The notes under the pieces are model-generated. The model did not search any database. It was not told where the DNA came from and was given only the letters and a program-made list of their open reading frames with translations. From assembly GCF_902497775.2 (NCBI RefSeq), contig NZ_OZ024668.1, positions 3,890,326 to 3,954,325 of the forward strand: a stretch of 64,000 nucleotides of DNA, in the 5' to 3' direction. The translations under genes were made by a program, and so were the position numbers. Source of the stretch: Pseudomonas fluorescens (lineage in GTDB: Bacteria; Pseudomonadota; Gammaproteobacteria; Pseudomonadales; Pseudomonadaceae). Positions 1 through 64,000 of the stretch are shown piece by piece. Each line of letters opens with the position of its first letter. Position 1 is the first letter of the stretch.

Positions 1-2
1 AC

Positions 3-497
3 CCCGAGTGGCTGCGCAGCCTGTGCATCGTCAACAGCGCCCCGGAGGTCAAGCGCCGCAGCCGCAGCGACTGGATCTGGTGGGCCAAGCGCTGGGCCCT
101 GGCGCGGCTGCTGAGCCTTGAAACCATCGGCAAGGGCCTGGCCGAGCGGCTGTTCCCCAAGCCGCAGCAGGCCGATTTGCGCCGCAAGATGGCCGAGCGC
201 TGGGCCAAGAACGACAAACGCGCGTATCTCGCCAGTTTCGACGCCATTGTCGGCTGGGGCGTGGCGGAACGCCTGGGGCAGATTCGCTGTCCTACGCTGG
301 TCATCAGCGCCGACCAGGATTACACCCCGGTACAACTCAAAGAGCGCTACGTTGCCCTGATTCCACATGCACGGCTGGCGGTAATCGAAGATTCCCGGCA
401 CGCTACGCCCCTGGATCAACCTCACGTATTCAATCAGACGCTGCTGCAGTTCCTGGCGGCGTCCACCACCTCTCAAGGATCATTGAGCCCATGCTGA
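3..497 (+). CDS. alpha/beta hydrolase, 3' part only
   Basis: The frame is open from the window edge, so the N-terminus and the nucleophile elbow lie outside. The visible 164 residues are the cap and C-terminal half of an alpha/beta hydrolase. The stretch [14 protein letters not shown] is the usual strand carrying the acid residue, and [11 protein letters not shown] carries the catalytic histidine near the end. The last 7 bases overlap the start of ppiA, so the two may be co-transcribed. The substrate cannot be told from this fragment; the layout is that of small-molecule esterases and enol-lactonases. Confidence 0.85.
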
Positions 498-1048
498 AAA
501 AACTCCTGCTCGCCACCTGCTCGGTCGTCTTCGCCACCAGCCTGATGGCTGCCGAAAAAGCGCCTCATGTACTGCTGGATACCAGTTTTGGCCAGATCGA
601 AGTCGAATTGGACCCCGTCAAGGCACCGATCAGCAGCAAGAACTTTCTGCAATATGTGGACAGCGGCTTCTACAACAACACCATCTTCCACCGGGTGATT
701 CCGGGCTTCATGGTCCAGGGCGGTGGTTTCACCGAGCAGATGGTGCAAAAGAACACCAAAGACCCGATCCGCAATGAAGCCAGCAATGGCCTGCATAACA
801 CCCGTGGCACGCTGTCGATGGCCCGCACCTCGAACCCCAACTCGGCCACCAGCCAGTTCTTCATCAACGTCGCCGACAACGCCTTCCTCGACCCGGGCCG
901 TGACGCCGGTTACGCGGTGTTCGCCAAAGTGGTCAAAGGGATGGACGTAGTCGACCAGATCGTCAACTCGCCAACCACGGCCAAGAAAGGCATGCGCGAT
1001 GTGCCGGTCGACCCGGTGTTCATCAAGTCGGCCAAACGTATCGACTGA
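491..1048 (+). CDS. ppiA: periplasmic peptidyl-prolyl cis-trans isomerase A (cyclophilin)
   Basis: The 185-residue protein begins with a Sec signal peptide ([20 protein letters not shown], cleavage probably just before AEKAP) followed by one cyclophilin domain. The motif [13 protein letters not shown] at about residues 66-78 contains the catalytic arginine, and SQFFINV is the second conserved block. Cyclophilins isomerise X-Pro bonds; the signal peptide places this one in the periplasm, where it assists folding of exported proteins. The start has AAGGA about ten bases upstream. Length and domain layout are normal for bacterial PpiA. Confidence 0.93.
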
Positions 1049-1111
1049 CCCCAGGCTTCACAGGGACGTGAACCAGGCCCAAGGGTCTAATGAACAGGAG
1101 TTACCGTTTTC

Positions 1112-2944
<1,833 letters not shown>

Positions 2945-2953
2945 CAGTAACCT

Positions 2954-3006
2954 CATCGCGGGGCAAGCCCGCGCTCCCACAGTGGGAGCGGGCTTGCCCC
3001 GCGATG
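2954..3006. repeat. REP-like palindrome between convergent genes
   Basis: A nearly perfect inverted repeat has arms beginning CATCGCGGGGCAAGCCCGC and meeting at a centre of about two bases. It lies between two converging genes. This is the form of intergenic REP elements common in P. putida-group genomes and could also act as a bidirectional terminator. Confidence 0.85.
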
Positions 3007-3012
3007 ACGCCC

Positions 3013-4137
3013 TCAACCTTGCCGATAAGGCAAAGCCAAACGGGCTTCCCCGGCATACGCCAACACCCCTGCCCGCTCCTGCTCCAGGAATTCCTCCACC
3101 GCCCGGCGCAAGCCCGGGTGCAGCAGGTAATGCCAAGAGCGGGTAATCACCGGTTCAAACCCGCGAATCAACTTGTGCTCACCTTGCGCCCCGGCATCGA
3201 AACGCTGCAGGCCTTCGGCAATCGCCAGGTCCATGCCTTGGTAGAAACAGGTCTCGAAGTGCAGCCGGTCGAATTCGTCCAGGCACCCCCAGTAACGGCC
3301 ATACAGGCTGCCACCACCGACCAGGCTGAAGGCCATGGCGACATCGCGCCCGCCCTGGCGCGCCATCACCACACGAATCGCTTCAGGCATGCGCTCAGCC
3401 AGCAGGCTGAAGAACTCCCGGGTCAGGTAAGGCGCGCGACGGCGTACGGCATAGGTATTGGCATAGCAGGCAAAGACGAAATCCCACTGTGCTTCACTCA
3501 GTTCATCTGCGCGAAACCAACGAAACTCGATGCCCTGCCCCGCCACCTGCTCGCGTTCCTTGCGCATTTGCTTGCGCTTGCGTGAACTCAAGGTGTCGAG
3601 AAAATCCTGAAAATCGCGGTAGCCCTGGTTACGCCAATGAAACTGGCAACCCAGGCGTTCCATCCAGCCATCGCGCTCGCGCATCAGCGCATCAGCGCAC
3701 TCATCGGTGAAATTGATATGAGCGCCGGACATCCCCTGTTCGAACAGCTCATCCGTCAACTGATCCACCAGCTCGGCCGCCGCCTGCGGGTCGCCAAGCA
3801 AGCGCGGGCCGGTCACCGGCGAGAACGGCACGGCGCAGAGCAGCTTGGGGTAGTAGGCAATTCCCGCCCGCTCACAGGCATCGGCCCAGCCGTGGTCGAA
3901 CACGTACTCGCCAAACGAATGGCTCTTCACATACGCCGGCAAGGCCGCGCGCAACTGGCCGGTGCTGTCGGTCAGCAACTGATGCGCGGGGCTCCAGCCG
4001 GTGTGGCGACTGACGCTGCCGCTGTCCTCCAGGCTGGTCAGAAAGGCGTGGCGCAGGAACGGCTGCTCCTGCGGCACCAGGGCATCCCAGGTGGCAGGCG
4101 TGAGTTCGGTAAGGTGTTGCAGGATGAGCTTGGGCAT
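3013..4137 (-). CDS. GNAT/FemAB-like family protein (DUF482 type)
   Basis: The 374-residue protein matches the conserved proteobacterial DUF482 family, which has an acyl-CoA N-acyltransferase (FemAB-like) fold. Visible family features are an N-terminal half with SPVTGPRLLGD, a middle block LSSRKRKQMRKEREQV (about residues 187-202), and a C-terminal acetyltransferase-like region with GRYWGCL and FETCFYQGMDLAI. No signal peptide is present, so it is cytoplasmic. The biochemical role is not established for the family; some members are annotated as peptidoglycan-related without proof. It lies downstream of the porin gene, separated from it by a terminator. Confidence 0.82.
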   Translation of the reverse strand: MPKLILQHLTELTPATWDALVPQEQPFLRHAFLTSLEDSGSVSRHTGWSPAHQLLTDSTGQLRAALPAYVKSHSFGEYVFDHGWADACERAGIAYYPKLLCAVPFSPVTGPRLLGDPQAAAELVDQLTDELFEQGMSGAHINFTDECADALMRERDGWMERLGCQFHWRNQGYRDFQDFLDTLSSRKRKQMRKEREQVAGQGIEFRWFRADELSEAQWDFVFACYANTYAVRRRAPYLTREFFSLLAERMPEAIRVVMARQGGRDVAMAFSLVGGGSLYGRYWGCLDEFDRLHFETCFYQGMDLAIAEGLQRFDAGAQGEHKLIRGFEPVITRSWHYLLHPGLRRAVEEFLEQERAGVLAYAGEARLALPYRQG

Positions 4138-4164
4138 TGGCGCAGTCTGCCTCGTCGCGCAGAC

Positions 4165-4191
4165 GAAAAAAAGCCCCGCGCAAGCGGGGCT
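4165..4191 (-). terminator. rho-independent terminator of the porin gene
   Basis: On the minus strand an 8-bp stem AGCCCCGC / GCGGGGCT with a four-base loop is followed directly by seven T residues. It lies about 30 bases after the stop codon of the porin gene and before the next minus-strand gene. Confidence 0.92.
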
Positions 4192-4221
4192 GAAGATCTA
4201 ACGGATGAGGAGCGGTATTGC

Positions 4222-5535
4222 TTAGAACACGTACTGCGCGCGCATTACGAAACCATCGCCACTGTCGTCACCGGCAGCGTTCTGGGCGTTGTCGACCTTG
4301 GCCTTGACGTAGACGCCGCTGAGCTTGATCGACTCGTTGGCGTACCAGTTCAGACCAACGTTATGCACCTTGCCTTCGACGTCGTCGATATTGGCGAACG
4401 CGCCGTTGTCGTCATCGACGCTCAGGTGGTCATAGCGGTAGAACACTTCCCAGGCACCGATCTGCTTGTTCGAAGGCTTGATGCTGTCAAACTTGCCGAG
4501 CTTGTAGCCACGGGCCTCACCGGTGATGGTATAGGCCAGCTGGCCGTAGTAGCCGTCAGCCTTGATGTCGGAGAACGCGGCGCTGTCGGCTTCGACCTCA
4601 CGCTTGACGTACTCGCCCTGTACCGAGAACGGGCCCATGGCCCATGCCGCTTCCAGGCCCCAGGCCTTGTCGGTGTCGTAGGCACCGGCCGGGGTGTTGT
4701 TCTGGCCACCGAGGGTCAGGCGGTTGCCGTTGCTGCCGGCATCCTGGCCACCGTCGGTGCTGACCCCGCGCATGCCCAGACGGCTGCGGATGCGGCCATC
4801 GAAAGCGGTGTCGGAGAGGTCACGCTGGGCGTAGTTGATCCCGAAGTGCAGGACGTTGCCGGCTTCGTGCATTGGTGCGAACACGCCGCGCAGGTTGAAC
4901 TGCTTGGTGCTGTCGCCGTCCTTGTCCTGGTTGGTGGCGTCCTTGGCGAAGGCACCGACCGAGCCATACAGCGAATCACCGGCGTTACCCGATGCCTGGA
5001 TACCCAGGCCGCCGTTGTGGGCGTTGGTCCAGTCAACCAGATCGTAAGCGGCGGTACGTTCCTGAGCCGTCACCCACTTGGAGCTAGTGGCTTTTTCCAG
5101 ACCGAATTCCGGGTCGAAACGGCCGAACTTGATCGACACCGGCTTGAAGCCGTTGTAGGCCAGCGAGGCTTCGTCGAAGTAACCGTCTTCGGAACGGTTG
5201 TCACCACCGGAGTTGTGCGAGAAGTCGTAGGCGATCTGGTAAGCCCAGTCGGTGTACATCACGCCGCCCAGTTCCAGGTAGGCGCGGCGGAAGTAACCGG
5301 CGTCGGCGGTGTTGCCGTTGTTGGTGTAGAAACCGTCGAAACGGCTGTAGTCAGCCTGGATCCGACCGCCCAGCTTGAAGCTGAATTCTTTGTCGGCGGT
5401 AGCGACCTCGAGGCCACCCTTGGTCTTGACTACGATATCGGCGCCGTCGGTGGTCACGGTACCCGCGAAAGCCTGGGCGGTAACGGCCATGGCCAAGGCG
5501 CTGGCTACGAAACCTGCGAAGTGCTTACGGATCAT
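4222..5535 (-). CDS. phosphate-selective porin (OprO/OprP family)
   Basis: The 437-residue protein has a clear signal peptide (cleavage near [10 protein letters not shown]) and a beta-barrel body of the phosphate-selective porin O and P family: [16 protein letters not shown] near the N-terminus, a [11 protein letters not shown] block, and a terminal FVMRAQYVF ending in phenylalanine as expected for outer-membrane assembly. In P. aeruginosa, OprP and OprO take up phosphate and polyphosphate and are induced by phosphate starvation. Here the ion is inferred from family only. Synteny with an ECF sigma factor and a KASIII gene resembles the PA3279-PA3286 region. Confidence 0.88.
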
Positions 5536-5733
5536 CGAAGAAGCTCCCCTACTTTATGGTCTTGATAATGTTGGAAAAACACGCGGCTCAGGCCACTTGT
5601 GCTGGGGAGGAATCTTGGCGGGGGTGTATGTCAGATCAGTGGCTATTAGATAAATGTTTTGTTACAGGGGAACTTTTTTACTTCGAAAGGAAATAAGCCG
5701 GAAAGCTCCGTTGCAGAGCCTCCCAAGCCGGAT

Positions 5734-5964
5734 TCAGGAGTTTTTCAGCTCGCGCGCCAGGCGCTCGGCCAGGGCATCGCTTTCGACCACCGGCGCCTCG
5801 GGCAAGGCACGCACCGTTGCCTGGGCCACGCGCATCTGCTTGAGAAAGCGCCGGCAGTGGCGACAGAACAACAGGTGCTGACGCACCATCAGGCGCTCGC
5901 CCAGGGTCAGCTGTTCATCGAGATAGTCGCTGGAGCGGGCGACGAGTTCCTTGCAGCTCAGCAT
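5734..5964 (-). CDS. small zinc-finger (zf-HC2) anti-sigma factor
   Basis: This 76-residue protein carries the zinc anti-sigma motif H30-x3-C34-x2-C37 (QHLLFCRHC) with a further cysteine at position 4. It has no transmembrane segment, so it should be a soluble cytoplasmic anti-sigma factor, of the kind that senses redox state or metals directly. It overlaps the ECF sigma gene upstream by 7 bases, the usual coupling of a sigma/anti-sigma pair. Its partner is therefore almost certainly the sigma factor encoded at 5958-6569. Confidence 0.85.
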   Translation of the reverse strand: MLSCKELVARSSDYLDEQLTLGERLMVRQHLLFCRHCRRFLKQMRVAQATVRALPEAPVVESDALAERLARELKNS

Positions 5965-6569
5965 TGGCCGGTTTCCTCGAAATGTTCCAGGGTGGCAAAG
6001 ACCTTCAGGCGTGCCCGGTGCAGCAGCACGCGAACATTGGAGAGGGAAATCTCAAGAAGATTACAGATCTGCTCCAGTTCCAGGCCTTGGCGCTCGCGCA
6101 GTACCAGCACACTGCGTTGCAGCTGCGACAGGCTCAGCAGGGTGTGCTCCAGGCATTCGCGCATCTGCTCACGGCTGAGCATGGCCTCGGGGGTGTCTTC
6201 ATGCCAGGCCGAAGGCCCTTGCAGCCAGTGCCCGTCAGCGGCGAAGCGCTCGTCACCGACCGTGCCATGAGGGCCGGGCAGGTCATCGAGGAGCACTTCG
6301 CGACGATTCTGCTTGTAGCGGGTCTTGGCCGCGTTGGCGGTAATGGTCAGCAGCCAGGTCTTGAGGCTCGAGCGCTGCTCGAATCCCTTGAGGTTGCGCA
6401 CCACGGCCAGCCAGGCGTCCTGTACCGCTTCGTCGGCATGTCGGCTGCCGACAATCGCGTAGGCCACTGCGCGCATGGCGCCCTGATAGCTGTCGACCAG
6501 TTCCTTGAACGCCTGTTGCTCACCCTTGAGCAGCCGCTCCAGCAAGCGGGCTTGTTGTTCGCCAGTCAT
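5958..6569 (-). CDS. ECF-family RNA polymerase sigma factor
   Basis: The 203-residue protein has a region 2 (about residues 20-90, with ADEAVQDAWLAVVRNL and SSLKTWLLTITANAAKTRYK) and a region 4 helix-turn-helix (about 140-195, LQRSVLVLRERQGLELEQI and SLSNVRVLLHRAR) joined by an acidic linker. These are the hallmarks of extracytoplasmic-function sigma factors. It is translationally coupled to the zf-HC2 anti-sigma gene downstream. Its target promoters are not apparent in the window. In gene order it resembles PA3285 of P. aeruginosa. Confidence 0.9.
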   Translation of the reverse strand: MTGEQQARLLERLLKGEQQAFKELVDSYQGAMRAVAYAIVGSRHADEAVQDAWLAVVRNLKGFEQRSSLKTWLLTITANAAKTRYKQNRREVLLDDLPGPHGTVGDERFAADGHWLQGPSAWHEDTPEAMLSREQMRECLEHTLLSLSQLQRSVLVLRERQGLELEQICNLLEISLSNVRVLLHRARLKVFATLEHFEETGQC

Positions 6570-6636
6570 CGCCTTCCATCCATCGTTCTGCGAGTAGAGT
6601 CCGATTAGGCGGATTTGTTACAGCTAACGCTATCAG

Positions 6637-6666
6637 CGAAGCGCCCCAGCAGCGTGGGACGCTTCG
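6637..6666 (-). terminator. stem-loop between the KASIII and sigma-factor genes
   Basis: An 11-bp stem (CGAAGCGTCCC / GGGGCGCTTCG, one G-T pair) lies just after the KASIII stop codon on the minus strand. There is no T run, so it may stabilise the transcript end or attenuate rather than terminate fully. Confidence 0.45.
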
Positions 6667-6680
6667 TCAGCAGTTGCAGC

Positions 6681-7802
6681 TCAACGCTTGCGCAGGATCA
6701 CGCTACCAATTGAATAGCCGGCGCCGAACGAGCTGAGCACGCCCAGGGCGCCCTGTGGCAGGTCGTCCTGATGCTTGTGCAGGGCGATCACCGAGCCGGC
6801 CGAACTGGTGTTGGCGTAGCTGTCGAGAATCACTGGCGCCTCTTCTTCCAGCGCATCACGGCCGAGCAGTTTCTTGACGATCAGGTGGTTCATGCTCAGG
6901 TTGGCCTGGTGCAGCCAGAAGCGCTTGACGTCGCTGACGTTGAGGTTGCTCTCGGCCAGGTGCTGGCCGATCAGCTCGGCAACCATCGGGCAGACCTCGC
7001 GGAACACCTTGCGGCCTTCCTGGACGAACAGCTTGTCGGGGGCGCCGATGCCCTCTTCGGCTGCGCGATTGAGGAAGCCGAAGTTGTTGCGGATGTTGTT
7101 CGAGAACTGGGTCAGCAGCTTGGTGCTGACAATGTCGAACTGGTGTTTGGAGGTGGCCAGGTCAGCACGCTCCACCAGTACGGCGGTGGCTGCGTCACCA
7201 AAGATGAAATGGCTGTCGCGGTCACGGAAGTTCAGGTGGCCGGTGCAGATTTCCGGGCTGATCACCAGCACCGCGCGGGCTTGGCCCAACTGCACGCTGT
7301 TGCAGGCGGTCTGGATGCCGAAGGTGGCCGAGGAGCAGGCCACGTTCATGTCGAAACCAAAGCCGTTGATGCCCAGGGCCTGTTGCACTTCGATGGCGAT
7401 GGCCGGGTACGGGCGCTGCAGGTTGGAACAGGCAACGATCACCGCATCGACGTCCGCGGCAGTCCGGCCGGCGCGTTGCAGGGCCTGCTCGGCGGCGGCC
7501 ACGGCCATCTGGCAAAGGATCGACGGTTCGTCGTTGGAGCGCTCTGGCAGACGCGGCTTCATGCGCTGCGGATCGAGGATGCCGTCTTTGTCCATGACGA
7601 AGCGGCTTTTGATGCCCGAAGCCTTTTCAATAAAGGCGGCGCTGGACTCGGCCAGGGCCTGGACCTCACCGCGTTCGATGGCGGCGGCGTTGTCGCGGTT
7701 GAACTGCTGCACGTAGGTGTTGAAGGATTCCACCAGCTCTTCGTTGGAAATGCTGTTGGCCGGGGTGTACAGGCCGGTGCCGCTGATGACGACGTTATGC
7801 AC
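6681..7802 (-). CDS. beta-ketoacyl-ACP synthase III
   Basis: A GTG start at 7802 gives 373 residues beginning MHNVVISGTGLYTP. It is preferred to an upstream ATG at 7880 because AGAGGA stands seven bases before it and the family homology starts there. The thiolase-fold catalytic triad is visible: Cys in NVACSSATFG, His in WLHQANLSMN and Asn in SYANTSSAGS. The closest characterised relative I know is PA3286 of P. aeruginosa, a KASIII that condenses medium-chain acyl-CoA (octanoyl-CoA from beta-oxidation) with malonyl-ACP, feeding fatty-acid synthesis. The same role is plausible here; the gene order next to an ECF sigma gene is also the same. Confidence 0.88.
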   Translation of the reverse strand: MHNVVISGTGLYTPANSISNEELVESFNTYVQQFNRDNAAAIERGEVQALAESSAAFIEKASGIKSRFVMDKDGILDPQRMKPRLPERSNDEPSILCQMAVAAAEQALQRAGRTAADVDAVIVACSNLQRPYPAIAIEVQQALGINGFGFDMNVACSSATFGIQTACNSVQLGQARAVLVISPEICTGHLNFRDRDSHFIFGDAATAVLVERADLATSKHQFDIVSTKLLTQFSNNIRNNFGFLNRAAEEGIGAPDKLFVQEGRKVFREVCPMVAELIGQHLAESNLNVSDVKRFWLHQANLSMNHLIVKKLLGRDALEEEAPVILDSYANTSSAGSVIALHKHQDDLPQGALGVLSSFGAGYSIGSVILRKR

Positions 7803-8008
7803 GGTCGTTCCTCTGTTCGGGGCCATTGCCAGCCCGGCAACGGCCTGTTCGGTCGGTTTGAGTTGGCACCAAAGTACCAACTATGACTGACAATGCCCCC
7901 AACTTGCCGGGTCATTGCGCAGTGCTGCATTCGTGAGCCGCGCAGGCCCGGCAGGATAATCCGGGATGCGCGGCGTATATCAGCCAAGTGTGCCACAACT
8001 GCGGGGGT

Positions 8009-11000
8009 TTAGGCTTCCACCTGACTCCACTGCTTGCTCAGTCGTTTGTCGGAAACCGGTACCTTGGTGCCCAACTGCTGGGCGAACAACGACACCCGGT
8101 ATTCCTCCAGCCACCAGCGGTACAACTGCAGTTGCTCGTCGCGCTTGCCTTCCTGGGCGTGCTTGTCGAGACGGGTTTTGTACTGGCTCCAGAGGTTGCC
8201 CAGCTCACCGCTCCAGACCCGGTCCTTCTGCACCTGGGCGCCGAGCTTCTCCAGGCGCAGCTCGATGGCCTTGAGGTAGCGCGGCAGCTCCTTGAGCCAC
8301 AGCCCCGGGGTTTCACGGACAAAGCCCGGGTAGACCAGGTTGCCCAGTTGCTGCTTGATGTCATTGAGGGCCACGGCCTGGGCCAGGTCGATCTTGCCCT
8401 TGAAGCGCTTTTGCAGGCCGTGCCAGAGCTTGAGGACTTCCAGGGTCAGACGCGCCAGGCGTTCGGCGTGCTCGGCCCAGCTACCGCGCTTGCGCTCGGC
8501 CAGCGAAGCCAGGCCGGCGCCATCGCGTGGCAGCGTGGCCTCACCTTCGAGGATGCAGCTGTCGAGGCTGGCCAGCAGAATGTCTTCGACCAACGCCTCG
8601 ACCCGGCCCAGCTCACGGTACAGCAGGCCCAGCTCGGTCAGCCCCGGCAGCTTGCCGCGCAGGAACTTGGCCGGCTCCGCCAGCTGCTGCAGCAATAGCC
8701 GCTGCAAGGCACGGCGGTGCTGGAACTCGGCTTCGGCCTGGGTCGAGAATCGTCCTTCCTTGACCGTGCCGTTTTCTTCCACCAGCGCCGGATACACCGT
8801 CATCGACAGTCCGGCAAACTTCTGCTGCGCGGTCTCGGCCACCGGGGTGAAGGCCTTGGCCTGCACCGGTTGCTGGCTTTGCGCGGTCTGCGGTACCGCC
8901 AGCGCGGCCTGGCTGGCAGCGGCAAAGCGCGCTGTCAGCTCGGCCAGATCGCGGCCTTCGCCGAGGAACTTGCCCTGGCCGTCGACCACTTCCAGGTTCA
9001 TCTTCAGGTGGCTGTCGACCTGCGCGGCGGCTTCGGCCCAGGCTTCGTCGCTGACCCGCGCACCGGTCATGCGCAGCAGCTCGCGGCCCAGCGCCTGGGG
9101 CAACGAACCTTCGGCAAAAACCATGCGCTGCAGCGCGGCCTTGACGAAATCCGGCACCGGCACGAAGTTCTTGCGCAAGGCCTTGGGCAGGTTGCGCACC
9201 AGGGCAATGCACTTGGCTTCCAGCAGCCCCGGCACCAGCCACTCCAGGCGCTCGCCCGGCAGGCTCGGCAGCAGTGGCGCCGGCACCCGTACGGTGACGC
9301 CATCGCGCGGATGGTTGGGTTCGAAGTGGTAGCTCAGGGCCAGGCTCAAATCGCCCAGGCGCAGGGTGTCCGGGTACTGCGCGGCGGTGACTTCACTGGC
9401 CTCGCGGGCCAGCACGTCTTCCTCGCGCATGATCAGCAACTGCGGGTCTTTCTGGCTGTTGACCCGGTACCAGCTGTCGAAGGTCGCGGTCTGGTGAATC
9501 TCGGCCGGCAGGCGCGCCTCATAGAAGCCGTACAGGGTTTCTTCATCGGCGAGGATATCGCGCCGACGGGCCTTGGCCTCCAGTTCGTCGAGCTGCTCCA
9601 GCAAGCGCCGGTTGGCGGTCAGGCATTTGGCTTTGGACTGGATCTCGCCACCGACCAGAGCCTCGCGGATAAACAGCTCGCGGGACATCACCGGATCGAC
9701 CGGGCCGTAATGCACCGGCCGCCGGCCGACCACGATCAGGCCATAGAGGGTGACCTGTTCGAAGGCCACCACCTGGCCGCGCTTCTTCTCCCAGTGCGGT
9801 TCGAAGTGGTTTTTCTTGATCAGGTGTCCAGCCAGCGGTTCGATCCAGTCCGAATCGATCTTGGCCACCATGCGCGCATAGAGCTTGGTGGTTTCCACCA
9901 GTTCGGCGGTCATCAGCCACTGCGGACGCTTCTTACCCAGGCCGGACGACGGATGCACCCAGAAGCGCCGTTGCCGGGCACCGAGGTAATCACCGTCTTC
10001 GGTCTTCTGGCCGATCTGGCTGAGCAGGCCGGAGAGGATCGCCTTGTGCAGGCGCGGGTAGTCGGCAGGTTCCTTGTTGATGCTCAACTGCAGGTCGCGG
10101 CAGATCAGGCTCAACTGCCGGTGAGCATCGCGCCATTCGCGCAGGCGCAGGTAGTTGAGGAAGTTCTTCCGGCACCAGTTGCGCAGCGGGCTGGCAGTCA
10201 GGGCCTGGCGTTGTTCTTCAAAGCCGCGCCACAGGTTGACCAGCGCGGCGAAGTCGGAGTCGGCGTCCTTCCATTGGGCATGGGCCTGGTCCGCCGCTTG
10301 CTGGCGCTCCGGCGGGCGCTCGCGCGGGTCCTGCACCGACAGCGCACTGGCGACGATCAGCAGCTCGTTGAGGCTGCCCTGCTTGGCGCCTTCGAGCAGC
10401 ATGCGACCCAGCCGCGGGTCGACCGGCAGGCGTGCCAACTGGCGGCCCAGGGGCGTCAGCTGGTTCTCGCGGTTGACCGCCGAGAGCTCCTGCAACAGGT
10501 TGAAGCCGTCGCTGATGGCCTTGCCATCCGGCGGCTCGATGAACGGGAACGCGTCGATCTCGCCCAGGCGCAGGTGGAGCATCTGCAGGATGACCGCAGC
10601 AAGGTTGGTCCGCAGGATTTCCGGGTCGGTAAAGGCCGGCCGTGAATTGAAATCCTCTTCACTGTACAGGCGCACGCAGATGCCCGGCTCGACCCGCCCG
10701 CAACGGCCCTTGCGCTGGTTGGCACTGGCCTGGGACACCGCTTCGATCGGCAGGCGCTGAACCTTGGCCCGGTAGCTGTAGCGGCTGATGCGCGCGGTGC
10801 CGCTGTCGATCACATAACGGATGCCCGGCACTGTCAGCGAGGTTTCCGCGACGTTGGTGGCCAGCACCACGCGCCGGCCCGGATGGGACTGGAAGATCTT
10901 CTGCTGCTCGGCCGGCGACAGGCGCGCGTACAACGGCAGGATTTCGGTATGGCGCACCTGCGCCTTGCGCAGCATCTCGGCGGCGTCGCGGATTTCGCGC

Positions 11001-11914
11001 TCGCCCGGCAGGAACACCAGCACATCGCCCGGGCCCTTGCCCAGGCTGCGCTCGTGGGCGGCAATTTCGTCGAGAGTGGCAAGGATCGCCTGGTCAACGG
11101 TGAGGTCGTCCTCGACGCGGTTGCCCTCCTCGTCCTGCTCGCTGGTCAACGGCCGGTACCAGGTTTCCACCGGGTAGGTGCGGCCCGACACTTCGATGAT
11201 CGGCGCATCGTTGAAGTGCTTGGAGAAGCGCTCAAGGTCGATGGTCGCCGAGGTGATGATGACCTTGAGATCAGGGCGGCGCGGCAGCAGGGTCTTGAGG
11301 TAGCCGAGCAGAAAGTCGATGTTCAGGCTGCGCTCGTGAGCTTCGTCGACAATGATGGTGTCGTAGCGCTCAAGAAAACGGTCGTGCTGGGTTTCGGCCA
11401 GCAGGATGCCGTCGGTCATCAGCTTGACCAGGGTGTTGGCATCGCTCTGGTCTTCAAAGCGCACCTGGTAACCGACCAGCGCCCCCAGCGGCGTACCCAG
11501 CTCTTCGGCAACCCGGGTGGCGACGCTGCGCGCGGCAATCCGCCGGGGCTGGGTATGGGCGATCAGGCCGTGCTGGCCGCGGCCCAGCTCCAGGCAGATT
11601 TTCGGCAACTGGGTGGTTTTGCCCGAGCCGGTTTCGCCGGCAATGATCAGCACCTGATGCTCGGCCAACACCTTTTTGATCTCGTCACGCTTGGCCGCAA
11701 TCGGCAGGCTGTCGTCGTAACGGATGCTTGGCACACTGGCCTTGCGCGCAGTGACCTGGGCACAGGAGGCCTGGACCTTGTCGACCCATTGCGCGAGCTT
11801 GGCCTCATCCGGGCGCTTGCGCAGCTCGTGCATCTGCCGGCGCAGGCGGTGGCGCTCGGCAATCATGGCGTGGTCGAGGTTTTTCAGCAGTTGATCAATC
11901 GCGTGGTCAGTCAT
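8009..11914 (-). CDS. hrpA: ATP-dependent RNA helicase HrpA
   Basis: The 1301-residue protein is a DEAH-box helicase of the usual HrpA length. Near the N-terminus are Walker A GETGSGKTTQLPK (about residues 90-102), DEAHERS (motif II), SATID (motif III) and QRKGRCGRVEPG (motif VI). These are followed by the winged-helix/ratchet and OB-fold regions and the long C-terminal domain specific to HrpA. In E. coli, HrpA rescues stalled or collided ribosomes. It stands alone, with no co-directional partner close by. Confidence 0.95.
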   Translation of the reverse strand: MTDHAIDQLLKNLDHAMIAERHRLRRQMHELRKRPDEAKLAQWVDKVQASCAQVTARKASVPSIRYDDSLPIAAKRDEIKKVLAEHQVLIIAGETGSGKTTQLPKICLELGRGQHGLIAHTQPRRIAARSVATRVAEELGTPLGALVGYQVRFEDQSDANTLVKLMTDGILLAETQHDRFLERYDTIIVDEAHERSLNIDFLLGYLKTLLPRRPDLKVIITSATIDLERFSKHFNDAPIIEVSGRTYPVETWYRPLTSEQDEEGNRVEDDLTVDQAILATLDEIAAHERSLGKGPGDVLVFLPGEREIRDAAEMLRKAQVRHTEILPLYARLSPAEQQKIFQSHPGRRVVLATNVAETSLTVPGIRYVIDSGTARISRYSYRAKVQRLPIEAVSQASANQRKGRCGRVEPGICVRLYSEEDFNSRPAFTDPEILRTNLAAVILQMLHLRLGEIDAFPFIEPPDGKAISDGFNLLQELSAVNRENQLTPLGRQLARLPVDPRLGRMLLEGAKQGSLNELLIVASALSVQDPRERPPERQQAADQAHAQWKDADSDFAALVNLWRGFEEQRQALTASPLRNWCRKNFLNYLRLREWRDAHRQLSLICRDLQLSINKEPADYPRLHKAILSGLLSQIGQKTEDGDYLGARQRRFWVHPSSGLGKKRPQWLMTAELVETTKLYARMVAKIDSDWIEPLAGHLIKKNHFEPHWEKKRGQVVAFEQVTLYGLIVVGRRPVHYGPVDPVMSRELFIREALVGGEIQSKAKCLTANRRLLEQLDELEAKARRRDILADEETLYGFYEARLPAEIHQTATFDSWYRVNSQKDPQLLIMREEDVLAREASEVTAAQYPDTLRLGDLSLALSYHFEPNHPRDGVTVRVPAPLLPSLPGERLEWLVPGLLEAKCIALVRNLPKALRKNFVPVPDFVKAALQRMVFAEGSLPQALGRELLRMTGARVSDEAWAEAAAQVDSHLKMNLEVVDGQGKFLGEGRDLAELTARFAAASQAALAVPQTAQSQQPVQAKAFTPVAETAQQKFAGLSMTVYPALVEENGTVKEGRFSTQAEAEFQHRRALQRLLLQQLAEPAKFLRGKLPGLTELGLLYRELGRVEALVEDILLASLDSCILEGEATLPRDGAGLASLAERKRGSWAEHAERLARLTLEVLKLWHGLQKRFKGKIDLAQAVALNDIKQQLGNLVYPGFVRETPGLWLKELPRYLKAIELRLEKLGAQVQKDRVWSGELGNLWSQYKTRLDKHAQEGKRDEQLQLYRWWLEEYRVSLFAQQLGTKVPVSDKRLSKQWSQVEA

Positions 11915-12361
11915 GGGGGCTTTTTAGTCGTGCAGGTGAGCCTGCTTTTGCATGATCGGCTTTTCAAGGGCTGCGATTGTCGCAGATTTGCCGACGCTCG
12001 GCACGGTTGCGGGCTGGCGGACGATTGTTTAGTCGAGACTTATCTGAAGTTACCCAAAGGCTGATTTAATGAACCTTCCCCGGCATGGGAGTATCCAGGC
12101 ATGACTTCGTCTCCCGGTTTGCCCCGCCCGCTGCTGCGCCCTTCGTTCCCGAAGGTGCGGGCACGCTCCGGGGAAAATCCGCTGGTGCACATCATTCTCG
12201 CCTTCTGGGCCTTGTGGCACTGCCGCCATGCCCGCCCACCGGACGCCCGCCTCGCTCTGCACTGAACCGTGCGGCCAGTTTCTGGCCGACCTTCCTTGTC
12301 GATGACTGGCGCCTGACCGGCTGCACAGTCCTGTGCGCCTGAGGGCGCGAGCGAGAGCACC
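11915..12361. other. intergenic region between hrpA and the glutamine-synthetase-like gene
   Basis: These 447 bases separate two divergent genes. They hold one short open frame at 12101-12265 and two small hairpins (GCGGCCAGTTTCTGGCCG near 12270 and GCACAGTCCTGTGC near 12323) just before the glutamine-synthetase-like gene. The long leader and hairpins suggest post-initiation control of that gene, which is inference. Promoter elements were not identified with confidence. Confidence 0.5.
12101..12265 (+). CDS. possible 54-residue leader protein upstream of the polyamine genes
   Basis: An ATG-started frame encodes 54 residues, including a short hydrophobic stretch PLVHIILAFWALWHC in the middle and a basic, proline-containing tail ending ARLALH. 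A weak GGGAG and CAGG precede the start. It reads in the direction of the glutamine-synthetase-like gene and ends 96 bases before it. It might be a leader peptide or a tiny membrane protein, or it may be chance in GC-rich DNA. Conservation would decide; I recognise no family. Confidence 0.35.
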   Translation: MTSSPGLPRPLLRPSFPKVRARSGENPLVHIILAFWALWHCRHARPPDARLALH

Positions 12362-13726
12362 ATGCAATTTGCCCCCATCGAGCAGGCCCGAACATTCCTG
12401 GCCGCCAACCCCGACATCGAGATGATCGAGCTGTTTATCCTCGACGCCAACGGCGTGCCACGCGGCAAGCTGCTGCACCGTGAAGAACTGCTGGCGGTGT
12501 ACGAAAGCGGCCGGCCATTACCCAGTACCATCCTCGGCCTGACCCTCAATGGCGACGATGTGGAAAACTCCGGGCTGGTCTGGGATGTCGGCGATATCGA
12601 TTGCCGCGCCTACCCTTTGGAAAACAGCCTGGTGCGCCTGCCGTGGCGGCAGATTCCCACCGCGGCGCTGCAGGTCAGCATGCACCCCAGCGAAGGCATG
12701 CCGGCAAGCATCGCCGACCCGCGCCACCTGCTGGTCAAGGTCATCGATGCGCTCAAGGCCGATGGTTACTACCCGGTGATGGCCTGCGAGCTGGAGTTCT
12801 ACCTGCTCGATCAGCAACGCGACAGCCATGGCCGCCCGCAGCCGGCACTGGACAGCGACGGCGGCCGCCCGCGCGGTACCCAGGTCTATGGCCTGCGCGA
12901 GCTGGAGCAGATCGAACCGTTTCTCGCCGACCTCTATGGCGCCTGCAAAGCCCAGGGCATCCCGGCGCGCACGGCGATTTCCGAGTACGCCCCGGGCCAG
13001 GTGGAAATCACCCTGGAGCACGGCGACGCGCTGCTGGCCATGGACCAGGCGGTGCGCTACAAGCGCCTGGTCAAGGGTGTGGCGCACAAGCACGGGATGC
13101 AGGCCTGCTTCATGGCCAAGCCATTCGATCACCTGGCCGGCACCGGCATGCACATGCACGTGAGCCTGGCCGATGCCCAGGGCAATAATCTCTATGCCAG
13201 CGAAGACAAGGCCGGCACGCCATTGCTGCGCCAGTCGGTGGCCGGCATGCTCAAGCTGCTGCTCGATTCGCTGTTGCTGTTCTGTCCCAACGCCAACTCC
13301 TACCGACGCTTCCAGGCCAACAGCTACGCACCGCTCGCACCAACCTGGGGCGTCGACAACCGCACCGTCAGCCTGCGCGTACCCGGCGGCCCAGCCAATA
13401 GCCGGCACATCGAGCACCGCATCTGCGGCGCCGACGCCAACCCTTACCTGGCCGCGGCAGCGATCCTCGCCAGCCTGCATCACGGTATCCGCCAACAGCT
13501 CGACCCGGGCGCACCGGTCGAGGGCAATGGCTACGCCCAGGCCACCGAACTGCTGCCAACCGACTGGCTGACCTCGCTGACAGCACTGGAGCGTTCGAGT
13601 TGGGCCCGGGAGGCCTTCGGCGCCGAGTTCCTCGGTGTATATCTTGCGGTCAAGCGTGCCGAGTACCGCCAGTTCATGGCCGAAGTCGGCGAACAGGACT
13701 GGCGCTGGTACCTGACCCAGGCCTGA
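12362..13726 (+). CDS. glutamine-synthetase-like gamma-glutamylpolyamine synthetase
   Basis: The 454-residue protein has the glutamine synthetase fold: an N-terminal beta-grasp domain (about residues 15-110) and a catalytic domain with ACELEFYLLD, QVEITLEH, GTGMHMHVSL, the ATP-site stretch NRTVSLRVPGG and NPYLAAAAILAS. It is shorter than nitrogen-assimilating GlnA and lacks the adenylylation loop context. Together with the FAD oxidase gene 29 bases downstream, it fits the PuuA/PauA group, which joins glutamate to putrescine or other polyamines using ATP as the first step of polyamine breakdown. Which amine is used cannot be read from the sequence. Confidence 0.87.
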   Translation: MQFAPIEQARTFLAANPDIEMIELFILDANGVPRGKLLHREELLAVYESGRPLPSTILGLTLNGDDVENSGLVWDVGDIDCRAYPLENSLVRLPWRQIPTAALQVSMHPSEGMPASIADPRHLLVKVIDALKADGYYPVMACELEFYLLDQQRDSHGRPQPALDSDGGRPRGTQVYGLRELEQIEPFLADLYGACKAQGIPARTAISEYAPGQVEITLEHGDALLAMDQAVRYKRLVKGVAHKHGMQACFMAKPFDHLAGTGMHMHVSLADAQGNNLYASEDKAGTPLLRQSVAGMLKLLLDSLLLFCPNANSYRRFQANSYAPLAPTWGVDNRTVSLRVPGGPANSRHIEHRICGADANPYLAAAAILASLHHGIRQQLDPGAPVEGNGYAQATELLPTDWLTSLTALERSSWAREAFGAEFLGVYLAVKRAEYRQFMAEVGEQDWRWYLTQA

Positions 13727-13755
13727 CTCTTTATTTTTGCGCCAAGGATTTTGTT

Positions 13756-15063
13756 ATGAATGCAGCCGTAAACGCCGGCCCTGCCCAGCGCAGTGCCTCC
13801 TACTACACCGCGAGCCTGAACGACGCCACCCAGTACCCGACCCTCAAGGGCACGGTGAAGGTTGATGTGGCAATCATCGGCGGTGGCTTTACCGGTGTGG
13901 CCAGCGCCGTGGAGCTGGCCGAGCGCGGCCTGAAGGTCGCCATCGTCGAAACCAACCGCATCGGCTGGGGCGCCAGCGGGCGCAACGGCGGCCAGGTCAC
14001 CGGCAGCCTCTCGGGCGATGAAGCGATGCGCAAGCAGATGCGCGACAAGCTCGGCGATGACGTCGATGATTTCATCTGGCACCTGCGCTGGCGCGGCCAC
14101 CAGATCATCGAGCAAAGGGTCGAGCGCTACGGCATCGACTGCGACCTCAAGCGCGGCCACCTGCACGCGGCGATGAAAGACGCGCACATGGGTGAACTGC
14201 GCGCCTTCGCCGCCGAGGCCGAACGCCGCGGCATGGGTGATCAGGTCGAGCTGCTCGACCACCAGGCCATGCGCGAACACCTGCAAAGCCCGCTGTACCT
14301 GGGCGCGCTGAAAAACCGCCGTAACCTGCACCTGCACCCGCTCAACCTGTGCCTGGGCGAAGCGCGCGCCGCGCACAGCCTGGGCGCACTGATCTTCGAG
14401 AACTCCGAGGTACTGGACATCGTCCATGGCGACCGGCCGGCGGTGGTGACTGCCCACGGGCGGGTCGAAGCCAAGCAGATCCTGCTGGCCGGCGATGTGT
14501 ATCACAAGCTGGAAAAGCGCCAGCTCAAGGGCAAGATTTTCCCGGCCATGGGCGGTATCGTCACCACCGCGCCGCTGGGTGACCTGGCCGCACAGATCAA
14601 CCCCCAGGACCTGGCGGTGTACGACTGCCGCTTCGTCCTCGACTACTACCGGCTGACTGCCGATGGTCGCCTGCTGTTTGGCGGTGGCGCCAACTATTCC
14701 GGGCGCGATTCACGGGATATCGCCGGCGAACTGCGCCCATGCATCGAGCGCACCTTTCCGGCGCTCAAGGGCGTGCCGATCGAGTTCCAGTGGAGCTGTG
14801 CGATGGGGATTGTGGTCAATCGCATTCCGCAGTTGGGCAAGCTTTCGGACAACGTCTGGTACTGCCAGGGCTATTCCGGGCACGGCATCGCCACCAGCCA
14901 TATCATGGGCGAAATCATGGCCCAAGCCCTGACCGGGACGCTGGAAAAGTTCGATACCTTTGCCGGCTGCAAACACATCAAGGTGCCGATAGGCGATGTG
15001 CTGGGCAATCCGTTGCTGGCGGCGGGGATGTGGTATTACCAGATGCTTGAAAAACTGCGGTGA
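13756..15063 (+). CDS. FAD-dependent gamma-glutamylpolyamine oxidoreductase (PuuB/PauB type)
   Basis: An ATG at 13756 gives 435 residues. The dinucleotide-binding motif VAIIGGGFTGVASAVELAERG lies at about residues 37-57, followed by the DAO-family motif WGASGRNGGQVTGS. The C-terminal WYCQGYSGHGIATSHIMGE is the second FAD-contacting block of amino-acid/amine oxidases. Such enzymes oxidise the terminal amine of gamma-glutamyl-putrescine to the aldehyde. It directly follows the matching synthetase and ends before a palindromic repeat that separates it from convergent fadD1. Confidence 0.88.
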   Translation: MNAAVNAGPAQRSASYYTASLNDATQYPTLKGTVKVDVAIIGGGFTGVASAVELAERGLKVAIVETNRIGWGASGRNGGQVTGSLSGDEAMRKQMRDKLGDDVDDFIWHLRWRGHQIIEQRVERYGIDCDLKRGHLHAAMKDAHMGELRAFAAEAERRGMGDQVELLDHQAMREHLQSPLYLGALKNRRNLHLHPLNLCLGEARAAHSLGALIFENSEVLDIVHGDRPAVVTAHGRVEAKQILLAGDVYHKLEKRQLKGKIFPAMGGIVTTAPLGDLAAQINPQDLAVYDCRFVLDYYRLTADGRLLFGGGANYSGRDSRDIAGELRPCIERTFPALKGVPIEFQWSCAMGIVVNRIPQLGKLSDNVWYCQGYSGHGIATSHIMGEIMAQALTGTLEKFDTFAGCKHIKVPIGDVLGNPLLAAGMWYYQMLEKLR

Positions 15064-15070
15064 AACCATC

Positions 15071-15131
15071 GCTGGCAAGCCAGCCCCCACAGGTACGGTG
15101 TACATCGAACCTGTGGGGCTGGCTTGCCAGC
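15071..15131. repeat. long palindrome between convergent genes
   Basis: Arms of about 23 bases (left arm starting GCTGGCAAGCCAGCCCCCAC) surround a loop of about 14 bases. The element sits between the stops of the PuuB-like gene and fadD1. It resembles the GCTGGCTTGCCAGC class of Pseudomonas REP elements and could stop transcription from both sides. Confidence 0.85.
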
Positions 15132-15158
15132 AATCGAGCGCGAAGCGCTCGCCGTGAC

Positions 15159-16856
15159 TCAGGCGATCTTCTTCAGGCCCAGCTTCTTCATCTCTTCATC
15201 ACGCAGTTCACGCCGCAGGATCTTGCCGACGTTGGTGGTCGGCAGCGCATCTCGGAACTCGACAAAGCGCGGCACCTTGTAGCCGGTGACATTGGCGCGC
15301 ATATGCTCCATCACCTGCTCCTTGGTCACGGTCATGCCCGGCTTGACCACGATGAAGATCTTGATCACTTCACCGGACTTCTCGTCCGGCACGCCGATGG
15401 CCGCACACTGCAGCACACCCGGCAAGGCCGCCAACACGTCCTCGAGCTCGTTCGGGTAGACGTTGAAACCGGAGACCAGAATCATGTCCTTCTTGCGATC
15501 GACGATACGCATGTAGCCATCCGGCTGGATCAAGGCGATGTCACCGGTCTTCAGCCAGCCTTCGCTGTCGAGGATCTCGTTGGTGGCGTCTTCACGCTGC
15601 CAGTAGCCCTTCATCACCTGCGGCCCCTTCACGCACAGTTCGCCGACTTCGCCCAGGGCAAGTTCAACACCTGCGTCGTCGATGATCTTGCACAGGGTCG
15701 AAGGCACTGGAATGCCGATGGTGCCGATCTGGTTCTGATCGACCGGGTTGACCGCCGCCACCGGGCTGGTCTCGGTCATGCCGTAGCCTTCGCAGATGGC
15801 GCAACCGGTCACCGCCTTCCAGCGCTCGGCCACACTCATCTGCAGCGCCATGCCGCCCGACAGGGTGATCTTCAGGCCGGAGAAATCCAGCTTGCGGAAG
15901 TTCTCGTTGTTGCACAGGGCAACGAACAGGGTATTGAGGCCGACAAAGCCACTGAACTTCCACTTGCCCAGTTCCTTGACCATCGCCGGCAAGTCACGCG
16001 GGTTGCTGATCAGGATGTTGTGGCTACCGATCAGCATCATCGCCATGCAGTGAAAGGTAAAGGCGTAGATGTGGTACAGCGGCAACGGGGTAATCAGGAT
16101 CTCGCAACCTTCATTGAGGTCAGCGCCCATCAATGCCCGGCACTGCAGCATGTTGGCGACCAGGTTACGGTGGGTCAGCATGGCGCCCTTGGCAATACCG
16201 GTAGTGCCACCGGTGTATTGCAACACGGCGACGTCACTGCTGTCCGGATTGGCTTCATTGACAGCCTGTCCGCGACCTTTGCTCAATGCCTCATTGAACT
16301 TCACCGCTTTGGGCAGGTGATAGGCCGGGACCATCTTCTTCACATATTTGATCACGCTGTTGATCAACAGACGCTTAACCGGTGGTAACAGGTCGGCCAC
16401 TTCGGTGACAATAACGTGTTTGACTTGGCTCTTGGGCACCACCTTCTCGGCCAGGTGCGCCATGTTCGCCAGGCAGACCAGTGCCTTGGCGCCGGAGTCA
16501 TTGAACTGGTGTTCCATTTCCCGCGCGGTATACAGCGGGTTGGTGTTGACCACGATCAGGCCCGCACGCAGGGCACCGAACACGGCAACAGGGTATTGCA
16601 GGACGTTGGGCAGCTGCACGGCAATACGATCACCCGGCTGCAGGTCGGTATGCTGTTGCAGGTAGGCGGCAAAGGCCCCCGACAACTCATACAACTCGCC
16701 GTATGTAATGGTTTTGCCCAGGTTGCTAAAGGCCGGTTTATCGGCAAAGCGTTGGCAAGACTGCTTCAATACCGCCTGAATATTCGGATACTCATCAGGA
16801 TTGATTTGCGAGGCAATCCCGGCTGGGTACTTATCCTTCCAAAAATTTTCGATCAT
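15159..16856 (-). CDS. fadD1: long-chain fatty acid-CoA ligase FadD1
   Basis: The 565-residue protein starts at MIENFWKDKYPAG. This start is chosen over an in-frame ATG 36 bases upstream because GGAGGAG lies nine bases before it. The adenylate-forming enzyme motifs are present: P-loop YTGGTTGIAKGAMLTH (about residues 210-225), YGMTET, TGDIALIQPDGY, and the C-terminal lysine motif GKILRRELRD. It activates long-chain fatty acids to acyl-CoA for beta-oxidation at the inner membrane. It is one of two tandem FadD genes with hydrolase and PhaJ genes alongside, the same arrangement as P. putida PP_4549-4552 as I recall it. Confidence 0.93.
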   Translation of the reverse strand: MIENFWKDKYPAGIASQINPDEYPNIQAVLKQSCQRFADKPAFSNLGKTITYGELYELSGAFAAYLQQHTDLQPGDRIAVQLPNVLQYPVAVFGALRAGLIVVNTNPLYTAREMEHQFNDSGAKALVCLANMAHLAEKVVPKSQVKHVIVTEVADLLPPVKRLLINSVIKYVKKMVPAYHLPKAVKFNEALSKGRGQAVNEANPDSSDVAVLQYTGGTTGIAKGAMLTHRNLVANMLQCRALMGADLNEGCEILITPLPLYHIYAFTFHCMAMMLIGSHNILISNPRDLPAMVKELGKWKFSGFVGLNTLFVALCNNENFRKLDFSGLKITLSGGMALQMSVAERWKAVTGCAICEGYGMTETSPVAAVNPVDQNQIGTIGIPVPSTLCKIIDDAGVELALGEVGELCVKGPQVMKGYWQREDATNEILDSEGWLKTGDIALIQPDGYMRIVDRKKDMILVSGFNVYPNELEDVLAALPGVLQCAAIGVPDEKSGEVIKIFIVVKPGMTVTKEQVMEHMRANVTGYKVPRFVEFRDALPTTNVGKILRRELRDEEMKKLGLKKIA

Positions 16857-17078
16857 GGAAGCCCACTCCTCCAGCAACAGCGAATTCTTCACCGCAGTCG
16901 ATGCGATTATTATTGATATAAGATTACGGTTTATTGCAAACCTGATAATCCGAAGCGGGCCGAGAGTAGCAGCTTTGCCAAGGGCCGCCTAGAGCTAAAG
17001 TAGCCAAAACAGTCACAGAAATGACTCTTGATAATTACGTAGTCATTTTTAGAGTAAAAATTCTAAAGCCTTGGGTTT

Positions 17079-17123
17079 CAAGCTACAAGCCACACGCTGG
17101 CCGTGCTTGTAGCTTGTAGCTTG
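17079..17123. repeat. inverted repeat after fadD2 with GCTTGTAGCTTG units
   Basis: The arm CAAGCTACAAGC is followed 14 bases later by GCTTGTAGCTTG, then by one further overlapping TAGCTTG unit. It begins four bases after the fadD2 stop on the minus strand. Short repeats of this AGCTTGTAGCTTG type are common between Pseudomonas genes. It could work as the fadD2 transcript terminator, although no long T run follows. Confidence 0.65.
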
Positions 17124-17126
17124 TCC

Positions 17127-18815
17127 TCACGCTATATCGCGCAGCTCCCGGCGCAGGATCTTGCCCACCGCCGTCATCGGCAACGAGTCCCTCAGCACAA
17201 TGTGCTTGGGCACCTTGTAGCCCGTGAAGTTGGCCTTGCAGTAGGCCTTCAGCTCTTCAAGGCTCACCCCGCCCTCACGCGCCACCACGAACAACTTCAC
17301 CGCCTCGCCCGAACGTTCGTCGGGGATGCCGATTACCGCGCAATTGGCTACCTGCGGATGGCCCATCACCACCTCTTCGATTTCGTTCGGGTACACGTTG
17401 AAGCCCGAGACGATGATCATGTCCTTCTTGCGGTCAACGATGCGGGTGAAGCCATCCTGGTCGATCACCGCGATGTCGCCGGTCTTGAACCAGCCTTCGC
17501 TGTCGAGCACCTCGGCGGTGGCCTCGGGGTGCTGCCAGTAGCCCTTCATCACCTGCGGGCCTTTGATGCATAGCTCGCCACGCTCGCCAAACGGCTGCTC
17601 GACACCGTCATCGTCAATGACCTTGAACGCCGTGCCCGGCAGCGGAATGCCCACGGTACCCAGGCGTGCCAGTTGGCCATACGGATTGGTACTGGCTACC
17701 GGCGAGGTTTCGGTCAGCCCGTAGCCTTCGACGATACGACACCCCGTCAGGCTTTCCCAACGGTCGGCGGTGGCGGTGACCAGCGCCGTGCCGCCGGAGT
17801 TGGTGACCTTCAGCGCCGAGAAATCGAGGTTCTTGAAATCGGGGTGGTTCATCAACGCCACGAACAGGGTGTTAAGGCCGACCAAGCCGGAAAACTTCCA
17901 CTTTTTCAGTTCCTTGACGAAGCCCGGGATATCCCGCGGATTGGTGATCAACACGTTGTGGTTACCGGTGACCACCATGCACATGCAGTTCGCGGTAAAG
18001 GCATAGATATGGTAGAGCGGCAGCGGTGCGATCATCACCTCCTGCCCTTCCTTGATCATTCGCTGGCCGTCCGGCCCGTGCTGGGAGAAGCAGGCCAGCA
18101 CCTGGAGCATGTTCGCCACCAGGTTGCCGTGGGTCAGCATCGCGCCCTTGGCCAGGCCCGTGGTACCGCCGGTGTACTGCAGCACGGCGATGTCGTCGAG
18201 GCTCAGCGATACCGGCTTGAGCGACTGGCCACGGCCCTGGGCCAAGGCGCTCTTGAAAGGTACCGCCTGTGGCAGGCGGTAGTCCGGGACCATCTTCTTG
18301 ACCTTGCTGACGATGGTATTGACCAGCCAGCCCTTGGCCGTCGGCAGCATGTCCCCCATCTTCGCCTCGATGAGGAATTCGATGCCGGTGTCGGGCAGCA
18401 CCTCCTGCACCAGCTTGCCGAACATGTTCAGGTACACCAGCGCCCTGGCACCGGAATCCTTGAACTGGTGACGCATCTCGCGGGCGGTATACAGCGGGTT
18501 GGTGTTGACCACGATCAGCCCGGCGCGCATAGCACCGAACACGGCGATGGGGTACTGCAGCACGTTGGGCATCTGCACCGCGATGCGATCGCCCGGCACC
18601 AGGTCGGTGTGCTGCTGAAGGTACGCGGCAAAGGCTGCGCAATAGCGTTCGAGTTCGGCGAAGCTCAGGGTCACCCCGAGATTGCTGAACGCCGGGCGGT
18701 CAGCGAATTTCTTGCAGGAGCGTTCGAACACTTCGACCACTGACTTGTAAGCATTTATGTCAATTTGCGAAGGAACGCCTGCCGGGCGCTTGTCATTCCA
18801 GAAATCAGCTTGCAT
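17127..18815 (-). CDS. fadD2: long-chain fatty acid-CoA ligase FadD2
   Basis: The 562-residue paralogue of FadD1 has the same motifs (YTGGTTGLAKGAMLTH, YGLTET, TGDIAVIDQDGF, GKILRRELRD) and near-collinear sequence, pointing to an old tandem duplication. It has its own leader upstream of 18815, and the 270 bases between it and fadD1 contain a hairpin plus an AT-rich stretch. The genes may therefore be transcribed separately. In P. aeruginosa and P. putida the two enzymes are both used for fatty acids but differ in chain-length preference and induction; which applies here cannot be seen. Confidence 0.92.
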   Translation of the reverse strand: MQADFWNDKRPAGVPSQIDINAYKSVVEVFERSCKKFADRPAFSNLGVTLSFAELERYCAAFAAYLQQHTDLVPGDRIAVQMPNVLQYPIAVFGAMRAGLIVVNTNPLYTAREMRHQFKDSGARALVYLNMFGKLVQEVLPDTGIEFLIEAKMGDMLPTAKGWLVNTIVSKVKKMVPDYRLPQAVPFKSALAQGRGQSLKPVSLSLDDIAVLQYTGGTTGLAKGAMLTHGNLVANMLQVLACFSQHGPDGQRMIKEGQEVMIAPLPLYHIYAFTANCMCMVVTGNHNVLITNPRDIPGFVKELKKWKFSGLVGLNTLFVALMNHPDFKNLDFSALKVTNSGGTALVTATADRWESLTGCRIVEGYGLTETSPVASTNPYGQLARLGTVGIPLPGTAFKVIDDDGVEQPFGERGELCIKGPQVMKGYWQHPEATAEVLDSEGWFKTGDIAVIDQDGFTRIVDRKKDMIIVSGFNVYPNEIEEVVMGHPQVANCAVIGIPDERSGEAVKLFVVAREGGVSLEELKAYCKANFTGYKVPKHIVLRDSLPMTAVGKILRRELRDIA

Positions 18816-19024
18816 TTATTCTTGTCCTCATACCTGAGCCGTTCCGGCCCCCTTGCCAGCGTGGCGAAGAAGGTGCTTTGCCGACGTTAGCAGGTATGTC
18901 GCAGGTGGCAAATACGCCAAGCGCTGTCATTAACATTGTGAATCTTATTGCTGATGACCCTGCGATTGTGTGCCTGGGTTATACACTGAGCTGACTTACC
19001 GACTTGCGTGCACAAGGACCCGCC

Positions 19025-19969
19025 ATGCACCACGATGCGTTCTGGCTCCCAGCCAGTGATCACTGCAGCCTCTACGTTTATCAATGGCTGCCGGCCACGC
19101 CGATCAAGGCGGTGGTGCTGCTGGCCCACGGCATGGCCGAGCATGCCGGGCGCTATCAACGCCTGGGTGAAGCCCTGAGCAGTGCCGGCTACGCCCTGTT
19201 CGCCCATGACCAGCGCGGCCATGGACGCACCGCCGAACTTGGCACTTTAGGCCTGTTCGCCCGGCACAATGGCTGGAACAGCGTGATCAATGACCTGGGC
19301 TTGCTCAGCCAGCACATCGGCCAGCAGTTTCCGGGCACGCCGGTGTTCCTGTTTGGCCACAGCATGGGCAGCTACATCGCCCAGGCCTACCTGATGCACC
19401 ACAGTGCCAGCCTGCAGGGCGCAATTCTCAGCGGTTCGAACTTCCAGCCCCCGGCCCTGTACCGCACGGCCTGCCTGATCGCCCGCTTCGAAGCCTGGCG
19501 CCAGGGCCCGCTGGGCCATAGCGCGCTGATCGAGTGGCTGTCGTTTGGCTCGTTCAACAAGGCCTTCAAGCCCAACCGCACGGCCTTCGACTGGCTCAGC
19601 CGCGACAACGGCGAAGTCGACAAGTATGCTACCGACCCGATGTGCGGCTTTCGCTGCAGCAACCGTTTGTGGATCGACTTGCTGATGGGCCTGGAGCAAA
19701 TCAGCCAGCCGCGTAACCTGGCGCAAATCGATCCGAACCTGCCGATCCTGGTGATGGGCGGTGAATGTGATCCGGTCAGTGCCGGCAAGCGTCTCAAAGA
19801 TCTGGCCGGTGCCTTGCGCCTGGCCGGCAATCAGCATGTGCAGTTACAGCTCTACCCTCAGGCGCGGCACGAGCTGCTCAACGAAATCAACCGTGACGAG
19901 GTCACGGCCGCCATTCTCGACTGGCTGGAGCAGGCCCTGGCCATTGGCCGCCCCGCCCGCAGCGAATGA
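19025..19969 (+). CDS. alpha/beta hydrolase, monoacylglycerol-lipase-like
   Basis: The 314-residue protein starts at ATG 19025 with AAGGA close upstream; a TTG seven codons earlier is less likely. It has the serine hydrolase 4 layout: an oxyanion region VLLAHGMAEHAGRY near residue 40, nucleophile elbow FGHSMGSY (about residue 115), acid residue in GGECDPVS and histidine in ARHELLNE. These enzymes cleave monoacylglycerols or lysophospholipids. Its place between fadD2 (divergent) and phaJ (34 bases downstream) suggests a job in releasing fatty acids for the neighbouring ligases. Confidence 0.87.
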   Translation: MHHDAFWLPASDHCSLYVYQWLPATPIKAVVLLAHGMAEHAGRYQRLGEALSSAGYALFAHDQRGHGRTAELGTLGLFARHNGWNSVINDLGLLSQHIGQQFPGTPVFLFGHSMGSYIAQAYLMHHSASLQGAILSGSNFQPPALYRTACLIARFEAWRQGPLGHSALIEWLSFGSFNKAFKPNRTAFDWLSRDNGEVDKYATDPMCGFRCSNRLWIDLLMGLEQISQPRNLAQIDPNLPILVMGGECDPVSAGKRLKDLAGALRLAGNQHVQLQLYPQARHELLNEINRDEVTAAILDWLEQALAIGRPARSE

Positions 19970-20003
19970 CCGGCCGCCCCGCACGACAGAAGGAAAGCCA
20001 AGC

Positions 20004-20474
20004 ATGACCCAGGTCACCAACACCCCGTACGAAGCCCTCGAAGTCGGCCAGACCGCCAGCTACAGCAAGACCGTCGAAGAACGAGACATTCAACTGTTCG
20101 CGGCGATGTCCGGTGACCACAACCCGGTGCACCTGGATGCCGAGTTCGCGGCCAAGAGCATGTTCAGGGAGCGTATCGCCCACGGTATGTTCAGTGGTGC
20201 ACTGATCAGCGCCGCGGTGGCCTGCGAGCTGCCTGGCCCGGGCACCATCTACCTGGGCCAGACCATGAGCTTCCAGAAGCCGGTCAAGTTCGGCGATACC
20301 CTGACCGTGCGCCTGGAAATCCTCGAGAAACTGCCGAAGTTCAAGGTGCGCATCGCCACCCGCGTGTTCAACCAGAACGACGAGCTGGTGGTCGACGGCG
20401 AGGCCGAAATCCTCGCCCCGCGCAAGCAGCAGACCGTCGAGCTGGTCAGCCCGCCACCGATCACCATCGGCTGA
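20004..20474 (+). CDS. phaJ4: (R)-specific enoyl-CoA hydratase, MaoC family
   Basis: The 156-residue hot-dog fold protein carries the hydratase-2 motif around residues 34-60 (SGDHNPVHLDAEFA, then RIAHGMFSGAL), with the catalytic Asp and His. PhaJ enzymes convert trans-2-enoyl-CoA from beta-oxidation into (R)-3-hydroxyacyl-CoA, the monomer for polyhydroxyalkanoate synthesis. The position beside fadD1-fadD2 and a hydrolase matches the P. putida phaJ4 locus as I remember it, hence the symbol; the chain-length preference is not provable from sequence. AAGGA precedes the start. Confidence 0.85.
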   Translation: MTQVTNTPYEALEVGQTASYSKTVEERDIQLFAAMSGDHNPVHLDAEFAAKSMFRERIAHGMFSGALISAAVACELPGPGTIYLGQTMSFQKPVKFGDTLTVRLEILEKLPKFKVRIATRVFNQNDELVVDGEAEILAPRKQQTVELVSPPPITIG

Positions 20475-20477
20475 ACC

Positions 20478-21713
20478 TCACAACTGGGCCAGGCGGCGCT
20501 CGATAAATCGCCGCTCCGGGCCCTGGCGGGTCAGCGCAAGGGCTCTGCGATAGGCTTCGCGGGCTTGATCCAGCCGGCCTAGCTGGCGGCACAATTCGGC
20601 GCGGGCCGAGTGGGCCAGGTGATAGTCCTGCAACTGGCCGCGGGCCAGAATCGCTTCCACCGCCGCCAACCCCGCCTCGGCGCCATCGCGCCGGGCCAGG
20701 GCGGCCGCGCGGTTAAGCTCGACCACCGGCGACGGCCAGTGCTGCAACAGCACATCGTACAAACCAACAATCTCTTCCCAGTCCGTTGCCTGGGCACTGG
20801 CCGCTTGCGCATGCACGGCGGCAATCGCTGCCTGCAAGCTATAGATGCCGAACTGCTGACTGCGCAGCGCCTGCTGCACCAACTGGCAGCCTTCGGCAAT
20901 CAGCTCAGGGCTCCATAGGCTGCGGTCCTGATCATCGAGCAGCACCAGCTCGCCCTGGGCATCGCTGCGCGCCTGTTGCCGCGAGGTCTGCAAAAGCATC
21001 AACGCCAGCAGGCCGAGCACCTCCGGATCGGGCAGCAATTGCTGGAGCAAGCGCCCCAGGCGGATTGCTTCATCACTCAGGTCATGGCGCATCAGGCGCT
21101 CACCTGACGACGCCGAGTAGCCTTCGTTGAACACCAGGTAGATCACCCGCAGCACACTGTCGAGACGCTCCGGCAATTCGGCCAGTGACGGCACCTGATA
21201 AGGGATTCGCGCATCACGGATCTTGGCCTTGGCCCGCACGATGCGCTGGGCGATGGTCGCCGGGCTGTGTAAAAACGCGCGGGCGATTTCTTCGGTGGTC
21301 AGGTCACAGACTTCACGCAAGGTCAGCGGCACCTGGGCATCGGCGGCCAGCGCCGGGTGACAGCAGGTGAAGATCAGGCGCAGGCGGTCGTCCTCCAGCT
21401 CTTCGTCATTCACCTGAAGCTCCTCAAGCGACTCCAGCGCCTGCATCAACTGCGTCTGGGAGCGGTCGAAACGCGCGCGCCGGCGCAGGCCATCGATCGC
21501 CTTGAAACGCCCGGTGGACACCAGCCAGGCCCTGGGGCTTGCCGGAATGCCGTCGCGCTGCCAGCGTTCCACGGCAATGAAAAACGCCTCGTGCATGGCC
21601 TCTTCGGCCAGATCGAAGTCGCCCAGCAGGCGAATCAGTGTCGCCAGGATGCGCCGCGACTCCTGACGGTACACCGCCTCCAGTTGCTCCCGTACCTGGG
21701 CAAGCGCGGCCAT
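20478..21713 (-). CDS. ECF42-type RNA polymerase sigma factor with C-terminal extension
   Basis: This 411-residue sigma factor has regions 2 and 4 in its first 180 residues (FDLAEEAMHEAFFIAVERW; TTEEIARAFLHSPATIAQRIVRAK). A 200-residue TPR-like C-terminal extension follows, with the family marks YLVFNEGYSAS and VELNRAAALARRDG. This is the ECF42 class, which has no anti-sigma factor; the C-terminal domain is needed for activity. The class is typically linked to DGPF/YciI-type proteins, and such a gene lies two genes upstream. Its ATG overlaps the stop of the SRPBCC gene by one base, so the genes form one operon read towards the sigma gene. Confidence 0.9.
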   Translation of the reverse strand: MAALAQVREQLEAVYRQESRRILATLIRLLGDFDLAEEAMHEAFFIAVERWQRDGIPASPRAWLVSTGRFKAIDGLRRRARFDRSQTQLMQALESLEELQVNDEELEDDRLRLIFTCCHPALAADAQVPLTLREVCDLTTEEIARAFLHSPATIAQRIVRAKAKIRDARIPYQVPSLAELPERLDSVLRVIYLVFNEGYSASSGERLMRHDLSDEAIRLGRLLQQLLPDPEVLGLLALMLLQTSRQQARSDAQGELVLLDDQDRSLWSPELIAEGCQLVQQALRSQQFGIYSLQAAIAAVHAQAASAQATDWEEIVGLYDVLLQHWPSPVVELNRAAALARRDGAEAGLAAVEAILARGQLQDYHLAHSARAELCRQLGRLDQAREAYRRALALTRQGPERRFIERRLAQL

Positions 21714-22204
21714 CAGTCCGGCATCTGCGTGGTCACCAGCGCTACCAGGCGATCCAGGCTCTCACTCCACCCCCGGTGAAAACCCATCTCTTCATGGGCC
21801 TGGCAATCGGCGGCACTCCAGTGCCAGGCACGGGCGCTGTACTGGGTTTTGCCGTGAACATCGTCAAAGGTCACCACGGCGGTCATGAAGGCCTTGTTCG
21901 ACGGCACCCACCCCGGCCCGAAGGCATCGGTGAAGACGATCCGCGCCGGCGGTACAATCTCCAGAAACACACCCTGATTCGGATACTCGCTGCCGTCGGG
22001 GGCACGCATCACGGTACGAAACAAGCCTCCCACCCACAGCTGCATTTCGCATTCGGGCGTAGTCATGCCGTTGGGCCCCCACCACTGGGCAAGCAGTTGC
22101 GGCTCGGTCCAGGCTCGAAACACCTTGCTGCGCGGTGCGTCGATCAGGCGCGTCAACGACAGCTCATGCTGCGCCTTGGGCTGCTCGGGGTGTAGAAGGC
22201 TCAT
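21713..22204 (-). CDS. SRPBCC (AHSA1-like) domain protein
   Basis: The 163-residue protein has the helix-grip fold of the Aha1/START-like group: ELSLTRLIDAPRSKVFRAWTE near the N-terminus, then LLAQWWGPNG and the C-terminal HEEMGFHRGWSESLDRLVAL helix. Such proteins bind hydrophobic ligands; no enzymatic activity is assured. The start is the ATG at 22204, as homology begins there. It lies between the YciI and ECF42 genes and is coupled to the latter (TGATG), so it is probably part of the regulon module controlled by that sigma factor. Confidence 0.85.
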   Translation of the reverse strand: MSLLHPEQPKAQHELSLTRLIDAPRSKVFRAWTEPQLLAQWWGPNGMTTPECEMQLWVGGLFRTVMRAPDGSEYPNQGVFLEIVPPARIVFTDAFGPGWVPSNKAFMTAVVTFDDVHGKTQYSARAWHWSAADCQAHEEMGFHRGWSESLDRLVALVTTQMPD

Positions 22205-22223
22205 CGTGTTGTTCTCCGTGGTT

Positions 22224-22568
22224 TCAGGGGTGCAACTCGCGGATCGGCCGCACCTCGACACTGCCGACCCGCGCAGCGGGAATGCCCCGGGCAATGTTCA
22301 AAGCCTCGTTGAGGTCACGCGCATCGACCAGGTAGAAGCCGGCCAGTTGCTCCTTGGTTTCAGCGAACGGGCCGTCAGTCAAGCTCATCTGCCCGCCGCG
22401 CACGCGCACGGTGGTCGCGGTCTGCACCGGTTTGAGCGCTTCGGCGGCGAGCATCCGGCCGCTGCCCTGGATCGATTCGGCATAGGCCATGCACTCGGCG
22501 TCGGCCGGGCTCTGCGGCAGGCTGTGCAGCAGACTTTCATCACAGTAGACCAGGCACAGGTATTTCAT
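22224..22568 (-). CDS. YciI-family DGPF-domain protein
   Basis: The 114-residue protein contains the diagnostic DGPF motif in SLTDGPFAETKEQLAG (about residues 64-79) and a YciI-type ferredoxin-like fold with MKYLCLVYCDE at the N-terminus. Genes of this family are characteristic partners and targets of ECF42 sigma factors. The biochemical activity is unknown. It lies 19 bases upstream of the SRPBCC gene in the same orientation. Confidence 0.88.
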   Translation of the reverse strand: MKYLCLVYCDESLLHSLPQSPADAECMAYAESIQGSGRMLAAEALKPVQTATTVRVRGGQMSLTDGPFAETKEQLAGFYLVDARDLNEALNIARGIPAARVGSVEVRPIRELHP

Positions 22569-22654
22569 TGTCGTCTCCACAGTTGGGGATACTATGGCGG
22601 CAGATCGCACCGCCTTAGAAAGCGCGATTCGGCATAACGCTCGGGGTTTTCAGC

Positions 22655-23074
22655 TCAAGGCTTGAGCGAGAACAGCGCGGCACCGGACTCCATGTCGAAC
22701 GGCGCCGACCAGTGCTCGTGAATGACCTTCCACTGCCCGTCGATGCGCTGGTAGCCAACGGTGGCGCGCATGTAGCAGCTTTCCTCTTTGTTCGGGCCGC
22801 AGCGGTTGAGCCAGTGGGCCAGGGCGAGTTCCGGGGTGGCCTGGATCTGCAATTGCTCGATTTCGAAGACCATCTCGCCGGGGCAGTGATCCATGCAGGC
22901 CTGCCAGTGGGCGCGATAGGCGGCCTTGCCCTGGAACTGCAATTGCTGGATCGCATCGAAGGCGCGAATGTTCTCGGCGTAAGGCGCGATAATGGCCTCG
23001 ACATCGCGCGAGCGCACTGCGGGAAGCCATTGTTCGATGAGTTGGCGGATTTCGGTCTCGGCGGCACTGTTCAT
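22655..23074 (-). CDS. SnoaL/NTF2-like small protein (DUF4440 type)
   Basis: The 139-residue protein has an NTF2-like cone fold. The family start EIRQLIEQWLPAVRSRDVEAI and VIAPYAEN-type region (here IIAPYAENIRAFD) are followed by VFEIEQLQIQATPELALAHW and the final GQWKVIHEHWSAPFD. Such proteins are small enzymes or ligand-binding proteins. The start at 23074 follows a GAGGACACGACC leader. It is the first gene of the presumed ECF42 operon, with 86 bases between it and the YciI gene. Confidence 0.83.
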   Translation of the reverse strand: MNSAAETEIRQLIEQWLPAVRSRDVEAIIAPYAENIRAFDAIQQLQFQGKAAYRAHWQACMDHCPGEMVFEIEQLQIQATPELALAHWLNRCGPNKEESCYMRATVGYQRIDGQWKVIHEHWSAPFDMESGAALFSLKP

Positions 23075-23287
23075 GGTCGTGTCCTCTGCGCGATCAGGCG
23101 CCGAACAACTCGGCGCGTTCACAGATGGTCGAATGGCAGTGGTTGAAATCGACAGGCTGGGGAAACTGATTTGCGAGCTTATCCATTCGCTGTGGCGCCG
23201 CTGCCAGCAGCCGCGCCACACCTAATCGATAAGCTAGCAGCCTCAAAAACCCAACCCTAGGATCACATCCGCGAAGAACCAGAAAAA

Positions 23288-23737
23288 TCAGCCCTTGGCC
23301 AAGGGCTTGAGAAAGTACACCACCCGCTCGGTTTCACTGAACCCCAGCGCCGCATGCATGGCATGACTGCTGTGGTTGTCCAGGGCGGCATCCGAGGCCA
23401 GCTCGCTGCAACCCTGGCTGACGGCCCACTGTTCGACCGCCACAATCAGCCGCCCCGCGACGCCCTGGCCTCGGGCCTGGGGCGCGACAAATACGCCTTC
23501 GAGAAAGGCCACCGGCGAGCTGTTGCTGCCATTGACGTAATCAGTGCGGATCGAGACTTCGGCAAAACCCAAGGCCCGCCCGGCGTGGTCGCGGGCCAGG
23601 AAGGCAACCAGGCGCTGGGGCTGTTCGACGATTTCGCTCACTGACTGACGGTGGTCCTCCAGTGGGCAGTCGGGCCAAAGCGCCTGGCGCAGTTCAAGCC
23701 AACCGTCTTGCTGTACATCGGTGCAGATTTCGATCAT
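23288..23737 (-). CDS. AAC(6')-I-like GNAT acetyltransferase
   Basis: The 149-residue protein matches, from memory, the chromosomal aminoglycoside 6'-N-acetyltransferase group (Acinetobacter AAC(6')-Ig style): WLELRQALWPDCP, SIRTDYVNG, SSPVAFLEGVFV, the acetyl-CoA loop QARGQGVAGRL, then ASDAALDNHSSHAMH and ETERVVYFLKPL. These blocks are present in the same order and spacing. Known relatives acetylate the 6'-amine of tobramycin, amikacin and kanamycin; whether this one does is unproven. The start at 23737 overlaps the stop of the upstream GyrI-like gene (ATGA), so the two are translated together. An earlier ATG at 23758 lies inside that gene and is less likely. Confidence 0.82.
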   Translation of the reverse strand: MIEICTDVQQDGWLELRQALWPDCPLEDHRQSVSEIVEQPQRLVAFLARDHAGRALGFAEVSIRTDYVNGSNSSPVAFLEGVFVAPQARGQGVAGRLIVAVEQWAVSQGCSELASDAALDNHSSHAMHAALGFSETERVVYFLKPLAKG

Positions 23738-24219
23738 TTGCTTTCCAGAGGTAGCCATATTTCCATCACGCTGTGGCTGTCGCTGGGGTTGAAGTCCCGG
23801 CCATAACGCTCGAACTCAGGCACGTTGGCAACGGTTTCGCCGGACACCGGCACCCAGTCCTGCCAGATAGCCTGAAAGGTGGCTTTGAGATTGTCGAGGC
23901 TACCGTGGTGCTCAAACACCGCATAACGCCGGGCCTTGAGTTCGACATGCCGGAAATCGGCAGGCAGCAGGTCAGTGCCCTGCACTTCAACCCCGGCGAT
24001 ATAGTCGAAATTGCCTTTGCCATCACCGTTGCAACACACCCCGTAGGTTTCCCCGCCCACCTGACCGGGTACTCGGCCTATGTGCTGCTCGAAGCGTTGC
24101 CAGAGGGTGGGGATCTGCTGGAGGGTGGCCTGGCTATAGCGCTCACCAAGTCCTGCAACCGTGAAAGCAAGCCGGTCTTCAAAACGCGCGGGTTTGATCG
24201 GGGGAGTCTGCAGAGTCAT
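23734..24219 (-). CDS. GyrI-like small-molecule-binding domain protein
   Basis: The 161-residue protein is a stand-alone effector-binding domain of the GyrI/AraC-E type: two SHS2-like repeats with FTVAGLGERYS near the start, YIAGVEVQG in the middle and FERYGRDFNPSDSHSVMEIWLPLE at the end. The acidic residue of the C-terminal strand (VMEIWLPL) is the usual ligand-contacting glutamate. Such domains bind amphipathic cations or toxins and some members hydrolyse reactive compounds. It is coupled to the acetyltransferase gene downstream. Confidence 0.84.
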   Translation of the reverse strand: MTLQTPPIKPARFEDRLAFTVAGLGERYSQATLQQIPTLWQRFEQHIGRVPGQVGGETYGVCCNGDGKGNFDYIAGVEVQGTDLLPADFRHVELKARRYAVFEHHGSLDNLKATFQAIWQDWVPVSGETVANVPEFERYGRDFNPSDSHSVMEIWLPLESK

Positions 24220-24327
24220 GTCCTTTGCCTCGTTCGCCAGGGGAATGGGCACAGTCCATCCGTGCCGACCGATAGAGTAGCGGCAATTATCCATTCGCGG
24301 AATCTGCTCGGGGGCCCGCCCCAATCG

Positions 24328-24349
24328 AAAAGAGCCCCTTGCGGGGCCC
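24328..24349 (-). terminator. hairpin terminator after the small basic protein gene
   Basis: On the minus strand, GGGCCCC-GCAA-GGGGCTC forms a seven-base-pair stem (one G-T pair) with a GCAA tetraloop and is followed by TTTT. It stands seven bases after the stop codon at 24356. Confidence 0.8.
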
Positions 24350-24355
24350 TTGGCC

Positions 24356-24469
24356 TTATTGCGGAAGAAAATTGTCGCCGGAGCGTTTCGCGCGTTTGGC
24401 GGCGTGTTTTTCCTTGGCGGTTTTCAATGGTTTTTTCTTCGTCATCTTTTTCGCATCCAGACCTTTCAT
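24356..24469 (-). CDS. small very basic protein, 37 residues
   Basis: A 37-residue frame starts MKGLDAKKMTKKKPLKTAKE and ends RSGDNFLPQ, with more than one third Lys/Arg. A strong ribosome site (GGAGGAT seven bases before the ATG) and a hairpin terminator directly after the stop make it a convincing gene in spite of its size. It could bind nucleic acid or the ribosome, but no function is known to me. It is flanked by the LysE gene upstream and the GyrI-like gene downstream on the same strand. Confidence 0.75.
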   Translation of the reverse strand: MKGLDAKKMTKKKPLKTAKEKHAAKRAKRSGDNFLPQ

Positions 24470-24517
24470 CGAAGATCCTCCTGCCTGACGGCACCTGCGC
24501 ACCGGTGTCTGGAATCA

Positions 24518-25177
24518 TTATAGACCCGGGGTGGCCGCAGGCACGGCGAGGATGAACTCGCGGTAGCCGGAAAGGATCACGTAGCCGGCAAAATAACAGA
24601 AGATACCTGCCGACAGCAGGTACGACCAGGTCAGCAAGCGGTCGCCCAACAACCGCCCGCCATGGCTGGCAAGGCCGCACAACGACAGGCACCAGATCAG
24701 TCCGGCGGCAAAAAAACCGCTAAGAAACAGCCCGGCCTCAAGCAGACTGCCGCCCCCTGAACGGGAAATCAGCACCCCGCCGACTGCAGCGAACCAGAGG
24801 ATGGCGCTGGGCGAGGACATGGCCAGGAAGATCCCGCGCATGAACTCGCGCCAGCCCGACTCGATCACCACCTCGCCACGCGTCTCCAGGTGCGCGTTGC
24901 CGCGCAGCGCCGCCAGCAGCATCTTGATGGCAAACCACACCAGCAACACCGACCCGCCGAGCCACAGCACCCAGCGCACTGTTTCAAATTGCAGCAGCAC
25001 GGTCATCCCGGCCAATGCCGCAATGGCATACAACAGGTCACCGACACAGGTACCCAGCCCCAGCCAGAAACCCTGCAAAAAACCCCGCTGCATGGCCAGG
25101 GTGATCATGGCGATATTGGCAATGCCGATATCCAGGCACAGCGACAAACTCAGCAGAAATCCGTTTGAAAAAGGCAT
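24518..25177 (-). CDS. LysE-family amino-acid exporter
   Basis: The 219-residue protein has about six hydrophobic helices in the LysE/RhtB arrangement. An N-terminal helix is followed by GFLQGFWLGLGTCVGDLLYAI, a charged cytoplasmic loop (ETRGEVVIESGWREF) and SPSAILWFAAVGG, the conserved proline-containing helix. LysE proteins export amino acids or small metabolites by proton exchange. The substrate is unknown. No regulator gene is adjacent. Confidence 0.85.
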   Translation of the reverse strand: MPFSNGFLLSLSLCLDIGIANIAMITLAMQRGFLQGFWLGLGTCVGDLLYAIAALAGMTVLLQFETVRWVLWLGGSVLLVWFAIKMLLAALRGNAHLETRGEVVIESGWREFMRGIFLAMSSPSAILWFAAVGGVLISRSGGGSLLEAGLFLSGFFAAGLIWCLSLCGLASHGGRLLGDRLLTWSYLLSAGIFCYFAGYVILSGYREFILAVPAATPGL

Positions 25178-25299
25178 CGACGTTCCGTAACCGCGGTTGA
25201 AGGCAGGCGCTATTAAAACGGTTTTCTGCTGGGCTGTATTGGAAGAAACTGCCTTTACTCAGGATTGTCATTTTTATCAGCCGACCAATTCAGGATTTT

Positions 25300-26256
25300 T
25301 CAATCACCCGCCAATACCTGCGCATACCGCTGCCGATCAACATTCGCCCCACTAAGAATCACCGCCACCTTACGCCCCTGCTGGCGCTCGCGCTCCAGGA
25401 TCAGTGCGGCGAGCCCGGCAGCACCTGCGCCTTCGGCGGTATTGTGGGTGTCTTCGTGGTAGATGCGCATGGCCTGGGCCACTTCTTCGTCGCTGACGCG
25501 CACGATGCGCGCGGCGTGCTGACGGATGATTTCGAAGGCTTCGGGCAACGGCATGCGGCAGGCCATGCCGTCGGCAAAGGTATTGGCCGTGGCGGTGGTG
25601 ACGATGCGCCCCTGCTCCAGGCTCTGGGCAAAAGCATCGGCAGCGCTGGACACCACGCCAACGATCTCGGTACGCAGGCCAAGCAGGTTGCGCGCCTGGA
25701 TCAGGCCGCAAATCCCCGAGCCCATGCCGATCGGCACATACACGCAATCGAGCGCATGCACCGCCTCCAGCAGCTCCAGCGCATAGGTGGCGACGCCGCG
25801 GATCAACTCGGGGTGAAACGGCGGGACACTCTCGTAACCGTGTAACTGGGCCAGGCGTGCGGCCTCTTCGCGGGACTGGTCAAAATCGGCGCCGTGCTCG
25901 ACCAGTTGCGCGCCAAGGGCACGCATTGCCGCGTTCTTCTCCAGCGAGTTGCCCTCAGGCACCACGATGATGATCGGCAACCCGGCATTGCGCGCAGCCA
26001 GGGCCATGCTTTGGCCGTGGTTGCCACGGGTCGCGGTGACCAGGCCGCGCACCGTCGGCTTTTGCCCCAGCAACCACTGCACATACATCAGCCCGCCGCG
26101 CACCTTGAAAGCGCCGGTCGGGGCGTGGTTTTCATGCTTGACCCAGACCTCGCACCCCAGCCGCTCGGCCAGGCGTGGCCAGGCATATTGCGCAGTGGCG
26201 GGTACGCTGGCATGAACCAGGCGGGCAGCTTCGCGCAGGGCAGGTAGGTCAAACAT
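25300..26256 (-). CDS. PLP-dependent threonine/hydroxy-amino-acid dehydratase
   Basis: The 318-residue fold-type II PLP enzyme has the lysine motif HAPTGAFKVRGG (about residue 50), the phosphate/asparagine loop TRGNHGQSMA and the glycine-rich GMGSGICG. It resembles catabolic threonine dehydratases and ectoine-utilisation EutB, and lacks the regulatory ACT domains of biosynthetic IlvA. It would deaminate threonine, serine or a 3-hydroxy amino acid. The divergent gene 87 bases away encodes a MocR regulator, the usual partner of PLP enzymes in amino-acid catabolism. Confidence 0.85.
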   Translation of the reverse strand: MFDLPALREAARLVHASVPATAQYAWPRLAERLGCEVWVKHENHAPTGAFKVRGGLMYVQWLLGQKPTVRGLVTATRGNHGQSMALAARNAGLPIIIVVPEGNSLEKNAAMRALGAQLVEHGADFDQSREEAARLAQLHGYESVPPFHPELIRGVATYALELLEAVHALDCVYVPIGMGSGICGLIQARNLLGLRTEIVGVVSSAADAFAQSLEQGRIVTTATANTFADGMACRMPLPEAFEIIRQHAARIVRVSDEEVAQAMRIYHEDTHNTAEGAGAAGLAALILERERQQGRKVAVILSGANVDRQRYAQVLAGD

Positions 26257-26343
26257 GGAGCACCTCGGCAGGATCGGATTTGACCTGATCCTAGTCGCCG
26301 CGCATTGTATGGGTAAATTCCTATATTGCATGGCCAACAATAA

Positions 26344-27687
26344 ATGTGGACCCCTACCCTTACCGAGGATGCCCAGCCGCGCTACCTGGCCCTGGTCGAT
26401 GCGATTGCCACCGCCATCGAGCGCGGCGAGCTGAAGGTCGGCGAGCGTCTGCCGCCACAACGGCGCCTGGCCTGGAACCTGGGGCTGAACCCCAGCACCA
26501 CCCAGCAGGCCTACCGCGAGGCGGCGGCGCGGCACCTGGTGTCCGGTGAAGTCGGGCGTGGCACCTATGTGCTGGCTGGCAGCAAAGAGGCCACGCTGTT
26601 TCGCCTCAAGCAGCGTGACGTGCAATCGAGCCTGATCGACCTGTCGACCAACGTGCCGGTGATCGACCCGGCCAACCGTGACAGCGAAAACACCTTGCAG
26701 GCGCTGCTGCAGGAGAGGCTGGCTGGCTGCCTGGATCACTACCTGAGCGCCGAAGAGTTGCTGCGCGGCCGCATACACGGCGCCGCCTGGCTGGGCAATC
26801 GCGGCTTGCAACTGAGCGACCACCAACTGCTGCTGTGCGGCGGCGCCCAGCAGGGCTTGTTCACCGTGTTGCTATCGTTGTCCCAGCCGGGCGACGCGGT
26901 GCTGGTCGAAGCCCTCACCGCGCCCGGTATCAAGGCCGCCTGCCGGCAATTGCGCCTGCCACTGCATGGCATCGCCCTGGACGATCAGGGCATTGTCCCG
27001 GATGACCTTGATCGGGTCGCCCGTGCCACTGGCGCCCGCGTCATGGTGCTGACCCCAAGCCTGCACAACCCTACCGGCGCGTGCATGGGCAGCGCCCGCC
27101 AGCAGGCGATTGCCGAGGTGGTCAAGCGCCATGACTTACTGGTGATCGAAGATGATGTCTACGGCGCACTGACTGACCAGCCGCCGCTGTGGCCGCTGCT
27201 CGGGCACCGTGGCCTGTTGATCAGCAGCCTGTCGAAAACCGTTGGCGCCGGCCTGCGCCTGGGCTGGATCGTGGCTGATCCGGCATTGCTGGAGCAGATC
27301 GACCCCCATGCCCAAGCCACTCACTGGCAGATATCGCCACTGAACCTGCAGATCGCCTGTCGCTGGATTGCCGACGGCACCGCACAAAAGCGTCTGGCCT
27401 GGCAACGCGAGGAAGTCCGCCAGCGTTGGCGCCTGGCCTGCAGGATTCTGGGCAAGCACCTGGTCAATCACCGCCAGCCTTCGCCACACATCTGGGTCAA
27501 GGCCGGGCTCAACGCTGCCCGCCTGACCTTGGCCTGCCGGGCCAATGGCGTGGCGGTGGTGCCAGGCGAGGTGTTCGCGGTAAAACAGCATGACCTGGCG
27601 GCGATCCGCATCAGTCTGTCGGCCGCTGGCAGCCGTGCCGAACTCAAGCACGCACTGGAACAAGTGATCAAGGCGCTGGAGGCCTGA
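26344..27687 (+). CDS. MocR-family regulator (GntR domain fused to aminotransferase-like domain)
   Basis: The 447-residue protein joins an N-terminal winged helix-turn-helix (about residues 10-80, IERGELKVGERLPPQRRLAW) to a fold-type I aminotransferase-like domain with the PLP lysine in SSLSKTVGAGLRLGW (about residue 300) and HNPTGACM. MocR proteins sense PLP or PLP-amino-acid adducts and usually control a divergent or nearby gene. The adjoining dehydratase is the obvious target. The gene overlaps the following glycosylase gene by one base (TGATG). Confidence 0.9.
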   Translation: MWTPTLTEDAQPRYLALVDAIATAIERGELKVGERLPPQRRLAWNLGLNPSTTQQAYREAAARHLVSGEVGRGTYVLAGSKEATLFRLKQRDVQSSLIDLSTNVPVIDPANRDSENTLQALLQERLAGCLDHYLSAEELLRGRIHGAAWLGNRGLQLSDHQLLLCGGAQQGLFTVLLSLSQPGDAVLVEALTAPGIKAACRQLRLPLHGIALDDQGIVPDDLDRVARATGARVMVLTPSLHNPTGACMGSARQQAIAEVVKRHDLLVIEDDVYGALTDQPPLWPLLGHRGLLISSLSKTVGAGLRLGWIVADPALLEQIDPHAQATHWQISPLNLQIACRWIADGTAQKRLAWQREEVRQRWRLACRILGKHLVNHRQPSPHIWVKAGLNAARLTLACRANGVAVVPGEVFAVKQHDLAAIRISLSAAGSRAELKHALEQVIKALEA

Positions 27688-28316
27688 TGAGCACGCACGC
27701 GTTGTATACAGAGGCACAAACCTACCTTGCCGCACTGGACCCGCAGTGGGCCGCGCACATCGAGGCGGTTGGCCCTTGCCTGCATCAACCCAAACCCTCC
27801 CGCGACCCGTATCAGGCACTGGTACGGGCCATCGCCTACCAGCAACTGCATGCCAAGGCCGGTGATGCAATTCTCGCGCGCTTCCTGGCGTTGTACCCGG
27901 GCAGCGCGTTTCCCAGCCCCGAGCAGGTGCTGGCGACCAGCCCGGAGCAATTGCGCGCTTGCGGCTTCTCGGCAAGCAAACTGGCAACCATCCAGGGCAT
28001 CGCCCAGGCGCGGGTCGAAGGGCTGGTGCCGGAGTATCAACAAGCCGTGGTACTGGAAGACGAAGCGCTGATCGAGCGCCTGGTCAGCCTGCGCGGCGTA
28101 GGCCGCTGGACCGTGGAGATGCTGCTGATCTACACCCTGCAGCGCATGGACATCCTGCCGGCCGACGACTTCGGTGTGCGCGAGGGCTACCGCCGCCTGC
28201 AAGGCCTGGAAACTCAGCCGACGCGCCGGCAGATGATCGACCTGGGCAAGCACTGGAGCCCCTACCGCACCGTGGCCGCCTGGTACCTGTGGCGGGTACC
28301 GGCCAGGCGAGTTTGA
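27687..28316 (+). CDS. alkA: DNA-3-methyladenine glycosylase II (AlkA family)
   Basis: The 209-residue HhH-GPD protein has the helix-hairpin-helix VSLRGVGRWTVEMLL (about residues 133-147) and the catalytic aspartate in LPADDFGVREGYRR. It removes 3-methyladenine and other alkylated bases from DNA. It is a short form lacking the N-terminal beta-domain of E. coli AlkA. It is followed by ada after 76 bases, giving an alkylation-repair pair, while its start is coupled to the upstream MocR gene. Confidence 0.88.
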   Translation: MSTHALYTEAQTYLAALDPQWAAHIEAVGPCLHQPKPSRDPYQALVRAIAYQQLHAKAGDAILARFLALYPGSAFPSPEQVLATSPEQLRACGFSASKLATIQGIAQARVEGLVPEYQQAVVLEDEALIERLVSLRGVGRWTVEMLLIYTLQRMDILPADDFGVREGYRRLQGLETQPTRRQMIDLGKHWSPYRTVAAWYLWRVPARRV

Positions 28317-28392
28317 ACGCAAGACCCGGAGTTTTTCCTGGGAGCCGACGCCGTAGCCTGAACCCATCGATCAACGCCAGGAGCACCCCGTC

Positions 28393-29454
28393 ATGAGTAC
28401 AGGCAAACCACGGATCAGCGAATCCGACCCGCGCTGGCAGGCCATACTGGCCCGCGACCCGGCCGCTGACCAGGCCTTCGTCTATGCCGTGCGTACCACC
28501 GGCGTGTATTGCCGGCCAAGCAGTACCTCGCGCCTGCCGCGCATCGACAACGTCGAATTCTTCGACACCGCCGAACAGGCCGAGGCCGCCGGCTACCGGC
28601 CGAGCAAGCGCCGGGGCGCCGACCAGACCCATGTCGCCGAACAGCACCGGGCCCAGGTGACTCGCGCCTGTGCCTTGATCGAAAGCGCCGATCCGGCGCC
28701 GAGCCTGAACCAGTTGGCTGAACACCTGCAGATGAGCCCGTTCCACTTTCACCGGGTGTTCAAGGCCGTGACCGGGCTGACGCCCAAGGCCTACGCCTCG
28801 GCCCACCGCGCGCGCAAGGTGCGCACGCAGTTGCAGCAATCGGCAACGGTGACCGACGCGTTGTACGAGGCCGGGTTCAATTCCAATAGCCGCTTCTACG
28901 AATCAAGCAATGCGCGTCTGGGCATGACCCCGGGCGCCTATCGCGACGGCGGCGCCAACACCGACATCCGCTTTGCCATCGGCCAGTGCACGTTGGGGGC
29001 GATTCTGGTGGCCCAGAGTGAACGGGGGATTTGCGCAATCCTGCTCGGTGACGATCCGCAGACGTTGCTCAATGACCTTCAGGACAAATTTCCCAAGGCC
29101 AACCTGATCGGCGGCGATGCCGGATTCGAGACCCTGGTGGCCAGGGTCGTGGGCTTTATCGAGGCTCCAGGCATCGGCCTGGACCTGCCGCTGGACCTGC
29201 GCGGCACGGCGTTCCAGGAACGGGTCTGGCAGGCACTGCGGGCGATCCCGGCCGGCAGTACTGCCAGCTATGCCGAGATCGCGCAGCGCATTGGCTCTCC
29301 CAGGGCAGTGCGCGCCGTGGCCCAGGCCTGCGCGGCCAACGCCCTGGCTGTGGCCATCCCGTGTCACCGGGTGGTGCGCAGCGATGGCAACCTTTCGGGT
29401 TACCGTTGGGGCGTGGAGCGCAAGCGTGAGCTGCTGGCGCGCGAGAGCCAGTGA
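28393..29454 (+). CDS. ada: Ada-type O6-methylguanine methyltransferase/regulator with altered zinc site
   Basis: The 353-residue protein has the three Ada parts: N-terminal Ada domain (residues 10-80), AraC-type helix-turn-helix (about 90-180, LQMSPFHFHRVFKAVTG) and C-terminal methyltransferase (about 190-350) with the active-site PCHRV. In the N-domain, the methyl-accepting cysteine is kept in GVYCRPS, but the other three zinc-binding cysteines found in E. coli Ada are replaced (YCRPSSTSR and YRPSKRRG instead of CRPSC and RPCKRC). DNA repair by the C-domain should work, whereas phosphotriester sensing through a four-cysteine zinc site should not occur in the standard way. Confidence 0.9.
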   Translation: MSTGKPRISESDPRWQAILARDPAADQAFVYAVRTTGVYCRPSSTSRLPRIDNVEFFDTAEQAEAAGYRPSKRRGADQTHVAEQHRAQVTRACALIESADPAPSLNQLAEHLQMSPFHFHRVFKAVTGLTPKAYASAHRARKVRTQLQQSATVTDALYEAGFNSNSRFYESSNARLGMTPGAYRDGGANTDIRFAIGQCTLGAILVAQSERGICAILLGDDPQTLLNDLQDKFPKANLIGGDAGFETLVARVVGFIEAPGIGLDLPLDLRGTAFQERVWQALRAIPAGSTASYAEIAQRIGSPRAVRAVAQACAANALAVAIPCHRVVRSDGNLSGYRWGVERKRELLARESQ

Positions 29455-29460
29455 GGCGGG

Positions 29461-30090
29461 TTACTGGAAGTTGACGTCGAAGGCCTGATAGAAGGCGTTG
29501 CCGGTGTTGGCGACCAGCCACAACAGCACGATCACGTGATGACCACGCTTGCTGGTTGGCAATTTGACCTCGTGATGGGTTTTTACCTTGAGCTCGTCGG
29601 GGTGTGACCAGAACGGCACGTACGGATACAGGTCTTCAGCAAAGGGGGCCGATTCGAGTTGGGCGCGGGTGATGCGCTTGTTCTCGTCCCAGCCATCCTT
29701 GGTAATAAACCAGCGATAACCGCGGGTGACATGCTCGGCCGTATAAGTCCATTCCACTTTGAAAGTCTGCCCAGCCGCCACGTTCAACAATGGCCAGCTA
29801 AACGCATGGCCGAGTTTTGCGCTCATCTCGGCATTGGTAAAGTTGACACAATCACGCTGATCCTGCCGACCGCCACTGAGAATATAGCCATCTGCCGGCG
29901 GCGTAGTACTTTGCTCATCTTGCTGAAAAGGCGCAGGCACCGGCCCGGCGACTGTATCGGGGAAGTTCTTGCCACCTTCCATTTCATTGACATCATGTGC
30001 ACTCAGCAACTTGAGTTCAATGGCCTTGGAACCACGACTGGTGGGGGTGATGACGCGACCGTGACGCAGACTCTTTTCGGGGCTGTTCAT
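29461..30090 (-). CDS. AA10-type lytic polysaccharide monooxygenase / chitin-binding protein without signal peptide
   Basis: The 209-residue protein shows the AA10 pattern: the copper-brace histidine in RHGRVITPTSRG, a second histidine in YTAEHVTRGYRWFIT (about residues 110-125), and TGNAFYQAFDVNF at the end. Unlike secreted LPMOs, the histidine is preceded by about nine ordinary residues (MNSPEKSLR) and no signal peptide exists. ATG 30090 is preferred over the upstream GTG because GGAG stands eight bases before it. Without processing the amino group needed for copper would not be free. It may be exported by another route, cleaved, or serve as a binding protein. Confidence 0.82.
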   Translation of the reverse strand: MNSPEKSLRHGRVITPTSRGSKAIELKLLSAHDVNEMEGGKNFPDTVAGPVPAPFQQDEQSTTPPADGYILSGGRQDQRDCVNFTNAEMSAKLGHAFSWPLLNVAAGQTFKVEWTYTAEHVTRGYRWFITKDGWDENKRITRAQLESAPFAEDLYPYVPFWSHPDELKVKTHHEVKLPTSKRGHHVIVLLWLVANTGNAFYQAFDVNFQ

Positions 30091-30120
30091 TGCATTCACT
30101 CCATGTGAGATAGGAAAACC

Positions 30121-30135
30121 TGTCCACCCTGGACA
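30121..30135. promoter_or_regulatory. palindrome TGTCCACCCTGGACA upstream of the LPMO gene
   Basis: A perfect six-base inverted repeat (TGTCCA-CCC-TGGACA) lies 31-45 bases before the LPMO start. The right part, as CCACCCTGGACACGT, recurs exactly at 30666-30680. The position fits an operator, but the factor is unknown. Confidence 0.4.
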
Positions 30136-30189
30136 CGTTTGACCCTAGCTCACCCCCTGCAATGCGCAACCCAGAGGCGCCGAACGGTA

Positions 30190-30447
30190 TCAGCCGTTGC
30201 TGCAGCCGTCGCCCATGGCGCGGTATTCGATGGTGTGACGCTGACCTTGATGGTCTTCGTAGGTCATGGTTGCCGGTACCACTTCACAGACATTGGGAAT
30301 GGTCGACAAACTGATGACTTTAGCAATATCCAGGTTGGTGCTGTAGTCATACTGCTCAACTACCGGTTGCGCAGCAGCGGTATTGATTTCATCCGCCAGG
30401 GCGAACGACGACACGGCAACCAGGGCAAGTGCAAGTAAACGTTTCAT
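30190..30447 (-). CDS. DUF2790 small exported protein
   Basis: The 85-residue protein has a signal peptide (MKRLLALALVAVSSFALA) and the typical Pseudomonas DUF2790 core: YDYSTNLDIAKVIS, IPNVCEVVPATMTYED and EYRAMGDGCSNG, with two cysteines that could form a disulphide in the periplasm. Its function is unknown. The start at 30447 is chosen for the signal peptide. It stands alone between the LPMO gene and a GNAT gene. Confidence 0.85.
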   Translation of the reverse strand: MKRLLALALVAVSSFALADEINTAAAQPVVEQYDYSTNLDIAKVISLSTIPNVCEVVPATMTYEDHQGQRHTIEYRAMGDGCSNG

Positions 30448-30731
30448 GACAATAGGCCTGCAAAGCAATCAAACTAATCGATTGACTTCATTTGCCAATA
30501 AGGGCGCGGAGAAGTTGTTATATCAAACAATGGGACATAACACGAAGACCCGACCCCACTACAACTTTTCTGTGGGATGTGATTAGTTTACAAGGTACTT
30601 CGGGCGGTTAAATCGCGAAGCCGGACAATCACTGTTACCGCCTGTGCAACAATAACCCCGAGACACCACCCTGGACACGTCTCGCCTTCCCGTGTAAAAG
30701 CCCGGGGTAGAGCCTTTTCCAGATCAACACC

Positions 30732-31184
30732 GTGACCCGTTTACGCTACTGCCCATTGCTTGCGCCCGAGCGGCCCTTGCTGAATAAATTCTATCGAAAC
30801 CATGGATCGCCCATGCGCGCGGCTGCCCAGGGCCAGCTTTGGGTCGCCAGGGCCGAGGAAATCATTGCAGCCTTGTGCTTGAGCGAGGTGCCGGGCGGCC
30901 ACTGGCTGACCGGGCTGTTCGTTGCACCTGCCTGGCGCGGCCAGCAGGTCGCCCGCCAACTGATCGCCGCGCCAGCGGGTGAAATGCAAGGGAGTATCTG
31001 GCTGTTCTGCCATCCGGACCTGACGAGCTTCTACGCCCGGCAGGCGTTCAGCACCACCCACGCCCTGCCCGTGCCTTTGGCCGAGCGCCTGGAACGCTAC
31101 CAGCGCAGCAAGCCCCTGGTGGCGATGGTACGGGTTCAGTCGTCGCTGGCCGGGTCCAGCCCGGGGAACAGCACCTCGGTATAA
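30732..31184 (+). CDS. GNAT-family acetyltransferase
   Basis: With a GTG start the protein is 150 residues and shows the GNAT acetyl-CoA loop [15 protein letters not shown] (about residues 63-77) after GGHWLTGLF and the C-terminal FYARQAF strand. The substrate is unknown. Its last 49 bases overlap the 3' end of the convergent def gene. No strong ribosome site precedes the GTG, so the start is uncertain. Confidence 0.72.
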
Positions 31185-31675
31185 CCGAAGCGGCTGAAGT
31201 CGTGGATGCGCGAGGGATACAGGCGGCCGATCAGGTGATCGCACTCATGCTGCACCACTCGTGCATGAAAGCCTTCGGCGTTGCGCACGATGGGCTGCCC
31301 CTGCGGGTCGATGCCTTCGTAGCGAATGCGCTGGTAGCGCGGCACCACGCCACGCAGGCCCGGCACCGACAGGCAGCCCTCCCAGCCGTCCTCGACCTCG
31401 GTGCCCAGCGGCGTGATCAGCGGATTGAGCAAAATAGTACGCGGCACCGCCTCGGCATCCGGGTAACGCTCACTGCGCTCGAAACCGAAGATCACCAGTT
31501 GCAGGTCGATACCGATCTGCGGCGCGGCCAGGCCAACGCCGCCGACGTGTTCCATGGTTTCGAACATATCGGCGATCAGCCGCTCAAGCTCGGCGCTGCC
31601 GATCAGCTGCGGCGGCACCGGCGGGGCGATGCGCAGCAAGCGCTCATCGCCCATTTTCAGGATGTCATGAATCAT
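31136..31675 (-). CDS. def: peptide deformylase
   Basis: The 179-residue protein has all three deformylase motifs in order: [10 protein letters not shown] (about residues 45-54), EGCLSVPG with the metal-binding cysteine (about 98-105), and HECDHLIG with the HEXXH metal site (about 143-150). It removes the N-formyl group from nascent proteins. Pseudomonads usually carry two def genes; this copy, next to a BrkB-like gene rather than fmt, is probably the second one. Its start overlaps the stop of the upstream BrkB-like gene by 11 bases. Confidence 0.93.
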
Positions 31676-32651
31676 GCTGGCTTCGACTCAAGGGTTCGCT
31701 GGCAGGCGTGGTTTCATGATCAAGGGAGTGATCGCGGCCCAGCCCGGATACATGCTTTTTATCATGCTCGTGGGCCACGCCATCAAAGTCTTTTTCGCCG
31801 GGATCCTTGCCTTCCTCGGACATATGTTCGATCACCGCATTCATCTCCGCGCCTAGCAGCAATACCGCCGCGGAAATATAGAAGTACAACAGCAGGACAA
31901 TGATCGCCCCGATACTGCCGTACATGGCGTTGTAGTCGGCGAAGGTCTTGACGTAATAACCAAAACCCAAAGAAGCGATGATCCACACCACCACCGCCAG
32001 CACCGAACCTGGGGTAATAAAGCGAAACTTCTGCTTCACATCAGGCATCACGTAGTAGATCAGCGCCACCGCGACCATCATCAGAATGATGATCGCCGGC
32101 CAGCGCAACACCGTCCACAGGGTGACGATGAACTCCTGCATGCCGATCTGCGAGGCAATCCACTCCATCACCTGCGGCCCGAGCACCATCAGCGCCGCGG
32201 CCGCCAGAAGCATGCCGGCGATGCCGACGGTGTAGATCACCGACAGCGGGATGCGCTTCCACACCGGGCGCCCTTCGACCACGTCATAGGCCGCGTTCAT
32301 TGCGCTCATCATCAGTCGCACACCGGCGGAGGCGGTCCACAGGGCGATAACGATACCGACCGAGAGCAATCCGCCCTTGGACTGCTGCAACTGGTCGATC
32401 ACCGGGTTCACCTGCTCCAGCGCCTGGGGTGGCAATACCAGTTCCGACTGCAGGCGCAGCCAGGAGAAAAAGTCCGGCAAGTGCAGAAAACCGATCAGGG
32501 CGATCAGGAACAGCAGGAAGGGAAACAGCGAAAACAGCATCTGGTAGGCCAGCGCCGAGGCGTAGGTGGACATCTCGTCATCGAGAAACTCCTTGACCGT
32601 GCGCACCAGCACACGGTGCAACGGCAAGCCGCGCAGGTCGGGAAAAATCAT
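31665..32651 (-). CDS. YihY/BrkB-family inner-membrane protein
   Basis: The 328-residue protein has about six hydrophobic helices in the YihY/BrkB arrangement, with the early motif [25 protein letters not shown] (residues about 27-51), [15 protein letters not shown] and a conserved [16 protein letters not shown] helix. A charged, histidine-rich tail follows. AAAGGAGA stands before the ATG at 32651. The family is widespread but its function is unsettled. It is coupled to def by an 11-base overlap. Confidence 0.85.
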
Positions 32652-32770
32652 AGCGTCTCCTTTCGCCGCTCGAAGGTCATGGGCGGGTTCCTCACACACT
32701 CATCTGACAGGTACGTCCTGAAGTCTAATCGACGATCACCTCAAAGTTTCGATTGAATGTTGCACAAATG

Positions 32771-32798
32771 ACAACGACCACCCAAGGATGGCCGTTGT
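32771..32798 (-). terminator. stem-loop after the CsbD gene
   Basis: ACAACGRCCA arms (nine of ten bases pairing) surround an eight-base loop, starting 20 bases after the csbD stop codon on the minus strand. A long T run is lacking, so termination is probable but not certain. Confidence 0.5.
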
Positions 32799-32818
32799 CC
32801 TACCCAAGCTCACCGCGA

Positions 32819-32998
32819 TCAAGGCTTCTTCACGGCATCCTTGACCTTGCCGACCACTTGCTGGGCTTCGCCCTTGCGCTCTTGCAACTCGCCCTCGGCG
32901 CGCAGACGCTCATTGTCGGTGGCTTTGCCGACGCCTTGCTTGATGTTGCCAACAGCCTCATTGGCCATGCCTTTGACTTTATCTTTAGTGCCACTCAT
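32819..32998 (-). CDS. CsbD-family small stress protein
   Basis: The 59-residue protein begins [17 protein letters not shown] and contains the CsbD repeat pattern ([19 protein letters not shown], then [17 protein letters not shown]). It is hydrophilic, rich in Lys/Glu and without cysteine, as usual for this general-stress family found under sigma-S-type control. CAGGAGAA stands eight bases before the ATG. The molecular role is unknown. Confidence 0.88.
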
Positions 32999-33434
32999 GG
33001 GTGTTCTCCTGAAGGGGAAATAAACGCTGTCAGAGTCGACTGTCTGTGGACCCGTGGCCTATCAGGAGAGTTTCAATTAATTCTCAGGATAGATAGCTTC
33101 TCCCCCTCCCTCCCGTCTGTCGCTTCAGCGATGACTGAATCTGCGAAACCCGCTTGATATAAATTTTTATTACAGCCTGGCGCCGAGCCCTAGAGGGATC
33201 GACTATCAAAATTTTCATTGGAAACTCCTCACCGGATTGCAGTTAACTGCCTGTCAACAGTAAAAGTTTCTGTGTTTCACACAGCTGGCATTTTTATCAG
33301 GTCAGGTGCCAATGATTGAGAAGCCTCACGCCCAAAAAGACTCGTCTTTGGCCGAGAGAAGCAACATCGCTTTATGTTTCATTGAGTTGCTAGCACAATA
33401 AGCGACCTTTCAAGCGTCACCCGTAGGAACCTGC
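32999..33434. other. intergenic region with a decayed gene fragment
   Basis: About 436 bases between the divergent csbD and 33435 genes. It contains the receiver-domain remnant at 33073-33218 and, from 33219 onward, AT-richer DNA in which I see no coding frame. Promoters for both flanking genes must lie here but were not resolved. Confidence 0.6.
33073..33218 (-). pseudogene. remnant of a response-regulator receiver domain, frameshifted
   Basis: GGAG lies seven bases before an ATG, and the frame reads MKILIVDPSRARRQAVIKIY, as in the first strand and helix of a CheY-like receiver. It then loses sense in the first frame (stop at 33084). Shifting past an extra TA in TTTATATCAA restores the family in another frame: YQAGFADSVIAEATDGREGE, ending at a stop after LSILRIN. 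The 146-base length is two more than a multiple of three, in accord with a two-base insertion. The rest of the domain is missing. A 44-residue peptide could still be made. Confidence 0.6.
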
Positions 33435-33815
33435 ATGAAACTCGACAAACCCACCGCCATTGCCCGCCGCAACCAGGAACTGGAACGACCGGTACTCAAC
33501 AGCGACAACACCCTGTTTGCCGTGCTCGACACCAAGCGCAGCCTGTGGTGGTTCGATGTGCCGGTGAAGCTGCTGCGCAAAGGCCAGCCCGACTGGGTCA
33601 ACCTGCTGCTGCACACCCCTGAAACCGACGAGTTGCAGCACTTGAAGGTACCGGTGAACTACCTGCAGGCGCATCAGGAAAAAATGGAAGTCCGCCACCC
33701 GGGCAAGCGTCGCTCGACCATCAGCCTGGCGCTGAGTGCCGATCGCGATTCGCTGCTCAAAGACCTGCGCCCAGGCGGAGAAAACCTGAGTTTCGCAGGC
33801 TTCAAGCAGGTCTGA
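33435..33815 (+). CDS. hypothetical protein, 126 residues
   Basis: The frame starts with a good leader (TAGGAA six bases upstream of ATG) and has normal Pseudomonas codon use. The protein is hydrophilic and basic, with the central stretch SLWWFDVPVKLLRKGQPDW and no signal peptide, membrane helix or cysteine. I do not recognise the family. It ends back to back with the CvfB gene, whose stop codon is directly adjacent. Confidence 0.75.
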   Translation: MKLDKPTAIARRNQELERPVLNSDNTLFAVLDTKRSLWWFDVPVKLLRKGQPDWVNLLLHTPETDELQHLKVPVNYLQAHQEKMEVRHPGKRRSTISLALSADRDSLLKDLRPGGENLSFAGFKQV

Positions 33816-34652
33816 TCAGGCCAGTTCGATGCGGTCAGCGTGGATGACGATGCGGCCATCCTTGTACAAGGCACCGATGGCCTTCTTGAAGTTGCCCTTG
33901 CTGACCCCGAACAGGTCGCTGATCAATTGCGGGTCGCTCTTGTCGCTCACCGGCAACACGCCGTTGGCGTCCTTGAGCTTGGCGAGGATCTTGTCGGGCA
34001 GGCTGTTGGCCAGGTCCTGACCGATGGGCTGCAGGCTCAGGGCAATCTTGCCGTCGCTGCGCAGCTCCTTGATGTAGCCCTTCTCCTGCTTGCCCGAACG
34101 CAGGAACTTGAACACCTCATTCTTGTGAATCAGGCCCCAGTGCTTGTTGTTGATGATCGCCTTGAAGCCCATCGGGGTTTCTTCGACCACCAGCAAATCG
34201 ACTTCCTGGCCAACCGTGTAGCTCGCCGGCACCTTGTCCAGGTACCGGTCCAGGCGCGCAGTCGCGGTGATGCGGCGGGTGCGCTTGTCGAGATAGGCGT
34301 GCACCACGCAGTACTCGCCGGCCTTCATCTGGCGCTTTTCTTCGGAGTACGGCATCAGCAGGTCTTTGGGCAGGCCCCAATCGAGGAAGATGCCGATGCT
34401 GTTGATTTCCTTGACCTTGAGGCTGGCGAAATCGCCAACCTGCAACTTGGTTTTTTCCGTGGTGGCGATCAGCTTGTCTTCGCTGTCGAGGTAGACGAAG
34501 ACGTTCAGCCAGTCTTCGACCTCGGTGGGCGTGTCCTTGGGGATGTAACGGTTTGGCAGCAGAATTTCGCCGTCCGCCCCGCCGTCCAGGTACAGACCGA
34601 AGTCTGTGTGCTTGACCACTTGCAAAGTGTTGTAACGCCCAACTAAAGCCAT
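33816..34652 (-). CDS. cvfB: CvfB/YitL-like S1-domain RNA-binding protein
   Basis: The 278-residue protein starts at MALVGRYNTLQVVKHTDFG and consists of S1-like RNA-binding repeats (about residues 1-60, 65-130 and 145-210: VGDFASLKVKEINSIGIFLDWG; VGQEVDLLVVEETPMGF). A C-terminal winged-helix follows (about 220-275, ISDLFGVSKGNFKKAIGALYKDGRI). This is the CvfB/YitL layout; in Gram-positives it influences virulence gene expression. It is cytoplasmic. The start at 34652 is preferred to upstream ATGs because homology begins there. Confidence 0.87.
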   Translation of the reverse strand: MALVGRYNTLQVVKHTDFGLYLDGGADGEILLPNRYIPKDTPTEVEDWLNVFVYLDSEDKLIATTEKTKLQVGDFASLKVKEINSIGIFLDWGLPKDLLMPYSEEKRQMKAGEYCVVHAYLDKRTRRITATARLDRYLDKVPASYTVGQEVDLLVVEETPMGFKAIINNKHWGLIHKNEVFKFLRSGKQEKGYIKELRSDGKIALSLQPIGQDLANSLPDKILAKLKDANGVLPVSDKSDPQLISDLFGVSKGNFKKAIGALYKDGRIVIHADRIELA

Positions 34653-34797
34653 TTCCGGAAATCCTCGTTGCGAGCGGAGCATTCTACACCGCAAGCGGCG
34701 ATTGCGCCCGGTTGCCGATGACGGCCTGTCAGCAAAATGAACCGAGCAGGCTTGGCCTGTTCTATAAAGACAAGCAAGCCTTCGCAAGGATTCGCTC

Positions 34798-35667
34798 ATG
34801 CACGCCTGCCTGTCCAAGTACCTGCGCACCGTTCTGTTGCTGGTGATATCGGCCTTGCTGGTGGTCGCCTGCAACCGGATCGACCTGGCCTACCGCAACC
34901 TCGACATGCTGGTGCCGTGGTCGCTGAACGACTACCTGAGCATGAACCGCCAGCAGAAAACCTGGCTCAATGACCGGCTCAAGCAGCAACTGGCCTGGCA
35001 TTGTCGCACCCAGTTGCCCGGCTACCTGACCTGGCTGGATGAAATCAAGGCGATGGTTGCCAGCAACGAAGTCACCGACCAACAGTTGCAGCTACGCACC
35101 CAGGAAGCCCGGCAGGCGATTGCCAAGGTCGCCGACCAGGTCACTCCGTCGGCCGCCGAACTGTTGCGCAGCATGGATGATGAGCAAGTGCGGGAAATGC
35201 GCGAGGCCTTTGCCGACGACATTAGCGAGCGCCAGGCCAAGTACGTCAACACCCCGCTGGCGCGGCAGATCGAACGCCGTGCCGAACGCATGGAGAAACG
35301 CCTGAGCACCTGGCTCGGCGAGCTCAGTCCGCAGCAGAAGCTTCGAGTCATGACCTGGTCCCAGGGCCTGGGCGAGCAGAACCGCCAGTGGATCGCCAAC
35401 CGTGCCCATTGGCAGGCCCAGTTCAGCGCGGCCATGGACCAGCGCCATAGCGACGCCTTCGAGCCGCGGCTGGAAATCCTCCTGAAAAAACGCGAAAGCC
35501 TGTGGACCCCGGAGTATCGGATAGCCTTTCAGCGCACCGAGCAGGAGGCGCGGCGCTTGCTGGTGGATGTCATGGCGCAGAGCAGCGAGCAGCAGCGCCA
35601 GCACCTGGAGCAAAAGCTTGCGCAGGTGCGGCAGAGTTTCAGTGAATTAAAGTGTTTGAAGGGTTAG
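34798..35667 (+). CDS. DUF6279-type lipoprotein
   Basis: The 289-residue protein has a lipoprotein signal peptide with the lipid-anchor cysteine at residue 25 (ISALLVVACNRI). After it comes the family start LAYRNLDMLVPWSLNDYL, then a largely helical, charged body with heptad-like stretches (RREAERMEKRLSTWL-type, SEQQRQHLEQKLAQVRQ). It should be anchored to a periplasm-facing membrane leaflet. The function of the family is not known. The gene has its own leader and ends 45 bases before the large unknown gene. Confidence 0.83.
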   Translation: MHACLSKYLRTVLLLVISALLVVACNRIDLAYRNLDMLVPWSLNDYLSMNRQQKTWLNDRLKQQLAWHCRTQLPGYLTWLDEIKAMVASNEVTDQQLQLRTQEARQAIAKVADQVTPSAAELLRSMDDEQVREMREAFADDISERQAKYVNTPLARQIERRAERMEKRLSTWLGELSPQQKLRVMTWSQGLGEQNRQWIANRAHWQAQFSAAMDQRHSDAFEPRLEILLKKRESLWTPEYRIAFQRTEQEARRLLVDVMAQSSEQQRQHLEQKLAQVRQSFSELKCLKG

Positions 35668-35712
35668 CGATGAGCGCAATGTGCAATCGCTAGCCCCCTT
35701 TGCCGGTGCAGC

Positions 35713-38175
35713 ATGGACAGGGAGCCTGCCCGGAAAACCCACATGCCCGTCACATTGACCCCTTCTGCCCCCCAACTGCCCGCCAGGCAAACGCAGCCAG
35801 CAGCGCCTGGACAACTGACAATCAATACTCTGGAAGCGGCCCGAGACGAATTTTCTACGTCCCGTTTTCCATACCTGGGACCGTTGGCATCTCCGGCAGC
35901 CAGCTACAAGCCCGAAGACTTTGCGACCTACCTCAAACAAAGTCTGGATGCCTGCGAGCGAGCAGATCTTCAATCGGCGGTGGAGAACACCTTCCGGGTT
36001 TTGACCGGTCATGGGAAGCCAGAGACCTTCAACACAGATCTAAGGACGCAGGTCGACAACTTGAAGCCCCCAACATCCCAGCATCCAACCCAGGCTCTGC
36101 AGATCGACGTTGCTGAACTTTCACGCTTTGCCCAAGCACAGCCCGAGTGCTCGCTAACGTCCCCAGACGTAGTGCGTGTACTGATTTTTGCATTGGCGCA
36201 ACAATGTGAAAATACCAAGGAAGCCGCAACCCTCCGCACCTGGATCGAGCATCACGCTGACATGCCGAAAACCAGGAAGTCCGGGCCTGCTGCCGCGCAA
36301 GCTTTCGTTGTTGCAGTCACATCCAATAGCGAATGCTCAGAAAGCGTTCAGAGCGAAGCCCCCCCCACAGAAGCCCTCGTTAGTGCAGCCCCCGACAAGG
36401 ACGCAATACGTGACGAGCTGAAGCACAACGAAAAGATGATCGACGTGTATAACAAACTCATAAATCGTCTAACCGGGGACCTGCGCAGTAAACAGAATCT
36501 CCCACTGCCCGAGAAGCAAAGCGAACAGACTCCACTGCTCGACAAGCAAAACGATTTGATTGAAAAGGCCATCCCCCTGATAGACAACACGCAAAAATTA
36601 TACGCCGCACTTATGGAACCCTCGGCACAGCCAACAGATTACCAATATCGCTATTTCGAAACTGAAAGCATTCACCTGAACACCCTGCTTTTCCTGTTTG
36701 AACGATTGAACACCAACGAAAACCTACGCCACCCGCGATCTCAAGATCTAGATTTGGAGTCAAGTCGCAGGCAATTGAAAAACGAGCTCGCCAGCTACCA
36801 AAAGCAATTGCCCGTGGCGATAAGGGCCTCACAGGTTCTGGATAAACTGAGAACGACCATCGGCGCACTCGAGAAACTCCGCGCCCACGCAGATCCCGAT
36901 TACTTGCAAAGGCTCAAAAATCAGTATGCACACCACCGTGAGCATTCGGTCATCTCCCCTGACATAATCAGAGCGAATGCAGTATTCAATCGTTTTAACT
37001 TGCTGGATCTTGAATACATCCACGGTTCCGATCCCGCCGCTCACACGATCACGTGCCCCACTGCAAGAGTGCCTTCAGAAGCCGTGGCCGATCAGCTTGT
37101 CGAGACCATCGTCGCACTGACAGAGATGACGAATCCGCCAACCAAGCTCCCGCTAGACCTGCTGAGCGAACTGCACACGAAGTTGCAGGACTCTCGGATC
37201 TATGTGCAAGCCCTGCAGCCCCTAACACCCTCTATGGAAGAGTACCGCGACGCTATCCTTACCGACATTCAATACTTCATGACACTGACCGAGACATACA
37301 TCACTCGGGGACGAGCAAGTCTGGACGGCACCCGGCATTTGGGGAAGACCGATACAACCGTCGACTATACGTTTGTTCCACCACATAATCTGCGTCCCCC
37401 TTCGAAGACAGAAGCCCCCTCCCAGCAGCCAATGGTTAAAAAGATCGTCCGAAAAAAAACTGCTGTTACCCCTTCTTCGCCAGCGTCATCTTCGAACCTG
37501 ACAGCACCTGCAAAGGTATCCAGCCCGCTCCCCAAGCCATCCGTTGATTACCACAAGCTCAGCGCACAAGCGACGACATTGCTGGAAACACTGCAATCGG
37601 TCAGGCAAGAGGCCGAGCAAAGAAGCGCGGCCTGCGAGCCCCCGAGCAATGTTCATGAGTTTCTCGAGGCCAAGGCCAAAGCGCTTGACCTGCTTGTACT
37701 CAATTTGCAGAGCGACACAAGTTTCAGCCATCAGCAACTGATCGGGCAACTCCACAGCGAGGCCCGATCACTCATGCAACTGGCCAACCGATTGTTGACC
37801 ACTGCTTACAAGAACAAGCAGATTCTGAACATTCCCCGGCTAGCCTGGTTGTTAAAAAATAATGAGGTCACCGTGCAACCGGCAGAAAGCGGAATACGTG
37901 AAGGCAGTGGTAATAACGCCTCTTTCCTCAGCGTTTTCTACATCCTCGACAAGCACAAGAACAATCGGCTTTGGACTGCGCATTTTCATTATCCCGCCGC
38001 AAACAGCCAACCTTCTGAGTGGCGAGCCGGCCACCTGAAACGCCTGGATCAGGACCGGCACGGCCTGTCGTATCAGCAGCAACAGGCCCAAGCAGGTGAA
38101 AAGGTCATGCCCATCTGGCGGGCCCACTTCGACCCTGCTACCGCCGACTTGCTGTTTTCCAGGTTATCGTCATAA
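35713..38175 (+). CDS. large unknown protein, 820 residues, effector/toxin-like composition
   Basis: I do not recognise the whole protein. It is helix-rich and hydrophilic, with no signal peptide or membrane segment. A disordered Pro/Ser/Lys linker (about residues 550-610, including MVKKIVRKKTAVTPSSPAS) joins a long N-terminal helical part to a C-terminal region. The end, LWTAHFHYPAAN followed by RAGHLKRLDQDR (about residues 753-785), resembles from memory the tail of large Pseudomonas DUF6543-type putative toxins. Codon use is more A/T-rich than in neighbours, suggesting acquisition. The start is uncertain: an in-frame ATG also lies at 35743, and neither has a clear ribosome site. Confidence 0.72.
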   Translation: MDREPARKTHMPVTLTPSAPQLPARQTQPAAPGQLTINTLEAARDEFSTSRFPYLGPLASPAASYKPEDFATYLKQSLDACERADLQSAVENTFRVLTGHGKPETFNTDLRTQVDNLKPPTSQHPTQALQIDVAELSRFAQAQPECSLTSPDVVRVLIFALAQQCENTKEAATLRTWIEHHADMPKTRKSGPAAAQAFVVAVTSNSECSESVQSEAPPTEALVSAAPDKDAIRDELKHNEKMIDVYNKLINRLTGDLRSKQNLPLPEKQSEQTPLLDKQNDLIEKAIPLIDNTQKLYAALMEPSAQPTDYQYRYFETESIHLNTLLFLFERLNTNENLRHPRSQDLDLESSRRQLKNELASYQKQLPVAIRASQVLDKLRTTIGALEKLRAHADPDYLQRLKNQYAHHREHSVISPDIIRANAVFNRFNLLDLEYIHGSDPAAHTITCPTARVPSEAVADQLVETIVALTEMTNPPTKLPLDLLSELHTKLQDSRIYVQALQPLTPSMEEYRDAILTDIQYFMTLTETYITRGRASLDGTRHLGKTDTTVDYTFVPPHNLRPPSKTEAPSQQPMVKKIVRKKTAVTPSSPASSSNLTAPAKVSSPLPKPSVDYHKLSAQATTLLETLQSVRQEAEQRSAACEPPSNVHEFLEAKAKALDLLVLNLQSDTSFSHQQLIGQLHSEARSLMQLANRLLTTAYKNKQILNIPRLAWLLKNNEVTVQPAESGIREGSGNNASFLSVFYILDKHKNNRLWTAHFHYPAANSQPSEWRAGHLKRLDQDRHGLSYQQQQAQAGEKVMPIWRAHFDPATADLLFSRLSS

Positions 38176-38201
38176 CAAACAGGGCCAAGGCCGATCTGAC
38201 T

Positions 38202-39923
38202 TCAACCCTCCCGGCACTTGCGCCGATACGGGAACACGTCGATCACCTTGCCGCCGCGAATCGCCGCCTGCAGGCTCTTCCAGTAATCGGCGTCGTACAA
38301 CTCGCCATGCAACTGGTTGAACAGCCGGCGCTGGCCGCTATCGGCGAACAGAAACGGCGGAAACTCTTCGGGGAACACATCCAGCGGGCCGATCGAATAC
38401 CAGGGCTCGGAGGCCATCTCGTCCTCCGGCGTGCGCGGCGGCGGGATGTAACGGAAGTTGACCTCGGTCAGAAAGCAGATCTCGTCGTAGTCGTAGAACA
38501 CCACCCGCCCGTGGCGGGTAACACCAAAGTTCTTCAACAGCATGTCACCCGGGAAGATATTCGCCGCCGCCAGTTGCTTGATGGCCAGGCCGTAATCTTC
38601 CAGGGCTTCACGCACCTGGGCGTCGTTGGCGTTTTCCAGGTAGAGGTTGAGCGGGGTCATGCGCCGCTCGGTCCAGCAGTGGCGGATCAGCACGGTGTCG
38701 CCATGCACTTCGACGGTGGACGGCGCCACTTCCACTAGCTCGGCCAGGCACTCAGGCTCGAACTTGCTCAACGGGAAGCGAAAGTCGGAGAACTCCTGGG
38801 TATCGGCCATGCGTCCGACACGGTCGACACTTTTTACCAGGCGGTACTTTTCGATCACCGTGGCGCGGTCGACGTTCTTCGACGGCGAGAAGCGGTCCTT
38901 GATGATCTTGAATACGGTGTTGAAGCCCGGCAGGGTAAACACGCTCATGACCATGCCGCGCACACCCGGGGCCATGATGAAACGGTCATCGGTGCCGGCC
39001 AGGTGGTTGATCAGCGCCCGGTAGAACTCCGACTTGCCGTGTTTGTAGAAGCCGATCGAGGTGTACAGCTCGGCGATGTGCTTGCCCGGCAGGATGCGCT
39101 TGAGAAAGCCGACGAACTCGGCCGGCACCGGCACATCGACCATGAAGTAGGAACGGGTGAAGGAGAAGATGATCGACACTTCGGCTTCGTCGGTGATCAG
39201 TGCATCGATCTCGATGCCGTGGCCTTCGCGGTGCAACAGCGGGATCACCAGCGGCCATTGCTCGTCCTGGGTGTACAGGCGCCCGACCAGGTAAGCGCCC
39301 TTGTTGCGGTACAGCACCGAAGAAAACAGCTCGACGGCCAGGGCCGGGTCCTTGCACACCCAGTCCGGCAGGTTCTCGCGCAGCTGCGCTTCCAGGCGCG
39401 CCAGGTCGCCGGCAAGGTCCGCATACGGCACATCGAAGCGGTAGTCGGCGAAGACCTGCGCGAGCAAGGCGCTGAGGCTGCTTTCGGGCCGGTAGGTGCG
39501 GGTTTGTGCCGCCCGCTCGTGGCTGCGCAGCGAGGGCCGGGTGGTGTGGATGAACATGCAGCCATCACTGATCAGGTCATGGCTGAACAGGCTGCAGAAG
39601 ATCGAGTTGTACCAGGTCTCCGACAACTCATCGTCCAGGCGCGGGTCGATCAGGCCTATATAGGCGCTCTTGACCAGCGGCCACAGCGAGACGTCGAGCA
39701 GCACCTCGTCCTCGAAAGCCTGACGCAGCCAGCCGCTGACCTCGCTGACCTTTTCCTCATACAGATTGATCCGCGCAGCCGAGGCGCTTTGAGTCTGTTG
39801 CCACTGGGCCTGCTCGAATCGCTCGCGGGCGCCATCGGTGATCTGCCGGAAATGCTCGCGGTAATCGTCGAAGCCATCGAGGATCATCCGGGCGATATCG
39901 GCGGCCGGCCATTGCTGGGGCAT
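38202..39923 (-). CDS. aceK: isocitrate dehydrogenase kinase/phosphatase
   Basis: The 573-residue protein is full-length AceK: an N-terminal regulatory domain (about residues 1-310) and a C-terminal kinase-like domain with [26 protein letters not shown] and the catalytic-loop region [23 protein letters not shown] (about 455-477). It phosphorylates and dephosphorylates isocitrate dehydrogenase, directing carbon through the glyoxylate shunt during growth on acetate or fatty acids. It is a single gene, convergent with the large unknown gene. Confidence 0.95.
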
Positions 39924-40111
39924 ACGTCAGACCTCTGCGGGAATGTCAAAGCCTGAGCTTAGCCAGTCGCCACGGGCAGGGAAAGCCTGTTGGCGCGGGT
40001 GTATCGGCCAAACTCGCCGAGCGCCGAAATTCAAGCGCAAGAAAGGGAGAGAGCGCAGCCTGCGATGTAACGTAAACTCGCGCCCTGCCCCCAAAGGACC
40101 CGGAGAGCCCC

Positions 40112-40996
40112 ATGAGCCCCATTGCCATATCCCGCCTGTTGATTCTTGCTGCTGTCTGGGGGGCGAGCTTTCTGTTCATGCGCATCATTGCGCCGGTGCT
40201 CGGCACCCTGCCGACGGCGTTTTTCCGCGTCTCCATCGCCTGCCTCGGCCTGCTGGTGATTCTCGCCCTGTTGCGGGTGCGCTGGGACTTCAACGGCAAG
40301 CTCAAGGCCTGCCTGGTGCTGGGCATGATCAACTCGGGGATACCCGCCACCCTCTATTCAGTCGCCGCCCAGGTGCTGCCAGCCGGCTACTCGGCGATCT
40401 TCAACGCCACCACGCCATTGATGGGCGTGCTGATTGGCGCGCTGTTCTTCCGCGAGCCGATGACCGTCGCCAAGCTTAGCGGCATCTTTCTCGGTTTGTT
40501 CGGGGTGGGCATTCTCAGTGGCGCGGGGCCGGTGGCGTTTGACGCCAAGCTGCTGCAAGGCGCCCTCTCGTGCCTGGCGGCGACCGCCTGTTACGGCCTG
40601 GCCGGTTTTCTCGCCCGGCGCTGGCTCGACCAGCAAGGCGGTCTCGACAGCCGGCTGTCAGCGCTGGGCAGCATGATGGGCGCGACCTTGCTGCTGTTAC
40701 CGTTGTTCGGCTACAGCGTGCTGAGCCAGCCGCCGGCAAGCTGGGGCGGCTGGCAGGTGTGGGCATCGTTGCTGGGCCTGGGGCTGGTGTGTACCGCCTT
40801 TGCCTACATCCTTTATTTCCGCCTGATCAGCGAGATCGGCCCGGTCAAATCCAGCACCGTGACCTTCATGATCCCGGCCTTTGGCGTGCTGTGGGGTGCC
40901 TGGCTGCTGGATGAGCCGCTGTCGATGGCGCACCTGTATGGCGGGCTGCTGATTGCCGTGGCGTTGTGGCTGGTGCTCAAGCCGGCTCGCGCCTGA
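40112..40996 (+). CDS. EamA/DMT-family transporter
   Basis: The 294-residue protein has ten hydrophobic helices in two EamA repeats: first repeat with AAVWGASFLFMRI and NSGIPATLYSVAAQVLPAGYSAIFNATTPL, second with FAYILYFRLISEIGPVKSSTVTFMIPAFGVLWG. These are metabolite exporters of unknown substrate. It precedes the AT-rich control region of the catabolic cluster and is probably not part of it. Confidence 0.85.
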   Translation: MSPIAISRLLILAAVWGASFLFMRIIAPVLGTLPTAFFRVSIACLGLLVILALLRVRWDFNGKLKACLVLGMINSGIPATLYSVAAQVLPAGYSAIFNATTPLMGVLIGALFFREPMTVAKLSGIFLGLFGVGILSGAGPVAFDAKLLQGALSCLAATACYGLAGFLARRWLDQQGGLDSRLSALGSMMGATLLLLPLFGYSVLSQPPASWGGWQVWASLLGLGLVCTAFAYILYFRLISEIGPVKSSTVTFMIPAFGVLWGAWLLDEPLSMAHLYGGLLIAVALWLVLKPARA

Positions 40997-41116
40997 CAGC
41001 TCCCACCCTGCAGATGTTCTGGTTTCACCCATGAAACCAGCCTTTCACTGCCGTTACCGAAAAAAGCCTCTTTTCATTACACCAGCAATTGCCACGCGCA
41101 GTTGTTGTGCAATTTC

Positions 41117-41132
41117 GTGCCATATAGAAAAC
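41117..41132. promoter_or_regulatory. operator-like repeat A, GTGCCATATAGAAAAC
   Basis: This copy matches 13 of 16 positions of the best copy (41136-41151). It starts 19 bases before that copy, so the two lie almost two helical turns apart. Confidence 0.45.
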
Positions 41133-41135
41133 CTT

Positions 41136-41151
41136 GTTTCATATATAAAAC
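41136..41151. promoter_or_regulatory. operator-like repeat B, GTTTCATATATAAAAC
   Basis: This is the best copy of the repeat and is nearly palindromic (GTTTCATA / TATAAAAC, seven of eight pairs). It lies about 135 bases before the first transporter gene. Size and symmetry fit an IclR-family binding site, which is inference. Confidence 0.55.
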
Positions 41152-41252
41152 AAACAAGATTTCACCTTAATTCAATAACTAACTAATAAATAAGCACTTT
41201 TTAAATTAAACAGAGCCAATACACATTTGGCATTGTTCATGCACTAAACCGC

Positions 41253-41268
41253 GTATCACCTATAAAAC
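41253..41268. promoter_or_regulatory. operator-like repeat C, GTATCACCTATAAAAC
   Basis: This copy matches 13 of 16 positions of repeat B and ends 19 bases before the start codon of the first gene, where binding would affect transcription start or elongation. An almost identical 16-mer (GTACCACCTATAAAAC) precedes the porin gene. Confidence 0.5.
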
Positions 41269-41287
41269 AGACCAGAGAGCTTCCCCA

Positions 41288-42139
41288 ATGGCTGTGAAAG
41301 AGATGTACGCAATCCCCTCTCAATGGAATACACCGCACTCCAAGGAAGACCTGGAGCCGACCGAAATCGAATTTCGTAACGTCGGTAAATGTTTCCCGGC
41401 CAAGGGCAAGGCCGAGGCGCCCTTTGCCATTCGCGAGGTGAATTTCAAGATCCGCCGCGGCGAGGTGGTGTCGATCATCGGCCCATCCGGTTGCGGCAAA
41501 AGCACCATCCTCAACATGGGCTCGGGCCTCTACCGCCCCAGCGAAGGCGAAGTGTTCGTCGGCGGCGAGGCGGTGGTCGGCCCGGTGCGCAAGGTCGCCT
41601 TCATGTTGCAGAAGGACCTGCTGATGCCCTGGCGCAGCATCCGCCGCAACGTCGAGCTGGGCCTGGAAATCCAGGGCATGCCCGCCGCCAAGCGCCAGCC
41701 GATTGCCGAAGATCTGCTCAATCGCTGCCACCTGCAAGGCTTTGCCGACCACTACCCGTTCCAGCTGTCGGGCGGCATGCGCCAGCGCGCCGCCCTGGCC
41801 CGGACCCTGGCCATCGACCCGCAGGTGCTGTTCCTCGACGAGCCGTTCTCGGCCCTCGATGCGCAGACCAAGATGATCCTGCAACAGGACCTGGCGCGGA
41901 TGCTGTTCGAAGAAAACAAAACCGCGCTGTTCATCACCCACGACCTGGTCGAGGCGATTGCCATGTCCGACCGCCTGCTGGTCATGAGCGCCCGCCCCGG
42001 CACCATCATCGAAGAAATTACTGTCGACCTGCCGTTTCGTGACAACCCGCTGGAGCGCCGCAAGCTGCCGGAAATCGGCCCGCTGGCCGGGCGCCTGATG
42101 GAACTGCTGAAAGTCGGCGAAGACACCGAACTGCATTGA
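41288..42139 (+). CDS. ABC importer ATPase (SsuB/TauB-like)
   Basis: The 283-residue ATPase has Walker A GPSGCGKST (about residue 68), signature LSGGMRQR (about 161), Walker B VLFLDEPFSALD (about 183) and the H-loop THDLVEA, in the nitrate/sulfonate/taurine importer subgroup. It is the first gene of the 17-gene run and lies 39 bases before the substrate-binding gene. Together the three transporter genes should import a small, probably anionic or aromatic, compound. The gene order resembles PA3514-PA3512 of P. aeruginosa. Confidence 0.9.
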   Translation: MAVKEMYAIPSQWNTPHSKEDLEPTEIEFRNVGKCFPAKGKAEAPFAIREVNFKIRRGEVVSIIGPSGCGKSTILNMGSGLYRPSEGEVFVGGEAVVGPVRKVAFMLQKDLLMPWRSIRRNVELGLEIQGMPAAKRQPIAEDLLNRCHLQGFADHYPFQLSGGMRQRAALARTLAIDPQVLFLDEPFSALDAQTKMILQQDLARMLFEENKTALFITHDLVEAIAMSDRLLVMSARPGTIIEEITVDLPFRDNPLERRKLPEIGPLAGRLMELLKVGEDTELH

Positions 42140-42178
42140 TCAACGGCCACCGGCCCATCAACCGATTCAGGAGTACGC

Positions 42179-43177
42179 ATGTTCAAGTCCCTGCAACGCC
42201 TGGCACAGACTTCGGTCATCGCCCTGGGCCTCGGCCTGGCGCTCACTGCCCAGGCAGAGCCGACCAAGGTCACCTACCTGCTGCCCGCGCCGCCCAACTC
42301 GCCGGCCTTCGCGCCGTGGATCATTGCCAAGGAAAAGGGCTACTACCGTGCCAGGGACCTGGACCTGACCTTCATCGCCGCCAAAGGCGGGGTCGATGTC
42401 GCCAAGCAGATCGGTGCCGGCAACGCCATGCTCGGCGGCGCTATCGGTGACACTCCGATCGTGGTCCGTGCCAACGGTATTCCGGTGCGTGCGGTAGCGG
42501 TGCTCGGTGCCGGCGGGGTGACCATGATCGCCACCAACGCCAACGAGAACATCCAGTCGGTCAAGGACCTCAAGGGCAAGACCCTGACCGTGATGTCCTA
42601 CTCCGACACCACCTACTACGCCCTGCTCGCCTCGCTGCGCAAGGCCGGCCTGAGCAAGACCGACGTCGACATCCAGGCCGCCGGCCCGTCGGGCGTGTGG
42701 CAGCTGTTTTCGGCCAACAAGGCCCAGGCCATGGCCGGGGTGCCGGACTGGGTGGTCAATGCCGAAGAGGCGGGACTGAAGATCAGCCTGATCCCGCAGA
42801 GCCAGATCTTCGAGAGCATGGCCCAGGCGATCCTGGCCTCGGACGACGCAATCAAAAACCAGCCGCAAGTGGTCGGCGGCGTGGTCCAGGCCACCCTGCA
42901 GGGCATGCGCGACATCATCCAGGACCCGAAAGCTGCCGCCGCCACCTTCGCCAAGGCGGTACCGGCCTACGCCGGCAAGGAAGCGGCGCTGGAAAAAACC
43001 TTTCGCCTCTACGTCGAGCACGTCTACGCCAACCAGACCGTGCTCGGGCGCATCGACCCGGCGCGCCTGGACGCGGTGCGCAAGTTCTATGTCAGCGAAG
43101 GCATCGTCGCCAAGGAACCCAAGCTCGACGAGCTCTACAGCAACCAGTTCATCGAAACCACCACGGCCGCGCAATAA
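42179..43177 (+). CDS. ABC importer substrate-binding protein (SsuA/NMT1-like)
   Basis: The 332-residue protein has a signal peptide (cleavage after ALTAQA|EPTKV) and a NMT1/SsuA-type periplasmic-binding fold: APPNSPAFAPWIIAKEKGYYRARDL, KGGVDVAKQIGAGNAMLG and VKDLKGKTLTVMSYSDTTYY. It captures the ligand in the periplasm for the permease encoded next. Relatives bind sulfonates, aromatic acids, pyrimidine precursors or nitriles; the sequence alone does not say which. Confidence 0.88.
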   Translation: MFKSLQRLAQTSVIALGLGLALTAQAEPTKVTYLLPAPPNSPAFAPWIIAKEKGYYRARDLDLTFIAAKGGVDVAKQIGAGNAMLGGAIGDTPIVVRANGIPVRAVAVLGAGGVTMIATNANENIQSVKDLKGKTLTVMSYSDTTYYALLASLRKAGLSKTDVDIQAAGPSGVWQLFSANKAQAMAGVPDWVVNAEEAGLKISLIPQSQIFESMAQAILASDDAIKNQPQVVGGVVQATLQGMRDIIQDPKAAAATFAKAVPAYAGKEAALEKTFRLYVEHVYANQTVLGRIDPARLDAVRKFYVSEGIVAKEPKLDELYSNQFIETTTAAQ

Positions 43178-43206
43178 GCCTGGATGCATAACAAGGTATT
43201 AGCCCG

Positions 43207-43983
43207 ATGAGAAACCTCAACACCTCCGTGCTCGGCAGCGTCGCCCTGCTGATCCTGTTCCTGCTGCTCTGGCAGTGGGGCCCCGGCTTGCTCGGCATGC
43301 CCGAGTTCGTCATGCCGCAACTGAGCCGCGTGGCCCAGGAAAGCGTAGTGATGTGGCAGTCCAGCAGCCTGTTGCAACACACCCTGATCACCGCCTTCGA
43401 GATCATCGTCGGCTTTGGCCTCGGCGCCCTGCTCGGTGTGGCCATCGGCGTGTCGCTGGGCCTGTCGCCGTCGGCCGAAGCCATGCTTTCGCCGTACATC
43501 CTGGCCCTGCAGATCGCTCCGAAAGTCGCCTTCGCGCCACTGTTCGTGATGTGGCTGGGCTACACCATCTACCCGAAGATCCTCATCGCCATCCTCATCG
43601 TGTTCTTCCCGGTGATGATCAACGTGCTCTCGGCGATCCGCACCGTGGACCCGGACATGATCAACCTGGTGCGCACCATGAACGCCAGCCGCTGGCAGAT
43701 CTTCCGCCTGGTGGAGTTCCCCTCGGCCATGGCCGCGCTGTTCTCCGGCCTGCGCATCGCGTCGACCCTGGCGGTGATCGGCGTCACCGTCGGCGAACTG
43801 GTCGGCGGTAACCAGGGCCTGGGCTTCCTCCTGGTGGACGCTGAAGGCCAGGGCAACACCGCCGGAGTCTTCGTCGCCATCGTCATGCTCACCCTGATCG
43901 GCGTGCTGGCCTACGGCGCGGTGGTCTGGGCCGAGAAACGCGTCCTGCACTACCTGCCCAAAGCCATGTTGAGTACCCAATGA
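43207..43983 (+). CDS. ABC importer permease (SsuC/TauC-like)
   Basis: The 258-residue membrane protein has about six helices and the BPD_transp_1 cytoplasmic EAA-type loop (MNASRWQIFRLVEFPSAMAALFSGLRIA, about residues 158-185), which contacts the ATPase. It overlaps the following SDR gene by four bases (ATGA), so uptake and the first catabolic step are translated together. Confidence 0.9.
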   Translation: MRNLNTSVLGSVALLILFLLLWQWGPGLLGMPEFVMPQLSRVAQESVVMWQSSSLLQHTLITAFEIIVGFGLGALLGVAIGVSLGLSPSAEAMLSPYILALQIAPKVAFAPLFVMWLGYTIYPKILIAILIVFFPVMINVLSAIRTVDPDMINLVRTMNASRWQIFRLVEFPSAMAALFSGLRIASTLAVIGVTVGELVGGNQGLGFLLVDAEGQGNTAGVFVAIVMLTLIGVLAYGAVVWAEKRVLHYLPKAMLSTQ

Positions 43984-44747
43984 TGAGCCCATTCAACTCC
44001 ATGCTCGAAGGCCGCCGCGTGCTGGTCACCGGTGGTGCCCGCGGCCTGGGCTATGCCTTCGCCCAGGCCATCGGCCAGGCCGGCGCCCGGGTGGTGATCG
44101 CCGACATTCTCCAGGAGCGCGTGCTGCAGGCGGCTTGCGAGCTGCGTGAACAAGGCTTGCAGGTGACCGGCGTGACCCTCGACCTGGGCAACCCGGAATC
44201 GATCAATGCCTGCGTCGCCGAGGCGGTTGCCGTGCTCGGCGGCCTCGACGGCCTGGTCAACAACGCCTCGATCACCAACTCCGGCGGCAAGACCTGCGAG
44301 CAACTGGACATCGACACCTGGGACCAGGTCATGCAGGTCAACGTGCGCGGCACCTGGCTGATGACCCGCGCCTGCCTGCCAGCCCTGCGCGCCAGCGGCA
44401 AGGGCGCGGTGATCAACCTGGCCTCCGACACCCCGCTGTGGGGCGCGCCGAACCTGCTGGCGTATGTCGCCAGCAAGGGCGCAATCATCGCCATGACCCG
44501 CAGCCTGGCCCGCGAGCTTGGCAGCGACAACATCACCGTCAATGCCATCGCCCCCGGCCTGGTGCTGGTTGAAGCCACCGCCTATGTGCCCGAGGCGCGC
44601 CACCGCCTGTACACCGAACAACGGGCGATTCAGCGCCCGCAACTGCCAGAAGACGTCAGTGGCGCCGTGCTGTTTGCCCTGTCCGACCTGTCGCGTTTCA
44701 TCACTGGACAAACCCTGCCGGTCAACGGCGGGTTCGTCATGCCTTGA
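43980..44747 (+). CDS. short-chain dehydrogenase/reductase with full catalytic set
   Basis: The 255-residue SDR has the cofactor motif TGGARGLGYAFAQ (about residue 18), NNAS, and the catalytic tyrosine and lysine in AYVASKGAI (about residues 159-167). The C-terminal ITGQTLPVNGGFVMP is standard. It is expected to oxidise a hydroxyl group or reduce a ketone in the pathway. A second start three bases later (43983) is equally possible. AGGAG before the next gene follows directly. Confidence 0.88.
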   Translation: MMSPFNSMLEGRRVLVTGGARGLGYAFAQAIGQAGARVVIADILQERVLQAACELREQGLQVTGVTLDLGNPESINACVAEAVAVLGGLDGLVNNASITNSGGKTCEQLDIDTWDQVMQVNVRGTWLMTRACLPALRASGKGAVINLASDTPLWGAPNLLAYVASKGAIIAMTRSLARELGSDNITVNAIAPGLVLVEATAYVPEARHRLYTEQRAIQRPQLPEDVSGAVLFALSDLSRFITGQTLPVNGGFVMP

Positions 44748-44761
44748 GCAAGGAGAAACCC

Positions 44762-45301
44762 ATGACCGACCTATCCGTACAAAACGACGCCCCGAAAACC
44801 TGGGAACAACCCGCAGGCGCGGACCTGGCTGGCTGGATGCAGACCCGCATCGCCCGCTATGAAACCCGCAAGTACGACTGGGACGCGCTGAAGTTCCAGG
44901 CCGACTTCGACCCCAAGTTCCGCCGCGCGCAAATGCGCTACGTCGGCACCGGTGGCACCGGGGTCAACAGCGACATGAACACCATCCCCTCGGAGCACTT
45001 CACCTTCTCGACCATGGTCATCCCGGCCGGCCATGAAGGCCCGCCGCACATCCATACCGACGTCGAGGAGGTGTTCTTCGTATTGCGCGGCAAGCTCAAG
45101 GTGATCATCGAGAAAGATGGCGAGCGCTTCGAAACCGTGCTCACCGACCGCGACCTGATTTCGGTACCGCCGGGCGTGTACCGCGAAGAGATCAACATCG
45201 GCGATGAGGACGCGCTGATGTGCGTGATGCTCGGTGCGAAAAAGCCGGTCACCCCGACCTACCCGCCAGCGCACCCGCTGGCCTCGATCAAGCGCGGTTA
45301 A
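44762..45301 (+). CDS. cupin-domain protein
   Basis: The 179-residue protein has a cupin barrel in its second half: GHEGPPHIHTDVEEVFFVLRGKLKVIIE supplies the metal ligands (His, His, Glu) of motif 1, and SVPPGVYREEINIGDEDAL is motif 2. AGGAGAAACCC precedes the ATG at 44762. It could be a metal-dependent dioxygenase, isomerase or binding protein. Within this cluster a ring-processing or isomerising role is plausible but not shown. Confidence 0.83.
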   Translation: MTDLSVQNDAPKTWEQPAGADLAGWMQTRIARYETRKYDWDALKFQADFDPKFRRAQMRYVGTGGTGVNSDMNTIPSEHFTFSTMVIPAGHEGPPHIHTDVEEVFFVLRGKLKVIIEKDGERFETVLTDRDLISVPPGVYREEINIGDEDALMCVMLGAKKPVTPTYPPAHPLASIKRG

Positions 45302-45305
45302 GCCC

Positions 45306-46175
45306 ATGTTGCACGCCACCGACCACTCGCTCGCCGGCTCTGAGGCCCAGTTGCAGCAACGCTTCCCCCAGCGCCTGATGCAACTGGCAGATGGCGCCCA
45401 GGCGATCCGCGAAGCCGGCCAAGGGCCTGCCATCGTGCTGTTGCATGGCATCGGCTCGGGCGCCGCGTCCTGGCTGCAGGTGGCGCTGCAACTGAGCCAG
45501 CACGCCCGGGTGATTGCCTGGGATGCGCCGGGCTATGGCGACTCCAGCCCGCTGGCCGCCCCTGCGCCGCAGGCGGCGGACTATGCCCGGCGCCTGCTGC
45601 AATTGCTCGACGCGCTGCACATCGACGACTGCCTGCTGGTCGGCCATTCCCTCGGTGCCCTCAGCGCCGCGGCCTTGGCCTACCAGCATCCGCAACGGCT
45701 GCGCCGCCTGGTGTTGATCAGCCCGGCCCGCGGCTATGGCGACCCGGCGCGTGCCGAGCAGGCGCAACAGGTGCGCAGCCAGCGCCTGCACAACCTCGAA
45801 CAACTGGGCATCGCCCAGATGGCCCGCCAGCGCAGCGCGCACATGCTTTCGCCTGCGGCCAACGCCGAGGCCCTGGCCTGGGTGCAATGGAACATGGCGC
45901 GGCTGCAGCCCCAGGGTTATCGCCAGGCCATCGAGCTGCTGTGTGGCGACGACCTGCTGCGCTACGCCGCCCTGACCGTGCCCTGCGAAGTGCATTGCGG
46001 CGGCGCCGACAGCATCACCCGCCCCGAGGACTGCCAGGCACTGGCCAAGGCCCTGGGTGCAGCGTTTGCGTTGATTGCCGGAGCCGGCCATGCCAGCCCG
46101 ATTGAACAACCCGAGGCCGTGGCAAGCCTGCTTGCCCGGGCCCTCGAAGCCTCACTGACAGGTACTGCGCTATGA
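45306..46175 (+). CDS. alpha/beta hydrolase, C-C or ester hydrolase type
   Basis: The 289-residue protein has the oxyanion motif VLLHGIGSGAASW, nucleophile GHSLGA (about residue 115), acid residue in HCGGADSITRP and histidine in GAGHASPIEQP. The size and the presence of an extradiol-type enzyme in the same operon fit a meta-cleavage product hydrolase, although ester or lactone hydrolysis is also possible. It overlaps the IclR gene by four bases (ATGA). Confidence 0.85.
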   Translation: MLHATDHSLAGSEAQLQQRFPQRLMQLADGAQAIREAGQGPAIVLLHGIGSGAASWLQVALQLSQHARVIAWDAPGYGDSSPLAAPAPQAADYARRLLQLLDALHIDDCLLVGHSLGALSAAALAYQHPQRLRRLVLISPARGYGDPARAEQAQQVRSQRLHNLEQLGIAQMARQRSAHMLSPAANAEALAWVQWNMARLQPQGYRQAIELLCGDDLLRYAALTVPCEVHCGGADSITRPEDCQALAKALGAAFALIAGAGHASPIEQPEAVASLLARALEASLTGTAL

Positions 46176-46999
46176 ATGATTCGGATCTGTTGAAAGACAA
46201 CCAGGACAAGTACATCGTCCCCGGCCTTGAGCGCGGCCTGTTGCTGCTCTGTGAATTCAGCCGGCAAAACCGCACCCTCACCGCGCCGGAACTGGCGCGG
46301 CGCCTGGAGCTGCCGCGCTCGACCATCTTCCGCCTGCTGACCACCCTGGAAACCATGGGCTTCGTCACCCGCAGCGGCAATGAATACCGCTTAGGCATGT
46401 CGGTGCTGCGCCTGGGCTTCGAATACCTCGCCTCGCTGGAGCTGACCGAGCTCGGTCAACCGCTGCTGGCACGGCTGTGCGATCACCTCAACTACCCAAG
46501 CAACCTGGTGGTGCGTGACGGTCGCTCGATTGTCTACGTGGCCAAGGTTTCGCCGCCATCGGTGTTCTCCAGCGCGGTCAACGTCGGCACCCGCCTGCCG
46601 GCCCACGCCACGGTACTGGGGCGCATCCTGCTCGAAGACCTGAGCCTGGCCGAGCTGCGCGAGCTGTACCCCGAAGAGCACCTGGAGCAACACTCGCCGT
46701 GCACACCGAAAACCGTGCTGGAGCTGTTCGACCTGGTGCAGAGCGACCGCCAGCGCGGCTATGTCAGCGGCGAAGGTTTCTTCGAGTCGTCGATCTCGAC
46801 CATCGCCGCCCCGGTGCGCGATCACAGTGGCCGGGTGGTCGCCGCCATGGGCGTGACCATTCCCACGGTGCAGGTTGCGCACATCAATTTCGACGGTTTG
46901 CTCGGCCATGTCCGCGGCAGCGCCGACGAGCTGTCGCGCCTGCTCAACTACACCCCGCACGCAGGCAACGGCCGCGTCACCGCGCTGATGAGGGACTGA
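46172..46999 (+). CDS. IclR-family transcriptional regulator
   Basis: The 275-residue regulator has an N-terminal winged helix-turn-helix (about residues 18-80, LTAPELARRLELPRSTIFRLLTTLE) and a C-terminal ligand-binding domain with VYVAKVSPP, GTRLPAHATVLGRILLED and SSISTIAAPVRDHSGRVVAA. IclR proteins bind aromatic acids or their breakdown products and act at short palindromes. Repeated near-palindromes before the transporter operon and before the porin gene are the natural sites for it. It is encoded inside the operon, suggesting self-control. Confidence 0.9.
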   Translation: MNDSDLLKDNQDKYIVPGLERGLLLLCEFSRQNRTLTAPELARRLELPRSTIFRLLTTLETMGFVTRSGNEYRLGMSVLRLGFEYLASLELTELGQPLLARLCDHLNYPSNLVVRDGRSIVYVAKVSPPSVFSSAVNVGTRLPAHATVLGRILLEDLSLAELRELYPEEHLEQHSPCTPKTVLELFDLVQSDRQRGYVSGEGFFESSISTIAAPVRDHSGRVVAAMGVTIPTVQVAHINFDGLLGHVRGSADELSRLLNYTPHAGNGRVTALMRD

Positions 47000-47000
47000 C

Positions 47001-47801
47001 ATGAGCAACCTCTATCAACTGCACGGGCGCACCGCCATCGTCACCGGCGGCTCCTCCGGGATTGGCCTGGCCTGCGTCGAGCAACTGCTCGAAGCCGGCG
47101 CCGCGGTGGCCTTCTGCGGTCGCGATCAACAGCGGTTGGACAGCGCCGAAGCACGCTTGCGTGAACGCTTCCCCGAGGCCCGTTTGCTGGCCCAGGTCTG
47201 CGACGTGCTCGATGCCCAATCGGTGCAGGCCTTCGCCGCCGCCAGCCTGGCCGCGCTGGGCCCGGCCCGGGTGTTGATCAACAACGCCGGCCAAGGCCGG
47301 GTGTCGACCTTTGCCGACACCAGCGACGAGGCCTGGAGCGAAGAGCTGCAGCTGAAGTTCTTCTCGGTGATCTACCCGGTGCGCGCCTTCCTGGCGCAGT
47401 TGCAGGGCCAGGCCGGCGCCTCGATCGTCTGCGTCAACTCGCTGCTGGCCAGCCAGCCGGAGCCGCACATGGTCGCCACCTCGGCGGCACGTGCGGGCCT
47501 GAAGAACCTGGTGCGCTCGATGGCTACCGAGTTCGCCGAACAGGGCATCCGGGTCAACGGCATCCTCATTGGCCTGGTCGAGTCCGGCCAGTGGCGCCGG
47601 CGCTTCGAGGCCCGCGAAGAGCGCGATCTGGACTGGGCGCAATGGACCGCGCAACTGGCGCAACGCAAACACATTCCCCTGGGTCGCCTGGGCCTGCCCA
47701 AAGAAGCAGCCCAAGCGATCCTGTTCCTGGCTTCGCCCCTGTCGGCTTACACCACTGGCAGCCATATCGATGTTTCTGGAGGCCTGTCCCGCCATGCGTA
47801 A
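47001..47801 (+). CDS. SDR-family protein with changed catalytic motif
   Basis: The 266-residue SDR keeps the cofactor motif TGGSSGIGLACVEQL (about residues 11-25), NNAGQG and the serine in CVNSLLAS. However, at the usual YxxxK the sequence reads HMVATSAARAG, giving Thr and Arg in place of Tyr and Lys. It may therefore use another proton relay, have a different reaction, or bind cofactor only. It begins one base after the IclR stop and overlaps the decarboxylase gene by eight bases. Confidence 0.85.
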   Translation: MSNLYQLHGRTAIVTGGSSGIGLACVEQLLEAGAAVAFCGRDQQRLDSAEARLRERFPEARLLAQVCDVLDAQSVQAFAAASLAALGPARVLINNAGQGRVSTFADTSDEAWSEELQLKFFSVIYPVRAFLAQLQGQAGASIVCVNSLLASQPEPHMVATSAARAGLKNLVRSMATEFAEQGIRVNGILIGLVESGQWRRRFEAREERDLDWAQWTAQLAQRKHIPLGRLGLPKEAAQAILFLASPLSAYTTGSHIDVSGGLSRHA

Positions 47802-49476
47802 TGAAAACACTGTCACCGTTGGCGCTGCCATCACCGCGTTCCTCGAACAATGCGAGGTCAAGGCTGCATTCGGCGTGATCTCGATCCACAACATGCCGAT
47901 CCTCGATGCCTTCGCCGTGCGCGGCAACATCCGCTTCGTCATGGCCCGAGGTGAAGCCGGCGCGACCAATATGGCCGATGCCTATGCGCGGACCACCGGC
48001 GGCCTGGGTGTGTGCCTGACCTCCACCGGTACCGCCGCTGGCAACGCCGCCGGTGCCCTGGTCGAAGCACTGACCGCCGGCACGCCGCTGCTGCACATTA
48101 CCGGGCAGATCGAAACGCCTTATCTGGACCAGGATTTCGCCTATATCCACGAAGCCCGCGATCAGCTGACCATGCTCAAGGCGGTGTCCAAGGCGGCCTT
48201 TCGTGTACGCAGTGTCGAGACCGCGCTGAGCACCCTCAAGCTCGCCGTGCAGACCGCCCTTACCGCCCCGACCGGCCCGGTCAGCGTCGAGATCCCGATC
48301 GATATCCAGTCGACCTTCATCCCCATGCCGAGCGACCTGTCGCCGCTGCCGGTCCCGGTCGCCGTGCCGGCTCCGGAAGCCCTCGACCTGGTCGCCGAAC
48401 GCCTGGCCAGCGCCACCCGCCCGCTGCTCTGGCTCGGTGGCGGCGCGCGCCATGCCGGTGCGCAGGTCAAGCGCCTGCTGGACATGGGCGTCGGTGTGAT
48501 CACCTCGACCCAGGGTCGCGGCGTGGTCAACGAAGACGACGAACGTTGCCTGGGGGCCTTCTCGCAGAACAAGCTGGTCGAAGGCTTCCTGCAAACCTGC
48601 GATGCACTGGTGGTCGCCGGTTCGCGCCTGCGCAGCAACGAGACCTTCAAGTACGCCCTGAAGCTGCCGCGCACCACCCTGCGCATCGATGCCAACCCGG
48701 CCATCGAAGGGCGCAGCTACTCCAGCGAACTGTTCATCTGCGGCGACTCGGCCCTGGCCCTCGATGGCCTGGCCGACCGCCTTGAAGGCCGCTTGAACAT
48801 CGACCCGAACTTTATCGACGAACTCAAAGCCGTACGCACGCAATCGCGCGCGCAACTGGTGGCCGACCTTGGCCCGTACTCAGCGATGGTCGAACAGCTG
48901 CAGGGGCTGACCGGGCGCAATTTTTCCTGGGTGCGCGATGTGACCCTGTCCAACAGCATCTGGGGCAACCGCTTGCTCAACCTCTACCACCCGCTGGCCG
49001 GCGTCCACGCCCTCGGTGGTGGCATCGGCCAGGGCCTGGCCATGGGCATTGGCGCGGCCGTGGCGGCAGCGGAAAGCGACCCGCAGCGCAAGGTCTTCGC
49101 CCTCGCTGGTGACGGCGGTTTCATCCTCAACCTTGGCGAGCTGGCGACCCTGGTACAGGAGAAAGCCAACGTGGTGATCCTGCTGATGAACGACCAGCGC
49201 TACGGGGTGATCCGCAATATCCAGGACGCCATCTACGGCGCCCGCCACGCCTATGTCGAACTGCACACTCCGGACTACACCAAGCTGGCCGAGTCCATCG
49301 GCCTGCGCCATGGCCTGGTCAGCGACCTGAAGGACTTCGGCCCGGTGCTCGACAACGCCCTGAGCCAGGGCGGGCCGTTTTTGCTGGAAGTCGACATGCT
49401 CAGCGTCGGCGGCTTTGCCACCCAGTTCGCCGGGCCGCCCAACAGCGAAACCAAAGCCCAGAAAGCCACGGCCTGA
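47794..49476 (+). CDS. thiamine-diphosphate-dependent decarboxylase/acetolactate-synthase-like enzyme
   Basis: The 560-residue protein has the three-domain ThDP enzyme layout: PYR domain with the activating glutamate in VMARGEAGATNMADAYAR, central domain (about residues 190-330), and PP domain with GDGGFILNLGELATLV (about 430-445) and the metal-binding asparagine in ILLMNDQ. It resembles 2-oxoacid decarboxylases and carboligases, and PA3506 by position. A decarboxylase making an aldehyde would suit the aldehyde dehydrogenase encoded two genes later. The start is the ATG at 47794. Confidence 0.87.
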   Translation: MRNENTVTVGAAITAFLEQCEVKAAFGVISIHNMPILDAFAVRGNIRFVMARGEAGATNMADAYARTTGGLGVCLTSTGTAAGNAAGALVEALTAGTPLLHITGQIETPYLDQDFAYIHEARDQLTMLKAVSKAAFRVRSVETALSTLKLAVQTALTAPTGPVSVEIPIDIQSTFIPMPSDLSPLPVPVAVPAPEALDLVAERLASATRPLLWLGGGARHAGAQVKRLLDMGVGVITSTQGRGVVNEDDERCLGAFSQNKLVEGFLQTCDALVVAGSRLRSNETFKYALKLPRTTLRIDANPAIEGRSYSSELFICGDSALALDGLADRLEGRLNIDPNFIDELKAVRTQSRAQLVADLGPYSAMVEQLQGLTGRNFSWVRDVTLSNSIWGNRLLNLYHPLAGVHALGGGIGQGLAMGIGAAVAAAESDPQRKVFALAGDGGFILNLGELATLVQEKANVVILLMNDQRYGVIRNIQDAIYGARHAYVELHTPDYTKLAESIGLRHGLVSDLKDFGPVLDNALSQGGPFLLEVDMLSVGGFATQFAGPPNSETKAQKATA

Positions 49477-49486
49477 GGACTTGCGC

Positions 49487-50290
49487 ATGCTCAATATCAC
49501 CATGATCGGCTGCGGCGCCATTGGCGTCGCGGTGCTGGAACTGCTGGAGAACGATGCGCAACTGCGGGTCGAGCATGTGATTGCCTCGGCCGGTTCCGAA
49601 GCCCTGGTGCAACAGCGCCTGGCCAGCTTCAAGCGCCCGCCGCAGGTGCTCACCGCCCTGCCCGCCGACGCCCGCCCGGACTTGCTGGTGGAATGCGCCG
49701 GACACAAGGCGATCGAGGAACACGTGCTGCCGGCACTTGAGCGCGGCATCGCCTGCCTGATCGTCTCGGTCGGCGCCTTGTCCGAGCTGGGCCTGGTCGA
49801 GCGCCTGGAGGCGGCCGCCGCCCGGGGCAACACCCGTATCGAGCTGCTGCCCGGCGCCATCGGCGGTATCGATGCGCTGTCGGCGGCCAAGGTCGGCGGC
49901 CTCGACTCGGTCGACTACATCGGACGCAAACCGGCCAGGGCCTGGAAGAACACCCCGGCCGAGCAAGTCTGCGACCTGGATGCCATCGACCAGGCCACGG
50001 TGATCTTCGAAGGCAGCGCCCGCGAAGCGGCGCGCCTGTACCCGAAGAACGCCAACGTCGCCGCCACCTTGTCGTTGGCAGGACTGGGCCTGGACCGCAC
50101 GCGGGTGACGCTGATCGCCGACCCGCTCAGCGAAGAGAACGTCCACCACTTCGAAGCCCGTGGTGCCTTCGGCGGTTTCGAGATGAGCCTGCGCGGCAAG
50201 CCGCTGCAAGCCAACCCGAAGACCTCGGCGCTGACCGTCTACAGCGTGGTCCGCGCCCTGGGTAACCACGCCCATGCCATATCCATCTAG
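49487..50290 (+). CDS. nadX: aspartate-dehydrogenase-like enzyme (NadX type)
   Basis: The 267-residue protein has an NAD-binding motif MIGCGAIGVAVLELLEN and the L-aspartate dehydrogenase family core: LVECAGHKAIEEHVLPAL, LLPGAIGGIDALSAAKVGG and PKNANVAATLSLAGLGLD. The homologue in P. aeruginosa (PA3505, in a similar cluster) has been shown to oxidise L-aspartate, as I recall. Here it may act on aspartate or on a related amino acid released from the substrate. The role within the pathway is inference. It begins ten bases after the decarboxylase stop. Confidence 0.85.
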   Translation: MLNITMIGCGAIGVAVLELLENDAQLRVEHVIASAGSEALVQQRLASFKRPPQVLTALPADARPDLLVECAGHKAIEEHVLPALERGIACLIVSVGALSELGLVERLEAAAARGNTRIELLPGAIGGIDALSAAKVGGLDSVDYIGRKPARAWKNTPAEQVCDLDAIDQATVIFEGSAREAARLYPKNANVAATLSLAGLGLDRTRVTLIADPLSEENVHHFEARGAFGGFEMSLRGKPLQANPKTSALTVYSVVRALGNHAHAISI

Positions 50291-50300
50291 GGGAACGTCG

Positions 50301-51791
50301 ATGACTCTGGAACAGACTCTACCTATCTGCATCGCCGGCACCTGGCGCCTGGGCGGCGGTGAGCGTTACGCCACGCGCTACCCGGCCACCGGCGAGCCGG
50401 TGGCCTGGCTCAACGCCGCCAGCCTCGAGGATGTCGAAGACGCCGTGCAAGGCGCTCACCAGGCCTTTCTCAGCAGCGGCTGGGCCCAGCGCAAGCCGCA
50501 CGAACGTGCCGCTGTGCTGTACCGTATCGCCGAGCTGATCCGCCAGCGCGGTGAAGAACTGGCGCAATTGCAGCGCCAGGACAACGGCAAGCCGATCAGC
50601 GAAACCCGCGCCCTGGTGGCCAGCGCCGCCGGCACTTTTCAGTTTTTCGCCGCCGCCTGCGAAACCCTGGAAGAAACCATCACACCATCGCGCGGCGACT
50701 TCGTCAGCATGAGCGTCTACGAGCCGATGGGCGTGGTCGCGGCCATCACCCCGTGGAACTCGCCGATTGCCAGCGAAGCGCAAAAGGTAGCCCCGGCCCT
50801 GGCCGCCGGCAACGCGGTGGTGATCAAACCGGCGCAAATCACCCCGCTGCTGGCCCTGCAACTGGCGCAGATCTGCGAAGACGCAGGCTTGCCCAAGGGC
50901 CTGATCAGCGTGCTGCCGGGCAAGGGTTCGCTGCTCGGTGACGCCCTGACCCAACACCCGCTGATCAAGCGTGTGTCGTTCACCGGCGGGACCAGAACCG
51001 GCAAGCACATCGCCCACATCGCCGCCGACAAGATGATGCCGGTGTCGCTGGAGCTGGGTGGCAAGTCGCCGACCATCGTCCTCGACGACGCCGACCTCGA
51101 TCACGCCGTGGCCGGAGTGTTGTACGGCATTTTCAGCTCCTCGGGCGAGGCCTGCATTGCCGGCTCGCGGTTGTTCGTCGCCCGCGCCCTGTATGAGTCG
51201 TTCATGCAGCGCCTGGTGGCCGGTGCTGCGCGTTTGCGCCTGGGCGACCCGGCCGACGAGTCGACGCAAATGGGCCCGCTGATCAGCGCCGGGCACCGCG
51301 AGTCGGTAGAGCGCTATGTGGCCCTGGGCCTGGCCGAAGGTGGCCGCCTGCTGCTCGGCGGTCAACGCCCAACTGGCGGCCTCTTTGATCAAGGCTACTT
51401 CTACCCGCCGACCATCCTCGAAGGCCTGAGCAACAGCCAGCAGACCTGCCAGGAAGAAATCTTCGGCCCGGTGCTGGTGACCCTGCCGTTCGACAGCGAA
51501 GAGCAACTGATCGAGCAGGCCAACGACAGCCTCTATGCCCTTGCCGCCGGGATCTGGAGCCGCGACTACAAGCGCGCCTGGGCCCTGGGCCGCAAGATCC
51601 AGGCCGGCACGGTGTGGATCAACACCTACAAGCAGTTCTCCATATCCACCCCATTCGGCGGCTGGCGTGACAGCGGCCTCGGTCGCGAGAAAGGCCGTCT
51701 GGGGATCCTGCAGTACATGGAACAGAAAAGCCTCTACTGGGGCATGAACGAACAGCCACTGGCCTGGGCCGGTGCGGAGGCAAGGCCATGA
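50301..51791 (+). CDS. NAD(P)-dependent aldehyde dehydrogenase
   Basis: The 496-residue enzyme starts at ATG 50301 after GGGGAACGTCG. The catalytic glutamate is in LELGGKSP (about residue 257), the nucleophilic cysteine in GEACIAGSR (about 291), and the cofactor region includes ITPWNSPIASEAQK and FTGGTRTGKHI. It would oxidise the aldehyde expected from the ThDP decarboxylase. The substrate is not deducible. It overlaps the VOC gene by four bases. Confidence 0.9.
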   Translation: MTLEQTLPICIAGTWRLGGGERYATRYPATGEPVAWLNAASLEDVEDAVQGAHQAFLSSGWAQRKPHERAAVLYRIAELIRQRGEELAQLQRQDNGKPISETRALVASAAGTFQFFAAACETLEETITPSRGDFVSMSVYEPMGVVAAITPWNSPIASEAQKVAPALAAGNAVVIKPAQITPLLALQLAQICEDAGLPKGLISVLPGKGSLLGDALTQHPLIKRVSFTGGTRTGKHIAHIAADKMMPVSLELGGKSPTIVLDDADLDHAVAGVLYGIFSSSGEACIAGSRLFVARALYESFMQRLVAGAARLRLGDPADESTQMGPLISAGHRESVERYVALGLAEGGRLLLGGQRPTGGLFDQGYFYPPTILEGLSNSQQTCQEEIFGPVLVTLPFDSEEQLIEQANDSLYALAAGIWSRDYKRAWALGRKIQAGTVWINTYKQFSISTPFGGWRDSGLGREKGRLGILQYMEQKSLYWGMNEQPLAWAGAEARP

Positions 51792-52753
51792 GCGTATTGG
51801 GCATCGATGAAGTCACCTACGGCGTCGAAGACCTCGACACCTGCGTGCGCTTCTTCAGCGACTGGGGCCTGAACAAGGTCAGCGAACAGGCCGACGAGGT
51901 GATCTTCGAAACCCTCAATGGCTGCCGGGTGGTGCTGGCCGACATCCACAAGGCCGGCCTGCCAGCGGCCATCGAAGCGGGCTCGACGGTACGCGAAGTG
52001 GTCTGGGGCGTTGAAAGCGCAGCGGACCTGGCCCTGTACAGCCAGCGCATCGCCAACGACCCGGGCTTTGTCGAGGGCAACGGGCGCATCGGCTGCACCG
52101 ATCCCAACGGCCTGGCGATCCGCCTGCAGGTGACCCGCAAGCGCGCGCTGGATATCGAGTGCAGCGGCCACAACACCTGGCAGACCAAGGGCCGGATCAA
52201 CAAACCGGCGCCGGTCTACGAGCGCGCCACGCCGATCGAAGTCGGCCACGTGGTGTTCTTCGTCAAGGATGTGAATGCCTGCGAAGCCTTCTACCACGAA
52301 CGCTTCGGCTTCCAGGCCTCGGACCGCTACCCCAACCGCGGCGCGTTCTTGCGCACCGCCGAGGAAGGCGGCCACCACGACCTGTTCATGCTCCAGCTGC
52401 CGGCACCCCGCGCCGGTCTGAATCACGTGGCCTTCACCGTGCGCGACCTGCACGAAGTGTTCGGCGGCGGCATGCACATCTCGCGCAGCGGCTGGGCCAC
52501 CGAAATCGGCCCGGGCCGCCACCCGGTGTCGTCGGCGTTCTTCTGGTACTTCAAGAACCCGGCCGGCGCCCTGGTCGAGTACTACGCCGACGAAGACCAA
52601 CTGACCGGCGAATGGCAGCCCCGGGAGTTCGAGCCGGGCCCGACGGTGTTTGCCGAGTGGGCGATTGCCGGCGGTATCGATGGCAATACCCGGCGCCAGC
52701 AGCATGTCGAGGCGCCGCAAGGCAAGTTCCTTACCGACAAACCCAAACCCTGA
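51788..52753 (+). CDS. two-domain VOC protein, extradiol-dioxygenase type
   Basis: The 321-residue protein has two vicinal-oxygen-chelate modules. The second carries a 2-His-1-Glu metal set in the expected places: VGHVVFFVKD (His), LNHVAFTVRD (His) and GALVEYYADED (Glu). This is the pattern of type I extradiol ring-cleavage dioxygenases such as dihydroxybiphenyl dioxygenases. With the monooxygenase and Rieske genes after it, ring cleavage of a catechol-like intermediate is the likeliest role. The N-terminal module has lost most metal ligands, as is usual. Confidence 0.82.
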   Translation: MSVLGIDEVTYGVEDLDTCVRFFSDWGLNKVSEQADEVIFETLNGCRVVLADIHKAGLPAAIEAGSTVREVVWGVESAADLALYSQRIANDPGFVEGNGRIGCTDPNGLAIRLQVTRKRALDIECSGHNTWQTKGRINKPAPVYERATPIEVGHVVFFVKDVNACEAFYHERFGFQASDRYPNRGAFLRTAEEGGHHDLFMLQLPAPRAGLNHVAFTVRDLHEVFGGGMHISRSGWATEIGPGRHPVSSAFFWYFKNPAGALVEYYADEDQLTGEWQPREFEPGPTVFAEWAIAGGIDGNTRRQQHVEAPQGKFLTDKPKP

Positions 52754-52766
52754 GCAGGAGTTGTCC

Positions 52767-53909
52767 ATGTCTTCGTTGAACATCGCCATCAACGGTGCCG
52801 GCATCGGCGGCCTCACCGCCGCCATCGCCCTGCGCCAGGCCGGTCACCAGGTCACGGTTTTCGAACAGTCCAAAGCCTTCCTGCGGGTCGGTGCCGACAT
52901 CAACCTCACCCCCAACGCCGTGCGCGCCCTCGACGGCCTCGGCGTGGGCCCGGCCGTGCGCATTCCGGCTGCGCGCCCTACCCATCGCATCAGCCGCATG
53001 TGGGACACGGGCGAAGAGACCTCGCGCCTGGAGATGGCCGACGCCGCTGAAAGCCAGTACGGCGCACCGCAGCTGACCATCCACCGCGCCGACCTGCTGA
53101 CGGCCCTGGCCGATGTGTTCCCGTTGCAGAACGTGCAGTTCGCCAAGCGCGCCGAGCAGGTGCTGCAGGATGCCGACGGCGTCGAGCTGCGCTTCAAGGA
53201 CGGCAGCCACCATCGTGCCGACCTGCTGATCGGCGCCGACGGCATTCACTCGGTGGTGCGCAACGCCCTGTTCGGTGAAGAGCAGCCGCGCTTCACCGGG
53301 GTGGTCGCCTACCGCGCCGTGGTCCCGACCGAGCGTGTGGCGCATGTACCCAACATCCAGGCTTTCACCAAATGGTGGGGGCCGAACCCGCAGAGCCAGA
53401 TCGTTACCTTCCCGCTGAACCAGGGCCGCGACATCTTCATCTTCGCCACCACCGCTCAGGACAGCTGGCACCTGGAATCCTGGACCACCGCCGGTGACGC
53501 CGCCGAGTTGCGCAGCCATTACCAGGACTTCCACGCCGACGCCCGGGCGCTGCTCGACGCCTGCGATGAGGTGCTGAAAACCGCACTGTACGAGCGTGAC
53601 CCGCTGCCGTACTGGTCCGAAGGCGCCATCACCCTGCTCGGCGACGCCTGCCACCCGATGATGCCGTTCATGGCCCAGGGTGCTGGCCAGGCCATCGAAG
53701 ATGCCGTGGTGCTGGCTCGTCATCTGCAGGGCATCACCAGCCCGGCGCAGATTGCCAGTGCCCTGCAGGGCTACCAACTGGCGCGCCTGGAGCGCACCAG
53801 CCAGATCCAGATCGGCTCACGCGGCAACCAGTGGCTCAAGGCCGGCGGCAACGCCGACTGGGTCTACGGCTACGACGCCTGGACCGTGCCCACGGCCAGC
53901 GCCGCCTGA
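52767..53909 (+). CDS. FAD-dependent aromatic monooxygenase (salicylate/6-hydroxynicotinate hydroxylase type)
   Basis: The 380-residue flavoprotein has GAGIGGLTAAIALRQAG near the start, the NAD(P)H/FAD motif LLIGADGIHSVVR (about residue 155) and the second FAD motif LLGDACHPMMPFMAQGAGQAIEDA (about residues 290-313). The sequence pattern and C-terminal end (ADWVYGYDAW) resemble 6-hydroxynicotinate 3-monooxygenase NicC, which hydroxylates with loss of a carboxyl group. The exact substrate is open. AGGAG precedes the ATG at 52767. Confidence 0.86.
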   Translation: MSSLNIAINGAGIGGLTAAIALRQAGHQVTVFEQSKAFLRVGADINLTPNAVRALDGLGVGPAVRIPAARPTHRISRMWDTGEETSRLEMADAAESQYGAPQLTIHRADLLTALADVFPLQNVQFAKRAEQVLQDADGVELRFKDGSHHRADLLIGADGIHSVVRNALFGEEQPRFTGVVAYRAVVPTERVAHVPNIQAFTKWWGPNPQSQIVTFPLNQGRDIFIFATTAQDSWHLESWTTAGDAAELRSHYQDFHADARALLDACDEVLKTALYERDPLPYWSEGAITLLGDACHPMMPFMAQGAGQAIEDAVVLARHLQGITSPAQIASALQGYQLARLERTSQIQIGSRGNQWLKAGGNADWVYGYDAWTVPTASAA

Positions 53910-53918
53910 GGCCCGACC

Positions 53919-54236
53919 ATGAACGAGACGATGCAACTGACCGTGGTGCTCAAGCACGACCAGTCAAAGAATCTGGAACAGATCCAGGCGCACATGAAAG
54001 CGATGGGCTGGTGGGACAGCTTCCCCCCCGCCGGCGTTGAGCTGGTGTCCTGGACCGTGGCCATGGGCCTGGGCCAGATCGTCACCCTGCGCCTGCCGCC
54101 GAGCCTGCTCGGCAAGGTCAATGTGGAACTGGAGCGCGCCGCCTGGGGCGTGTTCCGCACCGAATGCTATCCGACGTACGACTTTGTCCCGGTCCGCGAA
54201 ATGATCCGCGAACGGGTCCGCAATGGAGGTCAATGA
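53919..54236 (+). CDS. small unknown protein in the oxygenase operon
   Basis: The 105-residue protein has a ferredoxin-like alpha/beta pattern: TVVLKHDQSKNLEQIQAHM, then TVAMGLGQIVTLRLPPSLL and a C-terminal YDFVPVREMIRERV helix. It has no signal peptide or cysteine pair. It could be a dimeric alpha/beta-barrel type catalytic or accessory protein. Position between the FAD monooxygenase and the Rieske genes makes it part of the same operon. No function is known to me. Confidence 0.8.
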   Translation: MNETMQLTVVLKHDQSKNLEQIQAHMKAMGWWDSFPPAGVELVSWTVAMGLGQIVTLRLPPSLLGKVNVELERAAWGVFRTECYPTYDFVPVREMIRERVRNGGQ

Positions 54237-54237
54237 C

Positions 54238-54465
54238 ATGAGCAACAAGCAACCGTACCTGGAGCCCCATCAGGCGCGCAAACGGCCCAACACTCCGTTC
54301 GAGGAGTTGCTCGGCGATTCTATCGAACGCGCCTACGGCAACGGCGTGACCCAGCTGCCCGAGCTGCTGGCGCACCTGAACCTGGCCGGGCCGCCCTGCC
54401 CCTTGACCGGCGGCGAGTGGACCGAAGACTCCTATAAAACCCTGATGGCGCGGCTGGGCGCATGA
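54238..54465 (+). CDS. recombinase-like helix-turn-helix small protein
   Basis: The 75-residue protein matches the small rHTH group seen next to Rieske oxygenase genes: LEPHQARKRPNTPFEELLGDSIERAYGNG, then GPPCPLTGGEWTEDSYKTLMARLG. The start at 54238 has GGAGGT seven bases upstream. The fold resembles a resolvase-type helix-turn-helix, but a DNA-binding role is doubtful. It is probably an accessory to the oxygenase, which is inference. Confidence 0.75.
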   Translation: MSNKQPYLEPHQARKRPNTPFEELLGDSIERAYGNGVTQLPELLAHLNLAGPPCPLTGGEWTEDSYKTLMARLGA

Positions 54466-54485
54466 CCCGCCGGAGGTAAAACAAG

Positions 54486-55517
54486 ATGAATATGCAATTC
54501 ACCGTCGATCCTGTTGAGAACCACCTGGCCAACGGCCTCAAAGACCTCTGGTTTCCTGTATTGCCCTCGGAGCTGCTTGGCGAGAAGCCGGTGTCGGTGC
54601 GCCGCCTGGGCTACAAGATCGCCCTGTGGCGCGACAACGATGGCAGCGTGCATGCTCTGGAAGACCACTGCCCGCACCGTGGCGCGCCGCTGTCCCAGGG
54701 CCCGGTGCTGGGCGACCGCCTGCAGTGCCCGTACCACGGCGTCGAAGTGCGCTGCGACGGCACCGTGACCAAGGTCCCCGGCAGCCCGGGCTGCAAGCTC
54801 GAAGGCAGCCGCCCGACGCGCATGTTCCACACCCGCGAAGCGGCCGGGGCGATCTTTTTGTTCAACGCCACCGACCCGCACCTGGACACCCCGCCGGAGC
54901 TGGTGCTGCCCGAGCAGCTGACTTCGCCCGAGTGGAGCAGCTTCCTCTGCTACACCGAGTGGCAAGGCGACTACCGTTACGTGCTCGACAACGTCATGGA
55001 CCCGATGCACGGCACCTACCTGCACAAGATGTCGCACTCGATGAGCGAAGGCGAAGCCACCGCCAAATTCGTCACCCGCGACACCGAGCAGGGCTTCTTC
55101 TTCGAGAAGGAAGGCCAGCGCGGGGTCAACTTCGACTGGACCGAATTCCTCGACAACGGCTGCCACTGGCTGCGCCTGGAAATCCCCTACCCGAAGACCG
55201 GCGGCCCGGGCGGCAACTTCACCATCATCGGCAGCTACACCCCGAGCAGCCGCAGCCTGTCGGCGGTGTTCCACTGGCGCGCGCGACCGCTGACCGGCTG
55301 GCAGCGCGACACCTGGCGCTTCCTCTACAAGAACCGCCTGGAAGCCCGCCACTGGGCAGTACTGGAGCAGGACCGGGTACTGCTGGAGTTCATGGAATAC
55401 GACGCCAACCAGCGTGAGAACCTCTATCAGCATGACCTGGGTGTGGTGCGCCTGCGCCGCTACCTCAAGGGCCAGGCCAAGGAGCAACTGGCGCTGATCG
55501 AAGCGAAGCAGCTGTGA
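54486..55517 (+). CDS. Rieske-type aromatic oxygenase, alpha subunit
   Basis: The 343-residue protein has the Rieske cluster ligands in DHCPHRGAPLSQG and LQCPYHGV (about residues 57-83) and the mononuclear-iron site in NVMDPMHGTYLHK (about 171-183). Its length fits the one-component VanA/phthalate-oxygenase group, and the matching reductase gene lies two genes downstream. It could dihydroxylate a ring or demethylate an O- or N-methyl group. It overlaps the RidA gene by one base. Confidence 0.9.
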   Translation: MNMQFTVDPVENHLANGLKDLWFPVLPSELLGEKPVSVRRLGYKIALWRDNDGSVHALEDHCPHRGAPLSQGPVLGDRLQCPYHGVEVRCDGTVTKVPGSPGCKLEGSRPTRMFHTREAAGAIFLFNATDPHLDTPPELVLPEQLTSPEWSSFLCYTEWQGDYRYVLDNVMDPMHGTYLHKMSHSMSEGEATAKFVTRDTEQGFFFEKEGQRGVNFDWTEFLDNGCHWLRLEIPYPKTGGPGGNFTIIGSYTPSSRSLSAVFHWRARPLTGWQRDTWRFLYKNRLEARHWAVLEQDRVLLEFMEYDANQRENLYQHDLGVVRLRRYLKGQAKEQLALIEAKQL

Positions 55518-55954
55518 TGAGCCTGCCAGTGCAACGTATCCAGGCCCAGGCGTTGACCGAACTGGCCACTGCCAGTTGGTCCAACGCCCTGCTGCTTGGC
55601 ACCGAACTGGTAATGTCCGGCATGACCGGCCATCCCGCCACCCGCCAGGCCGCCGAGCGCGGCGCGCCACTGGATGCCTACGCGCAGACCCTGGTAGTGC
55701 TGAACAAAGCCCGGGCCCTGGTTGAAGCGGCAGGCGGGCACATCGGCAATATCTACCGCTTGACGGTGTACCTCACCGACATTGCCGACAAGGACGAAGT
55801 CGGTCGCGCCCGCCGCGACTTCTTCGCAGGTTTCGCCTGCTACCCCACCTCCACTCTGGTTCAAGTGAGCGCCCTGGTGTTCCCGGAACTGGTGGTGGAA
55901 ATCGAAGCCAGCGCCCGGCTCGACATTGACTTGCGCACTGCGCCATTGAGGTGA
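55517..55954 (+). CDS. RidA-family (YjgF/YER057c) protein
   Basis: The 145-residue protein has the RidA fold: SNALLLGTELVMSGMTG, then LVVLNKARALVEAAGGHIGNIYRLTVYL and CYPTSTLVQVSAL. RidA proteins hydrolyse reactive imines and enamines, or act as deaminases in nitrogen-heterocycle pathways. Its presence beside an aspartate-dehydrogenase-like enzyme suggests that an amine or imine arises from the substrate. The ATG at 55517 shares a base with the Rieske gene's stop. Confidence 0.85.
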   Translation: MSLPVQRIQAQALTELATASWSNALLLGTELVMSGMTGHPATRQAAERGAPLDAYAQTLVVLNKARALVEAAGGHIGNIYRLTVYLTDIADKDEVGRARRDFFAGFACYPTSTLVQVSALVFPELVVEIEASARLDIDLRTAPLR

Positions 55955-55957
55955 CCG

Positions 55958-56917
55958 ATGTCCAACTCCTCTACCATCACCGCGCTGGTGCACACCCTGC
56001 GCCACGAAGCCGAAGGCATCATCAGCGTCGAACTGCGCCCCTGGGGCGATACCGTATTCGCGCCGTTCGAAGCCGGCTCGCACATCGACCTGCACCTGCC
56101 CAACGGCCTGGTGCGCAGCTATTCGCTGCTCAACTCGCCGAGCGACCAGGGCCGTTATGTGGTCGGTATCCTGCGCGATCGCAACAGCCGCGGCGGCTCG
56201 GCGTTCGTCCATGAGCAACTGCGCGTTGGCACGCAACTGAGCATCTCGCAGCCACGCAACAACTTCGCCCTCGACCCGCACGCCAGCCACAACGTGCTGG
56301 TGGCCGGCGGCATCGGCATCACGCCGATCTACTGCATGTTTCGCCAGTTGCTGGCCCTGGGCAAATCCGCCGAGTTGATCTACTGCGCCCGCTCGCGCAA
56401 GGAAGCGGCGCTGCTGGAGGCGCTCAGCGGAGTCGATGCCAAGGTGCTGTATCACTTCAACGACGAGAAGAACGCGGTCCCGGACCTGGCGCACTACCTA
56501 GCCGGGCAGCCCAGCGATACGCACTTCTACTGCTGCGGCCCGACGCCGATGCTCGATGCGTTCGAAAGCACCTGCCAAAGCCTGGGCTATCCCCATGCCC
56601 ATATCGAACGCTTCACCGCCGCCGAATTGCCGCCTTCGCAAGATGCCCAGGACAGCTACAGCGTCGAGCTGAAAAAGTCCGGCAAGACGCTGAACGTAGA
56701 GCCCGGTTTGAACCTGCTCGATGTGCTGCTCGAAGCTGGCTGCGATATCGAATATAGCTGCCGCGAGGGCGTGTGCGGCTCGTGCGAGACCCGGGTGCTG
56801 GAGGGTGATATCGACCACCGCGATGGCGTACTGACCAAGGCCGAACGGGCGGCGAACGCATCGATGATGGTCTGTGTGTCGGGCTGCAAGAGCCGGCGCA
56901 TGGTGCTGGACCTGTAA
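55958..56917 (+). CDS. phthalate-dioxygenase-type reductase (PDR/VanB family)
   Basis: The 319-residue electron-transfer protein has a flavin-binding barrel (about residues 1-105, VRSYSLLNSP), an NAD domain with VLVAGGIGITPIYCMFRQL, and a C-terminal plant-type 2Fe-2S domain with CREGVCGSC and a distant MMVCVSGC. It passes electrons from NAD(P)H to the Rieske oxygenase two genes upstream. It is the last gene of the main run; a good terminator follows after 21 bases. Confidence 0.9.
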   Translation: MSNSSTITALVHTLRHEAEGIISVELRPWGDTVFAPFEAGSHIDLHLPNGLVRSYSLLNSPSDQGRYVVGILRDRNSRGGSAFVHEQLRVGTQLSISQPRNNFALDPHASHNVLVAGGIGITPIYCMFRQLLALGKSAELIYCARSRKEAALLEALSGVDAKVLYHFNDEKNAVPDLAHYLAGQPSDTHFYCCGPTPMLDAFESTCQSLGYPHAHIERFTAAELPPSQDAQDSYSVELKKSGKTLNVEPGLNLLDVLLEAGCDIEYSCREGVCGSCETRVLEGDIDHRDGVLTKAERAANASMMVCVSGCKSRRMVLDL

Positions 56918-56938
56918 CTGTTGCAACACGCGCAATTG

Positions 56939-56967
56939 GCCGGCACCGGGTGTGCCGGCTTTTTTTT
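56939..56967 (+). terminator. rho-independent terminator of the catabolic run
   Basis: The stem GCCGGCAC / GTGCCGGC is followed by eight T residues, 21 bases after the reductase stop codon. Confidence 0.93.
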
Positions 56968-57055
56968 GCTCCGCTGCCGGGCCTCATCGCAGGTCAAGTC
57001 GGACCGCCGCACCGCCGCTCTCACAGGTCCGGCGGCGGCAAAACAGTCGATTACT

Positions 57056-57071
57056 TATTCATTGATAAAAC
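57056..57071. promoter_or_regulatory. operator-like repeat D, TATTCATTGATAAAAC
   Basis: This copy matches 12 of 16 positions of repeat B upstream of the transporter genes and lies about 335 bases before the porin start. Confidence 0.35.
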
Positions 57072-57175
57072 AATCAACGCACTGTCAACGCGCGCTGTGC
57101 AGTTAAACCGCACTGCCATTGCCCACTGCTGTTACTTAAATCCCGGCCTGTTCCACCCACGGCACAACTTCATGT

Positions 57176-57191
57176 GTTTCAGATATAAATA
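57176..57191. promoter_or_regulatory. operator-like repeat E, GTTTCAGATATAAATA
   Basis: This copy matches 13 of 16 positions of repeat B. The left half GTTTCA is perfect. Confidence 0.4.
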
Positions 57192-57284
57192 ATTGTTTTG
57201 CATGATATTTATCTGACAACAAACCGTTTATCCGCACTGGCACAGTTCCTGCTTTTTCCTCTCGAGTTCAAATATAAAAACAAC

Positions 57285-57300
57285 GTACCACCTATAAAAC
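57285..57300. promoter_or_regulatory. operator-like repeat F, GTACCACCTATAAAAC
   Basis: This copy differs in only one base from repeat C before the first transporter gene (GTATCACCTATAAAAC), and the A after it is also shared. It lies about 107 bases before the porin start. Confidence 0.5.
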
Positions 57301-57407
57301 AATAACAAACCCACCGATGCGCCACCGCTGACTTTCGCTTCACGCCTTGTTCAAGGCGGCGGACAGCTGTTGCCCACAGAAACTGCTCAACCTTGCGGGG
57401 CATTGAT

Positions 57408-58637
57408 ATGAACAAATACGTGATAAGCCTTGGCCTGATCCTCGGCAGCGCCACAAGCTTCGCTTCCGAGCCCGGCCCTGCGGCACCGGACCAGACGCCA
57501 GCGGTGAAAAAAACCTTCCCGCACATTGCCTGGCGCAGTGACGACGGCCAGAGTTCGCTGGATATCGGCGGCGCACTGCGGGTCAACTACCGCGATGAAC
57601 ACTGGGATACTACCGAGAATAACGGCCGCTTCCTGTTCGATACCTTCCGCCTGGATGTCCAGGCCACCCATAAGCAGCTGTTCAGCGACATCGGCTATTG
57701 GTTCCAGGACGACGGCAAGCGCTCGATCGACCGTGGTTATGTCGGCTATCGCTTCAATGCCAATTCCAACGTGCAACTGGGCGCGCCGTTCAAACCCTTT
57801 GGTCTTGAACCCTACCCGCAGTTTGGCTGGAGCTACCACATCCCGTTTTTCATGGGCTATGGCGTCAGCGCCGGCACGGGCCTGAAATACAGCTACAAGG
57901 ACAAGGACTGGGACCTGCAACTGGGTTACTTCCCGCGCATGCTGCCCAGCGGCATTCGCTACTCGCCGGAAGTCGGCCGTTATAGCGATCTCGACGATAA
58001 CGCCGTGGCCTTCACCCAGTCGCGCCAGGACAACGAGAAGCGCAACCAGGTCAACGCCCGGGTAGCGCGCACGTTTACCGGTGACGGCTGGAAGACTGAA
58101 ATAGGCGCCTCGCTGGCGGCGGCCGAGCTGTACAACGCCACCACCCGTGACGAAGGCGACTACTGGGCAGGCGGCGTGCATGCGATCGTCAACGCCGGCA
58201 ACTGGACTGTCACCAGTCAGGCGATTCGTTACGAGTACGATCCAAAGAACCCCGACGGCGTCAGCAACGACTCGGTACTGATGGGCGGCAACGGCCTGAC
58301 CCCGGCCTACCTGATCGCCTCCAAGGCGACCATCGGCTCGATCAACGTCGGCTACGACATCTTCACCCCGGGCCTTGGTCAGTTGAAAAAGATCAAGGTG
58401 TACAACGACTACAGCCGCATGATGAAAGACAAAAGCGGCTGGGATGACTCGCAGATGTTTACCGTGGGCGCGCAGTTCCTGGCCATGCCGATCATGGCCT
58501 GGGTCGACTTTACCTGGGCAAAGAACGCCAACCCCTTCGGCGGCGCCGAGAACGGCACAGGCTGGACCAACACCAATTCGGTCGGCAGCAACGACTGGTA
58601 CTACCGGACCAACATCAACATCGGCTACTACTTCTGA
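57408..58637 (+). CDS. outer-membrane porin associated with the catabolic cluster
   Basis: The 409-residue protein has a signal peptide (MNKYVISLGLILGSATSFA) and alternating beta-strand character throughout. It ends in NINIGYYF with the terminal phenylalanine used for outer-membrane insertion. Strands such as SLDIGGALRVNYRDE and FLFDTFRLDVQATHKQLF resemble the OprO/OprP-like barrel group rather than OprD. It probably lets the pathway's substrate across the outer membrane, as its leader carries the same repeats as the importer operon. It has its own promoter region and terminator. Confidence 0.82.
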   Translation: MNKYVISLGLILGSATSFASEPGPAAPDQTPAVKKTFPHIAWRSDDGQSSLDIGGALRVNYRDEHWDTTENNGRFLFDTFRLDVQATHKQLFSDIGYWFQDDGKRSIDRGYVGYRFNANSNVQLGAPFKPFGLEPYPQFGWSYHIPFFMGYGVSAGTGLKYSYKDKDWDLQLGYFPRMLPSGIRYSPEVGRYSDLDDNAVAFTQSRQDNEKRNQVNARVARTFTGDGWKTEIGASLAAAELYNATTRDEGDYWAGGVHAIVNAGNWTVTSQAIRYEYDPKNPDGVSNDSVLMGGNGLTPAYLIASKATIGSINVGYDIFTPGLGQLKKIKVYNDYSRMMKDKSGWDDSQMFTVGAQFLAMPIMAWVDFTWAKNANPFGGAENGTGWTNTNSVGSNDWYYRTNINIGYYF

Positions 58638-58640
58638 GGT

Positions 58641-58671
58641 CAAACCGCCCGGCGTGCTGCCGGGCGGTTTG
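58641..58671. terminator. bidirectional terminator between porin and EamA genes
   Basis: Perfect 13-base arms (CAAACCGCCCGGC and its complement) flank a five-base loop between the two convergent genes. The A and T runs at the ends are short. Confidence 0.85.
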
Positions 58672-58676
58672 TACAG

Positions 58677-59567
58677 CTAGTCAGCTTGCAGCTGCGCCTG
58701 CACGGCAGCGGGCTTGCGGAACACGAACAGCAGGCCAACGACGATCAGGCCCATGCCCAACAGGCTCAGTGCCGCCAGGCGGTTGCCGAAGATCAGGTAG
58801 TCCATCACCGCAGTAACCGCCGGCACCAGGTAGAACAGGCTGGTGACATTGACCAGGTTGCCCTTGGCAATCAGCCGGTACAGCAGCAAGGTCGCCAGCA
58901 ACGACACCACCAGGCCCATCCACAGCAAGGCGCCGATGAAGCTGTCGGTCAGCTCCACCTGCAGCGGCTGAAACGGCGCGAACACCGCACACATCAACAG
59001 CCCGGCCAGGTATTGCAGCGGCAGGGTGCCCATGGGGTTGCTGGTGATGCGCTTTTGCATGATCGAACCGAAGGTCATGCTCATCAGCGCCAGCAAGGCA
59101 AACAGCATCCCGGCCAGCGATACACCGCCGAGGTTGATGCCCTGGTAGACCACCATGATCAAACCGCTCAAGCCCAGGCCCAGGCCGAACAGCCGGCTCC
59201 AGGAACGCTGGCGCTCCATCAGCACCACGGTGAGGATCGGTTGCACGCCCATGACCGTGGCCATGACCCCGGGGGTAACGTGAGTGTTGAGCGCCAGCAG
59301 GTAGAAAATCTGATAGGCGCCCAGCAGCACGCAACCGGTAGCCAGGGCTTGCAGCACCGCCGGGCGCGTGCGCGGCCAGTGCAGCTTGAGCAACGGGCTG
59401 AGCAACAGCAAGCCGGCCAGGGCCAGGGCCGAACGCAGCAACAGGAAGGCAAACGGGCTGGCGTGGGCCAGGCCCAGCTTGGAGACGATCGCCCCGCTAC
59501 TCCAGAGCAGGACGAACAGGCTGGTAGTGGCCGCCGAGGCCACGGATTGTTTCGATAGAACAGACAT
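58677..59567 (-). CDS. EamA/DMT-family exporter
   Basis: The 296-residue protein has ten hydrophobic helices with the EamA pattern: SLFVLLWSSGAIVSKLGLAHASPFAFLLLRSALAL at the start, GVMATVMGVQPILTVVLMER, and SLFYLVPAVTAVMDYLIFG near the end. The start is the ATG at 59567 with AGGTGG six bases upstream. It is probably an exporter of amino acids or similar metabolites. The unusual long leader contains a valine-rich frame that may regulate it. Confidence 0.86.
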   Translation of the reverse strand: MSVLSKQSVASAATTSLFVLLWSSGAIVSKLGLAHASPFAFLLLRSALALAGLLLLSPLLKLHWPRTRPAVLQALATGCVLLGAYQIFYLLALNTHVTPGVMATVMGVQPILTVVLMERQRSWSRLFGLGLGLSGLIMVVYQGINLGGVSLAGMLFALLALMSMTFGSIMQKRITSNPMGTLPLQYLAGLLMCAVFAPFQPLQVELTDSFIGALLWMGLVVSLLATLLLYRLIAKGNLVNVTSLFYLVPAVTAVMDYLIFGNRLAALSLLGMGLIVVGLLFVFRKPAAVQAQLQAD

Positions 59568-59600
59568 GAATGCCACCTGTATTCGGGCAGATAAGCCGAA

Positions 59601-59629
59601 CGGTGCTACCCGCGAGGGGCAGCCAACCG
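59601..59629 (-). promoter_or_regulatory. hairpin between valine-rich leader frame and EamA gene
   Basis: On the minus strand CGGT-TG-GCTGCCC, loop CTCGC, then GGGTAGC-ACCG pairs over eleven positions with a two-base bulge and one G-T pair. It lies about 45 bases after the leader stop and 34 before the EamA start. It has the position of an attenuator but no T run follows. Confidence 0.4.
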
Positions 59630-59673
59630 TATTCAGTAGGGTGCAGGTGTGTGGGGACGCAGCGATTGACCGC

Positions 59674-59835
59674 TTAGCCCAGCACTACCACCGCTGGCGG
59701 TGCGACGACGCACACGACCACGCTACTGACAGGTGGTGGGTAGTGACTGATCATGGCCGGCTGCTGGCTCCCGCGCACAACGACAACCGCGTCAGGCGCG
59801 GTAGCGAATACGGTGGATGGGCAGGAAGCTGGCAT
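59674..59835 (-). CDS. possible valine-rich leader peptide
   Basis: A 53-residue frame ends VVVCVVAPPAVVVLG and contains APDAVVVVRG: 14 of 53 residues are valine, encoded by mixed Val codons in blocks. An internal start gives a 26-residue form beginning MISHYPPP. Blocks of the regulating amino acid directly before a hairpin and an exporter gene suggest attenuation by valine or branched-chain amino acids, as in the E. coli ivbL leader, whose TAPSAAVVVVR it resembles. Neither start has a strong ribosome site, so translation is unproven. Confidence 0.35.
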   Translation of the reverse strand: MPASCPSTVFATAPDAVVVVRGSQQPAMISHYPPPVSSVVVCVVAPPAVVVLG

Positions 59836-59936
59836 GAGCAGGTCTTCGGTGAGGTGAAGTGGGGGTGACTATAGACCAGCCTGTTTCAGGCTGGCAAGTC
59901 GGTGCCGGCGATGGGCCGCAAAGCGGCCCCAAACAG

Positions 59937-60872
59937 TCAGAACAACCAGCGATACAGCAGGTAGGCAACCACCACCGCCAGCACCGGACGCAACACCCGG
60001 TAGGCCTTGGGATTGGCACGCTTGAACTGCTTGACCCGGCTGCTGATGACATTGCTGAAACGCTTGCTCCAGGCATAGGCCTGGTTGATCCCGCCGACGC
60101 GCTCGTCGTCAGTGTTCTGCGGCGCGGTAGCGCGGCCGAGGAAGGCACTGACCTTGCGGTTGATGCGGGTCATCAGCGGGCTGTTGAGCGGTCGCTCGAC
60201 GTCGCAGAAGAGGATCACCCGGGTGGTTTCGGTTTCGTTCTTGACCCAGTGCACGTAGGTCTCGTCGAACATCACGTCTTCACCGTCACGCCAGGCATAG
60301 ACCTGGCCATCGACGTAGATCCGGCAGTCGTCGGAGTTGGGCGTAGACAGCCCCAGGTGATAGCGCAGGGAACCGGCGAACGGGTCACGGTGCGGGTTCA
60401 GGTGGCTGCCACCGGGCAGCAAGGCGAACATCGCGCCCTTGACGTTGGGGATGCTGTTGACCAGCTCGACGGTCTTGGGGCACAGCGCCTCGGCCGAAGG
60501 CAGCGGCTTGTCGTACCACTTCAGGTAAAAACGCTTCCAGCCCTTCTTGAAGAACGAACCGAAACCGGCGTCGTTGTCTTTTTCGGCGGCGCGGATGTAA
60601 CCCTCGTCGAACAGGTGCATGGCCTCTTCGCGGATCACCTCCCAGTTGTCCTTGAGCACGTCGAGCTCGGGGAAACGGCTGCGGTCCAGGTACGGCTTGG
60701 ACGGCACACCGGAAAACAGATACATCAGGGCGTTATAAGGGGCGAACAGCGCCGAATGGTTGACGAACTGGCGCAACATTGGCAAACGCGCCTTGCCGCG
60801 CAGGTGCACATACAGCGTGCTGCCGAAAAACAGCAGCAGTACACCTGCCTTGGCGACAAAGGAAAAGGTCAT
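59937..60872 (-). CDS. lpxO: LpxO-like lipid A 2-hydroxylase / aspartyl-asparaginyl beta-hydroxylase family
   Basis: The 311-residue protein has an N-terminal membrane helix (VAKAGVLLLFFGSTLYVHL), a cytoplasmic Fe(II)/2-oxoglutarate dioxygenase domain and a C-terminal hydrophobic anchor (VLAVVVAYLLYRWLF). The iron ligands are in NPHRDPFAGSLRYHLGL and FDETYVHWV. LpxO enzymes add a 2-hydroxyl group to lipid A acyl chains; P. aeruginosa has two such proteins. Family membership is clear, the exact target chain is not. Confidence 0.88.
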   Translation of the reverse strand: MTFSFVAKAGVLLLFFGSTLYVHLRGKARLPMLRQFVNHSALFAPYNALMYLFSGVPSKPYLDRSRFPELDVLKDNWEVIREEAMHLFDEGYIRAAEKDNDAGFGSFFKKGWKRFYLKWYDKPLPSAEALCPKTVELVNSIPNVKGAMFALLPGGSHLNPHRDPFAGSLRYHLGLSTPNSDDCRIYVDGQVYAWRDGEDVMFDETYVHWVKNETETTRVILFCDVERPLNSPLMTRINRKVSAFLGRATAPQNTDDERVGGINQAYAWSKRFSNVISSRVKQFKRANPKAYRVLRPVLAVVVAYLLYRWLF

Positions 60873-61034
60873 GCAACACTCCTTGGAATTTCGATCAGGC
60901 TATCGCTGCCAGATTAATCGAGCATGATAAACCGAAGCGGCCCCGGTAAAAACCTGTGGGGCCGGTAATCAGTGTTAAGGATTGTGCAACAAACAGCGGC
61001 GCCGAACATTGCGCCGGATCAGCGCCGCCGTGGT

Positions 61035-62009
61035 TTACTGCTGGTTTTCCTGCTCGGTGAACAGGTCGGCGAAGAGCATGCTCGACAGGTAACGCTCGCC
61101 GGAATCCGGCAGGATCACGACGATGGTCTTGCCCTGCATCTCCGGTTTCTCGGCCAGGCGCACCGCCGCTGCCATGGCGGCGCCGGAGGAAATCCCGCAG
61201 AGGATGCCCTCCTCCTGCATCAGGCGCAGGGCCATGGCCTTGGACTCCTCGTCGCTGACCAACTCGACCTGGTCGACCATCGACATATCGAGGTTCTTCG
61301 GCACGAAACCGGCGCCAATACCCTGGATCTTGTGCGGGCTGGGCTTGATCTCTTCACCGGCACGGGCCTGGGTAATGACTGGCGAGCCGATAGGCTCGAC
61401 TGCAACCGAGAGGATCGCCTTGCCCTGGGTCTGCTTGATGTAGCGCGACACCCCGGTAATGGTGCCGCCGGTGCCGACACCGGCCACCAGCACATCGACT
61501 GCGCCGTCGGTGTCATTCCAGATTTCCGGGCCGGTGGTTTTCTCGTGGATCGCCGGGTTGGCCGGGTTCTCGAACTGGCCGGGCAGGAAGTACGCCGAAG
61601 GGTCGCTGGCAACAATCTCACTGGCCTTTTCGATCGCGCCTTTCATGCCTTTGGCAGGCTCGGTAAGCACCAGTTCCGCGCCCAAGGCCTTGAGTACTTT
61701 GCGCCGTTCGATGCTCATCGACGCCGGCATGGTCAGCAGCAGCTTGTAACCACGGGCAGCGGCGACGAAGGCCAGGCCGATGCCGGTGTTGCCCGAGGTC
61801 GGTTCGACGATGGTCATGCCCGGTTTGAGTTTGCCACTGCTTTCGGCGTCCCAGATCATGTTTGCGCCGATCCGGCACTTGACCGAGTAACCGGGGTTGC
61901 GCCCCTCGATCTTGGCCAGCACGGTGACGCCGCGGGGGGCGATGCGGTTGATCTGCACCAGCGGCGTATTGCCGATGGAATGCGCGTTGTCAGCAAAGAT
62001 ACGGCTCAT
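61035..62009 (-). CDS. cysK: cysteine synthase A (O-acetylserine sulfhydrylase)
   Basis: The 324-residue PLP enzyme starts [18 protein letters not shown]; the PLP lysine is in [11 protein letters not shown] (about residue 44), followed by [12 protein letters not shown] and the C-terminal [11 protein letters not shown] and [11 protein letters not shown]. It makes cysteine from O-acetylserine and sulfide. The start at 62009 is set by homology, with GAGGGTCC-type weak leader on the plus strand complement. It is a single gene divergent from the DUF748 gene. Confidence 0.94.
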
Positions 62010-62141
62010 GGCGAGGGTCCTTTTATGCACCGAGGCGGAAAACTTCAAGGGTAAGCCTGCAATGCCAGTGCGTCCACAACCGGCGAACCCCTGGGGCTGA
62101 CAGGGGTCAACCGATCACTACCTAGCCGGGAACCGCCGCCG

Positions 62142-63215
62142 ATGAAACGCCGCTACCGCTGGCCCTTGTGGGGGCTTTTGACTGTCGCCCTGTTACTGCT
62201 GGCCCTGCACCTGACCCTACCGGTGCTCGTGCGCAACTACCTCAACGACAAGCTGGCCGACATGGGCGACTACCGCGGGCAGATCACCGATGTCGACCTG
62301 GCGCTGTGGCGCGGCGCCTACAAGATCAACGGCCTGAACATCATCAAGACCACCGGCAAGGTACCGGTACCTTTTCTCGAAGCGCCGTTGATCGACCTGT
62401 CGGTCAGCTGGCATTCGCTGTGGCATGACCAGGCGGTGGTCGCCGAGGTGACCTTCCTCAAGCCACAGCTGAACTTCGTCGACGGCGCCAGCAAGCAGAC
62501 CTCGCAAACAGGTCAAGGCACCGACTGGCGCCAGCAGCTGGAAAAACTGCTGCCGATTACCCTCAACGAAGTGCGCATCGACGACGGCACCTTGAGCTTT
62601 CGCAACTTCAACTCCAAGCCGCCGGTCAACCTCAAGGCTACCCAACTCAACGCCAGTATCCGCAACCTGACCAACGTCGAGGATCGCAAGGGCCGGCGCG
62701 ATGCCACCTTCGACGGCAAGGCCCGCCTGTTGGGCGATGCCAGCGTCGAAAGCAGTGCCACCTTCGACCCTTTCAGCGACTTCGACGACTTCAAGTTCCG
62801 CCTGCGCGCCACCGGCATCGAACTGCGCCGGCTCAACGACTTTGCCAGCGCCTACGGCAAGTTCGACTTCAATGCCGGCCACGGCGACCTGGTGATTGAG
62901 GCCCAAGCGCAACAAGGCAGGCTTACCGGCTACATCAAACCGCTACTGCGCGATGTCGATGTGTTCAACTGGCAGCAAGACGTGGAAAGCCAGGACAAGG
63001 GCTTTTTCCGCTCGATCTGGGAAGCGCTGGTCGGCGGCAGTGAAACCGTGCTGAAAAACCAGGGCAAGAACCAGTTTGCCACCCGCGTGGAACTCAGCGG
63101 CAGCGTGCGCAAAAGCAATATCAGCGCCTTCGAGGCGTTTTTGCAGATTCTGCGCAATGGCTTCGTCCAGGCCTTCAACGCACGTTACGAGCAAACGCCG
63201 CCCAAGGCTGACTGA
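62142..63215 (+). CDS. DUF748/AsmA-like inner-membrane anchored protein
   Basis: The 357-residue protein has one N-terminal membrane helix (LWGLLTVALLLLALHLTLPVLV) followed by a periplasmic beta-rich region typical of DUF748: GQITDVDLALWRGAYKINGLNI, PLIDLSVSWHSLWH and LRNLTNVEDRKGR-type segments. Such proteins belong to the bridge-like AsmA group that may move lipids between membranes. The function here is not established. The gene is divergent from cysK. Confidence 0.83.
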   Translation: MKRRYRWPLWGLLTVALLLLALHLTLPVLVRNYLNDKLADMGDYRGQITDVDLALWRGAYKINGLNIIKTTGKVPVPFLEAPLIDLSVSWHSLWHDQAVVAEVTFLKPQLNFVDGASKQTSQTGQGTDWRQQLEKLLPITLNEVRIDDGTLSFRNFNSKPPVNLKATQLNASIRNLTNVEDRKGRRDATFDGKARLLGDASVESSATFDPFSDFDDFKFRLRATGIELRRLNDFASAYGKFDFNAGHGDLVIEAQAQQGRLTGYIKPLLRDVDVFNWQQDVESQDKGFFRSIWEALVGGSETVLKNQGKNQFATRVELSGSVRKSNISAFEAFLQILRNGFVQAFNARYEQTPPKAD

Positions 63216-63353
63216 GTCACCGAGTGACGGTCCATTCAGAGACTGAATGGGCCGTCTGCGTTCCCACTCGCCCGAAGCCCGCGTTATAGTCGTGCATGAC
63301 AATTTTTCCGCCAGGGGCCATGTACCCCCGGCGCTACGTTAGAGGATCGGTTC

Positions 63354-64000
63354 ATGAAGTTCGAAGGCACCAGCGCTTATGTCGCTACAGACGACCTGAA
63401 ACTGGCGGTCAACGCGGCGATCACCCTGGAGCGGCCGCTGCTGGTCAAGGGCGAGCCGGGCACCGGCAAGACCATGCTCGCCGAACAGCTGGCTGAATCC
63501 TTTGGCGCCAAGCTGATCACCTGGCACATCAAGTCGACCACCAAGGCCCACCAGGGCCTCTACGAGTACGATGCGGTCAGCCGCCTGCGCGACTCGCAAC
63601 TGGGTGTCGACAAAGTGCATGACGTGCGCAACTACCTGAAGAAAGGCAAGCTCTGGGAGGCTTTCGAGTCCGAAGAGCGGGTCATTCTGCTGATCGACGA
63701 AATCGACAAGGCCGACATCGAGTTCCCCAACGACCTGTTGCAGGAACTGGACAAGATGGAGTTCTACGTTTACGAGACCGACGAGACGATCAAGGCCAAG
63801 CAGCGCCCGATCATCATCATTACCTCGAACAACGAAAAGGAACTGCCCGACGCCTTCCTGCGCCGCTGCTTCTTCCACTACATTGCCTTCCCTGACCGCA
63901 CCACCCTGCAGCAGATCGTCGATGTGCATTACCCGAACATCAAGAAAGACCTGGTCAGCGAAGCGCTCGACGTGTTCTTCGACGTGCGCAAAGTACCGGG
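63354..64000 (+). CDS. MoxR-family AAA+ ATPase, 5' part
   Basis: The 215 visible residues begin MKFEGTSAYVATDD. They include Walker A VKGEPGTGKTML (about residues 31-42), Walker B VILLIDEIDKADI (about 110-122) and sensor 1 IIITSNNEKELPDAFLRRC. The frame runs out of the window, so the C-terminal lid is missing. MoxR ATPases act as chaperones for partner VWA-domain proteins, often encoded next; the partner should lie beyond position 64000. Confidence 0.9.
   Translation, partial: MKFEGTSAYVATDDLKLAVNAAITLERPLLVKGEPGTGKTMLAEQLAESFGAKLITWHIKSTTKAHQGLYEYDAVSRLRDSQLGVDKVHDVRNYLKKGKLWEAFESEERVILLIDEIDKADIEFPNDLLQELDKMEFYVYETDETIKAKQRPIIIITSNNEKELPDAFLRRCFFHYIAFPDRTTLQQIVDVHYPNIKKDLVSEALDVFFDVRKVP

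Follow-up and report, generated by a model that had tools for sequence, protein, structure and literature searches.

What does a long run of catabolic genes in Pseudomonas fluorescens break down? The run lies on the forward strand of contig NZ_OZ024668.1 (assembly GCF_902497775.2), within a window of 64,000 nt (positions 3,890,326 to 3,954,325) that is the whole stretch of DNA analyzed here. The substrate that can be named is kynurenate (4-hydroxyquinoline-2-carboxylate), a product of tryptophan that also acts on the brain. We consider it probable, judging from the encoded proteins, that the operon imports and degrades this compound, and perhaps quinaldate too. More tentatively, the locus may supply the genes behind kynurenate breakdown in bacteria, together with a new type of hydroxypyridine opening, by a cupin with O2, a hydrolase and a catabolic aspartate dehydrogenase.

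Layout and limits of the operon

The operon comprises 18 genes, all on the + strand, between 41288 and 56917, and the 17 intergenic gaps from the ABC ATPase gene to the reductase gene measure -5 to +39 nt. The tight co-directional run described in an earlier note on this DNA is therefore borne out, although the 17 genes counted there must be joined by one for a 75-aa protein (54238-54465, +), which had been overlooked. A terminator-like hairpin (56938-56960, +; 9 pairs, 7 of them G-C, followed by TTTTTTT) probably marks the end of the operon. Such sites are not in excess overall (17 observed, 14.0 expected, sd 3.4), and a weaker one on the + strand lies within the ThDP enzyme gene at 49356-49372. 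A simple promoter scan returned 2 sites where 2.6 are expected, both on the - strand, which is compatible with internal promoters; no Rfam match was found at 40000-60000.

The gene for an outer-membrane porin-like protein (57408-58637, +), which had been counted as part of the system, is present, but it begins 490 nt beyond the reductase gene. Given this spacing and the intervening hairpin it is probably transcribed separately, and we set it aside as an operon member. Neither Pfam nor NCBIfam gave a family match for the porin, whose homologues occur in 38 of the 80 related loci, every one in the Pseudomonas-type group. NCBIfam and Pfam scans of 18 proteins, porin included, agree with the protein families named in the earlier note.

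A conserved core with exchangeable parts

Across the 80 related loci a core set is found in 73-80, with catalytic residues intact; these were picked by known metal-ligand and SDR motifs. The core consists of a Rieske oxygenase, its reductase, a small HTH-like protein, two short-chain dehydrogenases (SDR1 and SDR2), a VOC enzyme, a ThDP enzyme, an aldehyde dehydrogenase, an aspartate dehydrogenase, a cupin, a hydrolase and an IclR regulator. Both gene content and a large part of the gene order recur in other genomes: the core is kept together in Pseudomonas, Comamonadaceae, Burkholderiaceae, Klebsiella and Acinetobacter, and a Streptomyces has it in rearranged form. This makes it extremely improbable that unrelated functions merely share one run, even though three genes do come and go. 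These are accessory: an FAD monooxygenase (52767-53909, +; FAD monooxygenase family), a RidA-type protein (55514-55954, +; PF01042) and a 105-aa protein (53919-54236, +) with no Pfam or NCBIfam match. The FAD monooxygenase, whose best PDB match is 6-hydroxynicotinate 3-monooxygenase (E 2e-81), is present in 36/80 loci; missing from 44, it was set aside as a core step. RidA is present in 31/80 loci, and among the 78 kept for this comparison the 105-aa protein and RidA are both present in 31, both absent from 47 and never apart (dropped were L078, whose VOC gene stands without further members of the cluster over the 10 kb upstream, and L085, which stops before the Rieske gene). The predicted model of the 105-aa protein is ferredoxin-like, and a fold search gave no decisive relative. 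Among the 120 listed of its 1021 sequence relatives none carries a Pfam domain; by name, one is a muconolactone isomerase domain protein and another a DUF3303 protein.

A search with the VOC protein found 14 positive genomes, 5 of them with weaker matches only (E 1e-57 to 1e-78). The surroundings of four of the five were fetched (L112-L115); they differ in gene context, so we treated these matches as paralogues. The comparison of contexts that included them left out L108 and L109 and took in L106 in part.

The importer and the porin are exchangeable parts of the cluster. The ABC importer has an ATPase (41288-42139, +; PF00005), a substrate-binding protein of NMT1/SsuA type (42179-43177, +; PF09084, with the SsuA family below cut-off) and a SaoP/SsuC-like permease (43207-43983, +; below cut-off). 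An importer of this type is found in 38/80 loci, confined to the Pseudomonas-type group, while most loci outside Pseudomonas carry other transporter types instead; in some versions of the cluster, MFS transporters show similarity below cut-off to the aromatic acid/H+ symport family. The earlier note pointed to a similar gene order in P. aeruginosa PAO1, PA3514-PA3498, and the likeness is supported by a full-length match of 444 bits between SDR2 and PDB 3lf1/3lf2 (labelled Q9HYA2), a close relative. We take these PAO1 genes to be the counterpart of the cluster; from names and order, A. baumannii A1S_0945-0958 and ABUW_2942-2946 are presumably the cluster as well.

The importer type raises the reading that the operon obtains sulfur from an aromatic sulfonate, the Rieske enzyme removing the sulfonate group. 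A table in one study (PMC12892962) places A. baumannii genes that look like those for the cupin, the aspartate dehydrogenase and the aldehyde dehydrogenase of the cluster under sulfur acquisition, and in a table of a vreR study (PMC7035377) PA3510 groups with msuD and msuE. We nevertheless regard this reading as quite improbable, since the importer is swapped for other transporters in most loci outside Pseudomonas, no relative of SsuD, MsuD or TauD is among the family matches listed for the 18 proteins (porin included), and sulfur acquisition should need no long carbon pathway.

Evidence for a nitrogen-containing ring

The earlier note had argued for a nitrogen-containing aromatic. We retain that conclusion on a different basis: RidA, missing from 49/80 loci, was set aside as chief evidence, and since it and the FAD monooxygenase are accessory the case rests on the aspartate dehydrogenase and on neighboring molybdenum hydroxylases. 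The L-aspartate dehydrogenase (49487-50290, +) passes the curated NF009827 cut-off (452 bits against 226), and its gene, in 78/80 loci, is as constant as the ring-cleaving genes, as expected if iminosuccinate comes from ring opening. Molybdenum hydroxylase genes lie downstream in 7/80 loci, all 7 being among the 41 that do not belong to the Pseudomonas-type group and several of them in Comamonadaceae, and in 2 of the 8 cluster loci of a phylum sample. Both lines of evidence render very improbable a benzenoid substrate without ring nitrogen, in which case the aspartate dehydrogenase would serve another role such as NAD synthesis; for that role speak the A. baumannii and Klebsiella records, which give the enzyme the GO term NAD biosynthetic process, and the prediction, in PMC9732424, that PA3505 is essential in 3/4 host-like media.

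The adjoining molybdenum hydroxylases are of two types and reach no family cut-off, so family models do not point to a substrate for them. One subfamily, with quinoline 2-oxidoreductase among its relatives, occurs in 7 of 16 genomes, a sample in which 6 were picked because the subfamily had already been seen there; in 6 of the 7 it lies about 10 kb or less from the VOC gene. Quinaldate 4-oxidoreductase, which makes kynurenate, is a molybdenum enzyme. Two types of hydroxylase could serve several heterocycles, and the enzyme families of the cluster leave ring substituents undetermined, so the same type of pathway might act on another N-heteroaromatic of the quinoline type, for example xanthurenate, a 2-oxoquinoline by way of a 5,6-dioxygenase, or a substituted 4-quinolone. 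We think this unlikely as a whole, because the near-constant aspartate dehydrogenase (78/80) would ask for a carboxylate adjoining the ring nitrogen, which kynurenate and xanthurenate have and 2-oxoquinoline does not.

A candidate route for kynurenate

Degradation of kynurenate by pseudomonads was reportedly worked out by Taniuchi, Hayaishi and co-workers in 1961-63. The route runs through dihydroxylation, extradiol cleavage, side-chain reduction, decarboxylation and aldehyde oxidation, and the formylethyl and carboxyethyl intermediates and enzyme names used below belong to it. For each of its steps the core has a matching family with catalytic residues intact, SDR2 being a candidate for the side-chain reduction. 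The substrate and all reactions are predicted from protein families, and the prediction reaches furthest at the opening of the pyridine ring.

Once the importer had taken up kynurenate, under control of the IclR-family regulator (46172-46999, +; PF01614 and PF09339; best family PcaR/PcaU/PobR, below cut-off), the Rieske oxygenase (54486-55517, +; PF00355 and PF19112), a proposed kynurenate 7,8-dioxygenase, would form the 7,8-cis-dihydrodiol together with a VanB-type reductase (55958-56917, +; Fer2 and NAD-binding domains; 78/80 loci). At family level the two fit a multicomponent oxygenase that dihydroxylates the benzene ring. The oxygenase keeps C62, H64, C81, H84, D172 and H180 in 86/86 rows and H175 in 85/86, and its best PDB match is dicamba O-demethylase (E 6e-20). 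A homologue of the small protein overlooked earlier (75 aa, or 80 aa if the start is at 54223) adjoins the Rieske gene in 79/80 loci; its relatives carry the label 'recombinase-like helix-turn-helix domain-containing protein'. SDR1 (43980-44747, +; SDR family) would convert the dihydrodiol into 7,8-dihydroxykynurenate; its family fits a cis-dihydrodiol dehydrogenase, its catalytic set N121, S149, Y162 and K166 is present in 83/83 rows, and in Klebsiella, Acinetobacter and Caballeronia NK8 its gene is next to that of the Rieske oxygenase.

The VOC enzyme (51788-52753, +; VOC family), whose family is that of an extradiol dioxygenase and which we propose as 7,8-dihydroxykynurenate 8,8a-dioxygenase, would then open the benzene ring next to the ring junction, giving 5-(3-carboxy-3-oxopropenyl)-4,6-dihydroxypicolinate. 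Its metal triad H154, H213 and E264 is present in 89/89 rows, its matches to the HpaD and catechol 2,3-dioxygenase models are below cut-off, and no name among the 120 relatives in the matches listed hints at kynurenate. SDR2 (47001-47801, +; SDR family) has Thr and Arg in place of the catalytic Tyr and Lys in 85/85 rows; it need not therefore be an alcohol dehydrogenase, and may reduce the side-chain double bond of this product. The ThDP enzyme (47797-49476, +; NF005470, 867 bits, cut-off 495; E53 in 85/86 rows, the remaining row being a gap) would remove CO2 from the 2-oxo acid, leaving the 2-formylethyl compound, which the aldehyde dehydrogenase (50301-51791, +; PF00171; C285, E251, N153 and K176 in 89/89 rows) would oxidize to 5-(2-carboxyethyl)-4,6-dihydroxypicolinate, both predicted activities agreeing with the enzyme families. 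The earlier note's outline of Rieske hydroxylation and extradiol cleavage of a nitrogen-containing aromatic is supported, except that it placed decarboxylation and aldehyde oxidation after hydrolysis, which they most likely precede.

The cupin (44762-45301, +; cupin family) could use O2 to cut C4-C5 of this dihydroxypicolinate, a cyclic 1,3-dicarbonyl, yielding N-(2-oxoglutaryl)aminofumarate; the formula balance holds through this compound (C9H9NO8). H96, H98, E102 and R141 are present in 80/80 rows, the best PDB match, the quercetinase QueD, is weak (E 2e-5), and the structure model, at pLDDT 63, was too uncertain as a fold-search query. By amide hydrolysis the alpha/beta hydrolase (45306-46175, +; alpha/beta hydrolase family; S115 in 81/81 rows, D235 in 80/81, H262 in 80/81 with one gap), whose best match is an enol-lactonase, would release 2-oxoglutarate and iminosuccinate. 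The latter would be reduced to aspartate by the aspartate dehydrogenase or, where RidA is present, hydrolyzed to oxaloacetate and ammonia.

Tryptophan dioxygenase was not found in the host genome, and we rejected gene linkage to tryptophan breakdown or kynurenine formation: none of 96 related stretches encodes a tryptophan dioxygenase, a formamidase, a kynureninase or a close aromatic transaminase. Of 20 genomes that carry the cluster, 16 have the dioxygenase; in 14 of these it lies on a separate contig, and in the other 2 it is at least about 1 Mb away. Linkage to substrate-forming genes is usual for many pathways and does not define kynurenate degradation. Delftia acidovorans may be a user of the kynurenate route, and a quinoline route is known for it too; strain NBRC 14950 has the full set, cupin included, and, away from the cluster, a tryptophan 2,3-dioxygenase gene 48 nt past that of an aromatic amino acid transaminase. 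Use of the kynurenate route by this species was not documented among the matches listed from the open-licence literature searched. In P. aeruginosa CHA without kynureninase, kynurenate builds up to 100 uM (PMC4938989), and this strain may lack the cluster.

If the proposal is true, sequences can be given to several activities that have none, a protein family now labelled as the aspartate dehydrogenase of NAD synthesis acquires a catabolic role, and bacteria that remove kynurenic acid, some living in people, become directly searchable; in Klebsiella and Acinetobacter the cluster would then act as a bacterial sink for a metabolite of the host that is neuroactive.

Comparison with known systems

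Kynurenate breakdown by pseudomonads has been known for some 60 years, without a gene link in the open-licence literature searched, where no paper among the matches listed assigns a function to the cluster or genes to kynurenate degradation. According to a 2025 paper (PMC12771364), PAO1 PA3498-PA3503 and PA3504-PA3514 are two uncharacterized operons that other isolates lack or have very rarely, whereas the P. fluorescens genes form one 18-gene run. Certain pseudomonads convert kynurenate to glutamate, alanine and organic acids, according to a review (PMC11354673), and a table in PMC11364965 names 7,8-dihydroxykynurenate and 5-(3'-carboxy-3'-oxopropyl)-4,6-dihydroxypicolinate as pathway intermediates. 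The known route, with products leading to glutamate and alanine, and the route predicted for the cluster share the same order of chemistry; the ring-opening steps proposed for the cluster are new, and its genes are not tied to the route in the literature found.

Two Rieske enzymes acting on fused N-heterocycles, 2-oxo-1,2-dihydroquinoline 8-monooxygenase (1z01) and carbazole dioxygenase (1ww9), match the cluster oxygenase, the similarity being weak (E 9e-11 and 1e-9). For the pyridine ring, the closest parallel in chemistry comes from vitamin B6 degradation, in which an alpha/beta hydrolase, alpha-(N-acetylaminomethylene)succinate hydrolase (3kxp), splits an N-acyl enamine once the ring is open. 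The cluster hydrolase matches it at E 2e-11, with 3-oxoadipate enol-lactonase and others ranking higher; in that pathway ring opening is the task of an FAD enzyme, whereas in the cluster we propose a cupin.

Kynurenate as the probable substrate

When the gene content of the cluster at 41288–56917 is read as a pathway, it points to kynurenate (4-hydroxyquinoline-2-carboxylate) as the compound that the cluster probably degrades; the direction taken in the earlier note, catabolism of a nitrogen-containing aromatic, is right, and a specific compound can now be proposed. When kynurenate is broken down, the ring is cut next to the fusion bond, which yields 4,6-dihydroxypicolinate bearing a 2-oxo acid side chain of four carbons; reduction, decarboxylation, and oxidation of that chain follow. 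Extradiol cleavage by the VOC protein (an extradiol dioxygenase), followed by the ThDP decarboxylase, aldehyde dehydrogenase, and aspartate dehydrogenase, would be an order fitted to this compound. Formation of 7,8-dihydroxykynurenic acid appears in the title of a work cited by PMC5610271, a table in PMC11364965 lists two intermediates of the pathway, and according to a 2024 review (PMC11354673) glutamate, alanine, and organic acids are what certain pseudomonads make from kynurenate.

The stretch 41288–56917 carries 18 plus-strand genes with intergenic gaps of −5 to +39 nt, their families assigned with NCBIfam and Pfam. This confirms the run that had been noticed from the sequence, where 17 of these genes were listed; the eighteenth, encoding a 75-aa small HTH-like protein (54238–54465, plus strand), had been missed. 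A terminator-like hairpin lies downstream of the run at 56938–56960, and the porin starts 490 nt downstream of the reductase gene. By gene number, the PA3504/PA3503 boundary of P. aeruginosa PAO1 lies between the aldehyde dehydrogenase and VOC genes, which overlap by 4 nt in the window cluster. In a 2025 paper (PMC12771364), the PAO1 counterpart is divided into two operons at this boundary. A simple promoter scan of the window returned no plus-strand promoter; the window cluster may nevertheless contain an internal one. By eye, DMT/EamA-type transporter-like genes flank the cluster on both sides (40112–40996, plus strand; 58677–59576, minus strand), and elsewhere in the window two adjacent, co-directional acyl-CoA ligase-like genes (15159–16892 and 17127–18815, minus strand) are probably an ordinary fadD pair.

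Some published observations sit less easily with kynurenate. Counted against it is PA3505, predicted to be essential in three of four host-like media in an excerpt of PMC9732424. A. baumannii genes resembling the cluster aspartate dehydrogenase, aldehyde dehydrogenase, and ThDP genes show mucin values of 2.18–2.44 in a table of PMC5757984, and, in the same species, a ferredoxin, a small protein, and an aspartate dehydrogenase that look like cluster genes are reported in part of PMC3758355 with biofilm-only expression (values of 0.75 to 1.13). No name pointing to kynurenate occurs among the 120 listed of 2095 VOC relatives. That the cluster instead acts on a sulfonate as a sulfur source is suggested by A. 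baumannii look-alikes of the cupin, aspartate dehydrogenase, and aldehyde dehydrogenase, grouped with sulfur acquisition in an excerpt of PMC12892962, and by PA3510, which groups with msuD and msuE in one of PMC7035377; we regard this as quite improbable. 

The importer of the window cluster is an NMT1/SsuA-type ABC system, other versions carry MFS proteins whose closest families, at scores below cut-off, are aromatic acid/H+ symport or D-galactonate, and many Comamonadaceae loci encode periplasmic proteins resembling, by eye, tricarboxylate-type binding proteins; taken across versions, these types fit an organic anion substrate.

Conservation of the core and its active sites

Genome contigs were scanned with a four-row VOC alignment, and the best 80 loci of at least 497 VOC relatives were kept. 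Within the sequence stretch taken for each locus, many absences falling where the stretch ends early, the aldehyde dehydrogenase and the small HTH-like protein each occur in 79 of these 80 loci, SDR2 (the second of two short-chain dehydrogenases), ThDP, aspartate dehydrogenase, Rieske, and reductase each in 78, IclR in 77, SDR1 in 76, hydrolase in 75, and cupin in 73. Apparent absence of the cupin was rechecked in four genomes and it was present in all four; in Delftia acidovorans it lies ~10 kb upstream of the VOC gene. Importer genes of the window type were found in 38 to 41 of the 80, all except two of these loci in the Pseudomonas-type group. The FAD monooxygenase (36/80), 105-aa protein (31/80), and RidA (31/80) are accessory. 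The VOC of the window is 98% identical to that of its nearest named relatives, P. wadenswilerensis and P. rubra, which places the window in Pseudomonas. In Klebsiella, A. baumannii, and Caballeronia NK8 the core is shared, but the VanB-type reductase gives way to a ferredoxin plus a ferredoxin reductase-like protein, and in Streptomyces chartreusis the core is present in rearranged form, with a VOC only 29% identical. The distribution is patchy: a VOC match at E < 1e-140 was found in 9 of 398 genomes of the phylum sample, and a VOC match in 4 of 59 of the genus sample, the host counted in both.

In Klebsiella aerogenes NCTC10006 (L014), two cluster genes, those for the ferredoxin reductase and the aldehyde dehydrogenase, are split in the annotation into two adjoining pieces apiece; this may reflect a disrupted cluster or errors in the sequence. 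L112 (G136:C8:82886-102800) has another kind of gene group, in which a tandem pair of VOC genes is accompanied by a Rieske protein, FAD proteins, and several hydrolases; it may encode a separate pathway for aromatics or steroids.

Catalytic residues were compared in alignments that had 80 to 89 rows. The Rieske cluster ligands are kept in 86/86 rows, as are D172 and H180 at the mononuclear iron (H175 in 85/86); VOC H154, H213, and E264 and aldehyde dehydrogenase C285 and E251 are present in 89/89, aspartate dehydrogenase H220 in 84/84, hydrolase S115 in 81/81, and ThDP E53 in 85/86 (one gap). Cupin H96, H98, and E102 are kept in 80/80 rows, as is an Arg at the position where many cupins carry a further His. 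SDR1 retains its Asn, Ser, Tyr, and Lys in 83/83 rows. In SDR2 the catalytic Tyr and Lys are replaced by Thr and Arg in 85/85, making it unlikely to be an ordinary alcohol dehydrogenase and leaving room for double-bond reduction.

Accessory and neighboring genes

The closest relative of the FAD monooxygenase is 6-hydroxynicotinate 3-monooxygenase, which decarboxylates during hydroxylation. The cluster enzyme may give the picolinate intermediate an alternative route, or it may make a different compound ready for entry. Of the best 80 loci, 78 have the key genes; in these, RidA and the 105-aa protein occur together in 31, are jointly missing from 47, and are never apart, and thus form one module, which may deal with an imine. 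RidA (55514–55954) and the 105-aa protein (53919–54236) are gained or lost together even though they are separated by the HTH-like and Rieske genes. The predicted model of the 105-aa protein is ferredoxin-like (pLDDT 80), compatible with small isomerases of aromatic catabolism and also with unrelated proteins. The small HTH-like protein (54238–54465), encoded beside the Rieske gene, may be an oxygenase part and is possibly not DNA-binding.

Downstream of the cluster, 7 of the best 80 loci (L056, L058, L060, L064, L065, L067, and L072) encode molybdenum hydroxylase subunits. The phylum sample adds 2 of its 8 cluster loci, L110 (extended by L116) and L111, both on the same contigs as loci among the 80. 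Type one is nearest to 4-hydroxybenzoyl-CoA reductase and xanthine dehydrogenase, type two (L067, L111) to an aldehyde dehydrogenase large subunit, and neither scores over any NCBIfam cut-off. Type one has a copy at ≥73% identity in 7 of 16 genomes searched, within ~10 kb of the VOC gene in six and on another contig in the seventh; six of the 16 were picked because it had been seen there, so these figures speak to the tightness of the linkage and not to its frequency. Such enzymes hydroxylate N-heteroaromatics, quinaldate to kynurenate being one case. Both types have quinoline 2-oxidoreductase among their PDB relatives. That the cluster degrades another quinoline-type compound is a reading we consider unlikely. 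In genome G505, contigs C31 and C23 carry two VOC copies (73% and 64%), each near a molybdenum hydroxylase gene of a different subfamily.

Several findings count against kynurenate. The 96 related stretches contain no kynurenine-pathway genes, and the host genome (one contig of 5,966,768 bases) no tryptophan dioxygenase, so kynurenate would need an outside source in this strain. Of 20 cluster-bearing genomes searched, 16 have tryptophan dioxygenase; in 14 of them it sits on a contig other than that of the cluster, and in the remaining 2 the distance is ~1 Mb or more. In favor of kynurenate is Delftia acidovorans, probably a classical quinoline-route species, although a literature search brought up no record of this. 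Strain NBRC 14950 has the cluster and, on a separate contig (L099, G095:C3:286000-305900), two tryptophan dioxygenase genes 8 kb apart. One follows an aromatic amino acid transaminase gene at 48 nt, and the other is near arylformamidase and kynureninase genes; all of these lie within 10 kb and score above their cut-offs. Could one set serve kynurenate and the other anthranilate? Against kynurenate again, in P. aeruginosa CHA without kynureninase, kynurenate builds up to 100 μM (excerpt of PMC4938989). CHA may lack the cluster, since PA3498–PA3514 are absent or very rare outside PAO1 according to part of PMC12771364.

Proposed ring opening

If kynurenate is the substrate, the product after the aldehyde step would consist of two linked parts: a C5 unit made up of the side chain with C5 and C6, and a C4 unit bearing the nitrogen and a carboxylate. 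O2-dependent C4–C5 cleavage and amide hydrolysis would then yield 2-oxoglutarate and aminofumarate/iminosuccinate, and the computed formulas agree for this ring opening (C9H9NO8). Iminosuccinate would be the substrate of the aspartate dehydrogenase, 2-oxoglutarate a precursor of glutamate, and oxaloacetate could lead to pyruvate and alanine. The kynurenate pathway itself is old; the gene assignment and this mechanism would be new.

We propose this ring opening because the cupin and hydrolase genes are both core and mostly adjoin one another, and because of their structural relatives. The nearest PDB relative of the cupin is quercetinase, a weak match (E 2e-5). The hydrolase matches include, ranked behind an enol-lactonase and others, the vitamin B6 breakdown hydrolase 3kxp (E 2e-11), which has the same fold as the cluster hydrolase and splits an N-acyl enamine.
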